Assembly (NCBI GenBank): GCA_903813345.2
Contig: CAIIXF020000001.1
Span: 61,955,885 to 62,019,884, forward strand
Source: Owenia fusiformis
Taxonomy: Eukaryota > Annelida > Polychaeta > Sabellida > Oweniidae
Reading direction: 5' to 3'
DNA: 64,000 nt
Each line of letters opens with the position of its first letter. Positions within the stretch are counted from its first letter, which is position 1. The position numbers and the translations under genes were made by a program. Positions 1 through 64,000 of this stretch are shown here, one piece after another. A model generated the notes under the pieces. That model was not told the origin of the DNA, ran no database searches, and saw only the letters and a program-made list of their open reading frames with translations.

Positions 1-2373
1 TCGAAGCCGTTTAAGCCAGCAAACAGTGAGATAATTAAACTGTACGTAGGTGAAAGATATGCAAGGAATCCTATATAGTTTCAAGTTTTAAGTGTGTTTA
101 TTAATATAATATATTTAAGTCAATATTTTAATAACTGTACACAGTTGTCAGATTATATTCATATTTATATATAGAATAGGATTTTATTAGTACCGATGCC
201 CTGCTTTTAGGGCCAAACGTACATCCGATATACAAGTTTCAATAACAGTGACGTGTCGCAAAAAGGTGGCGCATTTGTTTTTTAAGGGTATCGCGTGAAT
301 GTAACTTTGATTCCCCGGATTATAAGATAATATTCTAATTAAAGTTATATATCATTTTAAAGCTGTTTCGATGAAGATTTTAGATCAACTACACTTCGTT
401 AACATTTTTTGCGCGTTCGTTTTTAAAAAAGAGTTTTTTACCAAAACATCTGGCAAATATCCCATGTTGACACGTTACATTTTGAATTATTTTTCGTCTT
501 TAAACGCTCATAACTCAAACAATATATGACTATTCTACTTATTTTTCGTCTTGATAAAGGTAGATGGAAGTTTTATTTAAAAGGATGAATTTTAGTAAGC
601 GTCCCATATTGTGACGTCATAGAGTCTGAAAAATAGAATCTGTTGACAGCGACCTTTTTTGCTCATTTTTTGGTACCTTCAACTTTTCAGGTGTACATTA
701 AACAAAAAATTCGAGATCAATTTTTAATAAATCATACATGATTATTTTGCTCCTAAACTGTAGTTTATTAATAAATAGTTGATTTTGTTCACAAAAGTAT
801 GTGTTTTCTGTTGTATGTGGAAAATTGGAGGACGAAAGGTTTTCAAAATTCATTAAAATAGGGCTAATTTACGCCATTCGCCTATTTTCAAGCACAGCAA
901 CACGTATATTTATTTCACCTAAAATATCAATTGATTCGTGTTTTATGATGCTCCTAGCCCATTAACAATATATATATGATATCAGAGTTATTCGTCTAAA
1001 ATGTTTTGAGATATAGAGGTAAATGTGGAGGACGAAAGGATTTTCATGTGTGTACATTTTTCTCAAAAACGTCACATTCTATCATGTTAAAAGCGAGGAT
1101 ATATTCTTCTTGTTTACTCATCGACACATGCCAACGAACGTTGTCATCTACAGATGCCATTTGTTATAATCGAACAACAAAAAAACATTTTGCTTTTCTA
1201 AATTGATAAGTTTCTTGGAATGCAACATAGTTTTTTAAACTTTTTTAAAGTCATTAACAATGTTTTCCTTAGTGATTCCATAATAAATAGTAACTGGGTC
1301 AATGTGTTATGTTCAACGTTATTTTCATGACATGAGTCGACAATTATGTAGGAAATTCCAATTCCAAATGTCAGCGTGTCAACTCGTGTTTTTCACAATA
1401 TTTAGCCTTTTATCATAATGAACCGCCAAAATATGTTTTTAAAGGATTGGTATCGATATGGTAAACCTTTTGAACACCGTTTCTCTTAAACCTATCATCA
1501 AAAAATTTAAAAATTTTACACATCGTCAATTCACTGATCATCTTTTGAATGGTAACAATATAATTTGAAAAAATATATATTTAGATTAAGATTTATTTAT
1601 TCCTCTACACCCATCTTTTATACCTCCACAAGGGAGAGCAAACATAGAAAGTTACATCATCTAATATACAAAAATTATAACTACAAAGGAATATATTTAC
1701 AAAAAACAGTGTCTGAGTTCACTGATAATATCATGATTATCGGCATGTAACTCACAGTGTAATTTTATGTAAATACAAGGATCAGGAGTTATTTGATTAC
1801 TTTAAAGTAATTTTCTAAATGATAGAGAGATGTAGCACATTAACTGATCGTAAATATCATCATTTATGAAAATATCTACTCTACCACCGAGTATAGTTTG
1901 TTCCAAAACACAGGTAGATTCAATTTGACTTTATATTCTTGTAGGGGACCCCAAGGCATGTAAAAAAAGTTTGTGAACCCTTGCAAAGCAGGCTCAAAAG
2001 TGCTGAGTCAGCAAATTTTATTATTTTTGAGTCGGAATTTGACCATATGCTTGAAACTATTTAATTCTCATTTCAGGATGTTGCAATTATAATGAAACAT
2101 TGTCAATATATCAATAAGGCATGTATGAAGAATTCCTGAAAGTTTGGGTCTTAACCAAAAGAAATTGGTCGAGATATGGTATAATTTGTCCCTAAAAGTA
2201 CATAATTTCTCTTCAAAATTTCTTAATAAGTCGATAGTTAATCAGTCGTTTAAAAAATAGTAAGGGCCTATGGTGTATAGAACCTGATTTAAAACATCAC
2301 TGATGATATTAGCAAATATTTCTTGAATAAGTTTTAATAAAAACTACACGTTCCTATTTTTCTGATTTTTCTC
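1..2373. other. AT-rich intergenic DNA, no gene seen
   Basis: No coding region could be supported on either strand. The only open frames are short and resemble no known protein. The sequence is AT-rich. A short motif around GGAGGACGAAAGG occurs at about 827 and again at about 1028, which hints at degraded repeat material. Confidence 0.6.
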
Positions 2374-2884
2374 TTTACCTTCCCCTAAAAATTCAAGAAA
2401 GGGGGCGTGGCACATAACACATCAGTTGTTGAACTTGTTGCTAGGGTCAAATAGAAAATGTGTATCATTATAGCAAAAAGTGTTATTCTAAACAAATCTT
2501 AACAGTATATGTGACATCATGATATGCTAAACATATTCATTATCTACCATTTTGTATTTTTACAGCTTATCATTGCCATACCCCATAAAACCGTTTAGGG
2601 TATGTGTGGTCAGCAATAGGAAATACATGTATGTGTACTTATAAAATTTTTCAAAAATGTATTTCAGATACCATTCTATCCTAATGTTGTTCTAGTTATG
2701 GTATGTTAAGAATGAATTATGATGATAATATGTTATATTACACTCCCCATCATAAGTTTTGTAACTGGAAGTCCCCCTTTGAATCACTTATTAAAGCTTG
2801 TCATGCTGTTTGGCAATTTTAAACAAGACATCAAGCTTTTGGAATAAAGCAATAAGGAACAAAATCAAGGTTCAAACATTGACA
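2374..2884 (+). repeat. Left arm of a large inverted repeat
   Basis: This stretch matches, in inverted orientation and with moderate divergence, the stretch at 9285-9767. Shared landmarks include TTTACCTTCCCCTAAAAATTC at the outer edge and the block CTTTGAATCACTTATTAAAG further in. A terminal-looking motif (CACTCCCCATCATAAGTTTT at 2741) lies inside the arm. The two arms enclose about 6.4 kb that includes a LINE. The arms could be terminal inverted repeats of a large element or two older copies of one repeat inserted head to head. No transposase was recognised between them. Confidence 0.75.
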
Positions 2885-3440
2885 GACCTTAATATGTAAT
2901 CATATGAAAACTTGCAGTTGCCAACCTTATGGAGGGGGTGTATAAATATTATATGTGTCATAAATTGTTTAGTTGTAGAAACCTGAGGCCAAAGGAAATA
3001 ATAGTGCTTTATATTCTCTCAAAGACAGTGATCAATTCCGTGACACTGGGTTTGTTGACATTACTTATATGATATGGTGCAGAATCCCAGTCGCCCCATC
3101 AAGTCCCACCATGCCATATCGAGTCCCACAATGTCCCAAGAGACCTTGTTAACTTTGCCCCATGGAGTCTCATCGAGTCCCTCCATATCCCACAAAGTCC
3201 CACGGAAATGATGTAATTTAGTTTAGAAGGTAATCACTGGTGATCCGCTCGATTACGCTGGTTACCAAAACGATCAAGGTCATTTAGATTTCACGTTAGC
3301 TGACACATCCAATGATCAAAAGTCCCGCGATGCCCAATGGAAAAAATGGATAGGTTCATTCTCAGTGGGACTTCGCCAAATGATACCCCATCGAATCTCA
3401 TGGGACTCAATGGGCACGGTGCCCATGTCAAGCTGCGCGC
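2885..3440. other. Repeat-derived DNA with a GTCCCA-rich stretch
   Basis: No gene is visible. At 2914-2942 lies an inverted copy of the CCCCTCCATAAGTTTGGCAAC-type motif. Between about 3085 and 3205 the hexamer GTCCCA recurs many times, often as AGTCCCAC or GAGTCCC. The complementary sense (TGGGACT) appears at about 3360-3415, so the stretch could fold on itself. This looks like a small inverted-repeat element. Confidence 0.4.
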
Positions 3441-4670
3441 CTACTTAGGCGCGCAGTTTGTTTTGATCACAAACTGCGTGCCTAAGAACATTGCATCATT
3501 TAAGTTGGAGTCTGTATTTTGAAACGTAATTTAAAGACATTTATCCTGCATTGTTTTCTTGTTCAATGCGTTCATTCTGTGGCGAATATACGAATCTTGC
3601 AAATACTAGCAAAAACTATGTGCAAATGAATCTAAGTTTTAAAACATAAGCAGATTAATTTATACGTAATTACGTATAGAATTTATACGTAAATCGATCT
3701 AGCACTTTAAACATAAATGACAAATACTTTAGACTCGTTTTATATTTAATTCCTTACACATTTATCATCTATAATTCAAAATATTTCGAGATAAAACAGA
3801 TAATCAGGAGATTAAAAAGAAATAAATCACAAACTGCGCGCCTATTTTAGCCAGAAATTACAAACTGTGCGTATACACTATTAAAACTACATATTATCAT
3901 TGGAATTTCTACAGAGGCACGTGTATGTGTTTTTCATGTTGCTTTGGAAATTTTGCTTTATCGTCAGATTTTATGAGATTTTCATATTGAAAGTCAAAAT
4001 CTATAATAGAAGTGACAATTAAGCTGGGAACGAAAAAAACTTTTATTTTCAGATCACCATCTTGGTGGATGGACTCTCATAGTGTTTCAATTACCCAAAT
4101 GCGAGTAGGTAGTTACCAGTTTCACCACCAGGTGGCTGATTCGGGTCAATTAACATGGCAGGTATATAAGAAAGTTCCCATAAACTTGAATATTATCAAT
4201 TTAAGTGGCTCAATTTTCATATAACCCTTATGCGTCTGATACTTATACTAATGAAAATATGTCCAGTAAAGCAAAATATTATCTGTCCACTAAAATAAAA
4301 GATATTTCATTTTTTGTGATTTTATAGCATTGGGTCTATGGGGAATCTCCCCGAGCTAGAAGTCACATTTTCAAAGAAAATTAATTTTTCAAAGTTGATA
4401 AACACTTTTTAAAACCACATTTCTAGATGTAATTTTACATGTAGATTTCAAATATGATATTACTTTGACTGAATTTTGAATTTTTAATGACGTAAATCAA
4501 GATTATTCCTACTCGCATCTGGGTTATTATGGGGTTCTACTATTAGACACATATGTGCCTTGTATGGCGCTTATGTTTTCTAATAATACAAAACAAGCTT
4601 GGATAGGCAAGCAGTTTGGAAATATTAGGCACACAGTTTGGGAAATACATGTGAATATAGGCGCGCAGTT
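3441..4670. repeat. Cluster of a GCGCGCAGTTTG motif in both orientations
   Basis: The motif AGGCGCGCAGTTTG and close variants occur at about 3448 and inverted at about 3470, giving a hairpin with a short loop. It recurs inverted at about 3832 and 3856, and in forward sense at about 4602, 4626 and 4655. The pattern suggests the ends or sub-repeats of a non-autonomous element into which the 4094-4523 MITE has inserted. No coding capacity was seen. Confidence 0.45.
4094..4523. mobile_element. MITE (copy 1) with CCCARATGCGAGTAG inverted ends
   Basis: A 430-bp element begins CCCAAATGCGAGTAG and ends with the inverse, CTACTCGCATCTGGG. It is flanked by TTA on both sides, which may be a 3-bp target duplication. 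A homologous copy lies at 55827-56226 with matching internal blocks, for example GTCTATGGGGAATCTCCCCG and the TGACGTAAATCAAGATTATT region. It has no coding capacity. A 3-bp TTA/TWA duplication with short inverted ends would fit PIF/Harbinger-type MITEs, but this is inference. Confidence 0.75.
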
Positions 4671-5277
4671 TGACAAGAAAAATGTTTAAATCACGTTTAT
4701 GGCGTATTATCGTTTTGAACACAAACTTTGGTGATTTAATCAGATGGAGTGATCCTATATATTCTAGCATACACCATGCCGTATTGATGTATGTTAGGCT
4801 TTAGCGAAGTAACTTCCTTTGTTTACATTCATCAAATCTTTAAAAAGGAAAAGTTGTCGTGATTATTTGGACCGATTTCACTTGTCTGCTACGGATATTT
4901 TAGTTTTACACAAACTGAGCGGGCCAGTGCCATTCATAATATCTTCAAATAAACTTTTTCTCCTGCATTCAATTCATGACCACGTGTTACTCTAGAATCC
5001 ATAGGATCTTCGGGGATGAGCCATTCCATGGTCACTTGGTCTTAGATTGAATGTCTTTAACTGGTGAATAGGTTTATTATGAAGGGGTTTCCATGTGGTC
5101 TTGGAAAAACATATTCCAAAAGTCAATGGGAGTGACAAAACGTAAGTAAGCTTAATAACTGAGTGTGGATTGGTTGATCCCAAGATATTATCAGTCAGTA
5201 GCTTATTACGTACTATAACAGTTAGCAGGGAACAAAAACTGGAACTTACTGTTACGCGGTAATCACGATACAAAAAT

Positions 5278-5835
5278 ATGTCATATTCCGCAGTGAATAT
5301 GGCATATTCACTTGTGGTGTATGACAGATTCACCTGCGGTATATGGCATACACACTAACCAATGAGAATGTGATATTGAAGTACGCAATTGTCAATTGCT
5401 TATTAGATTGAACGAGCAAGTTAAACATTATAAATTATTATTATGATTACTGAATCAACAGCACTGTGTATCAAATATATTAACTTAGCAGAAGTATCAG
5501 TCACCAATCTTGTGCAATAAACTTAATTAATCCTGGATTGATACATTAGTACTACACGCACTAACTATATTGGTAATCCAGTGTAGTTTTACATTTAGAG
5601 TCGATTCTCGCAACCAATCAAATCAAGGCTTTCTGTATCACGTTTTCACCAGTGGTATATGTCATATTCACCTGCGGTATATGGCACATTCCGCAAGTGA
5701 GTATGACATATTCCGCAGGTGAGTATGGGGTATTCACTGAAATCGATGTATCGCATATTCACTGCAAAATATCGCATACTCACCTGCAGAATATGCCATA
5801 CACCGCAGGTGAGTATGGCATATTCACCCGTATCA
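5278..5835. repeat. Cluster of direct and inverted CACCTGCGGTATATGGCATA repeats
   Basis: Units of about 22-25 bp resembling ATATTCACCTGCGGTATATG occur in both orientations, separated by a few bases, at 5278-5352 and again densely at 5647-5835. Because sense and antisense units alternate, both strands show open frames of similar composition (residues such as GEYGIFT and CGIWHIPQ); I regard these as artefacts. The single-stranded sequence could form several hairpins. Confidence 0.6.
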
Positions 5836-6592
5836 CAAATACTGCGCAACCATGAATGTATGCCATATACCACGTAACACTTACTGTCGATCATGCTGCT
5901 CCAGGAATAATGAGTCATCTGTACAAAGCATAATCAAGGTGGTAGAAGCAAATGAGAACCCATTTAGATTGAAAGCCATCTTGATTCTCAAGGTTTCAAT
6001 TGCTCCAACTGTATAATAACATGGAAGTCGAAGATGATAATAAGCTCCATTAAATACTTACTATGGAGGTGATGACTTATGACATCAGAAAGAGTTTATC
6101 ATAAATATCAAGAATACTTGACTGGTTGAAAGAGATGCTAAAAGATAAAGTGAAAGTGAAATTGATTCTAATATTGAGATTTTAAAAATATATTTCTCTG
6201 TTTTGGTGCATACATACAAAGGAGGTTACTTTGCTGGGGCTTCTTAACTCTTCTATCTACAGCCAGTGATACAATTGTTTCCTGTACAAAGTACAATCAT
6301 TTCCCTTGATACTATGTGAAGTATCGGGTGCTAGACTAGCAGTGAAACATTATCTCCAATTCCTTAGAGACAATAGGGGCGTAGCCAGCTTTGGTTCAGT
6401 GGGGGTTTGATCGCCAAAATTTTTCGGTTTTCAGTCAGGGGGATGCGACTGTGGCATAAAAAGCGAAAATTAAGATCTATCTTGAATTTTACAAATCTTG
6501 ATTCAACTTCCTTCAAAATAGGGCTAGAAGCTTAAAATAAAAAGCATTTTAAAACTCTTCTTCTATCTCATGGTTATATTTTTATTGGTTAT

Positions 6593-6606
6593 GGGGGGGG
6601 GGGGGG
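6593..6606 (+). repeat. G14 homopolymer
   Basis: A run of 14 consecutive G bases lies in otherwise AT-rich sequence, about 350 bases upstream of the LINE coding region. Such a run is prone to length variation and sequencing error. Confidence 0.9.
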
Positions 6607-6861
6607 TGCTATCCCATTGCACCCCCTGGGTAAGCCTATACTTTGACATAAACAAAACATACACATCTTGTTATGTTCTACAGACTACAACTCAACAATT
6701 TATGACATATATACAATACGAAGTGTGCAAACTGCAACCAGGCTCTGAGAAACTCTGGCTCTTAATCATTTGGTGTTACAATTTGTTATTATATAGCTAA
6801 TTATTTGCAGCAACAATAGGAGTCTTGTTGCAGTTTACATGGACCCTATACTATAAAGCAT

Positions 6862-6895
6862 GTACACCCCCTCCATAAGTTTGGCAACTGGAAGT
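6862..6895 (+). repeat. Element-end motif CCCCCTCCATAAGTTTGGCA
   Basis: One of five occurrences of a conserved terminus-like motif in the first 15 kb. The others are at 2741 (+), 2914-2942 (-), 9388-9416 (-) and 15096-15123 (-). Here it is followed by about 40 bp that also match, inverted, the sequence next to the 2914-2942 copy (GTCTGTCAATGTTT). The LINE coding sequence starts directly after this block. Confidence 0.55.
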
Positions 6896-6938
6896 TATTA
6901 TATGATAGCATATCAAAGTCTGTCAATGTTTAAACCAT

Positions 6939-9086
6939 TACCATTCCAAAATATGTGACAACCTTGAGGCAGAAAATAATGGAAACAACAAATACTGGGC
7001 AATCATTCAAAAACTTTTAAATAGAAAATACTATACTGGATTTCCCTCTTTGATTTTTGGGAATCTACTTGCAACTACAAGCCTTGAAAAGGCAAATTTG
7101 TTTCTATCTTTTTTTACATCAAAATATCACACTGACCACAATTTTGACCATTCACTCCCACAATTTAATAAAAGAACCCATATCAAAATGGATAACTTAA
7201 GCACATCATCAGAAGACCTTGACCTTATTATTAAATCACTAAAAAAGAATAAAGCAGCTGGCTTAGATAATGTAACCAATGATATGATCAAATTAGCTTC
7301 CCCATCACTATCAGTTAAGCTTTCTGACCTCTTTAATCTTATCTTCAAGACTGGAGAATTTCCAACTATATGGAAGGAAGGCAACACCATCCCCATCTTC
7401 AAAAAAACCGACAGATCAGCTATTGAAAATTATAGACCTATAACTTTACTTCAAGGATTTTCAAAAATCCTGGAGACAGTTGTCCACTCTCAAATTACCG
7501 AGCATATTTTTAGAAACAAACTACTCTTTGCAAAACAATCCGGATTCTTAGCTGGTCATAATACTGAACTCCAAATTACGGCTATCATTGACTTTATTTT
7601 GAATGAATTCGAAAAAGGGAAATGTGTAAATGCCTGTTTCCTTGATATCAGTTCTGCGTTTGATTCTGTTCCGCACTCTCTACTTCTCCATAAACTAGAA
7701 TCTTACGGAATTTCTGGTATGACCCTAACACTTCTTAAATCCTACCTCTCAGAAAGAAAAATCTGTGTAACAGTTGATGATGTAAAATCGAACTTTTCAA
7801 ATATCGGATACATTAACACAGGAGTACCTCAGGGATCTGTCCTTGGGCCACTCCTATTTCTCATCTACATAAACGATCTTCCTGACAACCTCAGATCAGA
7901 ATGTTATATTTATGCGGACGACACGTCAGCCTATGCCTCTTTCAATATCGATGATAACCAAACCTTTGACCTGCAACATGATCTGAACATAATTGAACAG
8001 TGGTCTATTAAATGGCATTTACAATTTAAAGCATCAAAAAGTGCTCACATGATATTCCAACCCAAGAATATTAATAATTTTGACATTATGCCCTTATTCT
8101 TTGAAGGTGTTGAAATCCCATACAAAACTTCCCATAAACACCTGGGATTCACTTTTGACCACCGCTTAAAATTTGATGTACATATAAGTGAACTTGCCAG
8201 CAAGGTGCAAAAACAACTCAATCCACTGAAATCACTATCTTATAAATTAAAATCTAGGCACCTTGAACTTATATATAACTCCTTTATTTTACCACACCTG
8301 GACCATTGTAGTTCAATCTATGGCTCAAGCACAGCTCAAAATTTGATAAAACTAGACAGATTACACTATAGAGCAGCACTCAGCTGCTCTGGGGCATTAC
8401 ATGGATCAAGTACTCTTAAAACTCTTGATTGCCTAAAGTGGAAACCACTTGAGTCCAGAAGGAGAGACAAAAATCTCATTATTATGTTTAAAATTTGTAG
8501 AAATATGGCACCCGATTATATTGTTGAATGTTTTGACCATTATAAATCTGAGCAAAGAAGGGTTCTCAGAACCCATAGACCTTTCCAAATACCGGTTAAA
8601 TCAAGTGCACGACTAATTAATGGACCAGTGCTAAGATTGATCTCTGAATGGAATAAGTTATCACTAGAAGAGAGGTCTACTCCCACCATCTCTTTGTTCA
8701 AAAGTAAAATCAAAAAGAAATCTTCAAAGTTTAATGACTTCAATACAACTTCTAAACTCAATCTTTCTCGAAAACAAGAAATTACCTTAAACAGAATTAG
8801 ATGCGGACTCTATTTTGAGTCACAAAAGTTTGCTCATAATTTTCCCAACACAACTAATCTATGTGTCTGTGGTAAGAGTGCAACCCCTAAACACCTGATT
8901 CTGCAATGTAAGCGCCATTCAACACAAAGGAAAAACCTTGAAGAAACCCTTGAGCAGCAAAACCTTGAGACCCATCTCAGTGGACAAGACAAAATTGAAT
9001 TTTTAATTTTCAAAAATTCATTCTCAATTCAACAAGACTCTCAACTAAAAGGAAGGTTCGTTGATTTTATTCTTAGCTTAACCTAA
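6939..9086 (+). CDS. LINE (non-LTR retrotransposon) reverse transcriptase, 5'-truncated
   Basis: This encodes the reverse-transcriptase half of a LINE ORF2. The first ATG is at 7050 (678 residues), but the same frame continues upstream to about 6939 with LINE-like linker sequence (NNKYWAIIQKLLNR), so the annotated ATG is not the natural start. Visible in order are the RT fingers (LKKNKAAGLDN, NYRPITLL), the palm block with FLDISSAFD, GVPQGSVLGPLLFLIYINDL, the catalytic YADD, and then a thumb and C-terminal domain with a CxC...H...C knuckle (CVCGKSATPKHLILQC). All core RT motifs are present without a stop. The N-terminal endonuclease expected of this class is missing, and the sequence abuts an element-end motif at 6862-6895, as in a 5'-truncated insertion. 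Features resemble the CR1/Jockey group; the exact clade is not resolved. Confidence 0.9.
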   Translation, partial: YHSKICDNLEAENNGNNKYWAIIQKLLNRKYYTGFPSLIFGNLLATTSLEKANLFLSFFTSKYHTDHNFDHSLPQFNKRTHIKMDNLSTSSEDLDLIIKSLKKNKAAGLDNVTNDMIKLASPSLSVKLSDLFNLIFKTGEFPTIWKEGNTIPIFKKTDRSAIENYRPITLLQGFSKILETVVHSQITEHIFRNKLLFAKQSGFLAGHNTELQITAIIDFILNEFEKGKCVNACFLDISSAFDSVPHSLLLHKLESYGISGMTLTLLKSYLSERKICVTVDDVKSNFSNIGYINTGVPQGSVLGPLLFLIYINDLPDNLRSECYIYADDTSAYASFNIDDNQTFDLQHDLNIIEQWSIKWHLQFKASKSAHMIFQPKNINNFDIMPLFFEGVEIPYKTSHKHLGFTFDHRLKFDVHISELASKVQKQLNPLKSLSYKLKSRHLELIYNSFILPHLDHCSSIYGSSTAQNLIKLDRLHYRAALSCSGALHGSSTLKTLDCLKWKPLESRRRDKNLIIMFKICRNMAPDYIVECFDHYKSEQRRVLRTHRPFQIPVKSSARLINGPVLRLISEWNKLSLEERSTPTISLFKSKIKKKSSKFNDFNTTSKLNLSRKQEITLNRIRCGLYFESQKFAHNFPNTTNLCVCGKSATPKHLILQCKRHSTQRKNLEETLEQQNLETHLSGQDKIEFLIFKNSFSIQQDSQLKGRFVDFILSLT

Positions 9087-9284
9087 CCTATTTTATTTTG
9101 ATTTACTTTTCACCATTAGGTGTAGGCTGATAGTTAGCACATTTATATGTATAACTCACTCAATTAATTAAATCAATTTAATTTATATTCATTTCAAAAC
9201 GCTAGCCTGTAATGCACATTGCGCTAGGCAGCGACCTGTGTAACTCTTTTGACTGCAATATGATTGAAATAAATGTATAATGAA

Positions 9285-9767
9285 CCGAATGTTTAAACCT
9301 TGATTATGTTCCTTATTACCATATTTCAGATATTTCGATTTCATATGCCAAAAATAAACAGGCTTTAATAAGTGATTCAAAGGGGTTTGAGTTGCCAAAC
9401 TTATGATGGGAAGTGCTATCATTCATAAACATAAACTATAAATACATGAACAACATTAGGAAAGAATGGCACCCGAAATACAGTTTTGAAAAATGTTATG
9501 AGTACACATACATGTATTTCCAATTGCTGACCACAAATACCCTAAATGGTTTTATGGTTTATGGCAATGATAAGCTTTAAAAAATGTAAAATGATAAATA
9601 ATGAATATGTTTAGCATATTATGATGTCACATATAGTGTTAAGATTTATTTAGAATAACACTTTTTGCTTTAATGAAACATATTTTCTATTTGACCCTAG
9701 CAAAAAGTTCAACAACTGAAGTGTAAGGTGCAACGCCCCCTTTCTTGAATTTTTAGGGGAAGGTAAA
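9285..9767 (-). repeat. Right arm of the large inverted repeat
   Basis: This is the inverted counterpart of 2374-2884. It includes the inverse of the CACTTCCCATCATAAGTTTG motif at 9388-9416. Its outer edge ends exactly where the 9768-10257 MITE begins, so the original arm may have been cut or displaced by that insertion. Confidence 0.75.
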
Positions 9768-10257
9768 CACCCCAGTCACATTTGTCGTACGGAGGGCGTG
9801 CGTCGACCGCAGATCAATTAAATCAGTGTATTTCTGCGGCGAGCGTAGGAAAACTACGCTCGCCTTGCGGCCTCCGTACGGCGTATCAAGTTTTTTACAG
9901 GCCGCAGGGTCGCCGTAGAAATTATAACTCGGAGTTATAATATTTGTTCATTTCTGAAGTCCCCGTAGAAATCAACTGGCTCAACAAGATTGAATCATTA
10001 TTTGTCAATGTTTCACGAACACTTTTTATTTGATATTACATCCTAGCACTATGACTAACATTTATAAATTGTCCTGATGTAAATAAAATGAAAAAAGTAT
10101 TATTTATCAACAGAAATTTAAAATTCACCGTGCGGCTGCCGTGGGAAATGTGACTGCAAAAGTATGAGAGCGCAGAAATTCTACGGCGAGCGGAGAAAAG
10201 CTACTGGCCGTAGAAATGATAGACCGCACGGCGGCCGTGGGAAATGTGACTGGAGTG
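9768..10257. mobile_element. GC-rich MITE with CACYCCAGTCACATTT ends
   Basis: A roughly 490-bp element starts ACACCCCAGTCACATTT and ends with the inverse, AAATGTGACTGGAGTGT. The ends are much richer in GC than the surroundings, with GCCGTACGGAGG-like and CGGCGAGCGTAG blocks. A second internal inverse copy of the end (GAAATGTGACTGC at about 10145) suggests a nested or duplicated terminus. No coding capacity was seen, although a spurious 80-codon frame crosses it. Confidence 0.65.
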
Positions 10258-11679
10258 TAAGAGCTATACTCTACGAATACAGTACGTTGAGCAATTTTTG
10301 TAACTCATTTGGGGTAGTCACAGTGGTGTCATCAGCGACAAGTAGTGTAGGGATGCGCATGTCGCCCATTAGAGCTCCAAGATTTTATTTAAAAGTTCTA
10401 ATATAAGGTCGTTAATATAAACTAAAAACCAGATCGCACTGCTTACTCGACCTTGTCCTACTCCTTGAAAAATCTGAAATTCTTTTGATAGCTCTATATT
10501 GTTTTACAAAACACATCAGATACTTCTTTTGTTTTTGGTATCATTCCTTCGGAATAAAATTAAACATCTATCCGAACCTAATTGAAACAAAACGACATAA
10601 ACACAACGTGTTTGGGTCTCTCAATATTGTAATTATACAAAGAAAAGTTTGGTTGATTTTAAAAAAGTATCTTGTTAATGAAACAAAAGGTTTATCTTAA
10701 TTTTGGAGGGTTTTGTTTTTATTTTTTGAATTTTTGAATAACTATAATATTGAGAGGTCTGAGAAAATGTTGTTTATGCTATTTTGTCCCAACACGGTTC
10801 GGAAAGATATTTTATTTCATTCTCAAGAATTGGCAGAAAGGAGCAAAAAACTGTTGCACCAAGAAAAATGTTAACAAAACCATACATAAAAAATATACAT
10901 AAATAAGTTTTGCATTAAATTGTTGTCAATCAGTCAACATTTCATAAAGGCCCATGTTTTTTAGAGACTGTTTTCAATAATTGGTTTAAGAGAAAAACAT
11001 TTTTGAATTCAGTTCAGCATATCCATACCTGTCCTTCAGAGATGTATGCTATAAACTCAAACAATAATTCAAAATACCCGCTATTGTTTTAATTGCACAA
11101 GACGAAATTTCAATACCCAGGGGGCAATTTGGTAATAGCCTACTTTGAAGGAGGATTCTTGAAAAATCGTTCGAATTTTCACAAGAGGTTTCATAAATTT
11201 TCATTGCTTTGTTCGAGCCTTATCTAAAATCATACTCAAATCCGATACCATGATTATAAATTAAAATGAAACATTAGACTCACCAGGTTAGATGATTAAC
11301 CATTTCGAGCATTGATGATTTGAGTTAAACAAATGTTAGTCGGCATATATTCGACAGTTAATTTACACACATCATGATGTATGCAACACCGACCTAAATA
11401 TCAATTCGTGATAAAAGCATCATATTTGGCTTTCGAAAATTAAGTTGGAAGTTTTGAAAAAAATCAGGATTTCTCCCGGTTTAAATCGGGAGTTGGCAGG
11501 TGAGCTATACCATTATTTTGTACAATTGTTGTTGATTCTTCTGACCATAATATCACGTTCTAATCAGAGGGGCAACTTTTGCCATTTATCGACAGAGGAT
11601 CCCGACGGAATTATTTTGAATCGTGGATCTCAAAACTGTCTCGTAAATGACACTTGCATTTGAGGAGATAATAATCCTC
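10258..11679. other. Non-coding stretch
   Basis: Nothing recognisable was found on either strand. Open frames here are short, low in complexity and without similarity that I can name. Confidence 0.55.
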
Positions 11680-11936
11680 ATCTTATATATATATATATAT
11701 CTCTTTATTTCCCATTTAGCATGGAGTACAAAAATTTAAACATTTAACACAACAGTGAAAATTAACCAAAAACAACGACATAAAAACACATCTAAAAATT
11801 TAAGACAATAACAAAAAACACACAAAACAACAAGAACAATCCACATCTAAAATGTCAATGACAAGTAATAAAGTATCTATTAAAAAATCACAAACAGTGG
11901 TGGAAAGTCACATTTCTAAAAAATATTTGCATCACT
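11680..11936 (-). other. LINE 3' region with (TA)n tail
   Basis: This A-rich non-coding tract lies downstream of the minus-strand LINE coding region and ends in a TA dinucleotide run at about 11683-11700. It is plausibly the LINE 3' UTR and its simple-repeat tail. Confidence 0.5.
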
Positions 11937-14349
11937 CTAAAATGGAGTGGTAAGATCAATATTTAAAAGTTCTACAACAGTACACAAGAAAGGTAGGAGA
12001 ATTGCCAAGACTTTTGAATTGTCTGTAAAATATAAGCTGGAGAGGCCTTTCACTGACACACAAAAGGGGTTTTCTCGAAAATCCTTTTTGAACGACTCTA
12101 TCTTAAGCCCAATTCTGTTAAGGTTCAAGACATCGCTTAAGTTGTGTAGCATTTCATTGCGAGCATCTTCAGTTTTGGAACAATCCAACAGTCCATGTGA
12201 AACCGAATCCGGAGTTAGCACGCCACAGTGCTCACACAGGTTTTCATCATTACTTAACGGGATTGTTAACAGTTTTGAGGCTACGGTGGCAAACTTTAGC
12301 ATACCAGGGACGACCTTTGAGTGTTTCCAAAGTGGACACGGTTCTATTGAATCTTGTATTTGTCTCAGTCGACTAAAACTAACATCATTAGAAGTTCTAT
12401 CTTGCCATTCGGAGTTTTGTACTGAATTTATTGTATGTTTTACAATGTTTTTCCAAATTCTTTGTGGCGGAAAATACCCACTAACTAAGTATTCGCGTAA
12501 TGAATCTAGACTGTATTTATTTAATATTCTGTGAATATCAGGAATAAACCCCTTCTGGGAAGGGGACGTCTCATTTAAATGTAGTCTGGTAAGAAACACA
12601 CGTTTCGCCAAATGAGTGTGCTTCAGATGTATAAGGCGTCCTAAAAAGAGTAAGAGAGTTGTTTAGACCAAGCATTCCTAAGGTTAAGTCTGTTCTTGTC
12701 CATTTGGATTGGTCTTGCAGCGTTTTAGCGATGAATCTGAGACCTTTCTCAAGCTGGAGGGTTTGTGTTTTTGTCATTTCATACCAAAGCTCAGCACCAT
12801 ATAAGGCTGTGGGAATACAAATGCATCGAGCGAGTTTAGCTCCTGTTAAGGGGTTTAGTCCACGGGGGTGTACACCAACACCTACTAAACTGGCAAAACT
12901 CGAGCGTAAAGTTTGACACGCCTTGTTGACTTTAACTTCAGCAGAAAGTGTGGAGTTATAAAGGTTTCCCAAGTGTTTTACTTCGTCAACTTCTTGAAGA
13001 CTTTGCCCGCCGGAAAAGTCCCAGTTTCTAATCTTCTTAAGTTTCAAATGTGTTTGTAACGATTCACCTAATGTCATGATTGTACTTTTTTCAAGGTTGA
13101 ACTTAAATCTCCATTTGTTAGCATACTTCATGGTAATTTCAATAAGTGTTTGTAAATGACCTTTCGAGATGGCGATTAAAGTCAGGTCATCTGCAAGGGT
13201 CGGGCACCCCGTGCACAGACTTCCAATTGACGCCGCAAGTCCAGACTCCTCCAGTTGTAGGAGCAGTTCGTCTATGAAGACTAGATAGTACCAACCAGAC
13301 AGAACGCCCCCTTGTCTTATTGATTGCTGTAGTTTAAACCACTCAGATGAGTACCCACTAAGTTGAATTTTAGCTCTCATGTTCTTAAAAAGATCGTAGA
13401 GGATTCTAAAGAGTTTTCCAGTGATACCTGCCATGTACATCTTCCAGAAAAGCCCGTCATGCCACACGGTATCAAATGCACGTTTCGTGTCGATGCACGC
13501 TATAAAAACCTTGCTACCGAGTTCTAAATTGTTGTAAAGAGTCTCTGTAAAGTTAAAACTGCACGTTAAGCTACACAACTGTTCTTGGTAAGCATTTTGT
13601 TGGACACTTTTAAGGATAGGAAAACCTCTACGTATTTCGAACATTTGGATTCTACTTTTAATGATTCTTTCCCATAATTTTTCAATAACCGGGAGTAATG
13701 TTATATCCCTATAATTTTCAACACGAGAACGACGTTTTCCGCCCCCTTTGAATAATTTAGAAATAACGCCATCTTTGAAAACTGCTGGAGTGGACAGCGT
13801 TTCAGAAATCAGATTAAACAAAAAGGCCAGTACTTGGGACAGAACTTCTCCACCGTAAAGGAGATGTTCGTTTGTTAAACTGTCAACACCACCGGCTTTC
13901 TTGGTTTTTAAGCTTTTTATAACAGACTTTACTTCATATGCGGAAATTGGCTCGCCGAGTATTGGGTCTTCCTTAACAACCGGGATTTGTAAAAAGGATC
14001 TTACTTCATCAGAGATTTCTTGCTTAAAATCATCATTGAATTCTGGATCGCTCAATTCGGTAAATAACAATTCAGAGTAATCTTTAAACCGGTTCACGAT
14101 TTCTTGTGGCTTACGCGTGAGAATTCCATCGACCTCGAGTTCTTGGCAAATAGGGACAGAACGTTTTCGCCTCCGCTTCATAATTGCCCACATAAGTTTC
14201 TGATTAAACTCATCAGCCGTGTCTATTTCGGCGTAAACGGATTCGATCCAGTCATCTTGCTGTTTACGCTGCTCTTTCCTGAACTTGGATTTGGCAGACT
14301 TATACATGGCAAAAGATTCGAATGTCATACCCCTTGGACGTCCATCGCG
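11937..14349 (-). pseudogene. LINE reverse transcriptase, frameshifted and 5'-interrupted
   Basis: Two overlapping minus-strand frames (14328 to 12571, 585 codons; 12611 to 11937, 224 codons) form one degraded LINE ORF2. The first contains RT motifs in order: KTKKAGGVDSLTNEHL, NYRDITLLP, FIACIDTKRAFDTVWH, RQGGVLSGWYYLVFIDEL and LADDLTLIA. The last has leucine where most LINE enzymes have Y or F before ADD. The second carries the C-terminal region with a CxxC...H...C knuckle (CEHCGVLTPDSVSHGLLDC). A frameshift near 12600-12650 separates them. The reading frame continues upstream of the first ATG (RDGRPRG) into the palindromic MITE at 14352, so the insertion cut the 5' part. The 3' end probably reaches the TA-repeat run at 11683-11700. 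No endonuclease domain is visible. Confidence 0.85.
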
Positions 14350-14351
14350 TA

Positions 14352-15035
14352 ACCTGCGATGAAATAATTTATAATATTAATGGAAACGTAACTTGACTTT
14401 ATTTCCAATACTTCCAAATTTCCCTAATTTTTTCCTTGATTACAATTGGTGGAAAATTGATAATCGTCATTCCCATGTAAACCAATGGGAAATGGTGGGT
14501 TCGGGCAAATTAGAAATCGGGATATCTATTCTCGGTAAAAGATTCAGCAAAATATTTGTTATATAGGAAATTGAATTGTTTAACTTTTTGTATACTAAGT
14601 GTTTAGTTTACTTGAAGAAAACTAAAGTTACAGAGCTTCAAAGTCATTTTTGAAAATCATTTTTCGCCTCATGTGTTATTTCAATGGGAGAGGAGAGGTT
14701 TTTTGAAAAACAATTTTGACTTTAAAGCCCTAGAACTTTGTAAATCCCAAAGAAACGTATACATTTTTTGTTAAATAAAGTTACCAAATTCAATTGCCTA
14801 CCGAACTCGCATTTTTTGCAAGGACTCTGATGGATGGATATTCTGTCATATGACTTGCGGCAAACCTACCATTTCCCAGTGGTTAACATGGGAATGTCGA
14901 TTTTCAAAAATGCATCAAATTTATCATCAATTTACGACCTATTGTAATTGAGGAAAAAATTGAGAAAATTTGGAGGTATTGGAAATAAAGTCAAATTACG
15001 TTTCCATTAATAGTATAAGTATTTTCATCGCAGGT
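14352..15035. mobile_element. Palindromic MITE with TA target duplication
   Basis: The element starts ACCTGCGATGAAA and ends with the inverse TTTTCATCGCAGGT, flanked by TA on both sides. The terminal inverted repeats are long (about 170-190 bp), including AATGGAAACGTAA and TTTATTTCCAATAC on the left and their inverses on the right, with a unique centre of about 300 bp. It has no coding capacity. TA duplication suggests mobilisation by a Tc1/mariner-type transposase. It sits at the 5' edge of the 11937-14349 LINE and probably inserted into it. Confidence 0.8.
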
Positions 15036-17384
15036 TAAGTAAATAAAGATTCAAAGGTAAAGAGGCTTTAACACGTAGTTCAATGGGGGAGCTAAGGTTG
15101 CCAAACTTATGGAGGGGAGTGTATATCCGGCATTCATAGAGATGATCTTGGAAAAGTAAAGTGGTCTTATAATGTTGGATTCAGCGCAGGTATGGCCATT
15201 GTAAAGCAACTACGAATACTACAACAAGAAACCATAAAAACAATGAACTATTAAAACAGAGGATCCTGCGTTCGTTGAAAGACGCTATGAAAACCAGAGT
15301 GCATTAAGATAGATTAACATTCAAGTTTTCCCCTTTGCGATGTAATCAAGTGCTATCTGTCAGTAATTATCCTGATATCATTAATGGATTATCGCTATAC
15401 TTCAATCCCCTGCATCAGGTGCCTAGTCTTCTGGAATTAAACACATCCTTATCGGTTTTGACTCCTGGGGATATTTCTTTATTGATGTCAGTGTTTTTCT
15501 CCGAAGCCATTAGTGAAATGGAGCGAGGAAAAGCCAGCTGAAAGCTTCGATAATCATATGGCCATCGAATAATTAATAGCAACGTAATGATACATTTTGT
15601 CCGTTATGAATAAACGATGAGTCTTGGGTATTAGGAAAAATAATGGCCAAAGGGCGATAGTCCCGAGACGAATGGTTTATTAAATCACTTAAATCACACA
15701 CTGGGCACTAAATCTTATATACGACTATAAGACTAAGACTTATATAAGAATGACTCTTTTTTATTAAAGGGTAAATGGTCAATGATCCAATTTATGCCTG
15801 GGTCACATTTGCTCCGATTCATCGGCAGGCGCCCGGCCAATTGAGTATCCTGTCCACAATTGTTTTCAGTTTTTAACAGTGATAAATCGGAGCAAATATG
15901 ACCCAGGCATTGGGGAAAATCTATTTCTTTTGTATTGACTATGAGGTAAGTGTATTGAGAAGTGATTGGGTGTAATTGGTTCAACTTCAGTGTACTGTTT
16001 GTAACAGGATTAACAGTTTAAAGTTTGATCTCTTTGGTGCTTACTATTCAACCATTGAAAGAGGGAACAGGGTATAATTATTTCAGTTTTAGTGCACTGC
16101 ATGTGACAGTCAATCGTCTTTTGTGCCACACTGGTTTTGGATAGTTTGCCTAGTGTACATTCTTTAAAAACAATAGAAAAATAATGCACTCCTCTTTGTT
16201 ATAGCTCGACATTCTTAAAGATACAATATAGTTCATTCGATTGTGTTGCTACCTGGGACTCAAGTATGCTTAAAAATAATCTTAGATAATGAATAGGAAC
16301 GATTTCGAATGTATTATTGTTAGTCTATATTGTATATTAGATTACGAGACATATTCATAAACGAAGATGTTAATGATGCCATTTTACTTCTTGACATGTC
16401 ATTTTAGAAATCTATTTTAGAAGAAGTAAATCATCCTTTAGAAACCAAGACTATTGGGTTATGTTTTTATTCGGTTAATCTCGTGAAGTGAAAATGTCAG
16501 CTTAATACATTCTTTTGTTGAGTTATTGGATAATATGCTTTAAATTGTATCCTGTATTGTATTTGATTGTAATTATCCAACGATCATTTCATACACTTGA
16601 TGAACATGTAACATGAAAACAATTAGTGTATCTGTTAACGCCTTTACATAAACGATAGTTAATGAGCATTCTTATTCAAAAACATTGGTCATTAGGTTAA
16701 AATTATCAAACGAAGTTTAAAGTCAATAATAGCTCATTTTTTATTTTAGTATATAACTATGAATATAATATAATATAAATATTTTATTTCACAATGATGT
16801 GAAACTTACACAATCAATTGACTTGGACGTTCATTTTTAAAAGCATTTAAAATTGAAAAAGGTCCTTACTTAGCAAGCAGTATGACAAGTTCGAAAACTG
16901 AAAAAAACTACTTTTACCTTTTTTAATTTTACAAGGCAATATATTCAATTTATGATTAAACATTCTCAGAAAAGGAAGATTATGCCATTGCCTATTATTT
17001 GTGTAAGTCCTGAATTCAAAATATTTTAGCCTTGCTAAGAATTAAATTATATCTATTATGCTCTAAAGGATCATGTACTACAGATTCAATCAACGTAGCG
17101 TTTGTACAACATGTTATTTAAGGAATAAAGACCAGATTTAATGATTTATGGCGTAATATATGACCGAAATTTTGATTCTGTTCATTGTTAAAAGACCGTT
17201 ACCGAGTAGCAATTGAGGTCTTTGGCAATAGCCAGAATAAACAACTATTTGCATTTATGAATTTTAGCTGTGATACATACTCCAAGATAGACCAGTAAAT
17301 CAATTGGACTAGCTATTGTGACGTCACGTATCATGTTAGAATTCATATTATTAATTAACTTAAGTAATAACTTAACCGACTCTA
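15036..17384. other. Non-coding stretch with small repeat fragments
   Basis: No gene was recognised. It includes one inverse copy of the element-end motif at 15096-15123 and a short hairpin element at 15795-15909. The remainder is AT-rich unique-looking DNA leading into the satellite. Confidence 0.5.
15795..15909. mobile_element. 115-bp hairpin element with TGCCTGGGTCACATTTGCTC ends
   Basis: Left end TGCCTGGGTCACATTTGCTC and right end GAGCAAATATGACCCAGGCA are inverse to each other over about 25 bp. The centre holds a GC-rich GGCGCCCGGCC-like block. Related material occurs at about 47590-47640 and 51675-51790 (GGGCGCCG next to CATCAGCCG), so this looks like the smallest copy of a MITE family in the window. 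Confidence 0.6.
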
Positions 17385-20300
17385 CTCGTTCACTCTCACT
17401 TGCTCCAAACACACCATTGTAATAACTCCCGTCGACTCTACTCGTAAACTCTTACTTGCTCCCAACACACCATTGTAATCCTCCAGCCAACTCTACTCGT
17501 TCACTCTCACTTCCTACCAACACGTCATTGTAATCCTCCAGCCAACTCGTCATTGTAATCCTCCAGCCAACTCTACTCGATCACACTCACCTGCTCCCAA
17601 CACGTCTTTTAAATAACTCCAGCCGACTCTGCTCGTTCACTTTCACTTGTTAGAACACGTCATTGTAATAACTCCAGTCAACTCTACTTGTTCACTCTTA
17701 CTTGCTCCCAACACACCATTGTAATAACTCTAGCCGACTCTACTTGTTCACTCTCACTTGCTCCCAACACGTTATTGTAATAACTCCAGCCAACTCTACT
17801 TGTTCACTCTCACTTGCTCCCAACACATCATTGTAATAACTCCAGCCAACTCTACTTGTTCACTCTCACTTGCTCTCAACACGTCATTGTAATAACTCTA
17901 GCCGACTCTACTTTTTCGCTTTCACTTGCTCCAAACACGTCATTGTAATAACTCTAGCCGACTCTACTTGTTCACTCTCACTTGCTCCCAACACGTCATT
18001 GTAATAACTCTAGCCGACTCTACTTGTTCGCTTTCACTTGCTCCAAACACATCATTGTAATAACTCAAGCCACTCTACTTGTTCACTCTCAGTTGCTCCC
18101 AACACGTCATTGTAAAAACTCTAGCCGACTCTACTCGTTAACGCTCATTTGCTCCTAACACGTCATTGTAATAACTCCAGCCTACTCTACTCAATCACTC
18201 TCACTTGCTCCCAACACGTCATTGTAATAACTCCAGCCAACTCTACTCGTTCACTTTCACTTGCTCCCAACACGTCATTGTAATAACTCTAGCCGACTCT
18301 CCTTGTTCACTCTCAGTTGCTCCCAACACGTCATTGTAATAACTCTAGCCAACTCTACTCGTCCATTTTCACTTGCTCCAAACACGTCATTGTAATAACT
18401 CTAGCCGACTCTCCTTGTTCACTCTCAGTTGCTCCCAACACGTCATTGTAACAACTCTAGCCAACTCTACTCGTCCATTTTCACTTGCTCCCAACACGTC
18501 ATTGTAATAACTCTAGACGACTCTCCTTGTTCAATCTCACTTGCTCCCAACACGTCATTGTAATAACTCTAGCCAACTCTACTCGTCCATTTTCACTTAC
18601 TCCCAACACGTCATTGTAATAACTCTAGCCGACTCTCCTTGTTCACTCTCACTTGCTCCCAACACGTCATTGTAATAACTATAGCCTACTCTACTCGTTC
18701 ACTTTCACTTGCTGCCAATACGTCATTGTAATAACTCCAGCCGACTCTACTCGTTCACTTTTACTTGCTCCCAACACGTCATTGTAATAACTCTAGCCTA
18801 CTCTACTTGTTCACTTTCACTTGCTCCCAACACGTCATTGTAATAACTCTAGCCGACTCTACTCGTTCACTCTCACTTGCTCTCAACACGTCATTGTTAT
18901 AAACTCTAGCCAACTCTACTCGCTTACTCTCACTTGCTCCCAACACGTCATTGTAATAACTCCAGCCAACTCTACTCGTTCAGTCTCACTTGCTCCTAAA
19001 ACATCGTTGTAATAACTCAAGCCTACTCTACTCGTTCACTCTCACTTGCTCCCAACACGTCATTGAAATAACTTCAGCCAACTCAACTTGTTCACTTTCA
19101 CTTATTCCAAACACGTCATAAACACTAGCCGACTCTACTAATTCACTCTCACTTGCTCCCAAGACGTCTTTGTAATATCTCCAGCCAACTCTACTCGTGC
19201 ACTCTCACTTGCTCCAAACACATCATTGTAATAACCCTTGCTGACTCTTCTCGTTCATTTTCACTTGCTCCCAACATGTCATTGTAATAACTTCAGCCGA
19301 TTCTACTTGTTCACCTTCACTTGCTCCAAACACGTCATTGTAATAACTCCAGCCAACTCTGCTCGTTCACTTTCACTCGCTAGAACACGTCATTGTAATA
19401 ACTCCATCCAACTCAACTCGTTCATTTTCACTTGCTCCAAACACGTCATTGGAAGAACTCCAGCAAACTCTACTTGTTCATTTTCACTTGCTCTCAACAC
19501 GTCAATGTAATAACTTCAGCCAACTTTACTTGTTCACTTTCACTTGCTCCAAACACGTCATTGTAATAACTCTAGCCGACTCTACTCGTTCATTTTCACT
19601 TGCTCCAAACACGTCATTGTAATAACTTCAGCCAACTCTACTTATTCACTTTCACTTGCTCAAAACACGTCATTGTAATAACCCTAGCCGACACAACTCG
19701 TTCATTTTCACTTGCTCCAAACTCGTCATTGTAATAACTTCAGCCAACTCTACTTGTTCACTTTCACTTGCTCCCAACACGTCATTGTAATAACTCCAGC
19801 CAACTCTACTCGTGCACTCTCACTTGCTCCCAACACGTCATTGTAATAACCCTAGCCGACTCTACTCGTTCATTGTCACTAGCTCCCAACATGTCATTGT
19901 CATTACTTCATCCAACTCTACTTGTTCACTTTCACTTGCTCCAAACACGTCATTGTAATAACTCAAGCGGACTCTGCTCGTTCACTTTCACTTGCTAGAA
20001 CACGTCAATGTAATAACTCTAGCAGACTCTACTTGTTCACTTTCACTTGCTCCCAACACGTCATTGTAATAACTCTAGCCAACTTTACTTGTTCACTTTC
20101 ACTTGCTTCCAACACGTCATTGTAATAATTCTAGCTGACTTTACTTGTTTACTCTCATCACTTGCTTCCAACACGTCATTGTAATAACTCTAGCTGACTC
20201 TACTTGTTCACTCTCATCACTTGCTCCTAACATGTCACTGTACTAACCCTAGCCTACCCTACTCGTTCATTTCACTAGCTCCTAACACGTCATTGTAAAA

Positions 20301-23300
20301 ACTCCAGCCGATTCTAATCGTTTACTCTCACTTGCTCCCAACACATCATTGTAATAACCCTACCCGACTCTACTCGTTCACTTTCACCTACTCCCAACAC
20401 GTAATTGTAATAGCTCTAGCCTACTCTCCTCGGTCATTTTCACTTGCTCCGAACAAGTCATTGTAATAACTTCAGCGGATTTTCCGAGTTAACTTTCACT
20501 TGCTTCCAACACACCATTGTAAAAACTAAAGCCAACTATACTCGTTCACTCTCACTTGCTCCCAACACGTCATAGTAATAACTTCAGCCGACTCTACTAG
20601 TACACTTTCACTTTCTCCCAACACATCATTGTAATAACTCCAGCCGACTCTACTCGTTTCTTTTCACCTGCTCCCAACATGTCATTGTAATAACTCCAGC
20701 CGACTCTACTTGTTCACTTCCACTTGCTCCCAACACGTCATTGTAATAACTCTAGCCGACTCTACTTGTTCACTCTCATCACTTGCTCCTAACACGTCAT
20801 TGTAATAACTCCAGCAAACTCTACTCGTTCACTCTCACTTGCTTCCAACACGTCATTGTAATAACTTCAGCCAACTCTACTTGTTCACTTTCACTTGCTC
20901 CTAACACGTCATTGTAATAACTCCAGCAAACTCTACTCGTTCACTCTCACTTGCTTCCAACACGTCATTGTAATAACTCTAGCCTATTCTACTTGTTCAC
21001 TCTCATCACTTGCTCCTTACATGTCACTGTACTAACCCTAGCCTACCCTACTCGTTCATTTTACTAGCTCCTAACACGTCATTGTAAAACTCCAGCCGAT
21101 TCTAATCGTTTACTCTCACTTGCTCCCAACACATCATTGTAATAACCCTACCCGACTCTACTCGTTCACTTTCACCTACTCCCAACACGTCATTGTAATA
21201 GCTCTAGCCTACTCTACTCGGTCATTTTCACTTGCTCCGAACACGTCATTGTAATAACTTCAGCGGATTCTACGAGTTAACTTTCACTTGCTTCCAACAC
21301 ACCATTGTAATAACTAAAGCCGACTCTACTCGTTCACTCTCACTTGCTCCAAACACGTCATAGTAATAACTTCAGCCGACTCTACTAGTACACTTTCACT
21401 TTCTCCTAACACATCATTGTAATAACTCCAGTCAACTCTAATGGGGCCTCTACTTGTTTCTTTTTCACCTGCTCCCAACATGTCATTGTAATAACTCCAG
21501 CGGACTCTACTTGTTCACTTCCACTTGCTCCCAACACGTCATTGTAATAACTCCAGCCGACTCTGCTCGTTCACTTTCACTCGCTAGAACACATCATTGT
21601 AATAACTCCAGCCGACTCTACTTGTTCACATTCACTTACTCAACAGTTCATTGTAATAACTCCAGCCGACTCTACTCGTTTCTTTTTCACCTGCTCCCAA
21701 CACGTCATTGTAATAACTCTAGCCGACTCTACTTGTTCACTTTCACTTGCTCCCAACACATCATTGTAATAACTCAAGCCGACTCTACTCGTTAACTCTC
21801 ATTTGCTCCTAACACGTCATTGTTATAACTCCAGTTTACTCTACCCGTTCATTTTCACTTGCTCCCACCACGTCATTGTAATCACTCCAGCCGACTCTAC
21901 TCGTTAACTCTCATTTGTTCCTAACACGTCATTGTAATAACTCCAGCTCACTCTACTCGTTCACTTTCACTTGCTCCCAAACCGTCATTATAATAACTCC
22001 AGCCGACTCTGCTCGTTCACTTTCACTCGCTAGAACACGTCATTGTAATAACTCTAGCCAACTTTACTTGTTCACTTCCACTTGCTCCCAACACGTCATT
22101 GTAATAACTCCAGCCAACTCTACTCGTTCACTTTCACTTGCTCCCAAACCGTCATTGTAATAACTCCAGTCAACTCTACTCATTCACTCTCAGTTGCTTT
22201 CAACACGTCATTGTAATAACTCCAGCCGACTCTACTCGTTCACTTTCACTCGCTAGAACACGTCATTGTAATAACTCCAGCTGACTCTACTTGTTCACAT
22301 TCACTTACTCAACAGTTCATTGTAATTACTCCAGCTAACTCTACTCGTCCAGTCTCACTTGCACCTAAAACGTCGTTGTAATAACTCAAGCCTACTCTAC
22401 TCGTCCACTCTCACTTGCTAGAACGCGTCATTGTAATAACTCCAGCCGACTCTAGTTGTTCACATTCACTTACTCAACAGTTCATTGAAATAACTCCAGC
22501 CGACTTTACTCGTTCAGTCTCACTTGCTCCCAACACGTCATTGTAAGCACCTAAGCCAACTCTACTTGTTCACTCTCACTTGCTCCCAACACGTTATTGT
22601 AAACACTTTAGCCAACTCTACTTGTTCACTCTCACTTGCTTCCAACACGTCATTGTTAACACTTTAGCCAACTCTACTTGTTCACTCTCACTTGCTCCCA
22701 ACACGTCATTGTAATAACTCCAGCAAACTCTACTAGTACACTTTCACTTTCTCCCAGAACATCATTGTAATAACTCGAGCGGACTCTGCTCGTTTACTTT
22801 CACTTGCTAGAACACGTCATTGTAAACACTTTAGCCAACTCTACTTGTTCACTCTCACTTGCTTCCAACACGTCATTGTAAACACTTTAGCCAACTCTAC
22901 TTGTTTACTTTCACTTATTCCAAACACGTCACTGTAATTACCCTAGCCGACTCTACTCGTTAATTTTCACCTGCTCCCAACACGTCATTGTAATAACTCT
23001 AGCTGACTCTACTCATTCATTTTCCCTTGCTCCCAACACGTCATTGTAATAACTCTAGCCGACTCTACTCATTCATTTTCCCTTGCTCCCAATACGTCAT
23101 TGTAATAACTCTAGCCGACTCTACTCATTCATTTTCCCTTGCTCCCAACACGCCATTGTAATAACTCCAGCTGACTCTACTCGTTCACTCTCACTTGTTC
23201 CCAACACGTCATTGGAATAACTCTAGCTAACTCTACTCGTCCATTTTCACTTGCTCCCAACACATCATTGTAATAACTCCAGCCGACTCTACTTGTTCAC

Positions 23301-24312
23301 TCGCATCACTTGCTCCTAACACGTCATTGGAATAACTCTAGCGGACTCTGCTCGTTTACTTTCACTTGCTAGAACACGTCATTGTAAACACTTTAGCCAA
23401 CTCTACTTGTTCACTCTCACTTGCTCCCAACACGTCATTGTAAACACTTTAGCCAACTCTACTTGTTCACTCTCACTTGCTTCCAACACGTCATTGTAAA
23501 CACTTAGGCAACTCTACTTGTTTACATTCACTTATTCCAAACACGTCACTGTAATTACCCTAGCCGACTCTACTCGTTAATTTTCACCTGCTCCCAACAC
23601 GTCATTGTAATAACTCTAGCTGACTCTACTCATTCATTTTCCCTTGCTCCCAACACGTCATTGTAATAACTCTAGCCGACTCTACTCATTCATTTTCCCT
23701 TGCTCCCAATACGTCATTGTAATAACTCTAGCCGACTCTACTCATTCATTTTCCCTTGCTCCCAACACGCCATTGTAATAACTCCAGCTGACTCTACTCG
23801 TTCACTCTCACTTGTTCCCAACACGTCATTGGAATAACTCTAGCTAACTCTACTCGTCCATTTTCACTTGCTCCCAACACATCATTGTAATAACTCCAGC
23901 CGACTCTACTTGTTCACTCGCATCACTTGCTCCTAACACGTCATTGGAATAACTCTAGCCAACTCTACTCGTCCATTTTCACTTGCTCCCACCACGTCAT
24001 TGTAAAAACTCTTGCAGACTCTACTTGTTCACTTTCACCTGCTCCCAACACGTCATTGTAATAACTCTAGCCAACTTTACTTGTTCACTTTCACTTGCTC
24101 CCAACACGTCATTGTAATAACTCTAGCAGACTCTACTCGTTCACTTTCACTCAATAATAACCCAAGCCGACTCTACTCGTTCAGTCTCACTTGCTCCTAA
24201 AACGTCGTTGTAATAACTCAAGCCTACTCTACTCATTCACTCTCACTTGCTCCCAACACGTCATTGTAATAACTCTAGCCGACTCTACTTGTTCGCTTTC
24301 ACTTACTCCCAA
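17385..24312 (+). repeat. 56-bp satellite, about 120 tandem copies (6.9 kb)
   Basis: The consensus unit contains, in order, CTCTAGCCGACTCTACTCG, TTCACTCTCACTTGCTCCC and AACACGTCATTGTAATAA, for a period of 56 bp. Units differ by scattered substitutions, and some carry small deletions or a 3-bp ATC insertion (CTCATCACTTGC). Blocks of units are themselves duplicated (see findings). Open frames inside are translations of the repeat (SQHVIVITPADSTRS-like) and shift frame because 56 is not a multiple of 3. I do not consider them genes. Confidence 0.97.
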
Positions 24313-24689
24313 CAATATCTATTGGAAAAATCATTGCAAATGTGTCTTTTGATCTTTTTTACCACAATACATATTAGGTAGTTGTTCGGTGTGACGATCT
24401 ACGTGTTTGTATGCACGAATTATAAATGAAACAATATAATGCTTCATAGCTCCCCTACTGCTACAGGGATGAGAACGTATAAATTGATAGTTAATGGATC
24501 TACAATAAACCACATTTTGGTCTCCATCAGCATTTACCTGATTTATGCTATTTGCAAACAAAAATAAACGTTAACCGATACCCGACATGAAAGGTACATG
24601 ATTTTCTAGTTAAGGTCTATTAACACTTTATCACCTTGTTCTGCCGTGTTTCCCTCCATAAAGATGATCATTGCCAAGGATCAGCATCA

Positions 24690-25022
24690 AACATAACATA
24701 TATTCCCGTTTTAAGTTATTTTTTGTTCAACAATACAGTAAACTCCCATATTATATATATGACTCCTGGTTCAAAAGCTCGCCTATTTTCATAATGGTCG
24801 CCGTTAATGTCTCGCCAAATTCACTTTACAAATTAGCTTTACAAATAATTTCAGGTGTCCTGCATTGTAAAAAGCCACGTCACTGTAAAGAGTAGTTGGA
24901 TGAAATAATTTTGTTACAAAAAATCGGCAAAAATTATATCCGTCTTATATTTTCTCCCATTGTAGCCACCATTCACTTTTAAGCAACACCATACACCATG
25001 TGAGCCTAGTACCCACGGCACT
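24690..25022 (-). mobile_element. Inverted single copy of the GCTCACATGGTGA repeat element
   Basis: This matches the repeat units at 44413-45105 and 49467-51670 in the opposite orientation. Landmarks are CACCATGTGAGCCTAGTACC near 24997-25016 (inverse of the family start), GACTCCTGGTTCAAAAGCTC at 24762 and AGTAGTTGGATGAAATAATT. It is a non-coding dispersed element. Confidence 0.7.
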
Positions 25023-25225
25023 ATTTATTTGTGTAAGATCCAGTTGTGCCACCAAAGGAATAGACGACACATTTTGTAACGCTCATAAATGTGCATCTAG
25101 GTGAGCTAGTCATCTGATCGAACTCCTTGTGAAGTTGCAAATGGAATGTACTTTTAATGTGCGAAAAACAAGTCAGAATTTTTTCAGACAAAAAAGTAAT
25201 GAAACATTGTGTAGTTTTTTTTGTT

Positions 25226-26083
25226 CAAATTACATAGGCATTCAAATTACATGTACATTCAAATAACATGCACATTCAAATTACATGGATATATTTAAAT
25301 TACATAGGTATTTAAATTATATGGATATTCAAATTACATAGATATTCGAACAATACGGGCATTCAAATTACATGGATATTCAAATTACATGGATATATTC
25401 AAATTACATAGGCATTTAAATTATATGGATATTCAAATTACATAGATATTCAAATTACATGGATATTCAAATTACATGGATATATTCAAATTACATAGGC
25501 ATTTAAATTATATGGATAATCAAATTACATAGATATTCAAATTATACGGGCATTCAAATTACATGGGCATTCAAATTACATGGATATTCAAATTACATGG
25601 ATATATTCAAATTACATAGGCATTTAAATTATATGGATAATCAAATTACATAGATATTCAAATTATACGGGCATTCAAATTACATGGATATTCAAATTAC
25701 ATGGATATATTCAAATTACATAGGCATTTAAATTATATGGATATTCAAATTACATAGATATTCAAATTACATGGATATTTAAATTACATGGATATATTCA
25801 AATTACATAGGCATTTAAATTATATGGATAATCAAATTACATAGATATTCAAATTATACGGGCATTCAAATTACATGGGCATTCAAATTACATGGATATT
25901 CAAATTACATGGATATATTCAAATTACATAGGCATTTAAATTATATGGATAATCAAATTACATAGATATTCAAATTATACGGGCATTCAAATTACATGGA
26001 TATTCATATTACATGGGCCTTCAAATTACATGGGCATTCAAATTACATGGATATTTAAATTACATGGGCCTTCAAATTACATC
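25226..26083 (+). repeat. ATTCAAATTACATGG array with nested higher-order units
   Basis: Tandem units of 17-20 bp based on ATTCAAATTACATGGAT fill about 860 bp. Variants (ATATTCAAATTACATAGGC, ATTTAAATTATATGGATA, ATTCAAATTATACGGGC) follow one another in a recurring order, giving higher-order blocks of roughly 120-170 bp. No coding content. Confidence 0.95.
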
Positions 26084-27400
26084 TTTTTTTCATTCTTTTA
26101 ATTTTTGTATATATGATTTAATACTTTTAATTTCATAGGTTGACTTTTCATAAATACTTAGGTGTGCGATTGAATAATATAGTGTGTTCCTCCATAATCT
26201 TGGACAATGTTTTTCTTTACGAATGAGCCATGATTTATAGCTGTTATATGCAAATGTTGATATTATAAGATCAATGACATTTTCATGACTTCTTTTTTAA
26301 AATAATATTATTGCCAATAACAATATTTTTCCATGAAATTTTAATTTCTAATTTTGAAGAAATATAGATCCACAAGCCTTTTATTTGATCGCACTCTAAA
26401 ATAATGTGTTTTAAATTATTTTCAACCTTACAAAAATTGCAAATTATTGAATCTGCTTTTTTCCACTATCCAGATCCAGATCCAGATCTATGGAAGATGG
26501 AAGAACATTATGAAATAATTTGAAGTTAACATTGTGTAGGTTGGTGTCATATTTATTGTGTCAAAATTATACGAAAAATATGATTTTGGCATGATTTCAT
26601 AAAAATCCAATATTCACGCTCTATATCCCTTCCTTAAATGTAAAAGCTCATGAGCATTATTGCAGTTGTCATGATGACAATGAAACCTGCAGGCACATGA
26701 GTTATGATAGCATCTTTCTTAATATAATGATTATACGTCGTCTATTTAATTAGATATAAAGCTGGAGACATGAGGCTGTGAATCGATCGGATGTTTCAAT
26801 AAGAACAAGTCAATCTGAACATGTATGTAGTCAAGTAACATTTGAACTAACCAACTACGATGAATCTAAATGCAGGTAATCAGACCGAGCAAGAGAAGTG
26901 TAAACATTTATAATTTAATTTACTTACATCTGCATGAGGACAATTATTAATTGATGTGGTCGCCGGATTGATTTTATCGACCCAATAACAAATTTTCTTC
27001 ATGTTGGTTTAGCTTATAAAATCAATATATATAAACATTAATGTTTCATCTTAATATTCATAAGTTATGACTTCCTAATGCAAACGTTATTGAAGTTAAT
27101 CAATAATAATGTATAACTTACTACACCATCAATTTACACAGGCTTTCTTTTGTTTAAATAATTAATCTCAAATCGATAACAAAAAATACAAGTTCTTGCC
27201 CTTTTAAGAAGCTGAACTAGAAAAACATCAACTCATTGAAGTAGCAAATCCCAACAAACAAAACATATCTAATCAAATCCCTGTAATTTTGAACATAATA
27301 AAACAGAAATAACCAGCAGGCAGAAGTACATGTAAAGTAATATTGTGTCTTTTTAGTAGAATTTTTACCCAAGTGTGCCATGGTTTGGTATTATAAATTC
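26084..27400. other. Non-coding stretch
   Basis: No gene recognised. A short CCAGAT tandem run lies near 26470. The rest is AT-rich without clear repeats. Confidence 0.5.
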
Positions 27401-28036
27401 CTTCTTGAGTAGAGGTCTAAGCCATGATGCATTAAGCTTGACTAAAACATAGTACCAATATGCGTTATCAAAAGAATTCTGAAGAATGGCAGCCATTTTG
27501 AATTAAGCAGCCTTAAAAATTCCTTCTTGAGTAACGTTGTTTACCCATAAGACATCAGCACATGAAATCAGCAGTAAATCTGACAAGTTGTGTTATCACA
27601 AAAAATTATATTTTCTCATGAAAATGGTTGCAATTGTGAACTCAGCAGCAATCTTTAAAAATATAGACCAATTTGAATTCAGCGGCCATCCTCCTTCTTA
27701 ACAGAGCCTCATGCCCCCTAGTCTACGACCGTTAGGTTTCTCCAAATAAAATTTGAACCAAATCCGAATCTGGGATATGAGTATTATCAAAGATTACATT
27801 TTACGAAAAACAGGCATTTTGAATTCATTGTCCATCTTGAAAATTTGTTTCTTTAACAGAGCACAGCGACCCTTGGGTATCCGCATATTAAAAGGATGAG
27901 GTCCTATCCTCATGAGCCATTAATTAATGGGTAAATTTTTTAATCCAATCTGTTAACCGGTCTTTGAGTTATCCCCGTACGGACGAACGGCTTCTCTATA
28001 TCCCTCTCGAGCTTCATTCGGTGGGATAATTTCATT
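27400..28036 (+). mobile_element. MITE-like element ending CCCTCTCGAGCTTCATTCGG
   Basis: It has weak internal repeats (ATTCCTTCTTGAGTA, GCAGCCATTTTGAATT) and an end (CGGACGAACGGCTTCTCTATATCCCT) that matches the 3' ends of the elements near 57860 and 58935. Here the microsatellite is reduced to a few GGAC-like bases. A related fragment occurs near 30830-30900. Confidence 0.55.
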
Positions 28037-29048
28037 TCGGCATACTTTTGCACATTTTGTCTTTTTTATATGCTGCTTGCATTTAATTTTCTATCAAACA
28101 GAAGTGAGTCATATTAAAATTAATCTAAAGCTCGCCTGTTTTCTCCTATACGTTTACATTTAGAGGGCATAGATGTTAGGAAGCAAAGAACGATGGATAT
28201 ATATAAACAGTTGAAATGCGAAATGAAATCCTGAAAACAGAGCATGCCCGATTAACCAGCATTACATCTGAATCCTGTTCTACTTCAGCAACTGATGGAT
28301 GGGGTGATCCTACAAAGTGACTGCCTAACGAACCAGATGTGACAAGTCATTCCATTTTAATAATAACATTCCCTTTGCTTTGTACGGAAATGATGGTTTT
28401 TATTTCGCATACAACTCTTTTCCATTTGTTTATAATGTAAAACAGTTTTGGGCTAGCCATCATGGGATCCAAAACCTGTATGATCTCTTGGAATTAGTTA
28501 GAGAGGTTAGTTAAATTAGCCAATGAAACACAAATAGTATTCATGGAAATGTATGATGTTGATCAAATGCTTTTCCCTTAACCCATTAACAATAGATTAT
28601 AAGCGTTCCTTTCGAGACAATCTAAATCGTCATTAGATGAAATAATGCACTTAATTTATTCACGATTGGTCAGCTGATTATCAAACAACTAAGGAGAAAT
28701 TAATGTGATGAGTTTCTTACTATACTAGGAGATTGCCACATGATTATCTCTACAACTGACAAATCCTCATCCATCTCTATTTCATTGACAGGGCAATGAA
28801 CAAAACTATCTATTGATGACATTTTTCGATTTACCTAAAAAAGGAGAATCGAATGAGATCGGCCATCAATCAGGTGCCATTACTCCTTTTTTACATAATT
28901 GCTTGAATGCATGATTACGATTCCCGTATGATATCAATTAATCAATCAATCACCCAATCCATAGTAATCGTACAAACTGACAACTGACAAACTGTATTCA
29001 AATTATCAAAGATAACGTTTTTATGAAAAAATGGCGGTCATTTTGTAT
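28037..29048. other. Non-coding stretch
   Basis: No gene or clear repeat was recognised on either strand. Confidence 0.45.
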
Positions 29049-30826
29049 TGGCCATATTCACGGTTTTATAGCATGACGGTTACGACACCTCTGAAAACGA
29101 GATTAGACGACTACGATCACTGATTTATCCAATAAAATGGCCGCGATGGAACAGAAAACTAAGGTTGGTGCAGTATTTTCTTCTACTGTGTATCAATGAA
29201 AGTAAGGATGAGCGATTTTTGTAGACATAGCATTCGGTGATACATTTAGTATATTTTGAACGTATTCTTTGCAAATTGATGCCCGGGGATAACATGAAAT
29301 AAGCGAAAAACTGTTGAGTTTGAAATTCAAAACTATACAAAATTTAGTAATTTGTTTATTTTTGTCGTTAGGGCATGGTCTACATTGCCTAACGACCTCG
29401 GGGTATATAGATGTAACCTACATACGATCATAAAAAGCCAATTGAGCATTGGAAACCACCTAATATGTTCTACTTAAGCCATAATATTGTATTTCTAATT
29501 TGCGGTTACGCCAAAAATTGATTGACGGTTACGCTAACCTCGTTCAAATATGTATCCCAGATTCATTGTTATTAATTTTGTCATATTCATCAGTACTTGA
29601 TGCTAATTCTTCTTTTGCCTCTTCATTGCTATCTTTTGACTTAAATTGGTTGCATTAATAAAGCAAGACACAATTTTTTCCTCAAACAAGAACGTCTGAA
29701 CGTCGCGAGTCCTGAAAACAAATATAAGCAATTCAATATTCCATTTCTTACCCATTATAACAAATACATGGAAAGAGGCTATCAGAAATAGCAACCTTAA
29801 CTTGAAAGATGTACATGCACGTAACCGTCCGCTAAATATCTAATGTACATCTAATCCAATACGTTACCGTCCATAGAATTCATACGTAGTCGTCTAACGA
29901 CATTGCGTTTGAATCCTTATTATTTACAATATGACCACGTTCCTGTTCTGGATTTGTCATTTTATGGCTTGTTTATACACAGTTTACTTACTGTTAATAG
30001 TTTGAGTGGCTCTGAGGCACATATACTGAGAAATCACTAAAAAATATGAACTTGGACATCTCAGTCGGTAAGTTTACACCTTATATTCCGCTTCTAGTAA
30101 ACCACCTGGCAGATTTGACCCAGTCTTTATAACCATCCATATATACGTCACCGAATGGAACTAAGATTTTCGACATCTAAAAAGTCACTCGACTTTTTTG
30201 TGATTATGAGTCAAAGAAAGCATTCTTGAGTTTCAAATTGACTTCTGTGGTAACTTGAAACCATCTTCTAATTTATTTTACTTACCTTTTATTGTTTCTC
30301 CAAATATATTCTTTGAAAATCGGATTTTAAGGGTGTTAATCAGGGCAATTCTGTGCCATTTTAATCAAAAATCTTGTTGCTACCTAGAAACGAGCAATTG
30401 TGATCTTGCTGTTACCTAGGAACGAGCAACTGTGATGTCACGTCACACTCATGTTAATTCTAAAATCACATGGCAGCCATTTTGGAAATTTCAAAAAAGT
30501 TCCCAATTAAAAAGGCTAAATGCTGTTTACAAATTGGAAACTATTGCAGAATCAACAAAGGGTTTGTGAAATAATTAGGATATGTTTTCAAAATTATGCA
30601 CATGACAATATATGACTACTAAATGCAGGCAGGGAGTTTTAATTGCCAAAAAGTTGAGTGTCAAAAAGTATTGGTATCTACCTTAGTTAAAAAGGAAATC
30701 CTATCTGTGAATCTTGCCTACGGGCGAGAAAGAGAACATGCTGTCTTTCCCATCCGCCATTTTTTGTTATCGTTACCGCAAAATTTTGCAAATCGCCTTG
30801 TCGTAACCGTCATGCTATAACACCGT
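29049..30826. mobile_element. Possible inverted-repeat element with GCATGACGGTTACGAC ends
   Basis: The sequence around 29056-29085 (TTATAGCATGACGGTTACGA) is the inverse of TCGTAACCGTCATGCTATAA at about 30800-30820, and both are near ATGGCGG-type sequence. A second inner inverted pair (AGACGACTACG at about 29105 and CGTAGTCGTCT at about 29885) lies between them. No transposase is visible. It could be a nested non-autonomous element. Confidence 0.45.
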
Positions 30827-30923
30827 GATATTGGATTCCTTCTCAAGCAGAGGTCCTACATCCACGAGGCATAATAAGCCTATAAAATGTGAATCCAATC
30901 CGTCAAGTGATGTTTTACAGGGT

Positions 30924-31250
30924 GGTCCAAAAAGTGAACCCTTGCAACAAGCTATATCTCAGTTATGACTTGAATTAATGGGCAGATATTCTCACACGTT
31001 CTAGAGGACGGTCTAAATTTTTTGTTGGTACCATAAAAGTCACTCAGTCTTAGTCTTAGTGAAATTGGGAGTTTTCTCATGTTTATTCGTGTGGAATCCT
31101 TGCTAAATATCCACGCCGAAATGTGTGACAATAATGTGGATCAAATTCACGAGGGAATAGTGGAGATTCCATATGGAATCTACGTTGTTTACCACACATA
31201 GCAAGGTGGATTCCATGTGCATCGTATTGGAATGTACACATTTTTTTCCC
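30924..31250 (+). mobile_element. Mariner-type MITE fragment (CAGGGTGGTCCAAAAAGTGA end)
   Basis: It begins at a TA with CAGGGTGGTCCAAAAAGTGA, the same terminus as the 42834-44077 element. The following sequence (GGTCTAAATTTTTTGTTGGTAC) matches part of that element's interior. The opposite end was not found, so this is probably a truncated copy. Confidence 0.6.
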
Positions 31251-31504
31251 TTAAAATACAGGGGCCAACCAGGAAGGTTCCTTTAAATTTTAAAATGAGT
31301 TGTAAACCATAGATCTGTTTTCAAATGTTAAGGTTTTAAATTATATTATATTCAAATTCTTTTACTGTTAAATTATATATTTGCTTTATATGGGCTTATT
31401 AGCCTCTTGCAGATTATTGACATAGACATAGACAAAGCGACCAAACGTTCCACCTTCATTCAACTTCAATTGTGCAAAAATAAATGTCTTAATTGTGCAT
31501 TTAG

Positions 31505-31725
31505 TAACATATATTCAAGTATTTGTGCAATAAATTGTGCATTTAGTTACATGTATGATAACATAGTAGGTTCTCTATATACACGTATTTGTGCAATAAA
31601 TTGTGCATTTAGTAACATGTATGATAAAATAACAGGTTCCATATATACACGTATTTGTGCAATAAATTGTGCATTTAGTTACATGTATGATAAAATAACA
31701 GGTTCTATATATACAAGTATATATG
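31505..31725 (+). repeat. 66-bp tandem repeat, about 3.3 copies
   Basis: Units contain TTTGTGCAATAAATTGTGCA, TTTAGTTACATGTATGATAA and ACAGGTTCTATATATACACG. Because 66 is a multiple of three, both strands show open frames with repeating peptide; I treat these as artefacts. The array lies just downstream of the gene A stop codon. Confidence 0.9.
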
Positions 31726-31813
31726 TAGTTCTGTAGAGTGATTATGTAGACAATTGTCACGATAAGGCATGCAAGATCACACCCCCTTGTTTTCAATAGT
31801 TCACTTGGGATTG

Positions 31814-34800
31814 TCAAGTTTTGAAGTACTTGGTTTTTTTAGCAGGTGATGGTCCAACATCTACGCAACTTCTACTCAGCAGGTAATATCGCATTGTATA
31901 CTCTTCCATGCCAAAAGAAGGCATATTAAACTCCTTTAGTATTTCAATTTCAAACTTCTCTCCTGAAAGAATGTTAAAAGAAACGATCACTAATTTTTCG
32001 CTTTATTTGATTATTGCCAACTTAGACATGAATTCTATCGCAACTTTAGACAAGGCATTAGCATGACAAAATTTAACCACATAACTCCAATACTCACAAT
32101 ATTATTAGTTCAATCTTAAAGTCAGATTTGAATTTCGGAAAAAGAAATTGGTCAATTTGAAGCAAGTTGAAAAATACCCTTTTTGACCCTGAGGAGGTCA
32201 TTGAAGGTGAAATCTCAAATCGAAAGACAGATTCGAACTTCTTAGAACTTGGAGATGATTTTGAAAAATATTGGTCAATTTTGAGGCAAGTTGAAAAATA
32301 CCTTCATTGAAGGTCAAATATTTTTTATAAGGAGAATAAGGTCAAATTTACAGTGTGATTTGAACTTCTCATTAACTCGTAGATGATTTTGAAAAAGAGT
32401 GGTCAATTTGAAGCAGGTTGAAAAAAGACCCTTTTTTACCTTTCGTTTACATTTTTTGACTTTGAAAACGTCACTGAAGGTTAATATCAAGCTTAAATAT
32501 AAAGCTCAGATATAAGGTCAGATATGAACTTCTGAAAACTTGTACATGAAGATGATTTTAAAAAACTGAAGTCAGTCTAAACACTATTTGCTAAGTTATT
32601 TGAAGTTTTAAGAATTTGTTACAGACGCCAACTGCAACTGCCGATCGCCAACCACCACCCGGCGTTTCAAAAAACGGGCCGTAACAATATGTCACCACTT
32701 TTTGGTGGTGACATAATAGATTGGAAAATAAAAATTTCAAGGATAATTAAATACAAACACTTTGGGATATTGTTTACGATAATTTGTGGAAATAGCCTCG
32801 TACGTTATATGTAATATCAATATATATTCAAAACATAGACATATATACATACCATATAACGTCTCCATATCAGCTGGTGTAACACAGTGAGGAGGCCCTA
32901 AAACAAGTACAGGTTGAGCCAATAAGATTTATCCCTAGTCAAAGGTTTAAAGAAGGCTTTGGATGTAATATATATGTAAAATTGAAGCATTATACCTTTT
33001 CAACAAATACATGTCGATGATGAAAATGTAAAAATATATACCGGTACATTAACTTAATGAATCAAAAATAACTCAAAAAGATGATTTCTGCAAGTTAATT
33101 TCTCAATTATTTTTTTTGTGGAACAAATAATGTTACCTGAATACTGGTCCATGTCATACTAAATAAATGATGTTACCTGAGTACTGGTCCATGTCAAATT
33201 AAAGAAATGATGTTACCTAAGTACTGGTCCATGCCATACTAAATGATGTTACCTGAGTACTGGTCCATGTCAAATTAAAGAAATGATGTTACCTGAGTAC
33301 TGGTCCATGTCATACTGAATAAATGATGTTACCTTAGTACTGGTCCATGTCATACTGAATAAATGATGTTACCTGAGTACTGGTCCATGTCATACTGAAT
33401 AATTGATGTTACCTGAGTACTGGTCCATATACCGGTACATTAACTTAATGAATCAAAAATAACTCAAAAAGATGATTTCTGCAAGTTAATTTCTCAATTT
33501 GTTTTTTGTGGAACAAATAATGTTACCTGAATGCTGGTCCATGTCATACTAAATAAATGATGTTACCTGAGTACTGGTCCATGTCAAATTAAATAAATGA
33601 TGTTACCTGAGTACTGGTACATGTCATACTGAATAAATGATGTTACCTAAGAACTGGCCCATGTCATACTGAATAAATGATGCTACCTAAGAACTGGTAC
33701 ATGTCATACTGAATAAATGATGTTACCTAAGTACTGGTCCATGTCATACTGAATAAATGATGTTACCTAAGTACTGGTCCATGTCATACTGAATGATGTT
33801 ACCTGAGTACTGGTCCATGTCATACTGAATAAATGATGTTACCTGAGTACTGGTCCATGTCATACTGAATAAATGATGTTACCTAAGTACTGGTCCAAGT
33901 CATACTGAATGATGTTACCTGAGTACTGGTACATGTCATACTGAATAAATGATGTAACCTAAGTACTGGTCCATGTCATACTGAGAAAATGGTGTAACCT
34001 AAGTACTGGTCCATGTCATACTGAATAAATGATGTTACCTAAGTACTGGTCCATGTCATACTGAATAAATGTTGTTACCTAAGTACTGGTCCAAGTCATA
34101 CTAAATGATGTTACCTGAGTACTGGTCCAAGTCATACTGAATGATGTTACCTATAAAGTACTGGTCCATGTCATCCTGAATAAATTATATTACCTAAGTA
34201 CTGGTCCAAGTCATACTGAATGATGTTACCTAAGTACTGGTACATGTCATACTGAATAAATGATGTTACCTAAGTACTGGTCCATGTCATACTAAATAAA
34301 TGATGTTACCTAAGTACTGGTCCATGTCATACTGAATAAATGATGTTACCTAAGTACTGGTCCATGTCATACTGAATAAATGATGTTACCTAAGTACTGG
34401 TCCATTTTAAAATATTATTTTTTTTATCTTTATATTTCCTTTATTTCATAATACATCATACAAACAGATACAGGGCCTACACCGAAGCATTATTGGCCCT
34501 GTTGAAGTAGTTACAATATAAGTTAAAATAGGTCACAATGTACAAATGATAGATATAGAACATATTTATGAACATGAAAATAATCGTGAAAACGTGGAGA
34601 CAGGTCAGAGATATATGTACAAATTAATGAATATAGGACTATTTAACTTCCTTGACAATAAAGTGTAATAAAAATCCGGCTGTTAATTCAATAGCCTTTT
34701 TATTTGTAATTGTAATTGTAACTGGTCCATGTCATACTGAATAAATGATGTTACCTTTCTACTGGTCCATGTCATACTGAATGATGTTACCTGAGTACTG

Positions 34801-37800
34801 GTCCATGTCATACTGAATAAATGATGTTACCTCACTACTGGTCCAAGTCATACTGAATGATGTTACCTGAGTACTGGTCCATGTCATACTGAATAAATGA
34901 TGTTACCTGAGTACTGGTCCATGTCATACTGAATAAATGATGTTACCTGAGTACTGGTCCATGTCATACTGAATAAATAATGTTACCTAAGTACTGGTCC
35001 ATGTCATACTGAATAAATGATGTTACCTTACTACTGGTCCATGTCATACTGAATAAATGATGTTACCTAAGAACTGGTCCAAGTCATACTGAATGATGTA
35101 ACCTAAGTACTGGTCCAAGTCATACTGAAAGATGTTACCTTAGTACTGGTCCAAGTCATACTGAATGATGTTACCTAAGTACTGGTCCATGTCATACTGA
35201 ATAAATGATGTTACTTGAGTACTGGTCCATGTCATACTGAATAAATGATGTTACCTAAGTACTGGTCCAAGTCATACTGAATGATGTTACCTAAGTACTG
35301 GTCCATGTCAAATTAAATAAATGATGTTACCTAAGTACTGGTCCATGTCATACTGAATAAATGATGTTACCTTAGTACTGGTCCAAGTCATACTGAATGA
35401 TGTTACATAAGTACTGGTCCATGTCAAATTAAATAAATGATGCTACCTAAGTACTGGTCCATGTCATACTGAATAAATGATGTTACCTAAGTACTGGTCC
35501 ATGTCATACTGAGTAAATGATGTTACCTAAGAACTGGTCCATGTCAAATTAAATAAATGATGTTACCTGAGTACTGGACCATGTCATACTGAATAAATGA
35601 TGTTACCTGAGTACTGGTCCAAGTCATACTGAGTGATATTACCTAAGAACGGGTCCATGTCAAATTAAATAAATGATGTTACTAAGTACTGGTCCATGTC
35701 ATACTGAATAAATGATGTTACCTAAGTACTGGTCCATGTCATACTGAATAAATGATGTTACCTAAGAACTGGTCCATGTCAAATTAAATAAATGATGTTA
35801 CCTAAGTACTGGTCCATGTCATACTGAATAAATGATGTTACCTAAGTACTGGTCCAAGTCATACTGAATGATGTTACCTAAGTACTGGTCCATGTCAAAT
35901 TAAATAAATGATGTTACCTGAGTACTGGTCAATGTCATACTGAATAAATGATGTTACCTGAGTACTGGTCCAAGTCATACTGAATGATGTTACCTAAGTA
36001 CTGGTCCATGTCATACTGAATAAATGATGTTACCTGAGTACTGGTCCATGTCATACTGAATAAATGATGTTACCTGAGTACTGGTCCATGTCATACTGGG
36101 AGGCTGTGATGAGATATTTGCCATCGTCCTTAACCAAGGAGTGCATCAGCTGCGAATATCTAAAATAACACAATGTATTTGTATTTACATTGTTATTATC
36201 CATATGCTTAGCATAACAAAAATAATGTAATGAAAAGATGGTGATGAAGTCAAAATGCTTACTGTAGATTGGGTTAATTTGGCGCCCGCTTTAATTTGGC
36301 GAATTTGAAAAATTCACCAATATAAATCTTCGCCAAAATTTAGAATGAATCCCCGGGAATTATCTAGGTTATTTTGTCCAGTGTATTTAGGTCACTTCCA
36401 ATATGAAAAAATGTCTCTCATAAATTGGCTCAGAACTGGTCAGTCACTCATTAATACTCGGGAAAACTAGAAAGGAAAAGCACGGTATATTAGCAGCATT
36501 GATCGAGGTGCAAAATGTAAATGATCTCACAAAAATGTACAAACGTGGTGAATATCATCAGTGGTATCATGGGCATGGTGGTCCTCAAAAGAAAAAATGA
36601 ACATAGCCAAACATGCCCATTTACATGGTAATTCGTAAACAGCCAGTAAGTTTAACATTGTATTAACATTTTTTGCATATCCGCCAAATTAAATAGCTGC
36701 CAATATGCCAAAAATGGCAAAATCGCCAAATTAAGTAGCGCCAAATTAACCCAATCTACAGTATAATGTATCATTACTTTATTAAAGTATGAACTTTACA
36801 ACAGCCATCTTTGTATGAGTCTAATAAATAAAACCAAATAATAAACTCAATGTTACAACACAATGTTACGAGAAGTGTAATGTTAAAATGAGTCACGTAT
36901 TCCAGGCATTCTGCGTCATCTGTGAACATAGGAACAATTTACATGTACAGGGTGATCCAGAAGTAACGTCAAAGATGTTGTAATTTCAAAAGTATTCATC
37001 AGATCTTCATGAAATTTGGTATACATGTACCCACAACATTTCTGAGTTACCATCTCAAAGATTGGAATTCAATCATTTCATTGGTTGAAATTATGGTTGC
37101 TATAGTAACCCGATATCGCGTAACCCGGGGCAAATTACTTAACGTGTAATGCGTAATCTCAAAATATCAACAAGATCTGAAATTGTTATATCCTCAACAT
37201 TTTATTTCACAACAATATAAATCATACTATTGCACAGTTACTAATAATAGTTCATTCTACATAATTGCCACCATTTGCAACACATTTCTCATGTCTGGAT
37301 ACCCATTCCTTGAACACAGAATTAAATCCATTAGAACTCATTCCTTGTAGGGCTAGTACTACGGCATTTTTCAATTCCTCACAGGATTAAAAATTATTTC
37401 CACTAAGGTTTCTTTTTAGTTCCCCATACAAATAAAAGTCACTGGGGGCAAGATCAGGTGAATAAGGGGCATGTTCAAGTTGTTGAAATCCAAGTGTTTG
37501 GACTGTGTTGCTGGTCAGGATTGCAGTGTGCGTAGGGGCATTGTCCCAATGCAAGATAAACTGCTGCAGATGTCCGGGACGCTTTTTCCTCAGGGAACGT
37601 TGAAGATCACGCTTCAGAACCTGAAAAACAAATGTTTAATGGTTGTTAAACCAGTTGTTTCATTGATTGGATTTGGATTTGAATCATGGCCATGGAGTTA
37701 TAATTATATTGACAGTGAACAACATTTAAATACTTTAATTTAAAAATAAAATTCACAGTATGATGTATTATTAGAACAAATGATATCTTACCTTTGCAAT

Positions 37801-40800
37801 GTAAACGGCATTAATTCTCTGGCCAATGGGAACAAAATGGGTTAACACCATTCCTCTAATGTCAAAGAATGTCACAACCATTTGTTTCTTTTGTGGAATT
37901 CCTGGTACTATTTTAGGCTTGGTTGGTGTTGGGGAGTTGTCATGTTTCCACGATGAACTTTGTTGCCTGGTCTCTGGGATGTAGAATGATAGCAATGATT
38001 CGTCACTCGTAATGATCTTGTTAAGAAAGTCATCTCCATCTCTCCGATATTTTGCAAGAAAGTCCCTTGAAGCCTTAACACGCCGGTCTTTCTGCTCCTG
38101 TGTCAAGTCATGCGGCACCCATTTAGCAGACACCTTCTTTAACAGACAGTTCTTTGTCAGTATCCGTTGCACAGTCCCATAGCTCAGATCGTGTTTTTCA
38201 GCCAATTCTCTGATAGAAATTTGCCTATTGTCCCTAACATCAGCTTCAATTGCTTTGATGGTTTGATCATCGAATGACGACACTGGCCTGCCTCCTCGCT
38301 GCTTGTCTACCACTTCATCATATCCACTGGAATACTTGTTAAACCACCTGTAAATGTTTCTCTCAGCAATGGCAGCTTTACCATATGCCTTCTTTATCTG
38401 TCTTATAGTCTCTTTTACACCTTTCCCCAACTTTACACAGAACTTAATGTTTGTTCTTTGCTCTATTTTACTCTGACTTGGCGCCATCTTGAATTGGGTG
38501 GGTTAGTGTCCTTGGTCATGTTAGTATTTGTCATGGATGATGGAAGCAATTCAAAGAAATTGAAAGCTTTTTATGAATGCCTATTGTGACATCACAACTA
38601 TTACATATTTGTTACCATGGCAACAAATATAAAAATCATAGAAAACAAACAATGAACATTTTCAAATGTTACTGACTTTTTAAATTAGAGAAATTCACAA
38701 AAACGTTATGGTTTCTCTTCAATTTGCCCCGGGTTACGCGATATCAGGTTACTATAGCAACCATAATTTCAACCAATGAAATGATTGAATTCCAATCTTT
38801 GAGATGGTAACTCAGAAATGTTGTGGGTACATGTATACCAAATTTCATGAAGATCTGATGAATACTTTTGAAATTACAATGTCTTTGACGTTACTTCTGG
38901 ATCACCCTGTAGTTCTACATGAGAACAATTAACATTAATCAGGAAAGGGTTTAACTTGTTTTTTAATGTTACGCAGTGTGCTCTGAGGTATGATCAGGGT
39001 ATTTCTGACTTAATTTTGCATTAACAGTTTTATTTACATTAGTACTACAAGTATGTCTAAGAAAATATGAACTTACTCCTTTCTCTGGTCTCTATTGATG
39101 GCAACTAGTGAACCTCTATCCCACACAGCATCAAATCCACCAATCACTTGCCTTTATACAGTAGTAAAACAAAAACAATCAAATGCCAAAGTTCACTGAG
39201 TTCTACATTTGTGAGTGTTTGAATAACTTTTATGAATTTGTATTTGTTAATTCATACCATATGGTATGTAATGAACACAATTCAATTATCTCATTCAGAT
39301 TTCATTTATTTTTTCTATTGGATATTAATTCTTAAATGTTGATTTTATATTTAATCATCAACTGATATTGGTGAAAAAAGGTTTACACATACCTAGATAT
39401 GCTAAATAGGTCACAACTGAGGATCTCCAACTTTCCATCAATACTCTATGAGAAGAGAAACACATGCCAAAAATAGCATTATGAATACTGCGGGCTCACA
39501 TGGGAAGGATTCAATATTTTTAATATTTAACAGTAGGAGCTAAGAATAATGTTACAATTTCAATCAAATTATAGAATACTCGTGGAGTTACGACCAAAAA
39601 AAGCTGAAACCTGATTTTTCCATTTTGCCATTTGAGGAATTTCACAAGCACACATTACAATATTTAATTTATAGAATACCTTGTACACAGTGCCCTCTAT
39701 TGGGCCAATAGGTTGTGACTTAAATTCAATTCCCTGCTCCTCTGAGAACTGTTGTATTGCCAGCTCTGCTATCTCAACACCTACCACGTGGTGACCTCTA
39801 TCACACAACCTACATGAAAAATGAGGTAAGTACTATTATTGTTCCGTTATCTTAAGCTGTTGTATTGCCAGCTCTGCTATCTCAACACCTACCACGTGGT
39901 GACCTCTATCATACAACCTACATGAAAAATGAGGTAAGTACTATTATTGTACCTTTATCTAAAGATGTACACATTAAGCTACAATGGCAGATCAAATCTT
40001 TTTTAAACAATTGCTTTTAAAGTTGTTACACTAATTCATTAAGTACCAAAGTTATTAAAACATGATGCGCAACCTTTAATTTAATAATGCGAACTTATTA
40101 TTAGATGCTCAATTAATCAAAGTTATCGTAATGTCTATTCTAGTTTTTTTACAGTTATTTGAATACATACATACCATTTTAAATCAACAGATTTCCCACA
40201 CAAAGGCACAAATATTTTTAATTCTGTTCTACCATCAGTCAATGGCTCTATGTAGGTCTCCAATGCCCTAAATAACAACAGACTCAACGGTATTAAGATT
40301 TGCACTACATGTAGATATGATTGAATGCATTAGTTGAGAATATTTATTAACGCAAAACAAAAAAATATCATTTGAAATTGTGAATGCGATCCACAAAAAC
40401 AAACAACAACAAATATCTAAGATGTCACCAGCTGCCATTTGTTACAGGTGCAAAACTTCAAACACCAACTGCCGCTACAATGCACGAACGATGGTGAGTG
40501 CATTAGTGCTGACATTCTGTCCAACGAGTGTCAAAATACTATTCTCGGTTTGGAAAACGAAGTTCATTACTCTAATTGAGTGTTACCACTGCTTCGGACA
40601 AATTTGATTTTTTTTACATAATATAGATTAGAAAGTATTTTTTCTAATAATCATGATTCAATTTGGGTGATATTAATAGATTTTTCATGAAAAAATGATA
40701 AGCGCAGTACACTGATGAACTTCTTTCTGCAAATCGAGATTTGTATTTTATTTTTTCATAAAAAAACTATTAGCCCAGGAGACTGTTCTCCAAACAGAGA

Positions 40801-41154
40801 CGTGTCCTTTCCTATCATTATTTATTCCAATTAATTCAAACATACAAAATGATAACATTGTTCAGAGAATTGGGGAATAAGGTGCATAAAATAAGATGTG
40901 ACGTCACAGTACAACACAATACATAGATTCCCGAATGATTGACTAAAATGAGCAATATTTCATCATATTTTATACCCGAACTTTGGCTGATTCAGTTCAA
41001 TGATTAACTGTATGTGGTGCTATTCAGCTTTAAAATACAAGTACATGTATATGAAAACTTACTCATGGACGTCAACTTTGTGGAAAGGAACTCTGTCAGG
41101 ATCCCATGAGGTCCATGCTTTGTTCCATTCCAGGGCAGCACGTGCTGTAGACAT
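31814..41154 (-). CDS. TPMT-like methyltransferase, gene A (complete, 8 exons)
   Basis: This encodes a 240-residue member of the thiopurine S-methyltransferase family, cytosolic enzymes that transfer methyl from S-adenosylmethionine to thiols, selenium compounds or related nucleophiles. The true substrate is unknown. Exons: 41063-41154, 40175-40267, 39680-39809, 39393-39445, 39077-39151, 36074-36159, 32853-32897, 31814-31962. All introns are GT-AG and the frame is intact from ATG to TGA (723 nt). Family landmarks are W10/W14/W17 with VPFHKVDVH (22-30), the SAM-binding loop VPLCGKSVDLKW (51-62), GHHVVGVE (67-74), [14 protein letters not shown] (129-142) and GPPH (177-180). The length is close to vertebrate TPMT (about 245). 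The C terminus has a Lys-rich tail. Intron 5 holds a mariner element and intron 6 the 40-bp donor-site array. A (TA)-rich tract lies just upstream of the ATG. No signal peptide or membrane segment is visible. Confidence 0.93.
32051..32715 (+). repeat. GGTCAATTTGAAGCAAGTTG repeat element (copy 1)
   Basis: A non-coding element with internal sub-repeats of about 90-100 bp (AATTGGTCAATTTGAAGCAA, GACCCTGAGGAGGTCATTGA) ends in a C-rich block (CGCCAACCACCACCCG). The last 26 bases form a perfect hairpin, TGTCACCAC/GGTGGTGACA. A homologous copy lies at 59769-60412. This one sits in intron 7 of gene A. Confidence 0.7.
33041..36113 (-). repeat. 40-bp minisatellite carrying the exon 6 splice donor (gene A intron 6)
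   Basis: Roughly 65 tandem units are present, mostly 40 bp, with 36-bp variants lacking 4 bp. Read on the minus strand, each unit is CAGTATGACATGGACCAG + TACTCAG followed by GTAACATCATTTATT. The first 25 nt equal the 3' end of exon 6 (coding QYDMDQYS) and the rest is the intron start including the GT donor. The real exon 6 ends at 36074 as the first unit of the array. An internal duplication repeats the flank (TACCGGTACATTAACTTAAT) at 33041 and 33428. A SINE-like insertion splits the array at 34406-34721. Extending the exon into the next unit reads into an in-frame TGA. Confidence 0.95.
34406..34721 (+). mobile_element. SINE-like or LINE 3'-end insertion inside the 40-bp array
   Basis: About 316 bp unrelated to the array interrupt it. 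The insert ends in (TTGTAA)n-type simple sequence (TAATTGTAATTGTAA) and both sides abut ACTGGTCCAT, which may be a target duplication, although the same bases also occur in every repeat unit. No coding content. The simple-repeat tail suggests retroposition. Confidence 0.6.
36948..38909 (-). mobile_element. Mariner-like DNA transposon with about 190-bp terminal inverted repeats
   Basis: Left end CAGGGTGATCCAGAAGTAAC and right end GTTACTTCTGGATCACCCTG are inverse, flanked by TA on both sides. The inverted repeats run about 190 bp inward, to GCGTAACCCGGGGCAAATT at about 37137 and its inverse at about 38722, unusually long for mariner, where about 30 bp is common. The 1962-bp element carries a minus-strand transposase gene and lies in intron 5 of gene A, in the same orientation as the host gene. 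Confidence 0.93.
37252..38487 (-). pseudogene. Mariner transposase (DD34D) with a 171-bp intron and one premature stop
   Basis: The gene reads from ATG at 38487 through residue 232 (INAVYIAK), where the codon is followed by GTAAGA. A 171-bp non-coding stretch (37621-37791) ends in TTTGTTTTTCAG, after which the frame resumes at 37620 with VLKRDLQRSL, exactly where mariner proteins continue. Visible parts: N-terminal helix-turn-helix region (residues about 1-110, including RNIYRWFNKY and GRPVSS), the WVPHDL linker signature (typically WVPHEL), and catalytic Asp in TSDES, HWDNAPTH and SPDLAPSDFYLYG, with 34 residues between the second and third. A TAA at 37387-37389 truncates the protein at 309 residues. 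In-frame sequence continues 44 codons beyond it to a TGA at 37252-37254. Except for this stop the gene looks intact, implying recent activity. Confidence 0.88.
39751..39950 (-). repeat. 108-bp tandem duplication of the 5' part of gene A exon 3 with its acceptor
   Basis: The sequence from GTTGTATTGCCAGCTCTGC through the exon 3 acceptor and about 30 bp of intron is present at 39751 and again at 39859 (period 108). The outer copy lies in intron 2 and differs by few bases (TCATACAACC for TCACACAACC). It has an intact AG acceptor and the same reading frame for about 17 codons but lacks the rest of the exon, so it is a decoy or pseudo-exon start. Confidence 0.93.
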
Positions 41155-41163
41155 GTTCTGTAT

Positions 41164-41235
41164 CTTCCTTTAATACATATATATATATAAATATACTATA
41201 TAAATATAAATATATAATTATATAAATATATTAAA
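41164..41235. repeat. AT-only low-complexity tract upstream of gene A
   Basis: About 70 bases of almost pure A/T, including (TA)n, lie 10-80 bases upstream of the gene A start codon. The tract may include promoter elements, but no specific TATA box position can be defended. Confidence 0.5.
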
Positions 41236-41255
41236 TTAAACGTCAAAGCAGAAAC

Positions 41256-41600
41256 TTGAAAAGAATCATAACTTCTTCTGCTTCCAAATCTAAAGAGGAT
41301 ATAACTGTGACAAAATGTGAAAAACAAAGATGTGGCTGCTGTGTTCATATTTCTAATGATATTAAATACAATGGCAAAACATTCAACGCCAAGGTATCAA
41401 TGAATTGTGAATCAAGAAACGTATTATATGCCATGAAATGTGTTGGATGTAACGAGATTTACATTGGACATTGTGCTACTGGACATGAACCAAAATTCAC
41501 AATTATGCCTTTTTTTAAATTTCATGAAGACGATATCGAACAAAGAATCGCCATGGAAAATCATTTTATTAACATTTTTCAATCCAAACTAAACAAATAA
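41256..41600 (+). pseudogene. Penelope-like element fragment with GIY-YIG endonuclease core
   Basis: A 114-codon frame has the features of the C-terminal part of Penelope-like retroelements: a Cys-rich linker (CEKQRCGCC), then SRNVLYAMKCVGCNEIYIGH, which matches the GIY-YIG core with NV-Y and the Y-I-G motif, and an ending MENHFINIFQSKLNK like the terminal part of these proteins. The segment between the Y-I-G motif and the terminus is shorter than usual, so an internal deletion is likely. No reverse transcriptase lies directly upstream. The motif AACAAATAAATTGTTTATTG follows at 41590 and recurs at about 42484 and 42571, perhaps marking repeated element termini. Confidence 0.7.
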
Positions 41601-41859
41601 ATTGTTTATTGGTTACTATACATGTAACGGTTAATTGTACGTGATGGATAAATACTACTGACGATAATTAATTGTATTAATATTACGTCATATTTTTATT
41701 TATTTTTTATTTATTTATTTGGATTCTACGCTTTTATAACAGCGGCACTACAATTGTGTGCGTCCAGTTGGACATTTACATACAATATTAGCATTTTTTC
41801 TAAAACATGTTTAAAACCAGCTTTATGTAGTCTGTTAAAGTACTAAAATAATTGTTATG

Positions 41860-42429
41860 CTAAAATACTGACTTTAAAAAACATTTACTAATGTTGTCAA
41901 AAGTGTGACCCATATCGTGTCCACCTAGGTTATAAGCCTCATCCCTGATAATCCATTTTAACTGCTGTAGGGGAGGACTTTCAAAGAATATGTCAGAAAG
42001 ATTTTTGGGTATCGTTTTGCTTATAGTTTCATGAAAAATAGCTCGGTCAGCTTGAAATTGTGGGCATATCGTAAGTCTATGCTCCAGATTTTCTATTGTG
42101 TCTGGGCACCATTCGCACGTGGGAGATATGGGGGGGACTATGTTCTTCCATTTACTCTTTTCATATCGCAAGTTGAACTTCCCTGCACGTGCAAGGAACT
42201 TAATGCGGGCACTTTTGAAGTCGAAATCATTTTGAAGATAATACGCTAAACCATTGTCTGGCTGTAAATTTAGGGAATTGTAAAGGTTAAGACTGCTTTT
42301 CTTTGCAACTCCCTCCAATATGTAATCGTTAGACATTTTATGAATTCTTTCTGTGTAAAATCTTCTAATATTTTCCTCTGGCTCTTTACTCCCACCTGAG
42401 AAACCTAACTTAATCAATGCGCTATGCAT
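41860..42429 (-). pseudogene. LINE ORF2 C-terminal fragment
   Basis: A 189-codon frame contains a C-terminal LINE knuckle (CEWCPDTIENLEHRLTICPQF), preceded by a basic region (ARIKFLARAGKFNLRYEKSKW) typical of the post-RT domain of LINEs such as the one at 11937-14349. No RT core is present upstream, so this is a truncated relic. It lies between copies of the AACAAATAAATTGTTTATTG motif. Confidence 0.65.
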
Positions 42430-42833
42430 AAAATGTACATAATTCGTACATATACCCTTTTACCTGTATATTTTTAAACCAAAAATAAACAAATGAATTG
42501 TTTATTGGTTACTTTATAAGCGAATTATATTTATATTACATCATACTTACCTGAATATAGCTTAAACCAAAACTAAACAAATAAATTGTTTATTGGTTTC
42601 CATGACGTTTAATTAATTATATTAATATTACGTCATACTTACCTGTATACCTCTTGTTCTCATTTTTGAAAAATCTACTGAGGAATAAAGAAACATGTTT
42701 AGATTTTCAAACGTATTTTATTAGTTCTTCTTATTTCTACTTATAAATATATATATATTCAGGGTGTCTCAAAAATTATATCAAAGTAAACATAAGAAAA
42801 CCCTGTAAGTGATGAAGGTATATTTTTGAAATA

Positions 42834-44077
42834 CAGGGTGGTGTATAAAAAAGTGAACCCCTGCAACAGGCTATAATTTTCCTTAAAGTCCCCGTGTAAA
42901 GTTTAAACCACTTTGGCTTATACTGTAGTCTTACCCAATGTTATCAAAGTGTGATATGTGAAGTTTTTGATAGACTTTTTGTTCAAAAATTTGTGAATTT
43001 ATTTAAAACTAACTTTTAGAGGTCACATATATCTTTTAATTAGCCACAATTCATACCAATGCATAGCATTCATCCTTGCATGTTTTTTGCTGAAAAAATT
43101 AAGAAAATCGGTTCATAAATAAGCGAGACATGAACTTATCAGTGCAAGAAAATGGTTCCGAGAAAAATGCATTTCAAAATTTTAGTTCTCATAGAAACCA
43201 ATGGTACAATGATATCTAAATCATAATATATTTTTCCTTTTAACCTAATTAGACAATCAACATTGATTGATTATTGAAGTCTAGCATATTGAGAAAAGAT
43301 AGACATCGAAAAAAAAATTTCAATTTTTTTCAAAAAGTTTTTGGTACCTTTGTGACATCACTAATGTTTCAAAATATTTTTGATATGCTAAAACATTGAA
43401 GTGGCCCATTAAATATGGCATTTTATTATTGAAATAGTGTGTCCTTTGTTCAATCTTTGCATTGGTGTTAAAAGGATAATCTTTTTTGAAATGCATTAAG
43501 AAATATTTGATAATTAAAAAATTTCAACTTTTTTTGAAAAATGGCGGGAATTTTGAATATTTGAGAAATGAAATGCTCACAACTTTTTTTTCAAAAATCT
43601 CTAAAATAACTTTTTAAGTAATGACAAATAGTAAATGAATGATAAAAAAATATTTTCAAACTTTAGACGGGGACTTTAATACTTGAATGAATAGACTCAA
43701 ATTATGACATGTTGTAGAGAAAGGTCTAAAATTTTGGTAGGTGCCATAATTTATTCTCAGTCTTAAATTTTGAAGAAATTTCAGGAGTTAAACAAACATG
43801 CCTGAAAATTAGATTTCTTTGGATGACAATAACTTTGAAACTAACAAAGGTATAGGATGCTAGTTTTAAGCCATAATGTGTGGGATTCAAAATTGAACAA
43901 ACTCATCCATTTTCAGTAATATTTGGTTAGGGTTTACAATTTCTGCAAATTTCAAGACTTAGGGAAATGTATGGTACCAACATAGACCTTCCTCTACAAC
44001 ATGTGAAAATAAAAAGAATTCCTGCAAGTAATAATATGGCCTGTTGCAGCAGGGGTTCACTTTTTTGGACCACCCTG
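42834..44077. mobile_element. Non-autonomous mariner-type element (1.24 kb)
   Basis: Left end CAGGGTGGTGTATAAAAAAG with GTGAACCCCTGCAACAGG, and right end CCTGTTGCAGCAGGGGTTCA with CTTTTTTGGACCACCCTG, are inverse over about 40 bp and flanked by TA. The interior is AT-rich with no transposase frame on either strand. It could have been mobilised in trans by a mariner transposase. A truncated relative lies at 30924-31250, and another CAGGGTGTCTCAAAAA end at about 42761. Confidence 0.85.
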
Positions 44078-44412
44078 TATCTGACAGACAATTTAATTAT
44101 CATAAACATCTGAAAGTTTCACCAGGTAATTCTTCCACTCAGTTTTGAAGACAAATTTGTTTTAGCACATGAATCATTAAATCCACTGGAATTGCATTCA
44201 GCTCTGTACTGATCGTTATTCATAGCATGTCATCTGAATTGTCAAACTTCTCAGTAAGTAGTTACAAATATCTATGAATTTTTAACTACTTAGTGGAGAA
44301 TGAATTCTTTTTATCATATAAACAATAGAATGTATTCTAAGTTGTTTTTGGAAAACCAAGTATATAGTACATGTATAGTACATATATGTACTATATAACA
44401 CATACATTTAGA

Positions 44413-45105
44413 AAAATTAGTACCGTGGGTACTGGGCTCACATGGTGACAGAAAAAACTGATATAATTTTTTTGCTGATTTTTTGCAACAAAATTATTTC
44501 AAGCCACTTGCCACTATTTTGGACTGACTGAGAGACAGATGGACAAATCGATGTTAAGTAAAATGGCTGAAAAAAAACCAGATATAATTTTTTGCCAATT
44601 ATTTATAACAAAATTATTTCATACAACTACTCTTTACAGTGACATGACTTTTTACAATGCAGGACAGCTGAAATTATTTGTAAAGCTAGGAAATGGGCAA
44701 AAAGTGAATTTCGCGAAACAAGAATGGCGACCATTTTGAAAATAGGCGGGCTTTTGAACCAAGAGTCATAGGAGAGTTTTTGTATTGATGTTGAACAAAA
44801 TTAACTTAAAACGGGAATCCTATCGACAGAGGGTTTAAGGTAAATGGTCCAAAAGTGGATTTTGCGAGACATGACTTTTTACAATGTAGGACACTTGAAA
44901 TTATTTGTAAAGCTAGGAAATGGGTCAAAAGTGAATTACGCGAGACAAAAATGGCAGCCATTTTGAAAATAGGCGAGCTTTTGAACCAGGAGTCATAGGG
45001 GAGTTTTCTGTATTGACGTTGAACAGAAATAACTTAAAACAGGAATCCTATCGACAGAGGTTTTAAAACGTGCCACTATTGTTGACGGACGAACAGACAG
45101 ACCTC
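44413..45105 (+). mobile_element. GCTCACATGGTGA repeat element, two units
   Basis: It starts ATTAGTACCGTGGGTACTGG, followed by GCTCACATGGTGACAG, and contains about two units of the roughly 350-bp repeat (GGATATAATTTTTTGC, AAGCTAGGAAATGGG, AATGGCGGCCATTTTG, GAACCAGGAGTCATAGG). It ends near GACGGACGAACAGACAGACC. Non-coding. It lies immediately downstream of gene B. Confidence 0.8.
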
Positions 45106-45284
45106 AAACATGAAATCATGCATCTTTACTGTCTTATGATAAGATGAAATTCATCTGCTATGATTGAATATGTTCATAGTGGTTTATTTGATCAATTAAC
45201 TAGGATACAGGCAACCACTTACTCAGCCTACTTTAAGACAAGATGTTACAAACAAAACCAGCTAACATCCTTAATCCTCAACTA

Positions 45285-48200
45285 TCACACATCCTTGGAG
45301 TGTTGAAACAGTGAACTAACATTCAGTAGCCAAAACAAAAAGTGAAGATGGAAGCAGTTCATTGAAATGTAGCAAGTAAGTTCAAAACATTTGGATAAGT
45401 CAAGCATAATTAAATGGATCACAGGAAATTTAAATTTATCTTTTACTGAGCAGTTGTAATATTGGATGTTATACCTTTTCTGGAGAGAGTGTACCTTCTG
45501 ATGGAAAGCAGAAAGACGCCAGGCACGATGTTGCTCACCAAAACTATCATTTAGCTCAAGTCTTAGAACATCACAATCAGCACCTGGAATTGACTCACAT
45601 ATAATTCACTCATTTATTGCCTTATCATTTCAAAAGCAAAAACCTTTACATTAATTGAAAATTATTATATTGCTTTAGTTGCTTTGCATATACATGTGAT
45701 CACCTCATTTAGGAATAAGTTATTTTGAAGTTTATGTATAAGCAGAGACTTGAGAGCCACGCTAATGAATTAATAACACATAATCACCATATTTAGCAAT
45801 AAGTTACTTTTGAATTAATGTATAAGCAGAGACTTGAGGGTCACACCAATGAAATAATTTCCGCCATGGGTTAATATGTTACAATGTTAAAAGTACAGTG
45901 ACAGAGATGATGCCCATTTCTGAATAAAATATAAAAACACTTATCTGACAGAGACTAGATGTATTATAACATTTGGCCAAAAGGTCAATTACCTTGAAAT
46001 TAGCTTACCTTGCAACCCGGTGTGAAAGAAATTATAGTCCCCAAGGGATTATGGTCCCCCTTCTTCACGGCCCTTACTGGCCCTGATTGTGTATAAGATA
46101 ATAAGGGAAAGAAGTCACCATATAAATCAATAGAGAGTAGGACCATAAATTGATACCCTTTTACACCGGCAATCTCAATATTATGAAACTCTACATTAAA
46201 ATCAACCCAGTAATCTCAATTACAAGCAACTCAATAACTTTACTTTAATATACATGTAGTGCAGTTGGGCTCATTTGTATCATCATTAAAATGGAAATAT
46301 CATTGAAATAGTTTCCTACCAAAGAGTTCTTGAAGTTGACCATCAGCTACATGGTGAGGTGGGCCATTGTACTTGGTATAATCATATTCATAAGATACCA
46401 GAAGACATACAACATCTGACCTCATCAAACTCAGGAGAACTTGGCAGTATCTAAATACAAACATATAATATCATATAATTATACTATAGTTCTATGGTGA
46501 GGTGGACCATTGTACATGGTATTGTCATAATTATAAGATACAAGAAGACATACAGCATATCACATCATCAAACTCAGGATAACTTGGCAGTATCTAAAAA
46601 CAAACATATAATATCATATAATTATACTATGGTTCTTTGGTGAGGTGGACCATTGTACATGGTATTGTCATAATTATAAGATACCAGAAGACATACAGCA
46701 ACTGACACAATCAAACTCAGGAGAGCTTGGCAGTATCTAAATACAAACATTACCAATATTAAAACATGTACATGTAGTAGCATTATACACTATGGTTCTT
46801 AACTTATTACAATGTATGCTTCAATTTGCATGATGTCGCTTATAATGCAAACAACAGATCTGATGTGTATTCAGAATATTTTATAATGAGAACTTCTCTT
46901 TATTTACTTGCCTGGGCCTGTCAGATGGTTCAATAGCAACAAAAGCCCCTCTGTCCCAAACAGCATCGAATTGGCCTTCAACATCTCTGTAAACATATTC
47001 ATACATGTATTAAACATATATCATAGCATTTATGCAAATTGTGGATATTGTTTACCAACAAATACTTTATAATTTAAGCTTTACTGTACCTGCACCCAGA
47101 GTAGACCAAAGTTAAAGTCTGATCTTTATGTAAAACACAATATTTGGATGTATCTTTATTTTTATAAATTCGACAACTAACAAGATTATGAATGCCTATA
47201 TATTAAAACGACATCGCTAATAACGGTATTTCCAGTGCAGAATAAAAGCACAATGAAAAATAAAATATCATTTTGGATAAGCCGGGAGTCTAACCATGAT
47301 ATGACCGTGCGGGAAGCATTTTCGCCCTAGACCACATGGACCGAATATATACAGAGAGCTCAATCAATGCTACTCATCGAAACGGTTTTAATGTACAAGT
47401 CACGTGATATTCTTAGGCGATGAATTTCCAAGAAATCAGACGGCCGACGAACGTCGAAGCAATGGAAGAAACAATCGTGATAATGACTCCTTTATCGTGA
47501 GTATTTGTGCAAATTCTTTGCCCAATTGTTCATCAGCGTATATCCTCTCAATTTAGCTCAAAATATCACCAGGGACATCTGAACAACTCATGATGAGTTC
47601 TCATCGGCCGATTTCTAAATCGACCGGGCGCCGGTGACTTTTCACTGATGTCTTGATCTAATCGTGAGTATGGTCACATTAGTACAGGCATCGTACGGTG
47701 CCCGCAATCAATTGTATCTGAAAGACATCGCACGGGTATCGCAAGGCTATCTGCCGATGACCGTACGGCACCCGCCAGGACATCGGTCGATCTACAGGCC
47801 TCTAGATTTATACTAAATCCCTGTATGACCTTGTATGACTGTTCCACATGGCGTGAATGCAACATTTGAAAACGAAATACTTTGATAGACATGACTTCCA
47901 GGATGGTAATGGTCCCTCAAAGGCTGTGTTTAAACAATTTAAACATTTAAACCCCTCTACACTATATTAACAATTCCCCATAGGGAAAACTCGTGCTATC
48001 CATTGTTTTCAGCATAATTTTGGTCTTCGGAAATTGATATCTTTAAAACTAGACTTTCAATACCATTCTATTTTTGAACATGTCTTGACCCCTGAATAAT
48101 GTTTTCATGCAATAAAAATCAGAAAAGGGAGATCCTCTTTTGAGTAAATAGGTTCAATATTTTGAAAAACATATATCCCTATTCATAATTTTTTTAATTG

Positions 48201-51200
48201 TTTGATTGAAATTTTATCATCATGGGTACTTCACTTGAAAGAAAACATATTGTCTTAATAAAAACACTGTCCAGAAAGTACTCATGGTGAAAGAATATAT
48301 GACCGTCTAAAATCACTTGCCATACTGCACATGGTCTTTTCATCAAAGTGCATCCTGACCTTAATTCATTTTTAGATCTTTCATATAAACAAATACTTTG
48401 TCTACCTGTCCATCCGATGCTATTAGCAAAATCCCCTATTTCTGCATCTTTCTTTTGTATCTAGTACTTGTATCTACAACTATTTTTGAGGTTATGAGTA
48501 TTGGCTATCAATTGGCTATCAATTTCTAATTTTTTCTTCAACATGTATTGTAATGACTTCAGTATGAATGAAATGTCCCCTGGTCTTCTGGTCTTGGATT
48601 GTGATATTGGTTCTTGAATGGTGGGGGGAAAGGGGGTATTAGACATTGTTTCTTTTCATGTTAGATCATGGTTTTGGGCTATATGGGGTTTGTTTTTCTT
48701 GACTGGTATGCACTTAGAGTTTGCTTTTTCTTGCTAAGTTCCATTACAACTGTTGGTCCTTTCCCTTTGGCACTAGTGCTTATATATTTGTATGAGTACT
48801 TGTATCTACAACTATTTTTCATGTTATGAGTATTGGCTATCGATTTCTAATTTTTTTTTCAACATGTATTGTAATGACTTCAATATGAATGAAATGTCCC
48901 TTGGTGTTCTGGTCTTGGAGACTGCACTTAGAGTTTGCTTTTCCTTGCTAAGTTCCATTACAACTGTTGGTCCTTTCCCTTTGGCACTTGTGCTTATATA
49001 TTTTGTCTATTCTTGTAAAGAGAATTAGTGATCTTCAAAGAAATTGGCAATTTTTCCTTCAATTTCAAGTGGAAACATACACGATTAATTATAAGCTAAG
49101 AACTACTAGATCAACCCACCCACCCAACCATTCAAATGTGTGTCATTGTTTAACAGTTAGCTTAATCGTTCCATTTATGTTTTATAAAAAATGTCTATGT
49201 AGTAATTATAATTCCTTACCTCATTATTTTTAAAACCTTTATATCACTTTATAAGTAATCATTATTAAGATTTATCAAACAAATCAGTACGCAAAATCCC
49301 AAGATGACCGTGCGATGCCACCAGGCGCTGTAAGATAATCGTACGATGACCGGACGGGACACGGGGTAGGCACCGATGAGTTTAGTTGAGAAAAAATCGC
49401 TAAGACATCGGCAACTTTTATCTCCGTGATAAAACTCTGCCGGCGCCCGTACGATGTCTAATAAAATTAGTACCGTGGGTACTGGGCTCACATGGTGACA
49501 GAAAAAAACGGATATAATTTTTTGCTGATTTTTTGTTACAAAATTATTTCAAGCCATCTGTCTCTCAGTCAATTAAAATGGCTGAAAAAAAAACGGATAT
49601 AATTTTTTGCCAATAATTTGTAACAAAATTATTTCATACAACTACTCTTTACAGTGACATGGCTTTTTGCAATGCAAGACACCTGAAATTACTTGTAAAG
49701 CTAGGAAATGGGCCAAAATTGAATTTCGCGAGACAAAAATGGCGACCATTTTGAAATCAGGCAAATTTTTGAACCAGGAGTCATAGGGGAGTTTTTTGTA
49801 TTGATTTTGAACAAAAATAACTTGAAACTGGAATCCTATCGACAGAGGTTTTAAGCAAATGGTCCAAAAGAGGATTTCGCGAGACAGATGGACAAATCAA
49901 TGTTAACTAAAATGGCTGAAAATAAAAAAACGGATATAATATTTTGCCGATTTTTTGTAAAAAAATTATTTCATACAACTGCCTTTTACAGTGACATGGC
50001 TTTTTACAATGCAGGACAGCTGAAATTATTTGTAAAGCTAGGAAATGGGCAAAAAGTGAATTTAGCGAAACAAGAATGGCAACCATTCCATGTTAACTAA
50101 AATGGCTGAAAATAAATAAATGGATATAATTTTTCGCTGATTTTTCGTAACAAAATTATTTCATACATCTACTCTTTACATTGACATGGATTTTTACAAT
50201 GTAGGACACTTGAAATTATTTGTAAAGCTAGGAAATGGGTCAAAAGTGAATTTCGCGAGACAAAAATGGCGGCCATTTTGAAAATAGGCGAGCTTTTGAA
50301 CCAGGAGTCATAGGGGAGTTTTCTGAATTGATGTTGAACAGAAATAACTTAAAACAGGAATCCTATCGACAGAGGTTTTAAAACGTGCCACAGAAAGTGG
50401 ATTTCGCGAGTCAGATAGACAAATCAATGTTAACTAAAATGGCTGAAAATAAAAAAACGGATACAATTTTTCGCTGATTTTTTGTAACAAAATTATTTCA
50501 TATATCTACCCTTTACATTGACATGGATTTTTACAATGTAGGACACCTGAAATTATTTGTAAAGCTAGGAAATGGGTCAAAAGTGAATTTCGTTCAGACA
50601 AAAGTGACGGCCATTTTGAAAATAGCCGAGCTTTTGAACCAAGAGCCATACGAGAGTTTTTTGTATTGATGTTGAACAAAAATAACTTAAAATGGGAATC
50701 CTATCAACAGAGGGTTTAAGGTAAATGATGCAAAAGTGAATTTTGCGAGACAGATGGACAAACCAATGTTAACTATAAAATGGCTGAAAATAAATAAATG
50801 GATATAATTTTAGCTGATTTTTCGTAACAAAATTATTTCATACATCTACTCTTTACTTTGCAATGGATTTCTACAATGTAGGACACTTGAAATTATTTGT
50901 AAAGCTAGGAAATGGGTCAAAAGTGAATTTCGCGAGACAAAAATGGCGGCCATTTTGAAAATAGGCGAGCTTTTGAACCAGGAGTCATAGGGGAGTTTTC
51001 TGAATTCATGTTGAACAGAAATAACTTAATACAGGAATCCTATCGACAGAGGTTTTAAAACGTGCCACTGTTATTGACAGAAAGTGGATTTCGCGAGTCA
51101 GATAGACAAATCAATGTTAACTAAAATGGCTGAAAATAAAAAAATGGATACAATTTTTCGCTGATTTTTTGTAACAAAATTATTGTATATATCTAATCTT

Positions 51201-54200
51201 TACATTGACATGGATTTTTACAATGTAGGACACCTGAAATTATTTGTAAAGCTAGGAAATGGGCCAAAAGTGAATTTCGCGAGACAAAAGTGACGGCCAT
51301 TTTAAAAATAGGCGAGCTTTTGAACCAGGAGTCATAGGGGGTTTTCTGTATTGATGTTGAACAGAAATAACTTAAAACGGGAATCCTATCGACAGAGGTT
51401 AGCTAGGAAATGGGCTAAAAGTGAATTTCGCGAGACAAAAGTGACGGCCATTTTGAAAATAGGCGAGCTTTTGAACCAGGAGTCATAGGGGGGTTTTCTG
51501 TATTGATGTTGAACAGAAATAACTTAAAACAGGAATCCTATCGACAGAGGTTTTAAAACGTGCCACTATTGTTGACGGATGGACGGACAGACGGACGGAC
51601 AGACGGACGGACGGACGGACAGACAGACGGACAAGTGAGTGATTGCAAAAGCTCACCATGTGAGCTAATAAAAATCAGCCGATGATCGCCTGGCGCAGTT
51701 ACGATGCCCTGGCTCGCCGGCCAATTTTGAACAAAATACTCATCAGCCGGGCGCCGTAGTGAAAATCGGAGCCTATGTGACCAAGGCATTACATAAAGAT
51801 CAGTCTTTAAGAGAATGTTTCTTGCAAGGGAAATGTACAGCCGTTTGCTTATGCAAAATTTGCTTGTATGTCTGAGGTGAGTATATCTACATGCAAGTAG
51901 TGTTTGAAAATATGTTGGCAATATGTAATGCAGCGAAAGGATTTGATATTATAATATTCAGTGGACCAACTTCATGTACAACTGTTTGAGTTAACAAAGT
52001 GAAATTTTGATACCTGTCAAATTTTAAGAAATCACAGCAATATATCCTAGTGAGGTTGTCTTCACTTGAGTAGAGGGGACAGCCTAGAGTCTTGTCTTTG
52101 CTTACTGTATAGGGGATCTCCTGTTCCTCAAAGTAGGTTTTTGCAGCAATCTCCTCAGTCTCAACACCAACCACTGTGTAACCCTGGTCACTCAACCTAC
52201 AACATGAAGCACAATATGTAAGCCTGGTCACTTAACCTACAACATGTAACCCCATGTGTAACCCTGGTCACTCAACCTACAACATGTAACCCTATGTGTA
52301 ACCCATGTCACTGTAAACCCATGTGTAACCCTGGTCACTCAACCTACAACATGTAACTCCATGTGTAGCCCTGGTCACTCAACCTAATTGTAACCCTATG
52401 TGTAGCCCTGGTCACTCAACTTACAACATGTAACCCTATGTGTAACCCATGTCACTCAACCTACAACATGTAAACCCATGTGTAACCCTGGTCACTCAAC
52501 CTACAACATGTAACTCCATGTGTAACCCTGGTCACTCAACCTACAACATGACACTCAATGTGTAACCCTGGTCGCTTAACCTACAACATGTAACCCTATG
52601 TGTAACCCTGGTCACCCAAACTACAACATGTAACTCCATGTGCAGCCCTGATCACTCAACCTACAACATGTAAAACCATGTGTAACCCTGATCACGCATC
52701 CTACAACATGTAACTCCATGTGCAGCCCTGGTCACTCAACCTACAACCTGTTAAACCATGTGTAACCCTGTTCACTCAACCTACAACATGTAACCCCATG
52801 TGTAAGCCTGGACACTCAACCTACAGCATGTAATTCCATGTGTAACCCTGGTCATTCAACCTACAACATGTAACTCCATGTGTAACCCTTGACACTCAAC
52901 CTACAACATGTAACTCCATGTGCAAACCTGAGGCCTTATCACGCGCTCGTCGCAAGATTTGCGTTTGCGTCTGCATTGCGTTTGCAAATCGACAATTTGC
53001 GCTAGCCAACTCCTACATTGGGTCTTATCACGGGATTGTTGCAACGCAGATCGCAACGTATCTGGTAGTTTACCACATGCGATCGCAATAATGTAGACTT
53101 CCAACTAAACATAAATTGGTGGGGAAATACTGTTAATGAGTACAGTGCCCATGTCACAGAACTTTTTTGATGCCCATTGACTTACCGGGCCTTATACAAA
53201 TACTTATCTCGAAATGAGTTTTACTTTTAAATGTAGAAAGTGATTATTTCAGTCAAAAACTATAAACGTGTAAAGATATCACACATCATCACTGATCTTT
53301 AAGTTCAATTTTCATGGGATTTATTTCTAAGTATATCACACTCGTCAGAACACACTCTCACCCTAGTGCACCCTCATGAGTAACTCTAACCAGAGTACAC
53401 CCTAGTCATCTGGTGAAAGTATGTACTATCAAGGGTTCACCCAGGTTGCGGGTTTGAGTATGTATGACGTGGCTTTAAACGGGAGGATGGACCAACGGAC
53501 GGACGGACAGATGGACAGACCAACGGACGGACACCTGGTCGATCCCATAGGCTCACTGTGTGAGCCAAAAAAGAGTGTACTGAGAAGGATGCGCTCAGAT
53601 AAGAGCCTGTTCAGACGAAACTTTACTCAGTTTAGAGCATGTAATGACAAAGGTGCACTCGGATAAGATTGTGTACTGACTGACGAATGTGCACTCTGGT
53701 GAGAGGGTGTATTGATATTCAACGACGTTTAGGAGTCAAATCATAATATCAGAATGTTTGCTTCTAGATGGCATCCGCTCCTAGACATAGTCCACAGTCA
53801 TTTATTTACATCTAAATAAAAGTATCGTGAGTGTAAAGGACGTTTGCATTTTCCAGTAAAAATCAAATATTCCACCATTTATGTTAAAACTATTTCAGTG
53901 CGATCGAAACCCCCAATTAGCAAATACTGATTTGCGTTCAATGGGGGGAGGGGTCAATGTAATTTCTCATTTAATTTCAAAATACCCCCAAGGGTGTTTA
54001 CTTCAAGGGAAAGTATAATTTCAAGTTGACCTTGGCCAAGGGTGTCATTAAGCGAAATAGAAATACCTTGATTCACTCAATATCTGTCAAAAATTACAAT
54101 ATACTGTATTCCAATTAAGTCCCTACTTGTCATTTGTAAGTTGCCTGTTGCAAAGAACCTAAAAGTTATGCCCAATTTTAGCAATGCTGGAATGAACGTA

Positions 54201-57200
54201 GTGTTTTGTTTTCTTGGATTTGCGATCAAAATTTGGATTTAATTATAGAATTCAAAGATTTTAAAGGCTCCTCATACCTTTTAACTTTTTATTACACAGT
54301 CGCCTTTAGAAAAGATCATACTTCGCAATCAATAAAGAAACCCCTAGATTGACACATTTAAAATAGATAACAAGTGTCTTAAAGATTGGTAATATTTGCG
54401 ATTGATTTGCGGCAGGGTAAGAGCTATCGCAACTTTTTGGTCTGTTGCGAATGAAACATCATTGAAACACATTGAAACAATTAGATTGACAAGAAGTTTG
54501 CTATAGGAATTATATGTGTCATCAACGTCGTCAAGTCTTTGCAAGTCTGGAAAGGAGTAGTTTTTAAAATCATTGAGGAAAGCCTCGGGATCGAAAGACT
54601 TATAACTCCTGTATGTAAATAGTCTTGGGTTTGGCTGGTGATAGAAAGCCCTTCAGGACTGTGGATACACAGTGATGAAAATCAATCAGCCCAGTGGCAT
54701 AGGCATCTGTTAGTGTAAATCATTGACTCCTGTTACTTAGTATGATGTCCAAAATAGATGGGGCTCCCTTGAAGCAGGTTGCACAAGTGCTTATATATTG
54801 CAGTATCTACAATTGTTTTTTAGATCCAAGGTGTCGCATAAATCGCATAAAGGTCTCCCTTTGGATTCAGGTGGGTTTAAATCCATATTCAGATCTCCAG
54901 GAACTAGGTGATCTGATTTGGTAAGGCACTTGTCCAGTGCAAGTGATAGATCCTGTGTAAAAAGTAAAGGATCTCCTGAAGGGGGTCTATAAGCAGCTGT
55001 TATAATCCATTTACGATTATTTATTGTGGCTTCAAGGATATAATAGTCTCCAGTTTTGAAGGTTGTAGATTCTTGAGTTGGCTACTTGGAATATCATCCC
55101 TCATATAAAGGAGTAGACCATGTCCACTGATTGATCTATCCTCTTGGTAGAGTTTGTAGCATGGGACACTGAATTGTTGGCTTGGGAAAGAATCATCCAA
55201 CTTGGATTCTGATTTGACTAGCAAGTCGGCTGACTGTTCTGATAGGAACAATTTTATTTCCGGCCTTGAATTTGTTCCTAATACTGTTTATATTTAAGTG
55301 TGCGAAGATGAAGTTTTTGGGGTATTTGTTTCTAACTTCCTGTATGTATGACACTGTGGGGATATCTTCATGAGTGTCTTCATTAGAGGAATGTATGGAA
55401 GACAGGTTGAGTTGAAAAAACAGTCTGTAAAATTAAAAGCGGTGCATGTGGGGCATACTGAGTTAAATGTTCCTGATTGACATAGTTTGTTTAATCATTG
55501 GGCGATACGGAACCACATTTAATGTGAACTCAGTGATAGCATGAATCGCATTCCAGGGCAACAGGTTTTTACAAGAATGCAGAAAGAAGTAGCAAGCAGG
55601 GTAAAGTGTTTGAGCGAGACCCAAATATTCACCAATATTCATCTTTCCACCAGATGTGAAGCAAATCTGTCCACTAGTACTCGAGTTATCTTCCAGACGA
55701 TTGGACGGACAGACAAATGGACGGAGGGCTTCACTATATCCCTACTGAACTTTGGGACGTTCATTGGGATGATGATACTCCTGGATTACTTAGTACAAAT
55801 TTTCAGTGAATTTGAGTCATCAATTACTCAGATGCGAGTAGTTAGTTACCAGTTTCGCCACCAGGTGACTGATTCTGGGAATTAACATGGCAGGGTATTA
55901 CAAAATTCCCTTAAACTTGAAAATGCATCAGTTTTAGTGGTTTTACTTTTCATATTACCATTATGTATCTGATGTTATACAAATTAAAATATGTCCAGTA
56001 AAAGAAAATATTATCTGCCCAACACAAGAACAGATATTTCACTTTTTGTGGTTTTACAACATGGGGTCTATGGGGAATCTCCCCGACCTAGAAGTCACAT
56101 TTTCAAAGTTGAAAAACTCTTTTCAAAACCACATTTCTTGATGTAATTTTACATGTAGATTCCAAATATGACATCAGTTTGAATTTTTAATGACGTAAAT
56201 CAAGATTATTTCTACTCACATCTGGGATATTGCCAAGGAAATACTTGTCAAAAAGCGATTCATTTTTTGGGACACCCCAATAAATGTCCATCATGAGAAG
56301 AGAAACTGTGAAACATAATGTAACAGGTTTAGGATTTTTATGTAAGATTTCTTCAGAGTGACAAGAATCTGTATACTTTCTAGCTTCATTGTATTTTCAT
56401 CAGTCATTACCAAATAAAGAGACCGAATGATCAAATGATTTACATGTTTTATGTTGCATCTTACCATTTCATGTCAACAGCTTTTCCACAAAGAGGAACA
56501 AGAATCCTGAGGGTTGGCTTGCCTCGTGTTAACGTCTTTAAGTACTTTTTAAGGTACCTGAAATAATGCATATTTATTGCAATTTATATCAGCACCCATT
56601 TCCTTTGCTCGCTTAATTGCAACAGAAATATCAACCAGAACAACGGCAACGCCAAAGCGTAGCGAATCCCATCGAACAGAAATGGCTGGCATTTTTACAA
56701 ACGAATAGCAAATATCATAAAACAACACACCAGAAAGGCCACCATTTTCAAAATGATTGCTCTCTAGCCAAGTTGTCATCAGAAGAAATAATATGCTTTT
56801 AAGTAGCCACCTCTAAAATTTTTAAAAAATCACACATGTACTTGTAAAACCAGAACAACGGCAACGCCAAAGCGCAGCGAATCCCATCGAACAGAAATGG
56901 CTAGCATTTTTACAAACGAAGCGCAAATATCATAAAACAACACACCAGAAAGGCCACCATTTTCAAAATGGTTCCTCACTAGCCAAGTTGTCATCAGAAG
57001 AAATAATATGCTTTTAAGTAGCCACCTCTAAAATTTTTGAAAAATCGCACACGTACTTGTAAAATAACACACATAAAAATGGTGGCCATTTTTCAAAATG
57101 GCCGACTACTCCCCAAAGTTTTATTAGACAATGTGCCATGCTTAAAGTATTCACATATCAAATATGAACAAAATCGCTCCACTACTTTTCGAGTTATAGT

Positions 57201-59637
57201 AGAATACGTTAAAATGGCGGACATTTTTCAAAATGGCCACCTTCTACCAAAAGCGTCATTAGAAATAGACGGTGTACCATGCTTATAGTATTTACATACC
57301 AAATATGAACAAAATCGCTCCACTACTTTTCGAGTTATAGTAAAGTACGTTAAAATGGCGGCCATTTTTCAAAATGGCCGCCTTCTAACAAAAGTGTCTT
57401 TAGACAGTGTGCAATGCTTATAGTATTCACACACCAAATATGAACAAAATCGCTCCACTATTTTTTGAGTTACAGCAAAAATCGTAAAATGACGAGTAAA
57501 GGCCGCCATTTTTCAAGATGGCTGCCATGTGCTTTTTTAATATCTACATTTGTAGCATTATTAATGTCCTTTATAATTTTTTTACATTTAAAACATATTG
57601 CTATTACAGTTTTACATATTGCACCTAAATTACTGTAAAATCGTCACTAAAATGGCCGCCATTTTGAAATGAGTGGCCATTTTGAAAATCGGCTTTCGAG
57701 CAGAACTTCTACCCCCATAAGGTATATGTGTACAAAATATGAACAAAATCGGGCCAACGGTATTTGAGTTATTGCCCGGACGGACAGACGGACGGACGTA
57801 CGTACGGACGGACGTACGTACGGACGGACGGACGGACGGAGGCGTTTCCTATATCCCTCCGAACTTCGTTCGATGGGATAATAACACACATAAAAATGGT
57901 TTCCATTTTTCAAAATGGCTGACTACTCCCCAAAGTTTTATTAGACAATGTGCCATGCTTAAAGTATTCACATATCAAATATGAACAAAATCGCTCCACT
58001 ACTTTTCGAGTTATAGTAAAATACGTTAAAATGGCGGCCATTTTTCAAAATGGCCACCTTCTACCAAAAGTGTCATTAGAAATAGACAGTGTGCCATGCT
58101 TATAGTATTCACATACCAAATATGAACAAAATCGCTCCACTACTTTTCAAGTTATAGTAAAATACGTTAAAATGGCGGCCATTTTTCAAAATTTTTTTCA
58201 AAATGGCTGCCTTCTACCAAAAGTGTCATAGGACAGTGTGCCATGCTTATAGTATTCACATACCAAATATGAACAAAATCGCTCCACTACTTTTCAAGTT
58301 ATAGTAAAAGACGTTAAAATGGCGGCCATTTTTCAATTTTTTTTTCAAAATGGCCGCCTTCTACCCAAAGTGTCATAGGACAGTGTGCCATGCTTATAGT
58401 ATTCACATACCAAATATGAACAAAATCGCTCCACTACTTTTCGAGTTATAGTAAAATACGTTAAAATGGCGGCAATTTTTCAAAATGGCCGCCTTCTACC
58501 AAAAGTGTCTTTAGACAGTGTGCAATGCTTATAGTATTCACATACCAAATATGAACAAAATCGCTCCACTATTTTTTGAGTTACAGCAAAAATCGTAAAA
58601 TGACGAGTAAAGGCCGCCATTTTTCAAGATGGCTGCCATGTGCTTCTTTAATATCTACATTTGTAGCATTATTAATGCCCCTTATAATTTTTTTACATTT
58701 AAAACATATTGCTATTACAGTTTTACATATAGCACCTAAATTACTGTAAAATCGGCACTAAAATGGCCGCCATTTTGAAATGAGCGGCCATTTTGAAAAT
58801 CGGCTTTCGAGCAGAACTTCTACCCCCATAGGGTATATGTGTACAAAATATGAACAAAATCGGGCCAACGGTATTTGAGTTATTGCCCGGACGGACGGAC
58901 GTACGGACGGACGGACGGAGGCGTTCCCTATATCCCTCCGAACTTCGTTCAATGAGATAATTACACAAAATATTGGACATGTAACTGAAATTTAAAAAAA
59001 GAAGTCATTTAAACTAGTTCAACTTAAAAACTAGTAAGTTCATCTCTCAGATTTATATAGTATCTTTTTAACACTTTATTATTTTTTTCAGAGAAAACAA
59101 TTGACTTTATTGACTCTTTCGACCTACCTGTATCCACAAGTCTTTCAAGATTGAATTTTAATAAAATTGTTTTCTCTGAAGAAATGTATAAAGTGTTTAA
59201 AATATTGCCCATCTCTACAAGGGAGCGCAGCGAATGAGTGAAGATCGGCTATATCTAAGAGTGGATGAAAATGATAGCCAAGAAAATCATAGGATATCAT
59301 ATTTTTTATCCTATGGTCAATATTTTTGTATGGACTTAAAGTAATTAGACCTAAAAGTTGTTGTTTTCTATTTTTCATTTTATTTTCTGTGAACTTATTC
59401 TTACAAAATGATTGTAGGGAAAAAATGTAACTCATTTTTACTGAGCACATTACCTTGGAACTATATTGTCAAACAGACAATTGCAAGTGGTTATCACAAT
59501 TTTTAAAAAAAAATTCCAATTTTTTCATTTCTCATACTTACTTATGAACGTCGTTCTTATGCCAATGTAGAGTGCCTTTCTCCCAACATGTTCTCCAGTA
59601 CTCTGACAAGTTGCGATTACTCGCAATAGAATGCTCT
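45285..59637 (-). CDS. TPMT-like methyltransferase, gene B (6 exons recognised)
   Basis: A second TPMT-family gene. Exons: 59542-59637, 56465-56557, 52014-52196, 46912-46986, 46320-46450, 45285-45583. Landmarks: [70 protein letters not shown] and FGEQHRAW. Exon 3 (183 nt) equals gene A exons 3+4, and exon 5 (131 nt) equals gene A exons 6+7, so the two genes differ by two introns at precise positions. The intron after exon 4 uses a GC donor (CCCAG/GCAAGT). The first listed exon has a good acceptor (TTGTTTCAG), so an upstream exon with the start codon is probable; otherwise ATG at 59658 could serve. The family's usual end is near [10 protein letters not shown], but the frame stays open about 55 codons to a TGA at 45285; a donor at AAG/GTACAC or a C-terminal extension are alternatives. 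Introns carry many repeats. Confidence 0.85.
46353..46770 (-). repeat. 143-bp tandem triplication of gene B exon 5 acceptor region
   Basis: The functional exon 5 (5' edge at 46450) is followed upstream by two additional copies of its first ~98 nt, with intact AG acceptors at 46593 and 46736 (period exactly 143). The copies lack the 3' part of the exon and its donor. In the exon frame the middle copy meets a TGA after about 10 codons. The outer copy stays open for over 30 codons, with TPMT-like residues (YCQALLSLI and YNGPPHQ). Confidence 0.93.
47300..47840. mobile_element. GC-rich MITE-like block with CGTACGG motifs
   Basis: Within intron 3 of gene B, GC-rich segments (CATCGGCCGATTTCTAAATC, GACCGGGCGCCGGTG, CGTACGGTGCCCGC and its near-inverse GACCGTACGGCACCC) stand out from AT-rich surroundings and are partly self-complementary. 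Similar motifs recur at about 49300-49460 and 51675-51790. A short 72-codon frame crossing it is not convincing. Confidence 0.45.
48455..49012 (-). pseudogene. Tandemly duplicated relic, perhaps LINE ORF1-derived
   Basis: Two copies about 325 bp apart share the stretches GTACTTGTATCTACAACTAT, CAACATGTATTGTAATGACT and TTAGAGTTTGCTTTTTCTTG. On the minus strand both encode related peptide pieces ([20 protein letters not shown] and [13 protein letters not shown]), interrupted by stops and frameshifts. The basic, helical look fits a retroelement ORF1-like protein, but I cannot name the family. Confidence 0.4.
49467..51670 (+). mobile_element. GCTCACATGGTGA element with about six ~350-bp units and a GGAC microsatellite
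   Basis: It starts like the 44413 copy and runs through repeated units, each carrying ATGGCTGAAAATAAA, TACAATGTAGGACAC, AAGCTAGGAAATGGG, GAATTTCGCGAGACA, GAACCAGGAGTCATAGG and CCTATCGACAGAGG. It ends with GACGGACGGACAGACGG-type microsatellite (51577-51632) and GCTCACCATGTGAGCT at 51651-51666, which pairs with the starting GCTCACATGGTGA. Short frames in units ([11 protein letters not shown]) are by-products. It lies in intron 3 of gene B. Confidence 0.85.
51671..51792. mobile_element. Small GC-rich MITE (GATGATCGCCTGGCGC)
   Basis: A 120-bp GC-rich segment next to the preceding microsatellite contains ATCAGCCGATGATCGCC and CATCAGCCGGGCGCCG, and ends ATCGGAGCCTATGTGACCAA GGCATT, resembling the inverse end of the 15795-15909 hairpin (ATCGGAGCAAATATGACCCA). 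Confidence 0.45.
52197..52930 (-). repeat. 40-bp minisatellite carrying the exon 3 splice acceptor (gene B intron 2)
   Basis: About 18 units of 40 bp directly adjoin gene B exon 3. Read on the minus strand each unit contains CATGTTGTAG followed by GTTGAGTGACCAGGGTTACAC, i.e. the AG acceptor plus the first ~21 nt of exon 3, and then ATGGAGTTA-like linker. Units vary at a few positions, and some lack part of the motif. Splicing to any upstream unit and reading through would meet an in-frame TAG formed by the next acceptor (TTG TAG). Confidence 0.95.
52931..54340. other. Non-coding stretch with repeat fragments in gene B intron 2
   Basis: No gene was recognised. At 52940-53095 lies a block with alternating GCGTTTGC/TTGCGATCG motifs (CGCAAGATTTGCGTTTGCG, TTGCAACGCAGATCGCAACG). 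At 53485-53565 lies a degenerate GGAC microsatellite followed by GGCTCACTGTGTGAGCC, a perfect 8-bp-arm palindrome like the GCTCACATGGTGA family ends. Confidence 0.5.
54340..55420 (-). pseudogene. LINE endonuclease-domain relic
   Basis: Minus-strand fragments give the N-terminal apurinic-type endonuclease of LINE ORF2 in order: [16 protein letters not shown] (about 55310), [15 protein letters not shown] and [22 protein letters not shown] (55021-55251), [21 protein letters not shown] and [11 protein letters not shown] (about 54880-55010), then ILDIILSN-like remains. Glu of the SESKLD motif and Asn of GDLN match the catalytic pattern. Frameshifts and stops break the frame several times. It lies in intron 2 of gene B and has no RT domain attached. 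Confidence 0.8.
55827..56226. mobile_element. MITE (copy 2) of the CCCAGATGCGAGTAG family
   Basis: Homologous to 4094-4523 along its length, with start CTCAGATGCGAGTAG and end CTACTCACATCTGGG. It shares GGGTCTATGGGGAATCTCCC and TGACGTAAATCAAGATTATT. Non-coding. It lies in intron 2 of gene B, about 240 bp from exon 2. Confidence 0.75.
56633..57060 (+). repeat. 219-bp tandem duplication in gene B intron 1
   Basis: The block beginning CCAGAACAACGGCAACGCCA occurs at 56633 and 56852 with few differences, each running through AGAAAGGCCACCATTTTC and TAAGTAGCCACCTCTAAAA. The block also forms the start of the neighbouring ATGGCGGCCATTTTTC element. Confidence 0.85.
57037..58970 (+). mobile_element. 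Two tandem copies of an ATGGCGGCCATTTTTC element ending in GGAC microsatellites
   Basis: Each copy (about 57037-57880 and 57881-58965) consists of repeated ~140-bp units (AAAATGGCGGCCATTTTTCA, TGCCATGCTTATAGTATTCA, AAATATGAACAAAATCGCTC, TTTTCGAGTTATAGTAAAAT). Then come TTTGAGTTATTGCCCGGACG, a GGAC/GTAC-type microsatellite and the end CTATATCCCTCCGAACTTCG. The palindromic GGCGGCCATTTT motif alternates with its inverse. Minus-strand frames with [12 protein letters not shown] are translations of the microsatellite, not genes. Confidence 0.85.
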
Positions 59638-59768
59638 CTGAAACAATTGCAATACATTACGTTGGAAATAGTGATTATGTTATACAGTATATTTGCAAAA
59701 TGTAATTTCAGATACCATACTAGAGGGACTATTTGTAAAAAGGGGAGGGACTGGCACATTTCAAAAAC

Positions 59769-60412
59769 AAGGCATTAACATGACAAAATGTCACCACCTA
59801 GTCAGATTTGAATTCCTGAGAACTTTCATAACTTTATTTTGAAATATAATTGGTCAATTTGAAGCAAGTTGAAGGTCAAATATTTTTTTGATCTTGAGAA
59901 TGTCATTGAAGGTCAAATCTATAGTTAGATTTGAACCTTTGAGAACTTTTGAGAATTTTTAAGCAAGTTGAAAAAAAACCTTTTTGACCCTGAGAAGGTC
60001 ATTGTAGGTGAAATCTCAAATCTAAGACAGATTTGAACTTCTGAGAACTTGTAGTTGATTTTGAAAAATAATTGGTCAATTTGGAGCAAGTTGAAGGTCA
60101 AATATTTTTTTGATCTTGAGAATGTCATTGAAAAAATTTTGAAAAAATACCTTTTTTGTCCTTGAAAAGGTCACTGAAGGTCAAATCTTAAATATAAAAT
60201 CAGATTTAAACTTCTGAAAACTTTTAGATACTTTTGAAAAACAGTCTAAACAGTCTTTGTAATGTTATTAGAAGTTTTAAGAATTTGTTACAGACATCAT
60301 CCGCCACCCGCCGATCACCAATAGCCGATTGCCAACCACCACCCGCCAATCCCCGATCACCATCACAAAAAAACGGAGACCATATGTCATATGTCGCCAA
60401 CATAATTACTAT
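59769..60412 (+). repeat. GGTCAATTTGAAGCAAGTTG repeat element (copy 2)
   Basis: Homologous to 32051-32715, with the same internal sub-repeats and a C-rich end (GCCAACCACCACCCGCCAAT). The terminal hairpin is degraded here. It lies between the 3' end of gene C and the first recognised exon of gene B. Confidence 0.7.
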
Positions 60413-60692
60413 TTAGGCAAAAAAAACATTACACATTTTTCTCATTAGACTCCTAGATGATTCGTTCTTGTGTATTGTTGCTATGCATCCCATGTGTTTT
60501 GTCTTTGTACAACCTTCTAAACACCCAAGTCAATAAAAGGCATATTTCCATCAAATGGTATATTAAAAGATTATCCAAAAATAACAACAGTTTTTATGCA
60601 TGGGACATGTTTGAGAGTTATAATTCCCTATAGCCCAACTGTTTAGGGGTTAATAACACAGAAGTATGTAAAAATACTTGAACAGTGTAGGC

Positions 60693-61592
60693 TTACTTGT
60701 GGGACACTAATAAGCAGCGTCTGTCTACTTCTTCCAAGTTAAATTGAGGGGCTGGGGAAGTGTGGCTATGGACACATGTGACTGTGTATTCCTCACCAAA
60801 TAAACTCACAACTTCTTCCTCTGTGTGGTGATGGGGAGGGCCTGTACAAAATGATGCAAAACATTGAAGTCCCTAGTTTGCTTAGGAGGGCCTGTACAAA
60901 ATGATGCAAAACATTGAAGTCCCTAGTTTGCTTAGTTAGCCCAAATACATAATGAAACCATCATAATGGTTATAATAATCAGCTTCTCATAAGCTCCACA
61001 ATTATTAAGCTTAATGCAGAATCAGCTCATCTTCTGAATTTTTATTTGAATGTATTACCTAAGTACTACTACATCTTCTATTATTGAATACATTTATGTT
61101 ATTTCTTCAGTCTTTAAACATCATGTTCTTAACTTCATTTACAATATATATTAAAAATGAGATGCAATTAAAAAAACATAGTTTACGTTCGATGTAGCTG
61201 ATTTAAAAAATTGACAAATAAAAGACAAACCTTTATATTTGGTTCTCTCATACTTCAAAATATTAAGTAGAATATTGCACGATGGGGACATAAGTTGTTT
61301 TAACATATCAACATACCTAAAACATTGGAACATTTGACAAAATACAACAACAGAATATGATAATTTGCTGTCAATTCAATTGTAAGTCATGAAATTAGAT
61401 TCTACACTTTGTTCTATTGTAACTGTTATTAAAAAGGAAACATTTTTAAAATAAAAAAATCAATTTACCTCACAATTATACTGATTAATTATTTAATGTA
61501 CATGTATAAATGCATACATATTTACATCTGCTCTTTGCACTGCTACAAATCCACCTCTGTCCCATATACCATCAAATACACCTTCATACTCT
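60693..61592 (-). CDS. TPMT-like methyltransferase, gene C (last three exons; 5' part outside the window)
   Basis: A third TPMT-family gene, of which only the C-terminal part is visible. Exons: 61518-61592 (75 nt, EYEGVFDGIWDRGGFVAVQR), 61231-61316 (86 nt, YVDMLKQLMSPSCNILLNIL then KYERTKYK) and 60693-60841 (149 nt, GPPHHHTEEEVVSLFGEEYT to a TAA after CLLVSHK). The 75- and 86-nt exons equal the homologous exons of gene A, and the GPP junction is at the same position, but the gene A intron between exons 7 and 8 is absent. The WDRG motif is intact. The donor after the 75-nt exon is AT/GTATGC, chosen over an earlier GTAAAT because it restores the conserved length and frame. Upstream exons with the SAM-binding loop must lie beyond base 64000, across the 49-bp array. 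Confidence 0.88.
60836..60940 (-). repeat. 50-bp tandem duplication of the gene C last-exon acceptor
   Basis: The block GAGGGCCTGTACAAAATGAT ... CCCTAGTTTGCTTAG is present twice, at 60837 and 60887 (period 50). On the minus strand it carries TTGTACAG/GCCCTC, so the acceptor and first bases of the last exon are duplicated in the intron. Confidence 0.93.
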
Positions 61593-61610
61593 CTGGAAAA
61601 TAGCAGTATT

Positions 61611-64000
61611 GCTAGCTTTATCATTCACTTTAATGTAAACATTTATATGTTATAGCTTTATCATACACTTTGATGTAAACATTTACATCTTATGCTTTAT
61701 CATACACTTTAATGTGTCTGATGTATACATTTATATGTTATAGCTCTCTCATACACTTAAATGTGTCTGATGTATACATTTATATGTTATAGCTTTAACA
61801 TACACTTGAATGTGCCTGAGGTCTACATTTATATGTTATAGCTTTATCATACACGTTAATGTGCCTGAGGTATACATTTATATGTTATAGCTTTAACATA
61901 CACTTGAATGTGCCTGAGGTCTACATTTATATGTTATAGCTTTATCATACACTTTAATGTGCCTGATGTATACATTTATATGTTATAGCTCTCTCATACA
62001 CTTAAATGTGTCTGATGTATACATTTATATGTTATAGCTTTAACATACACTTGAATGTGCCTGAGGTCTACATTTATATGTTATAGCTTTATCATACACT
62101 TTAATGTGCCTGAGGTATACATTTATATGTTATAGCTTTATCATACACTTTGATGTAAACATTTACATCTTATGCTTTATCATACACTTTAATGTGTCTG
62201 ATGTATACATTTATATGTTATAGCTCTCTCATACACTTAAATGTGTCTGATGCGTACATTTATATGTTATAGCTTTAACATACACTTGAATGTGCCTGAG
62301 GTCTACATTTATATGTTATAGCTTTATCATACACTTTAATGTGCCTGAGGTATACATTTATAAGTTATAGCTTTAACATACACTTGAATGTGCCTGAGGT
62401 CTACATTTATATGTTATAGCTTTATCATACACTTTAATGTGCCTGATGTATACATTTATATGTTATAGCTCTCTCATACACTTAAATGTGTCTGATGTAT
62501 ACATTTATATGTCATAGCTTTATCATACACTTTAACATGCCTGATGTGAACTTTTATATGTTAAAGCTTTATCATACACTTGAATGTGCCTGGTGTATAC
62601 ATTTATATGTTATAGCTTTATCATACACTTTAACGTGCCTGATGTGAACTTTTATATGTTAAAGCTTTATCATACACTTGAATGTGCCTGATGTATACAT
62701 TTATATGTTATAGCTTTATCATACACTTTAATGTGTCTGATGTATACATTTATATTTCATAGTTTTATCATACACTTTAATGTGTCTGATGTATACATTT
62801 GTATGTCATAGCTTTATCATACACTTTAATGTGCCTGAGGTATACATTTATATGTTATAGCTTTATCATACACTTTATTGTGCCTGAGGTATACATTTAT
62901 ATTTCATAGCTTTATCATACACTTTAATGTGTCTGATGTATACATTTGTATGTCATAGCTTTATCATACACTTTAATGTGCCTGAGGTATACATTTATAT
63001 GTTATAGCTTTATCAAACACTTTAATGTGCCTGATGTATACATTTGTATGTTATAGCTTTATCACATACTTTAATGTGCCTGAGGTATACATTTATATGT
63101 TATAACTTTATCATACACTTTAATGTGCCTGAGGTATACATTTATATGTTATAGCTTTATCATACACTTTAATGTGCCTGATGTATACATTTATATGTTA
63201 TAGCTTTATCATACACTTTAATGTGTCTGATGTATACATTTATATGTCATAGCTTTATCATACACTTTAATGTGCCTGAGGTCTACATTTATATGTTATA
63301 GCTTTATCATACACTTTAATGTGCCTGATGTATACATTTATATGTTATAGCTTTAACAAACACTTTAATGTGCCTGATGTATACATTTGTATGTTATAGC
63401 TTTAACATACACTTGAATGTGCCTGATGTATACATTTATATGTTATAGCTTTATCATACACTTTAATGTGCCTGAGGTATACATTTATATGTTATAGCTT
63501 TATCGTACACTTTAATGTGCCTGAGGTCTACATTTATATGTTATAGCTTTATCATACACTTTAATGTGCCTGAGGTAGACATTCATATGTTATAGCTTTA
63601 TCATACACTTTGATGTAAACATTTACATCTTATGCTTATCATACACTTTAATGTGTCTGATATATACATTTATATGTTATAGCTCTCTCATACACTTAAA
63701 TGTGTCTGATGTATACATTTATATGTCATAGCTTTAACATACACTTGAATGTGCCTGGTGTATACATTTATATGTTATAGCTTTATCATACACTTTAACA
63801 TGCTTGATGTGAACTTTTATATGTTAAAGCTTTATCATACACTTGAATGTGCCTGGTGTATACATTTATATGTTATAGCTTTATCATACACTTTAACGTG
63901 CCTTATGTGAACTTTTATATGTTAAAGCTTTATCATACACTTGAATGTGCCTGGTGTATACATTTATATGTTATAGCTTTATCATACACTTTAATGTGTC
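61611..64000 (+). repeat. 49-bp tandem array in a gene C intron (continues beyond window)
   Basis: About 48 units of about 49 bp (TATAGCTTTATCATACACTT + TAATGTGCCTGATGTATACA + TTTATATGT) run to the window end. Variants (GAGGTCTACAT, TGTAAACATTTACATCTTAT, GATGTGAACTTTTATATGTTAAAG) recur in similar order in several places, implying duplication of multi-unit blocks. The array begins less than 20 bp upstream of the acceptor of the first visible gene C exon but does not include it. No coding content. Confidence 0.96.

Follow-up and report, generated by a model that had tools for sequence, protein, structure and literature searches.

Tandem repeats that run across exon-intron boundaries are known from amphioxus as mirages, the first of which were reportedly described by Canestro et al. 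in 2002. According to the papers on them, mirages lie at both boundaries, in Adh3 and in the globin genes BflGb6 and BflGb9 (PMC3087553) and also in troponin C and PGBD5 (PMC3902484), and they are reported not to disturb splicing (PMC3087553, PMC3902484). As far as these sources go, the arrays that we describe from Owenia fusiformis are like the amphioxus ones in the unit, which holds exon and intron sequence, and in the authentic site at the exon-side edge; they differ in the annelid host, in reaching up to 67 units and in being read here from one genome assembly alone. Intron gain by tandem duplication has been described for ATP2A1, fission yeasts and potato RdRp, and the Rogers model keeps the peptide unchanged (PMC4974935). 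The Owenia arrays share with that model a tandem duplication carrying splice signals, except that the model places a new intron inside an exon whereas in Owenia existing introns are lengthened and no new intron was seen. Also in human segmental duplications internal tandem repeats modify genes, and these are likewise minisatellite expansions in paralogues, some at exon-intron boundaries; about half of them lie in coding sequence and change exons, whereas the mRNA predicted for Owenia is unchanged (PMC2812944). No annelid mirage was found among the matches listed for the openly accessible literature. The Owenia junction arrays are real and match mirages, a kind already known; what is new is the lineage, an annelid, and a rough frequency.

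The window, by which we mean the whole stretch of 64,000 nucleotides that was analysed (C1:61955885-62019884), holds three genes, all on the minus strand, here called A, B and C. Gene models were built by hand on splice signals and the spliced proteins were then scanned with Pfam, along with four other frames from the window (two transposon, two reverse transcriptase). All three genes are thiopurine-methyltransferase-like (TPMT, PF05724), with E-values of 5.4e-50, 2.5e-57 and 1.4e-47 and bit scores of 170.5, 194.5 and 162.6 for A, B and C respectively against a curated cut-off of 26, and most of the domain is covered in each. On spliced translation and Pfam, gene A (31814..41154) is complete in 8 coding exons (41063-41154, 40175-40267, 39680-39809, 39393-39445, 39077-39151, 36074-36159, 32853-32897 and 31814-31962), with an intact frame of 240 aa and introns that are all GT-AG; its best solved relative is human TPMT (2bzg, 8.2e-48). 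Gene B (45285..59637) has at least 6 exons on the same evidence (59542-59637, 56465-56557, 52014-52196, 46912-46986, 46320-46450 and a last one from 45583). Its 5′ start was not found in the gene model and its 3′ end is uncertain, and the modelled part contains no stop codon. The donor of its exon 4 (46912) belongs to a GC-AG intron (AG|GCAAGT), the other introns being GT-AG. For gene C, the 3′ part lies in the window (60693..61592; exons 61518-61592, 61231-61316 and 60693-60841, again from spliced translation and Pfam) and the upstream exons lie outside it, in flank segments L001 and L002 of the 17 kb that were read past the window; the whole is an open frame of 230 aa. A search of the genome, in which short exons can be missed, found no TPMT match outside the cluster. 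Gene A intron 5 houses a mariner-like element with inverted ends (36940-38910), whose transposase frame carries Pfam HTH_48 and Transposase_1 in its first part and is split by about 140 bp that look like an intron, being bounded by GTAAG and TTTCAG. An intron within a mariner transposase is, to our knowledge, unusual.

From the letters alone, the first-pass annotation had described five tandem duplications in the three methyltransferase paralogues, each straddling an exon-intron boundary, and Tandem Repeats Finder, the gene models and Pfam place all five where it had put them, with copy numbers that needed small corrections in three of them. All five lie on the minus strand. The largest is the gene A exon 6 donor array (33121-36098, exon end at 36074), with 67 scored units against about 65 claimed, of 40 (or 36) bp, the unit being made of 24 exonic and 16 intronic nt; it is interrupted by a non-array segment of about 310 bp near 34406-34715, with a further break near 33430-33506. 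The gene A exon 3 acceptor array (39749-39968, exon start 39809) is 2 x 108 bp as claimed, with 61 exonic and 47 intronic nt per unit. In gene B, the exon 3 acceptor array (52171-52930, exon start 52196) has 19-20 units of 40 bp (26 exonic and 14 intronic nt) instead of about 18, and the exon 5 acceptor array (46351-46750, exon start 46450) has 2.8 copies of 143 bp (100 exonic and 43 intronic nt) instead of 3. The gene C last-exon acceptor array (60835-60935, exon start 60841) consists, as claimed, of two identical 50-bp copies with 7 exonic and 43 intronic nt each. A sixth junction array, at the donor of gene C exon 2, was found outside the window, where it occupies 77911-79831 (window numbering), with about 51 copies of 38 bp, perhaps grown from a 19-bp unit of 12 exonic and 7 intronic nt.

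All six arrays sit at splice junctions of the gene models and none splits an exon. In each the unit holds exon and intron sequence of one junction. The frame is in every case preserved by splicing at the exon-proximal copy, with the additional copies placed towards the intron, as judged from exon models and coordinates. The extended TPMT span, that is with upstream gene C included, contains 14 arrays, 8 of which cross no junction. Among these is a 49-bp minisatellite of 6.6 kb in a gene C intron (61613..64000 and on to 68209 in window numbering, L001:4209), which fills nearly the whole intron between two exons and ends just short of both splice sites; it was scored as a miss. We rejected it as a mirage together with another long array of gene C, of 32-bp units, because neither crosses a junction. 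That the repeats were mis-assembled at exon edges is most improbable: long arrays are hard to assemble, and the paper on the amphioxus globins does report one mirage aberrantly assembled in a draft (PMC3087553), but here the copies differ from one another by many variants and show higher-order patterns, other sequence interrupts the gene A exon 6 array, and like structure is found at unrelated loci.

Placement was compared with a random-seed model in which each array is one unit-length seed dropped at random in the gene span. For the 11 arrays of the window, 1.53 junction matches are expected and 5 were observed (P = 0.009), and for the 14 arrays of the extended span 1.49 are expected and 6 were observed (P = 0.0014); on leaving out four arrays with units of 141, 147, 190 and 215 bp, which on visual inspection were taken to belong to dispersed repeats, P for the extended span becomes 7.5e-6. 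These values are post hoc because the locus was chosen for the feature. The flank outside the window, to which the first-pass annotation did not extend, alone gives 3 arrays, 0.11 expected and 1 observed (P = 0.11). The clustering at the locus therefore exceeds the random-seed model, and it also recurs elsewhere in the genome; reading exon by exon, which had been offered as a possible source of the pattern, is not its whole cause, as an unbiased repeat finder shows. At TPMT the count is four times the expectation, and for plain chance to suffice, the post hoc choice and the wealth of repeats in the region would have to explain this.

Elsewhere in the genome, placement was examined in a sample of 140 loci, each 1.8 kb long with a P450, kinase or sulfotransferase exon at its centre, giving 280 edges. 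The exons were hand-picked as short matches before any repeat search (40 of 104 P450, 61 of 139 kinase and 39 of 125 sulfotransferase) from the best-scored candidates only in each profile list, and the 280 edges are ends of profile matches, not all of them proven splice junctions. With cut-offs of period ≥15 and score ≥80 the sample holds 38 arrays, which cross 4 of the 280 edges: both the acceptor and the donor in L054, the donor in L069 and the acceptor in L085. Since 2.14 crossings are expected, the observed rate fits random seeds (P = 0.17; O/E 1.87, 95% CI 0.51-4.8), and pooling the sample with the TPMT flank gives 5 against 2.25 expected (P = 0.08). On lowering the score cut to ≥50, 69 arrays are obtained with 2.74 crossings expected, and no further crossing of a central edge was seen. 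The fraction of edges crossed is 6 of 38 at TPMT against 4 of 280 in the sample (Fisher P = 0.0003, also post hoc). Junction arrays do recur in the sample, and their excess over random placement there is not significant.

Further arrays occur at four neighbouring exons, namely at the acceptor of L053 and at the donors of L111, L110 and L140; in two cases, L110 and L140, the repeat unit served to predict a coding exon, which the adjoining DNA then proved to contain. L110 is the weaker case, its main 34-bp array starting about 56 nt past the junction so that only a short 19-bp array crosses. Eight sample arrays thus have exon and intron sequence in the unit, L110 less clearly so. Counting all exon edges, mirages are 8 of the 38 sample arrays against 2.3-4.2 expected (P 0.003 to 0.07), an expectation that depends on the assumed density of exon edges; this count is also less clean because edges of neighbouring exons were not listed systematically. 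At L054:447-1128 one kinase exon has junction-spanning arrays at both ends, with 3.8 copies of 86 bp at its acceptor and two copies of 71 bp at its donor. L110 (with L144) and L111 are paralogous sulfotransferase genes on different chromosomes with exon-derived repeats at a common donor, so the array probably predates the gene duplication. Junction arrays therefore occur in many genes of this genome and the phenomenon is not local; a mild genome-wide excess is possible. Several candidates were rejected as mirages: in L013 the array starts about 9 nt inside the intron, in L042 and L129 it ends about 10 and 16 nt before the exon respectively, and in L118 and L104 the arrays adjoin the junction without crossing it. 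Also left uncounted was L097:1632-1673, where two 21-bp copies span a kinase donor and include only 3 exonic nt; its score of 70 is below the cut of 80, and it is a small case, possibly a young one. At L099:746-1097 two similar kinase exon copies lie about 180 bp apart, probably a tandem duplication reaching coding sequence; the sampled region was placed between them, and L099 holds no array of period ≥10.

The first-pass annotation had also suggested a mutational mechanism acting at junctions. On that explanation exon edges, with AG|GT or the transcribed exon sequence as possible starting points, would give rise to duplications more readily than plain intron does; we consider this explanation rather unlikely. 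The TPMT excess, the sample O/E above one and the 8 of 38 arrays counted with all edges are what it would predict, but the sample and pooled values do not reach significance, so the mechanism is not established, and AG|GT is not present at every junction (gene C exon 2 has TG|GT and L069 has CT|GT). The make-up of the units also bears on this. Of 13 independent arrays, 11 have units at least half of which is exonic (binomial P = 0.02; by the Wilcoxon test, P = 0.07), with 6-26 intronic nt in donor units and 14-47 in acceptor units, and this exon richness again favours a junction-biased process. Random placement does not predict exon-rich units; the exon-poor L097 below the score cut softens this point, and if it is added (3 of 21 nt exonic) the count becomes 11 of 14 with P of about 0.06. 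Exon richness may reflect functional filtering, or else the way in which the duplications begin. A more specific proposal is that in this lineage exon edges are the preferred starting points of short tandem duplications, whose units would be mostly exonic and hold no more intron than the splice site needs. We hold this to be unlikely, slightly more so because arrays with very little exon are easier to miss, as L097 shows. If true, minisatellites would arise with particular frequency at splice junctions, and these would steadily lengthen introns and provide material from which new introns could form.

Selection on decoy splice sites was the other explanation put forward in the first-pass annotation, whereby copies are kept as decoys that tune splicing or trigger unproductive transcripts. 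In its favour, none of the gene A exon 6 units with letters at that position lacks GT, and AG is intact in 17 of 18 such units of gene B exon 3. But in these two arrays 15 of 40 and 16 of 40 unit positions overall are as invariant as the splice dinucleotides, and the gene C exon 2 array retains the decoy GT in no more than 34 of its 52 rows (a one-letter fragment is among the 52). Also, in the three arrays whose copies were numerous enough for a comparison, conservation is no higher at exon-derived than at intron-derived positions (Mann-Whitney P of 0.85, 0.20 and 0.34). Within the copies, therefore, neither splice sites nor exon-derived bases are better conserved than the rest.

On translating the alternative splice forms, every decoy tested in the six TPMT arrays would truncate the protein. 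At gene A exon 6, all of the array's 73 candidate donors would lead to a stop after 183 aa (240 in the authentic form), all 99 in gene C exon 2 to a stop after 63 aa (authentic 230), and the single gene A exon 3 decoy to a stop after 88 aa. Gene B decoys were judged by stops appearing where the authentic form has none, because the modelled part of gene B has no stop: all 19 upstream TAG|G sites of exon 3 would give stops after 70-80 aa, and both decoys of exon 5 would give stops after 159 and 186 aa. The one gene C last-exon decoy would stop after 81 of 102 aa (part modelled). Truncation is what unproductive splicing needs, and taken alone it would also fit decoys that lower expression. Together, on sequence evidence, conservation and truncation speak for silent growth with the exon-side site in use and against selected decoys, which we regard as very unlikely.

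The TPMT arrays are probably mirage-type minisatellites, which would have grown in the ordinary way from duplications that by chance covered splice junctions and were tolerated. In such a course a short tandem duplication of about 20-140 bp would arise over a splice junction by chance, presumably through slippage or end joining. The splice site adjacent to the exon body would be the one used, the decoys would be ignored by the splicing machinery, and the extra copies on the intron side would be removed with the intron. The gene would keep working because one arrangement still yields the old mRNA, and growth of the array, which we take to be neutral, would be tolerated because introns absorb the extra copies. 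In some arrays unequal exchange would then raise the number of copies into the dozens, as it does in minisatellites generally.

The position of the window may bear on the density of arrays at this locus. It lies 182-246 kb from the end of C1, and in the sample the tandem-repeat coverage tends to be higher the nearer a locus is to a contig end (Spearman -0.22, P = 0.009), being 2.4% beyond 10 Mb (69 loci), 17% at 0.5-1 Mb (6 loci) and 6.5% below 0.5 Mb (4 loci). The coverage of the TPMT span is 34% against 4.3% in the sample. Given this wealth of tandem repeats and the trend towards contig ends, a repeat-rich end is likely to be part of the answer, and we infer that the TPMT cluster is dense in mirages partly because it is near the contig end. 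L054 is 69 kb from the end of contig C5, and the sample mirages other than L054 and L110 are at least 7 Mb from contig ends. TTAGGG was absent from the C1 end among the matches listed (100 of about 19,000) and is present near the C7 end.

Mirages are found at about 1-2% of the sampled exon edges, and among the literature found, as far as its accessible parts show, the published ones are from lancelets only. This frequency suggests that introns widely absorb duplications covering their own splice sites. The arrays are natural experiments on how the spliceosome chooses among dozens of near-identical sites, and could serve to test ideas on how introns lengthen and arise.

Other repeats were also observed in the window. 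A 7-kb minisatellite of 56-bp units with a strong strand skew (GC skew about -0.5) is present at 17379-24314, and near it lies a 17-bp array at 25224-26082. Long reverse-transcriptase frames (RVT_1) are found at 6909-9083 on the forward strand and at 12574-14376 on the complementary strand.
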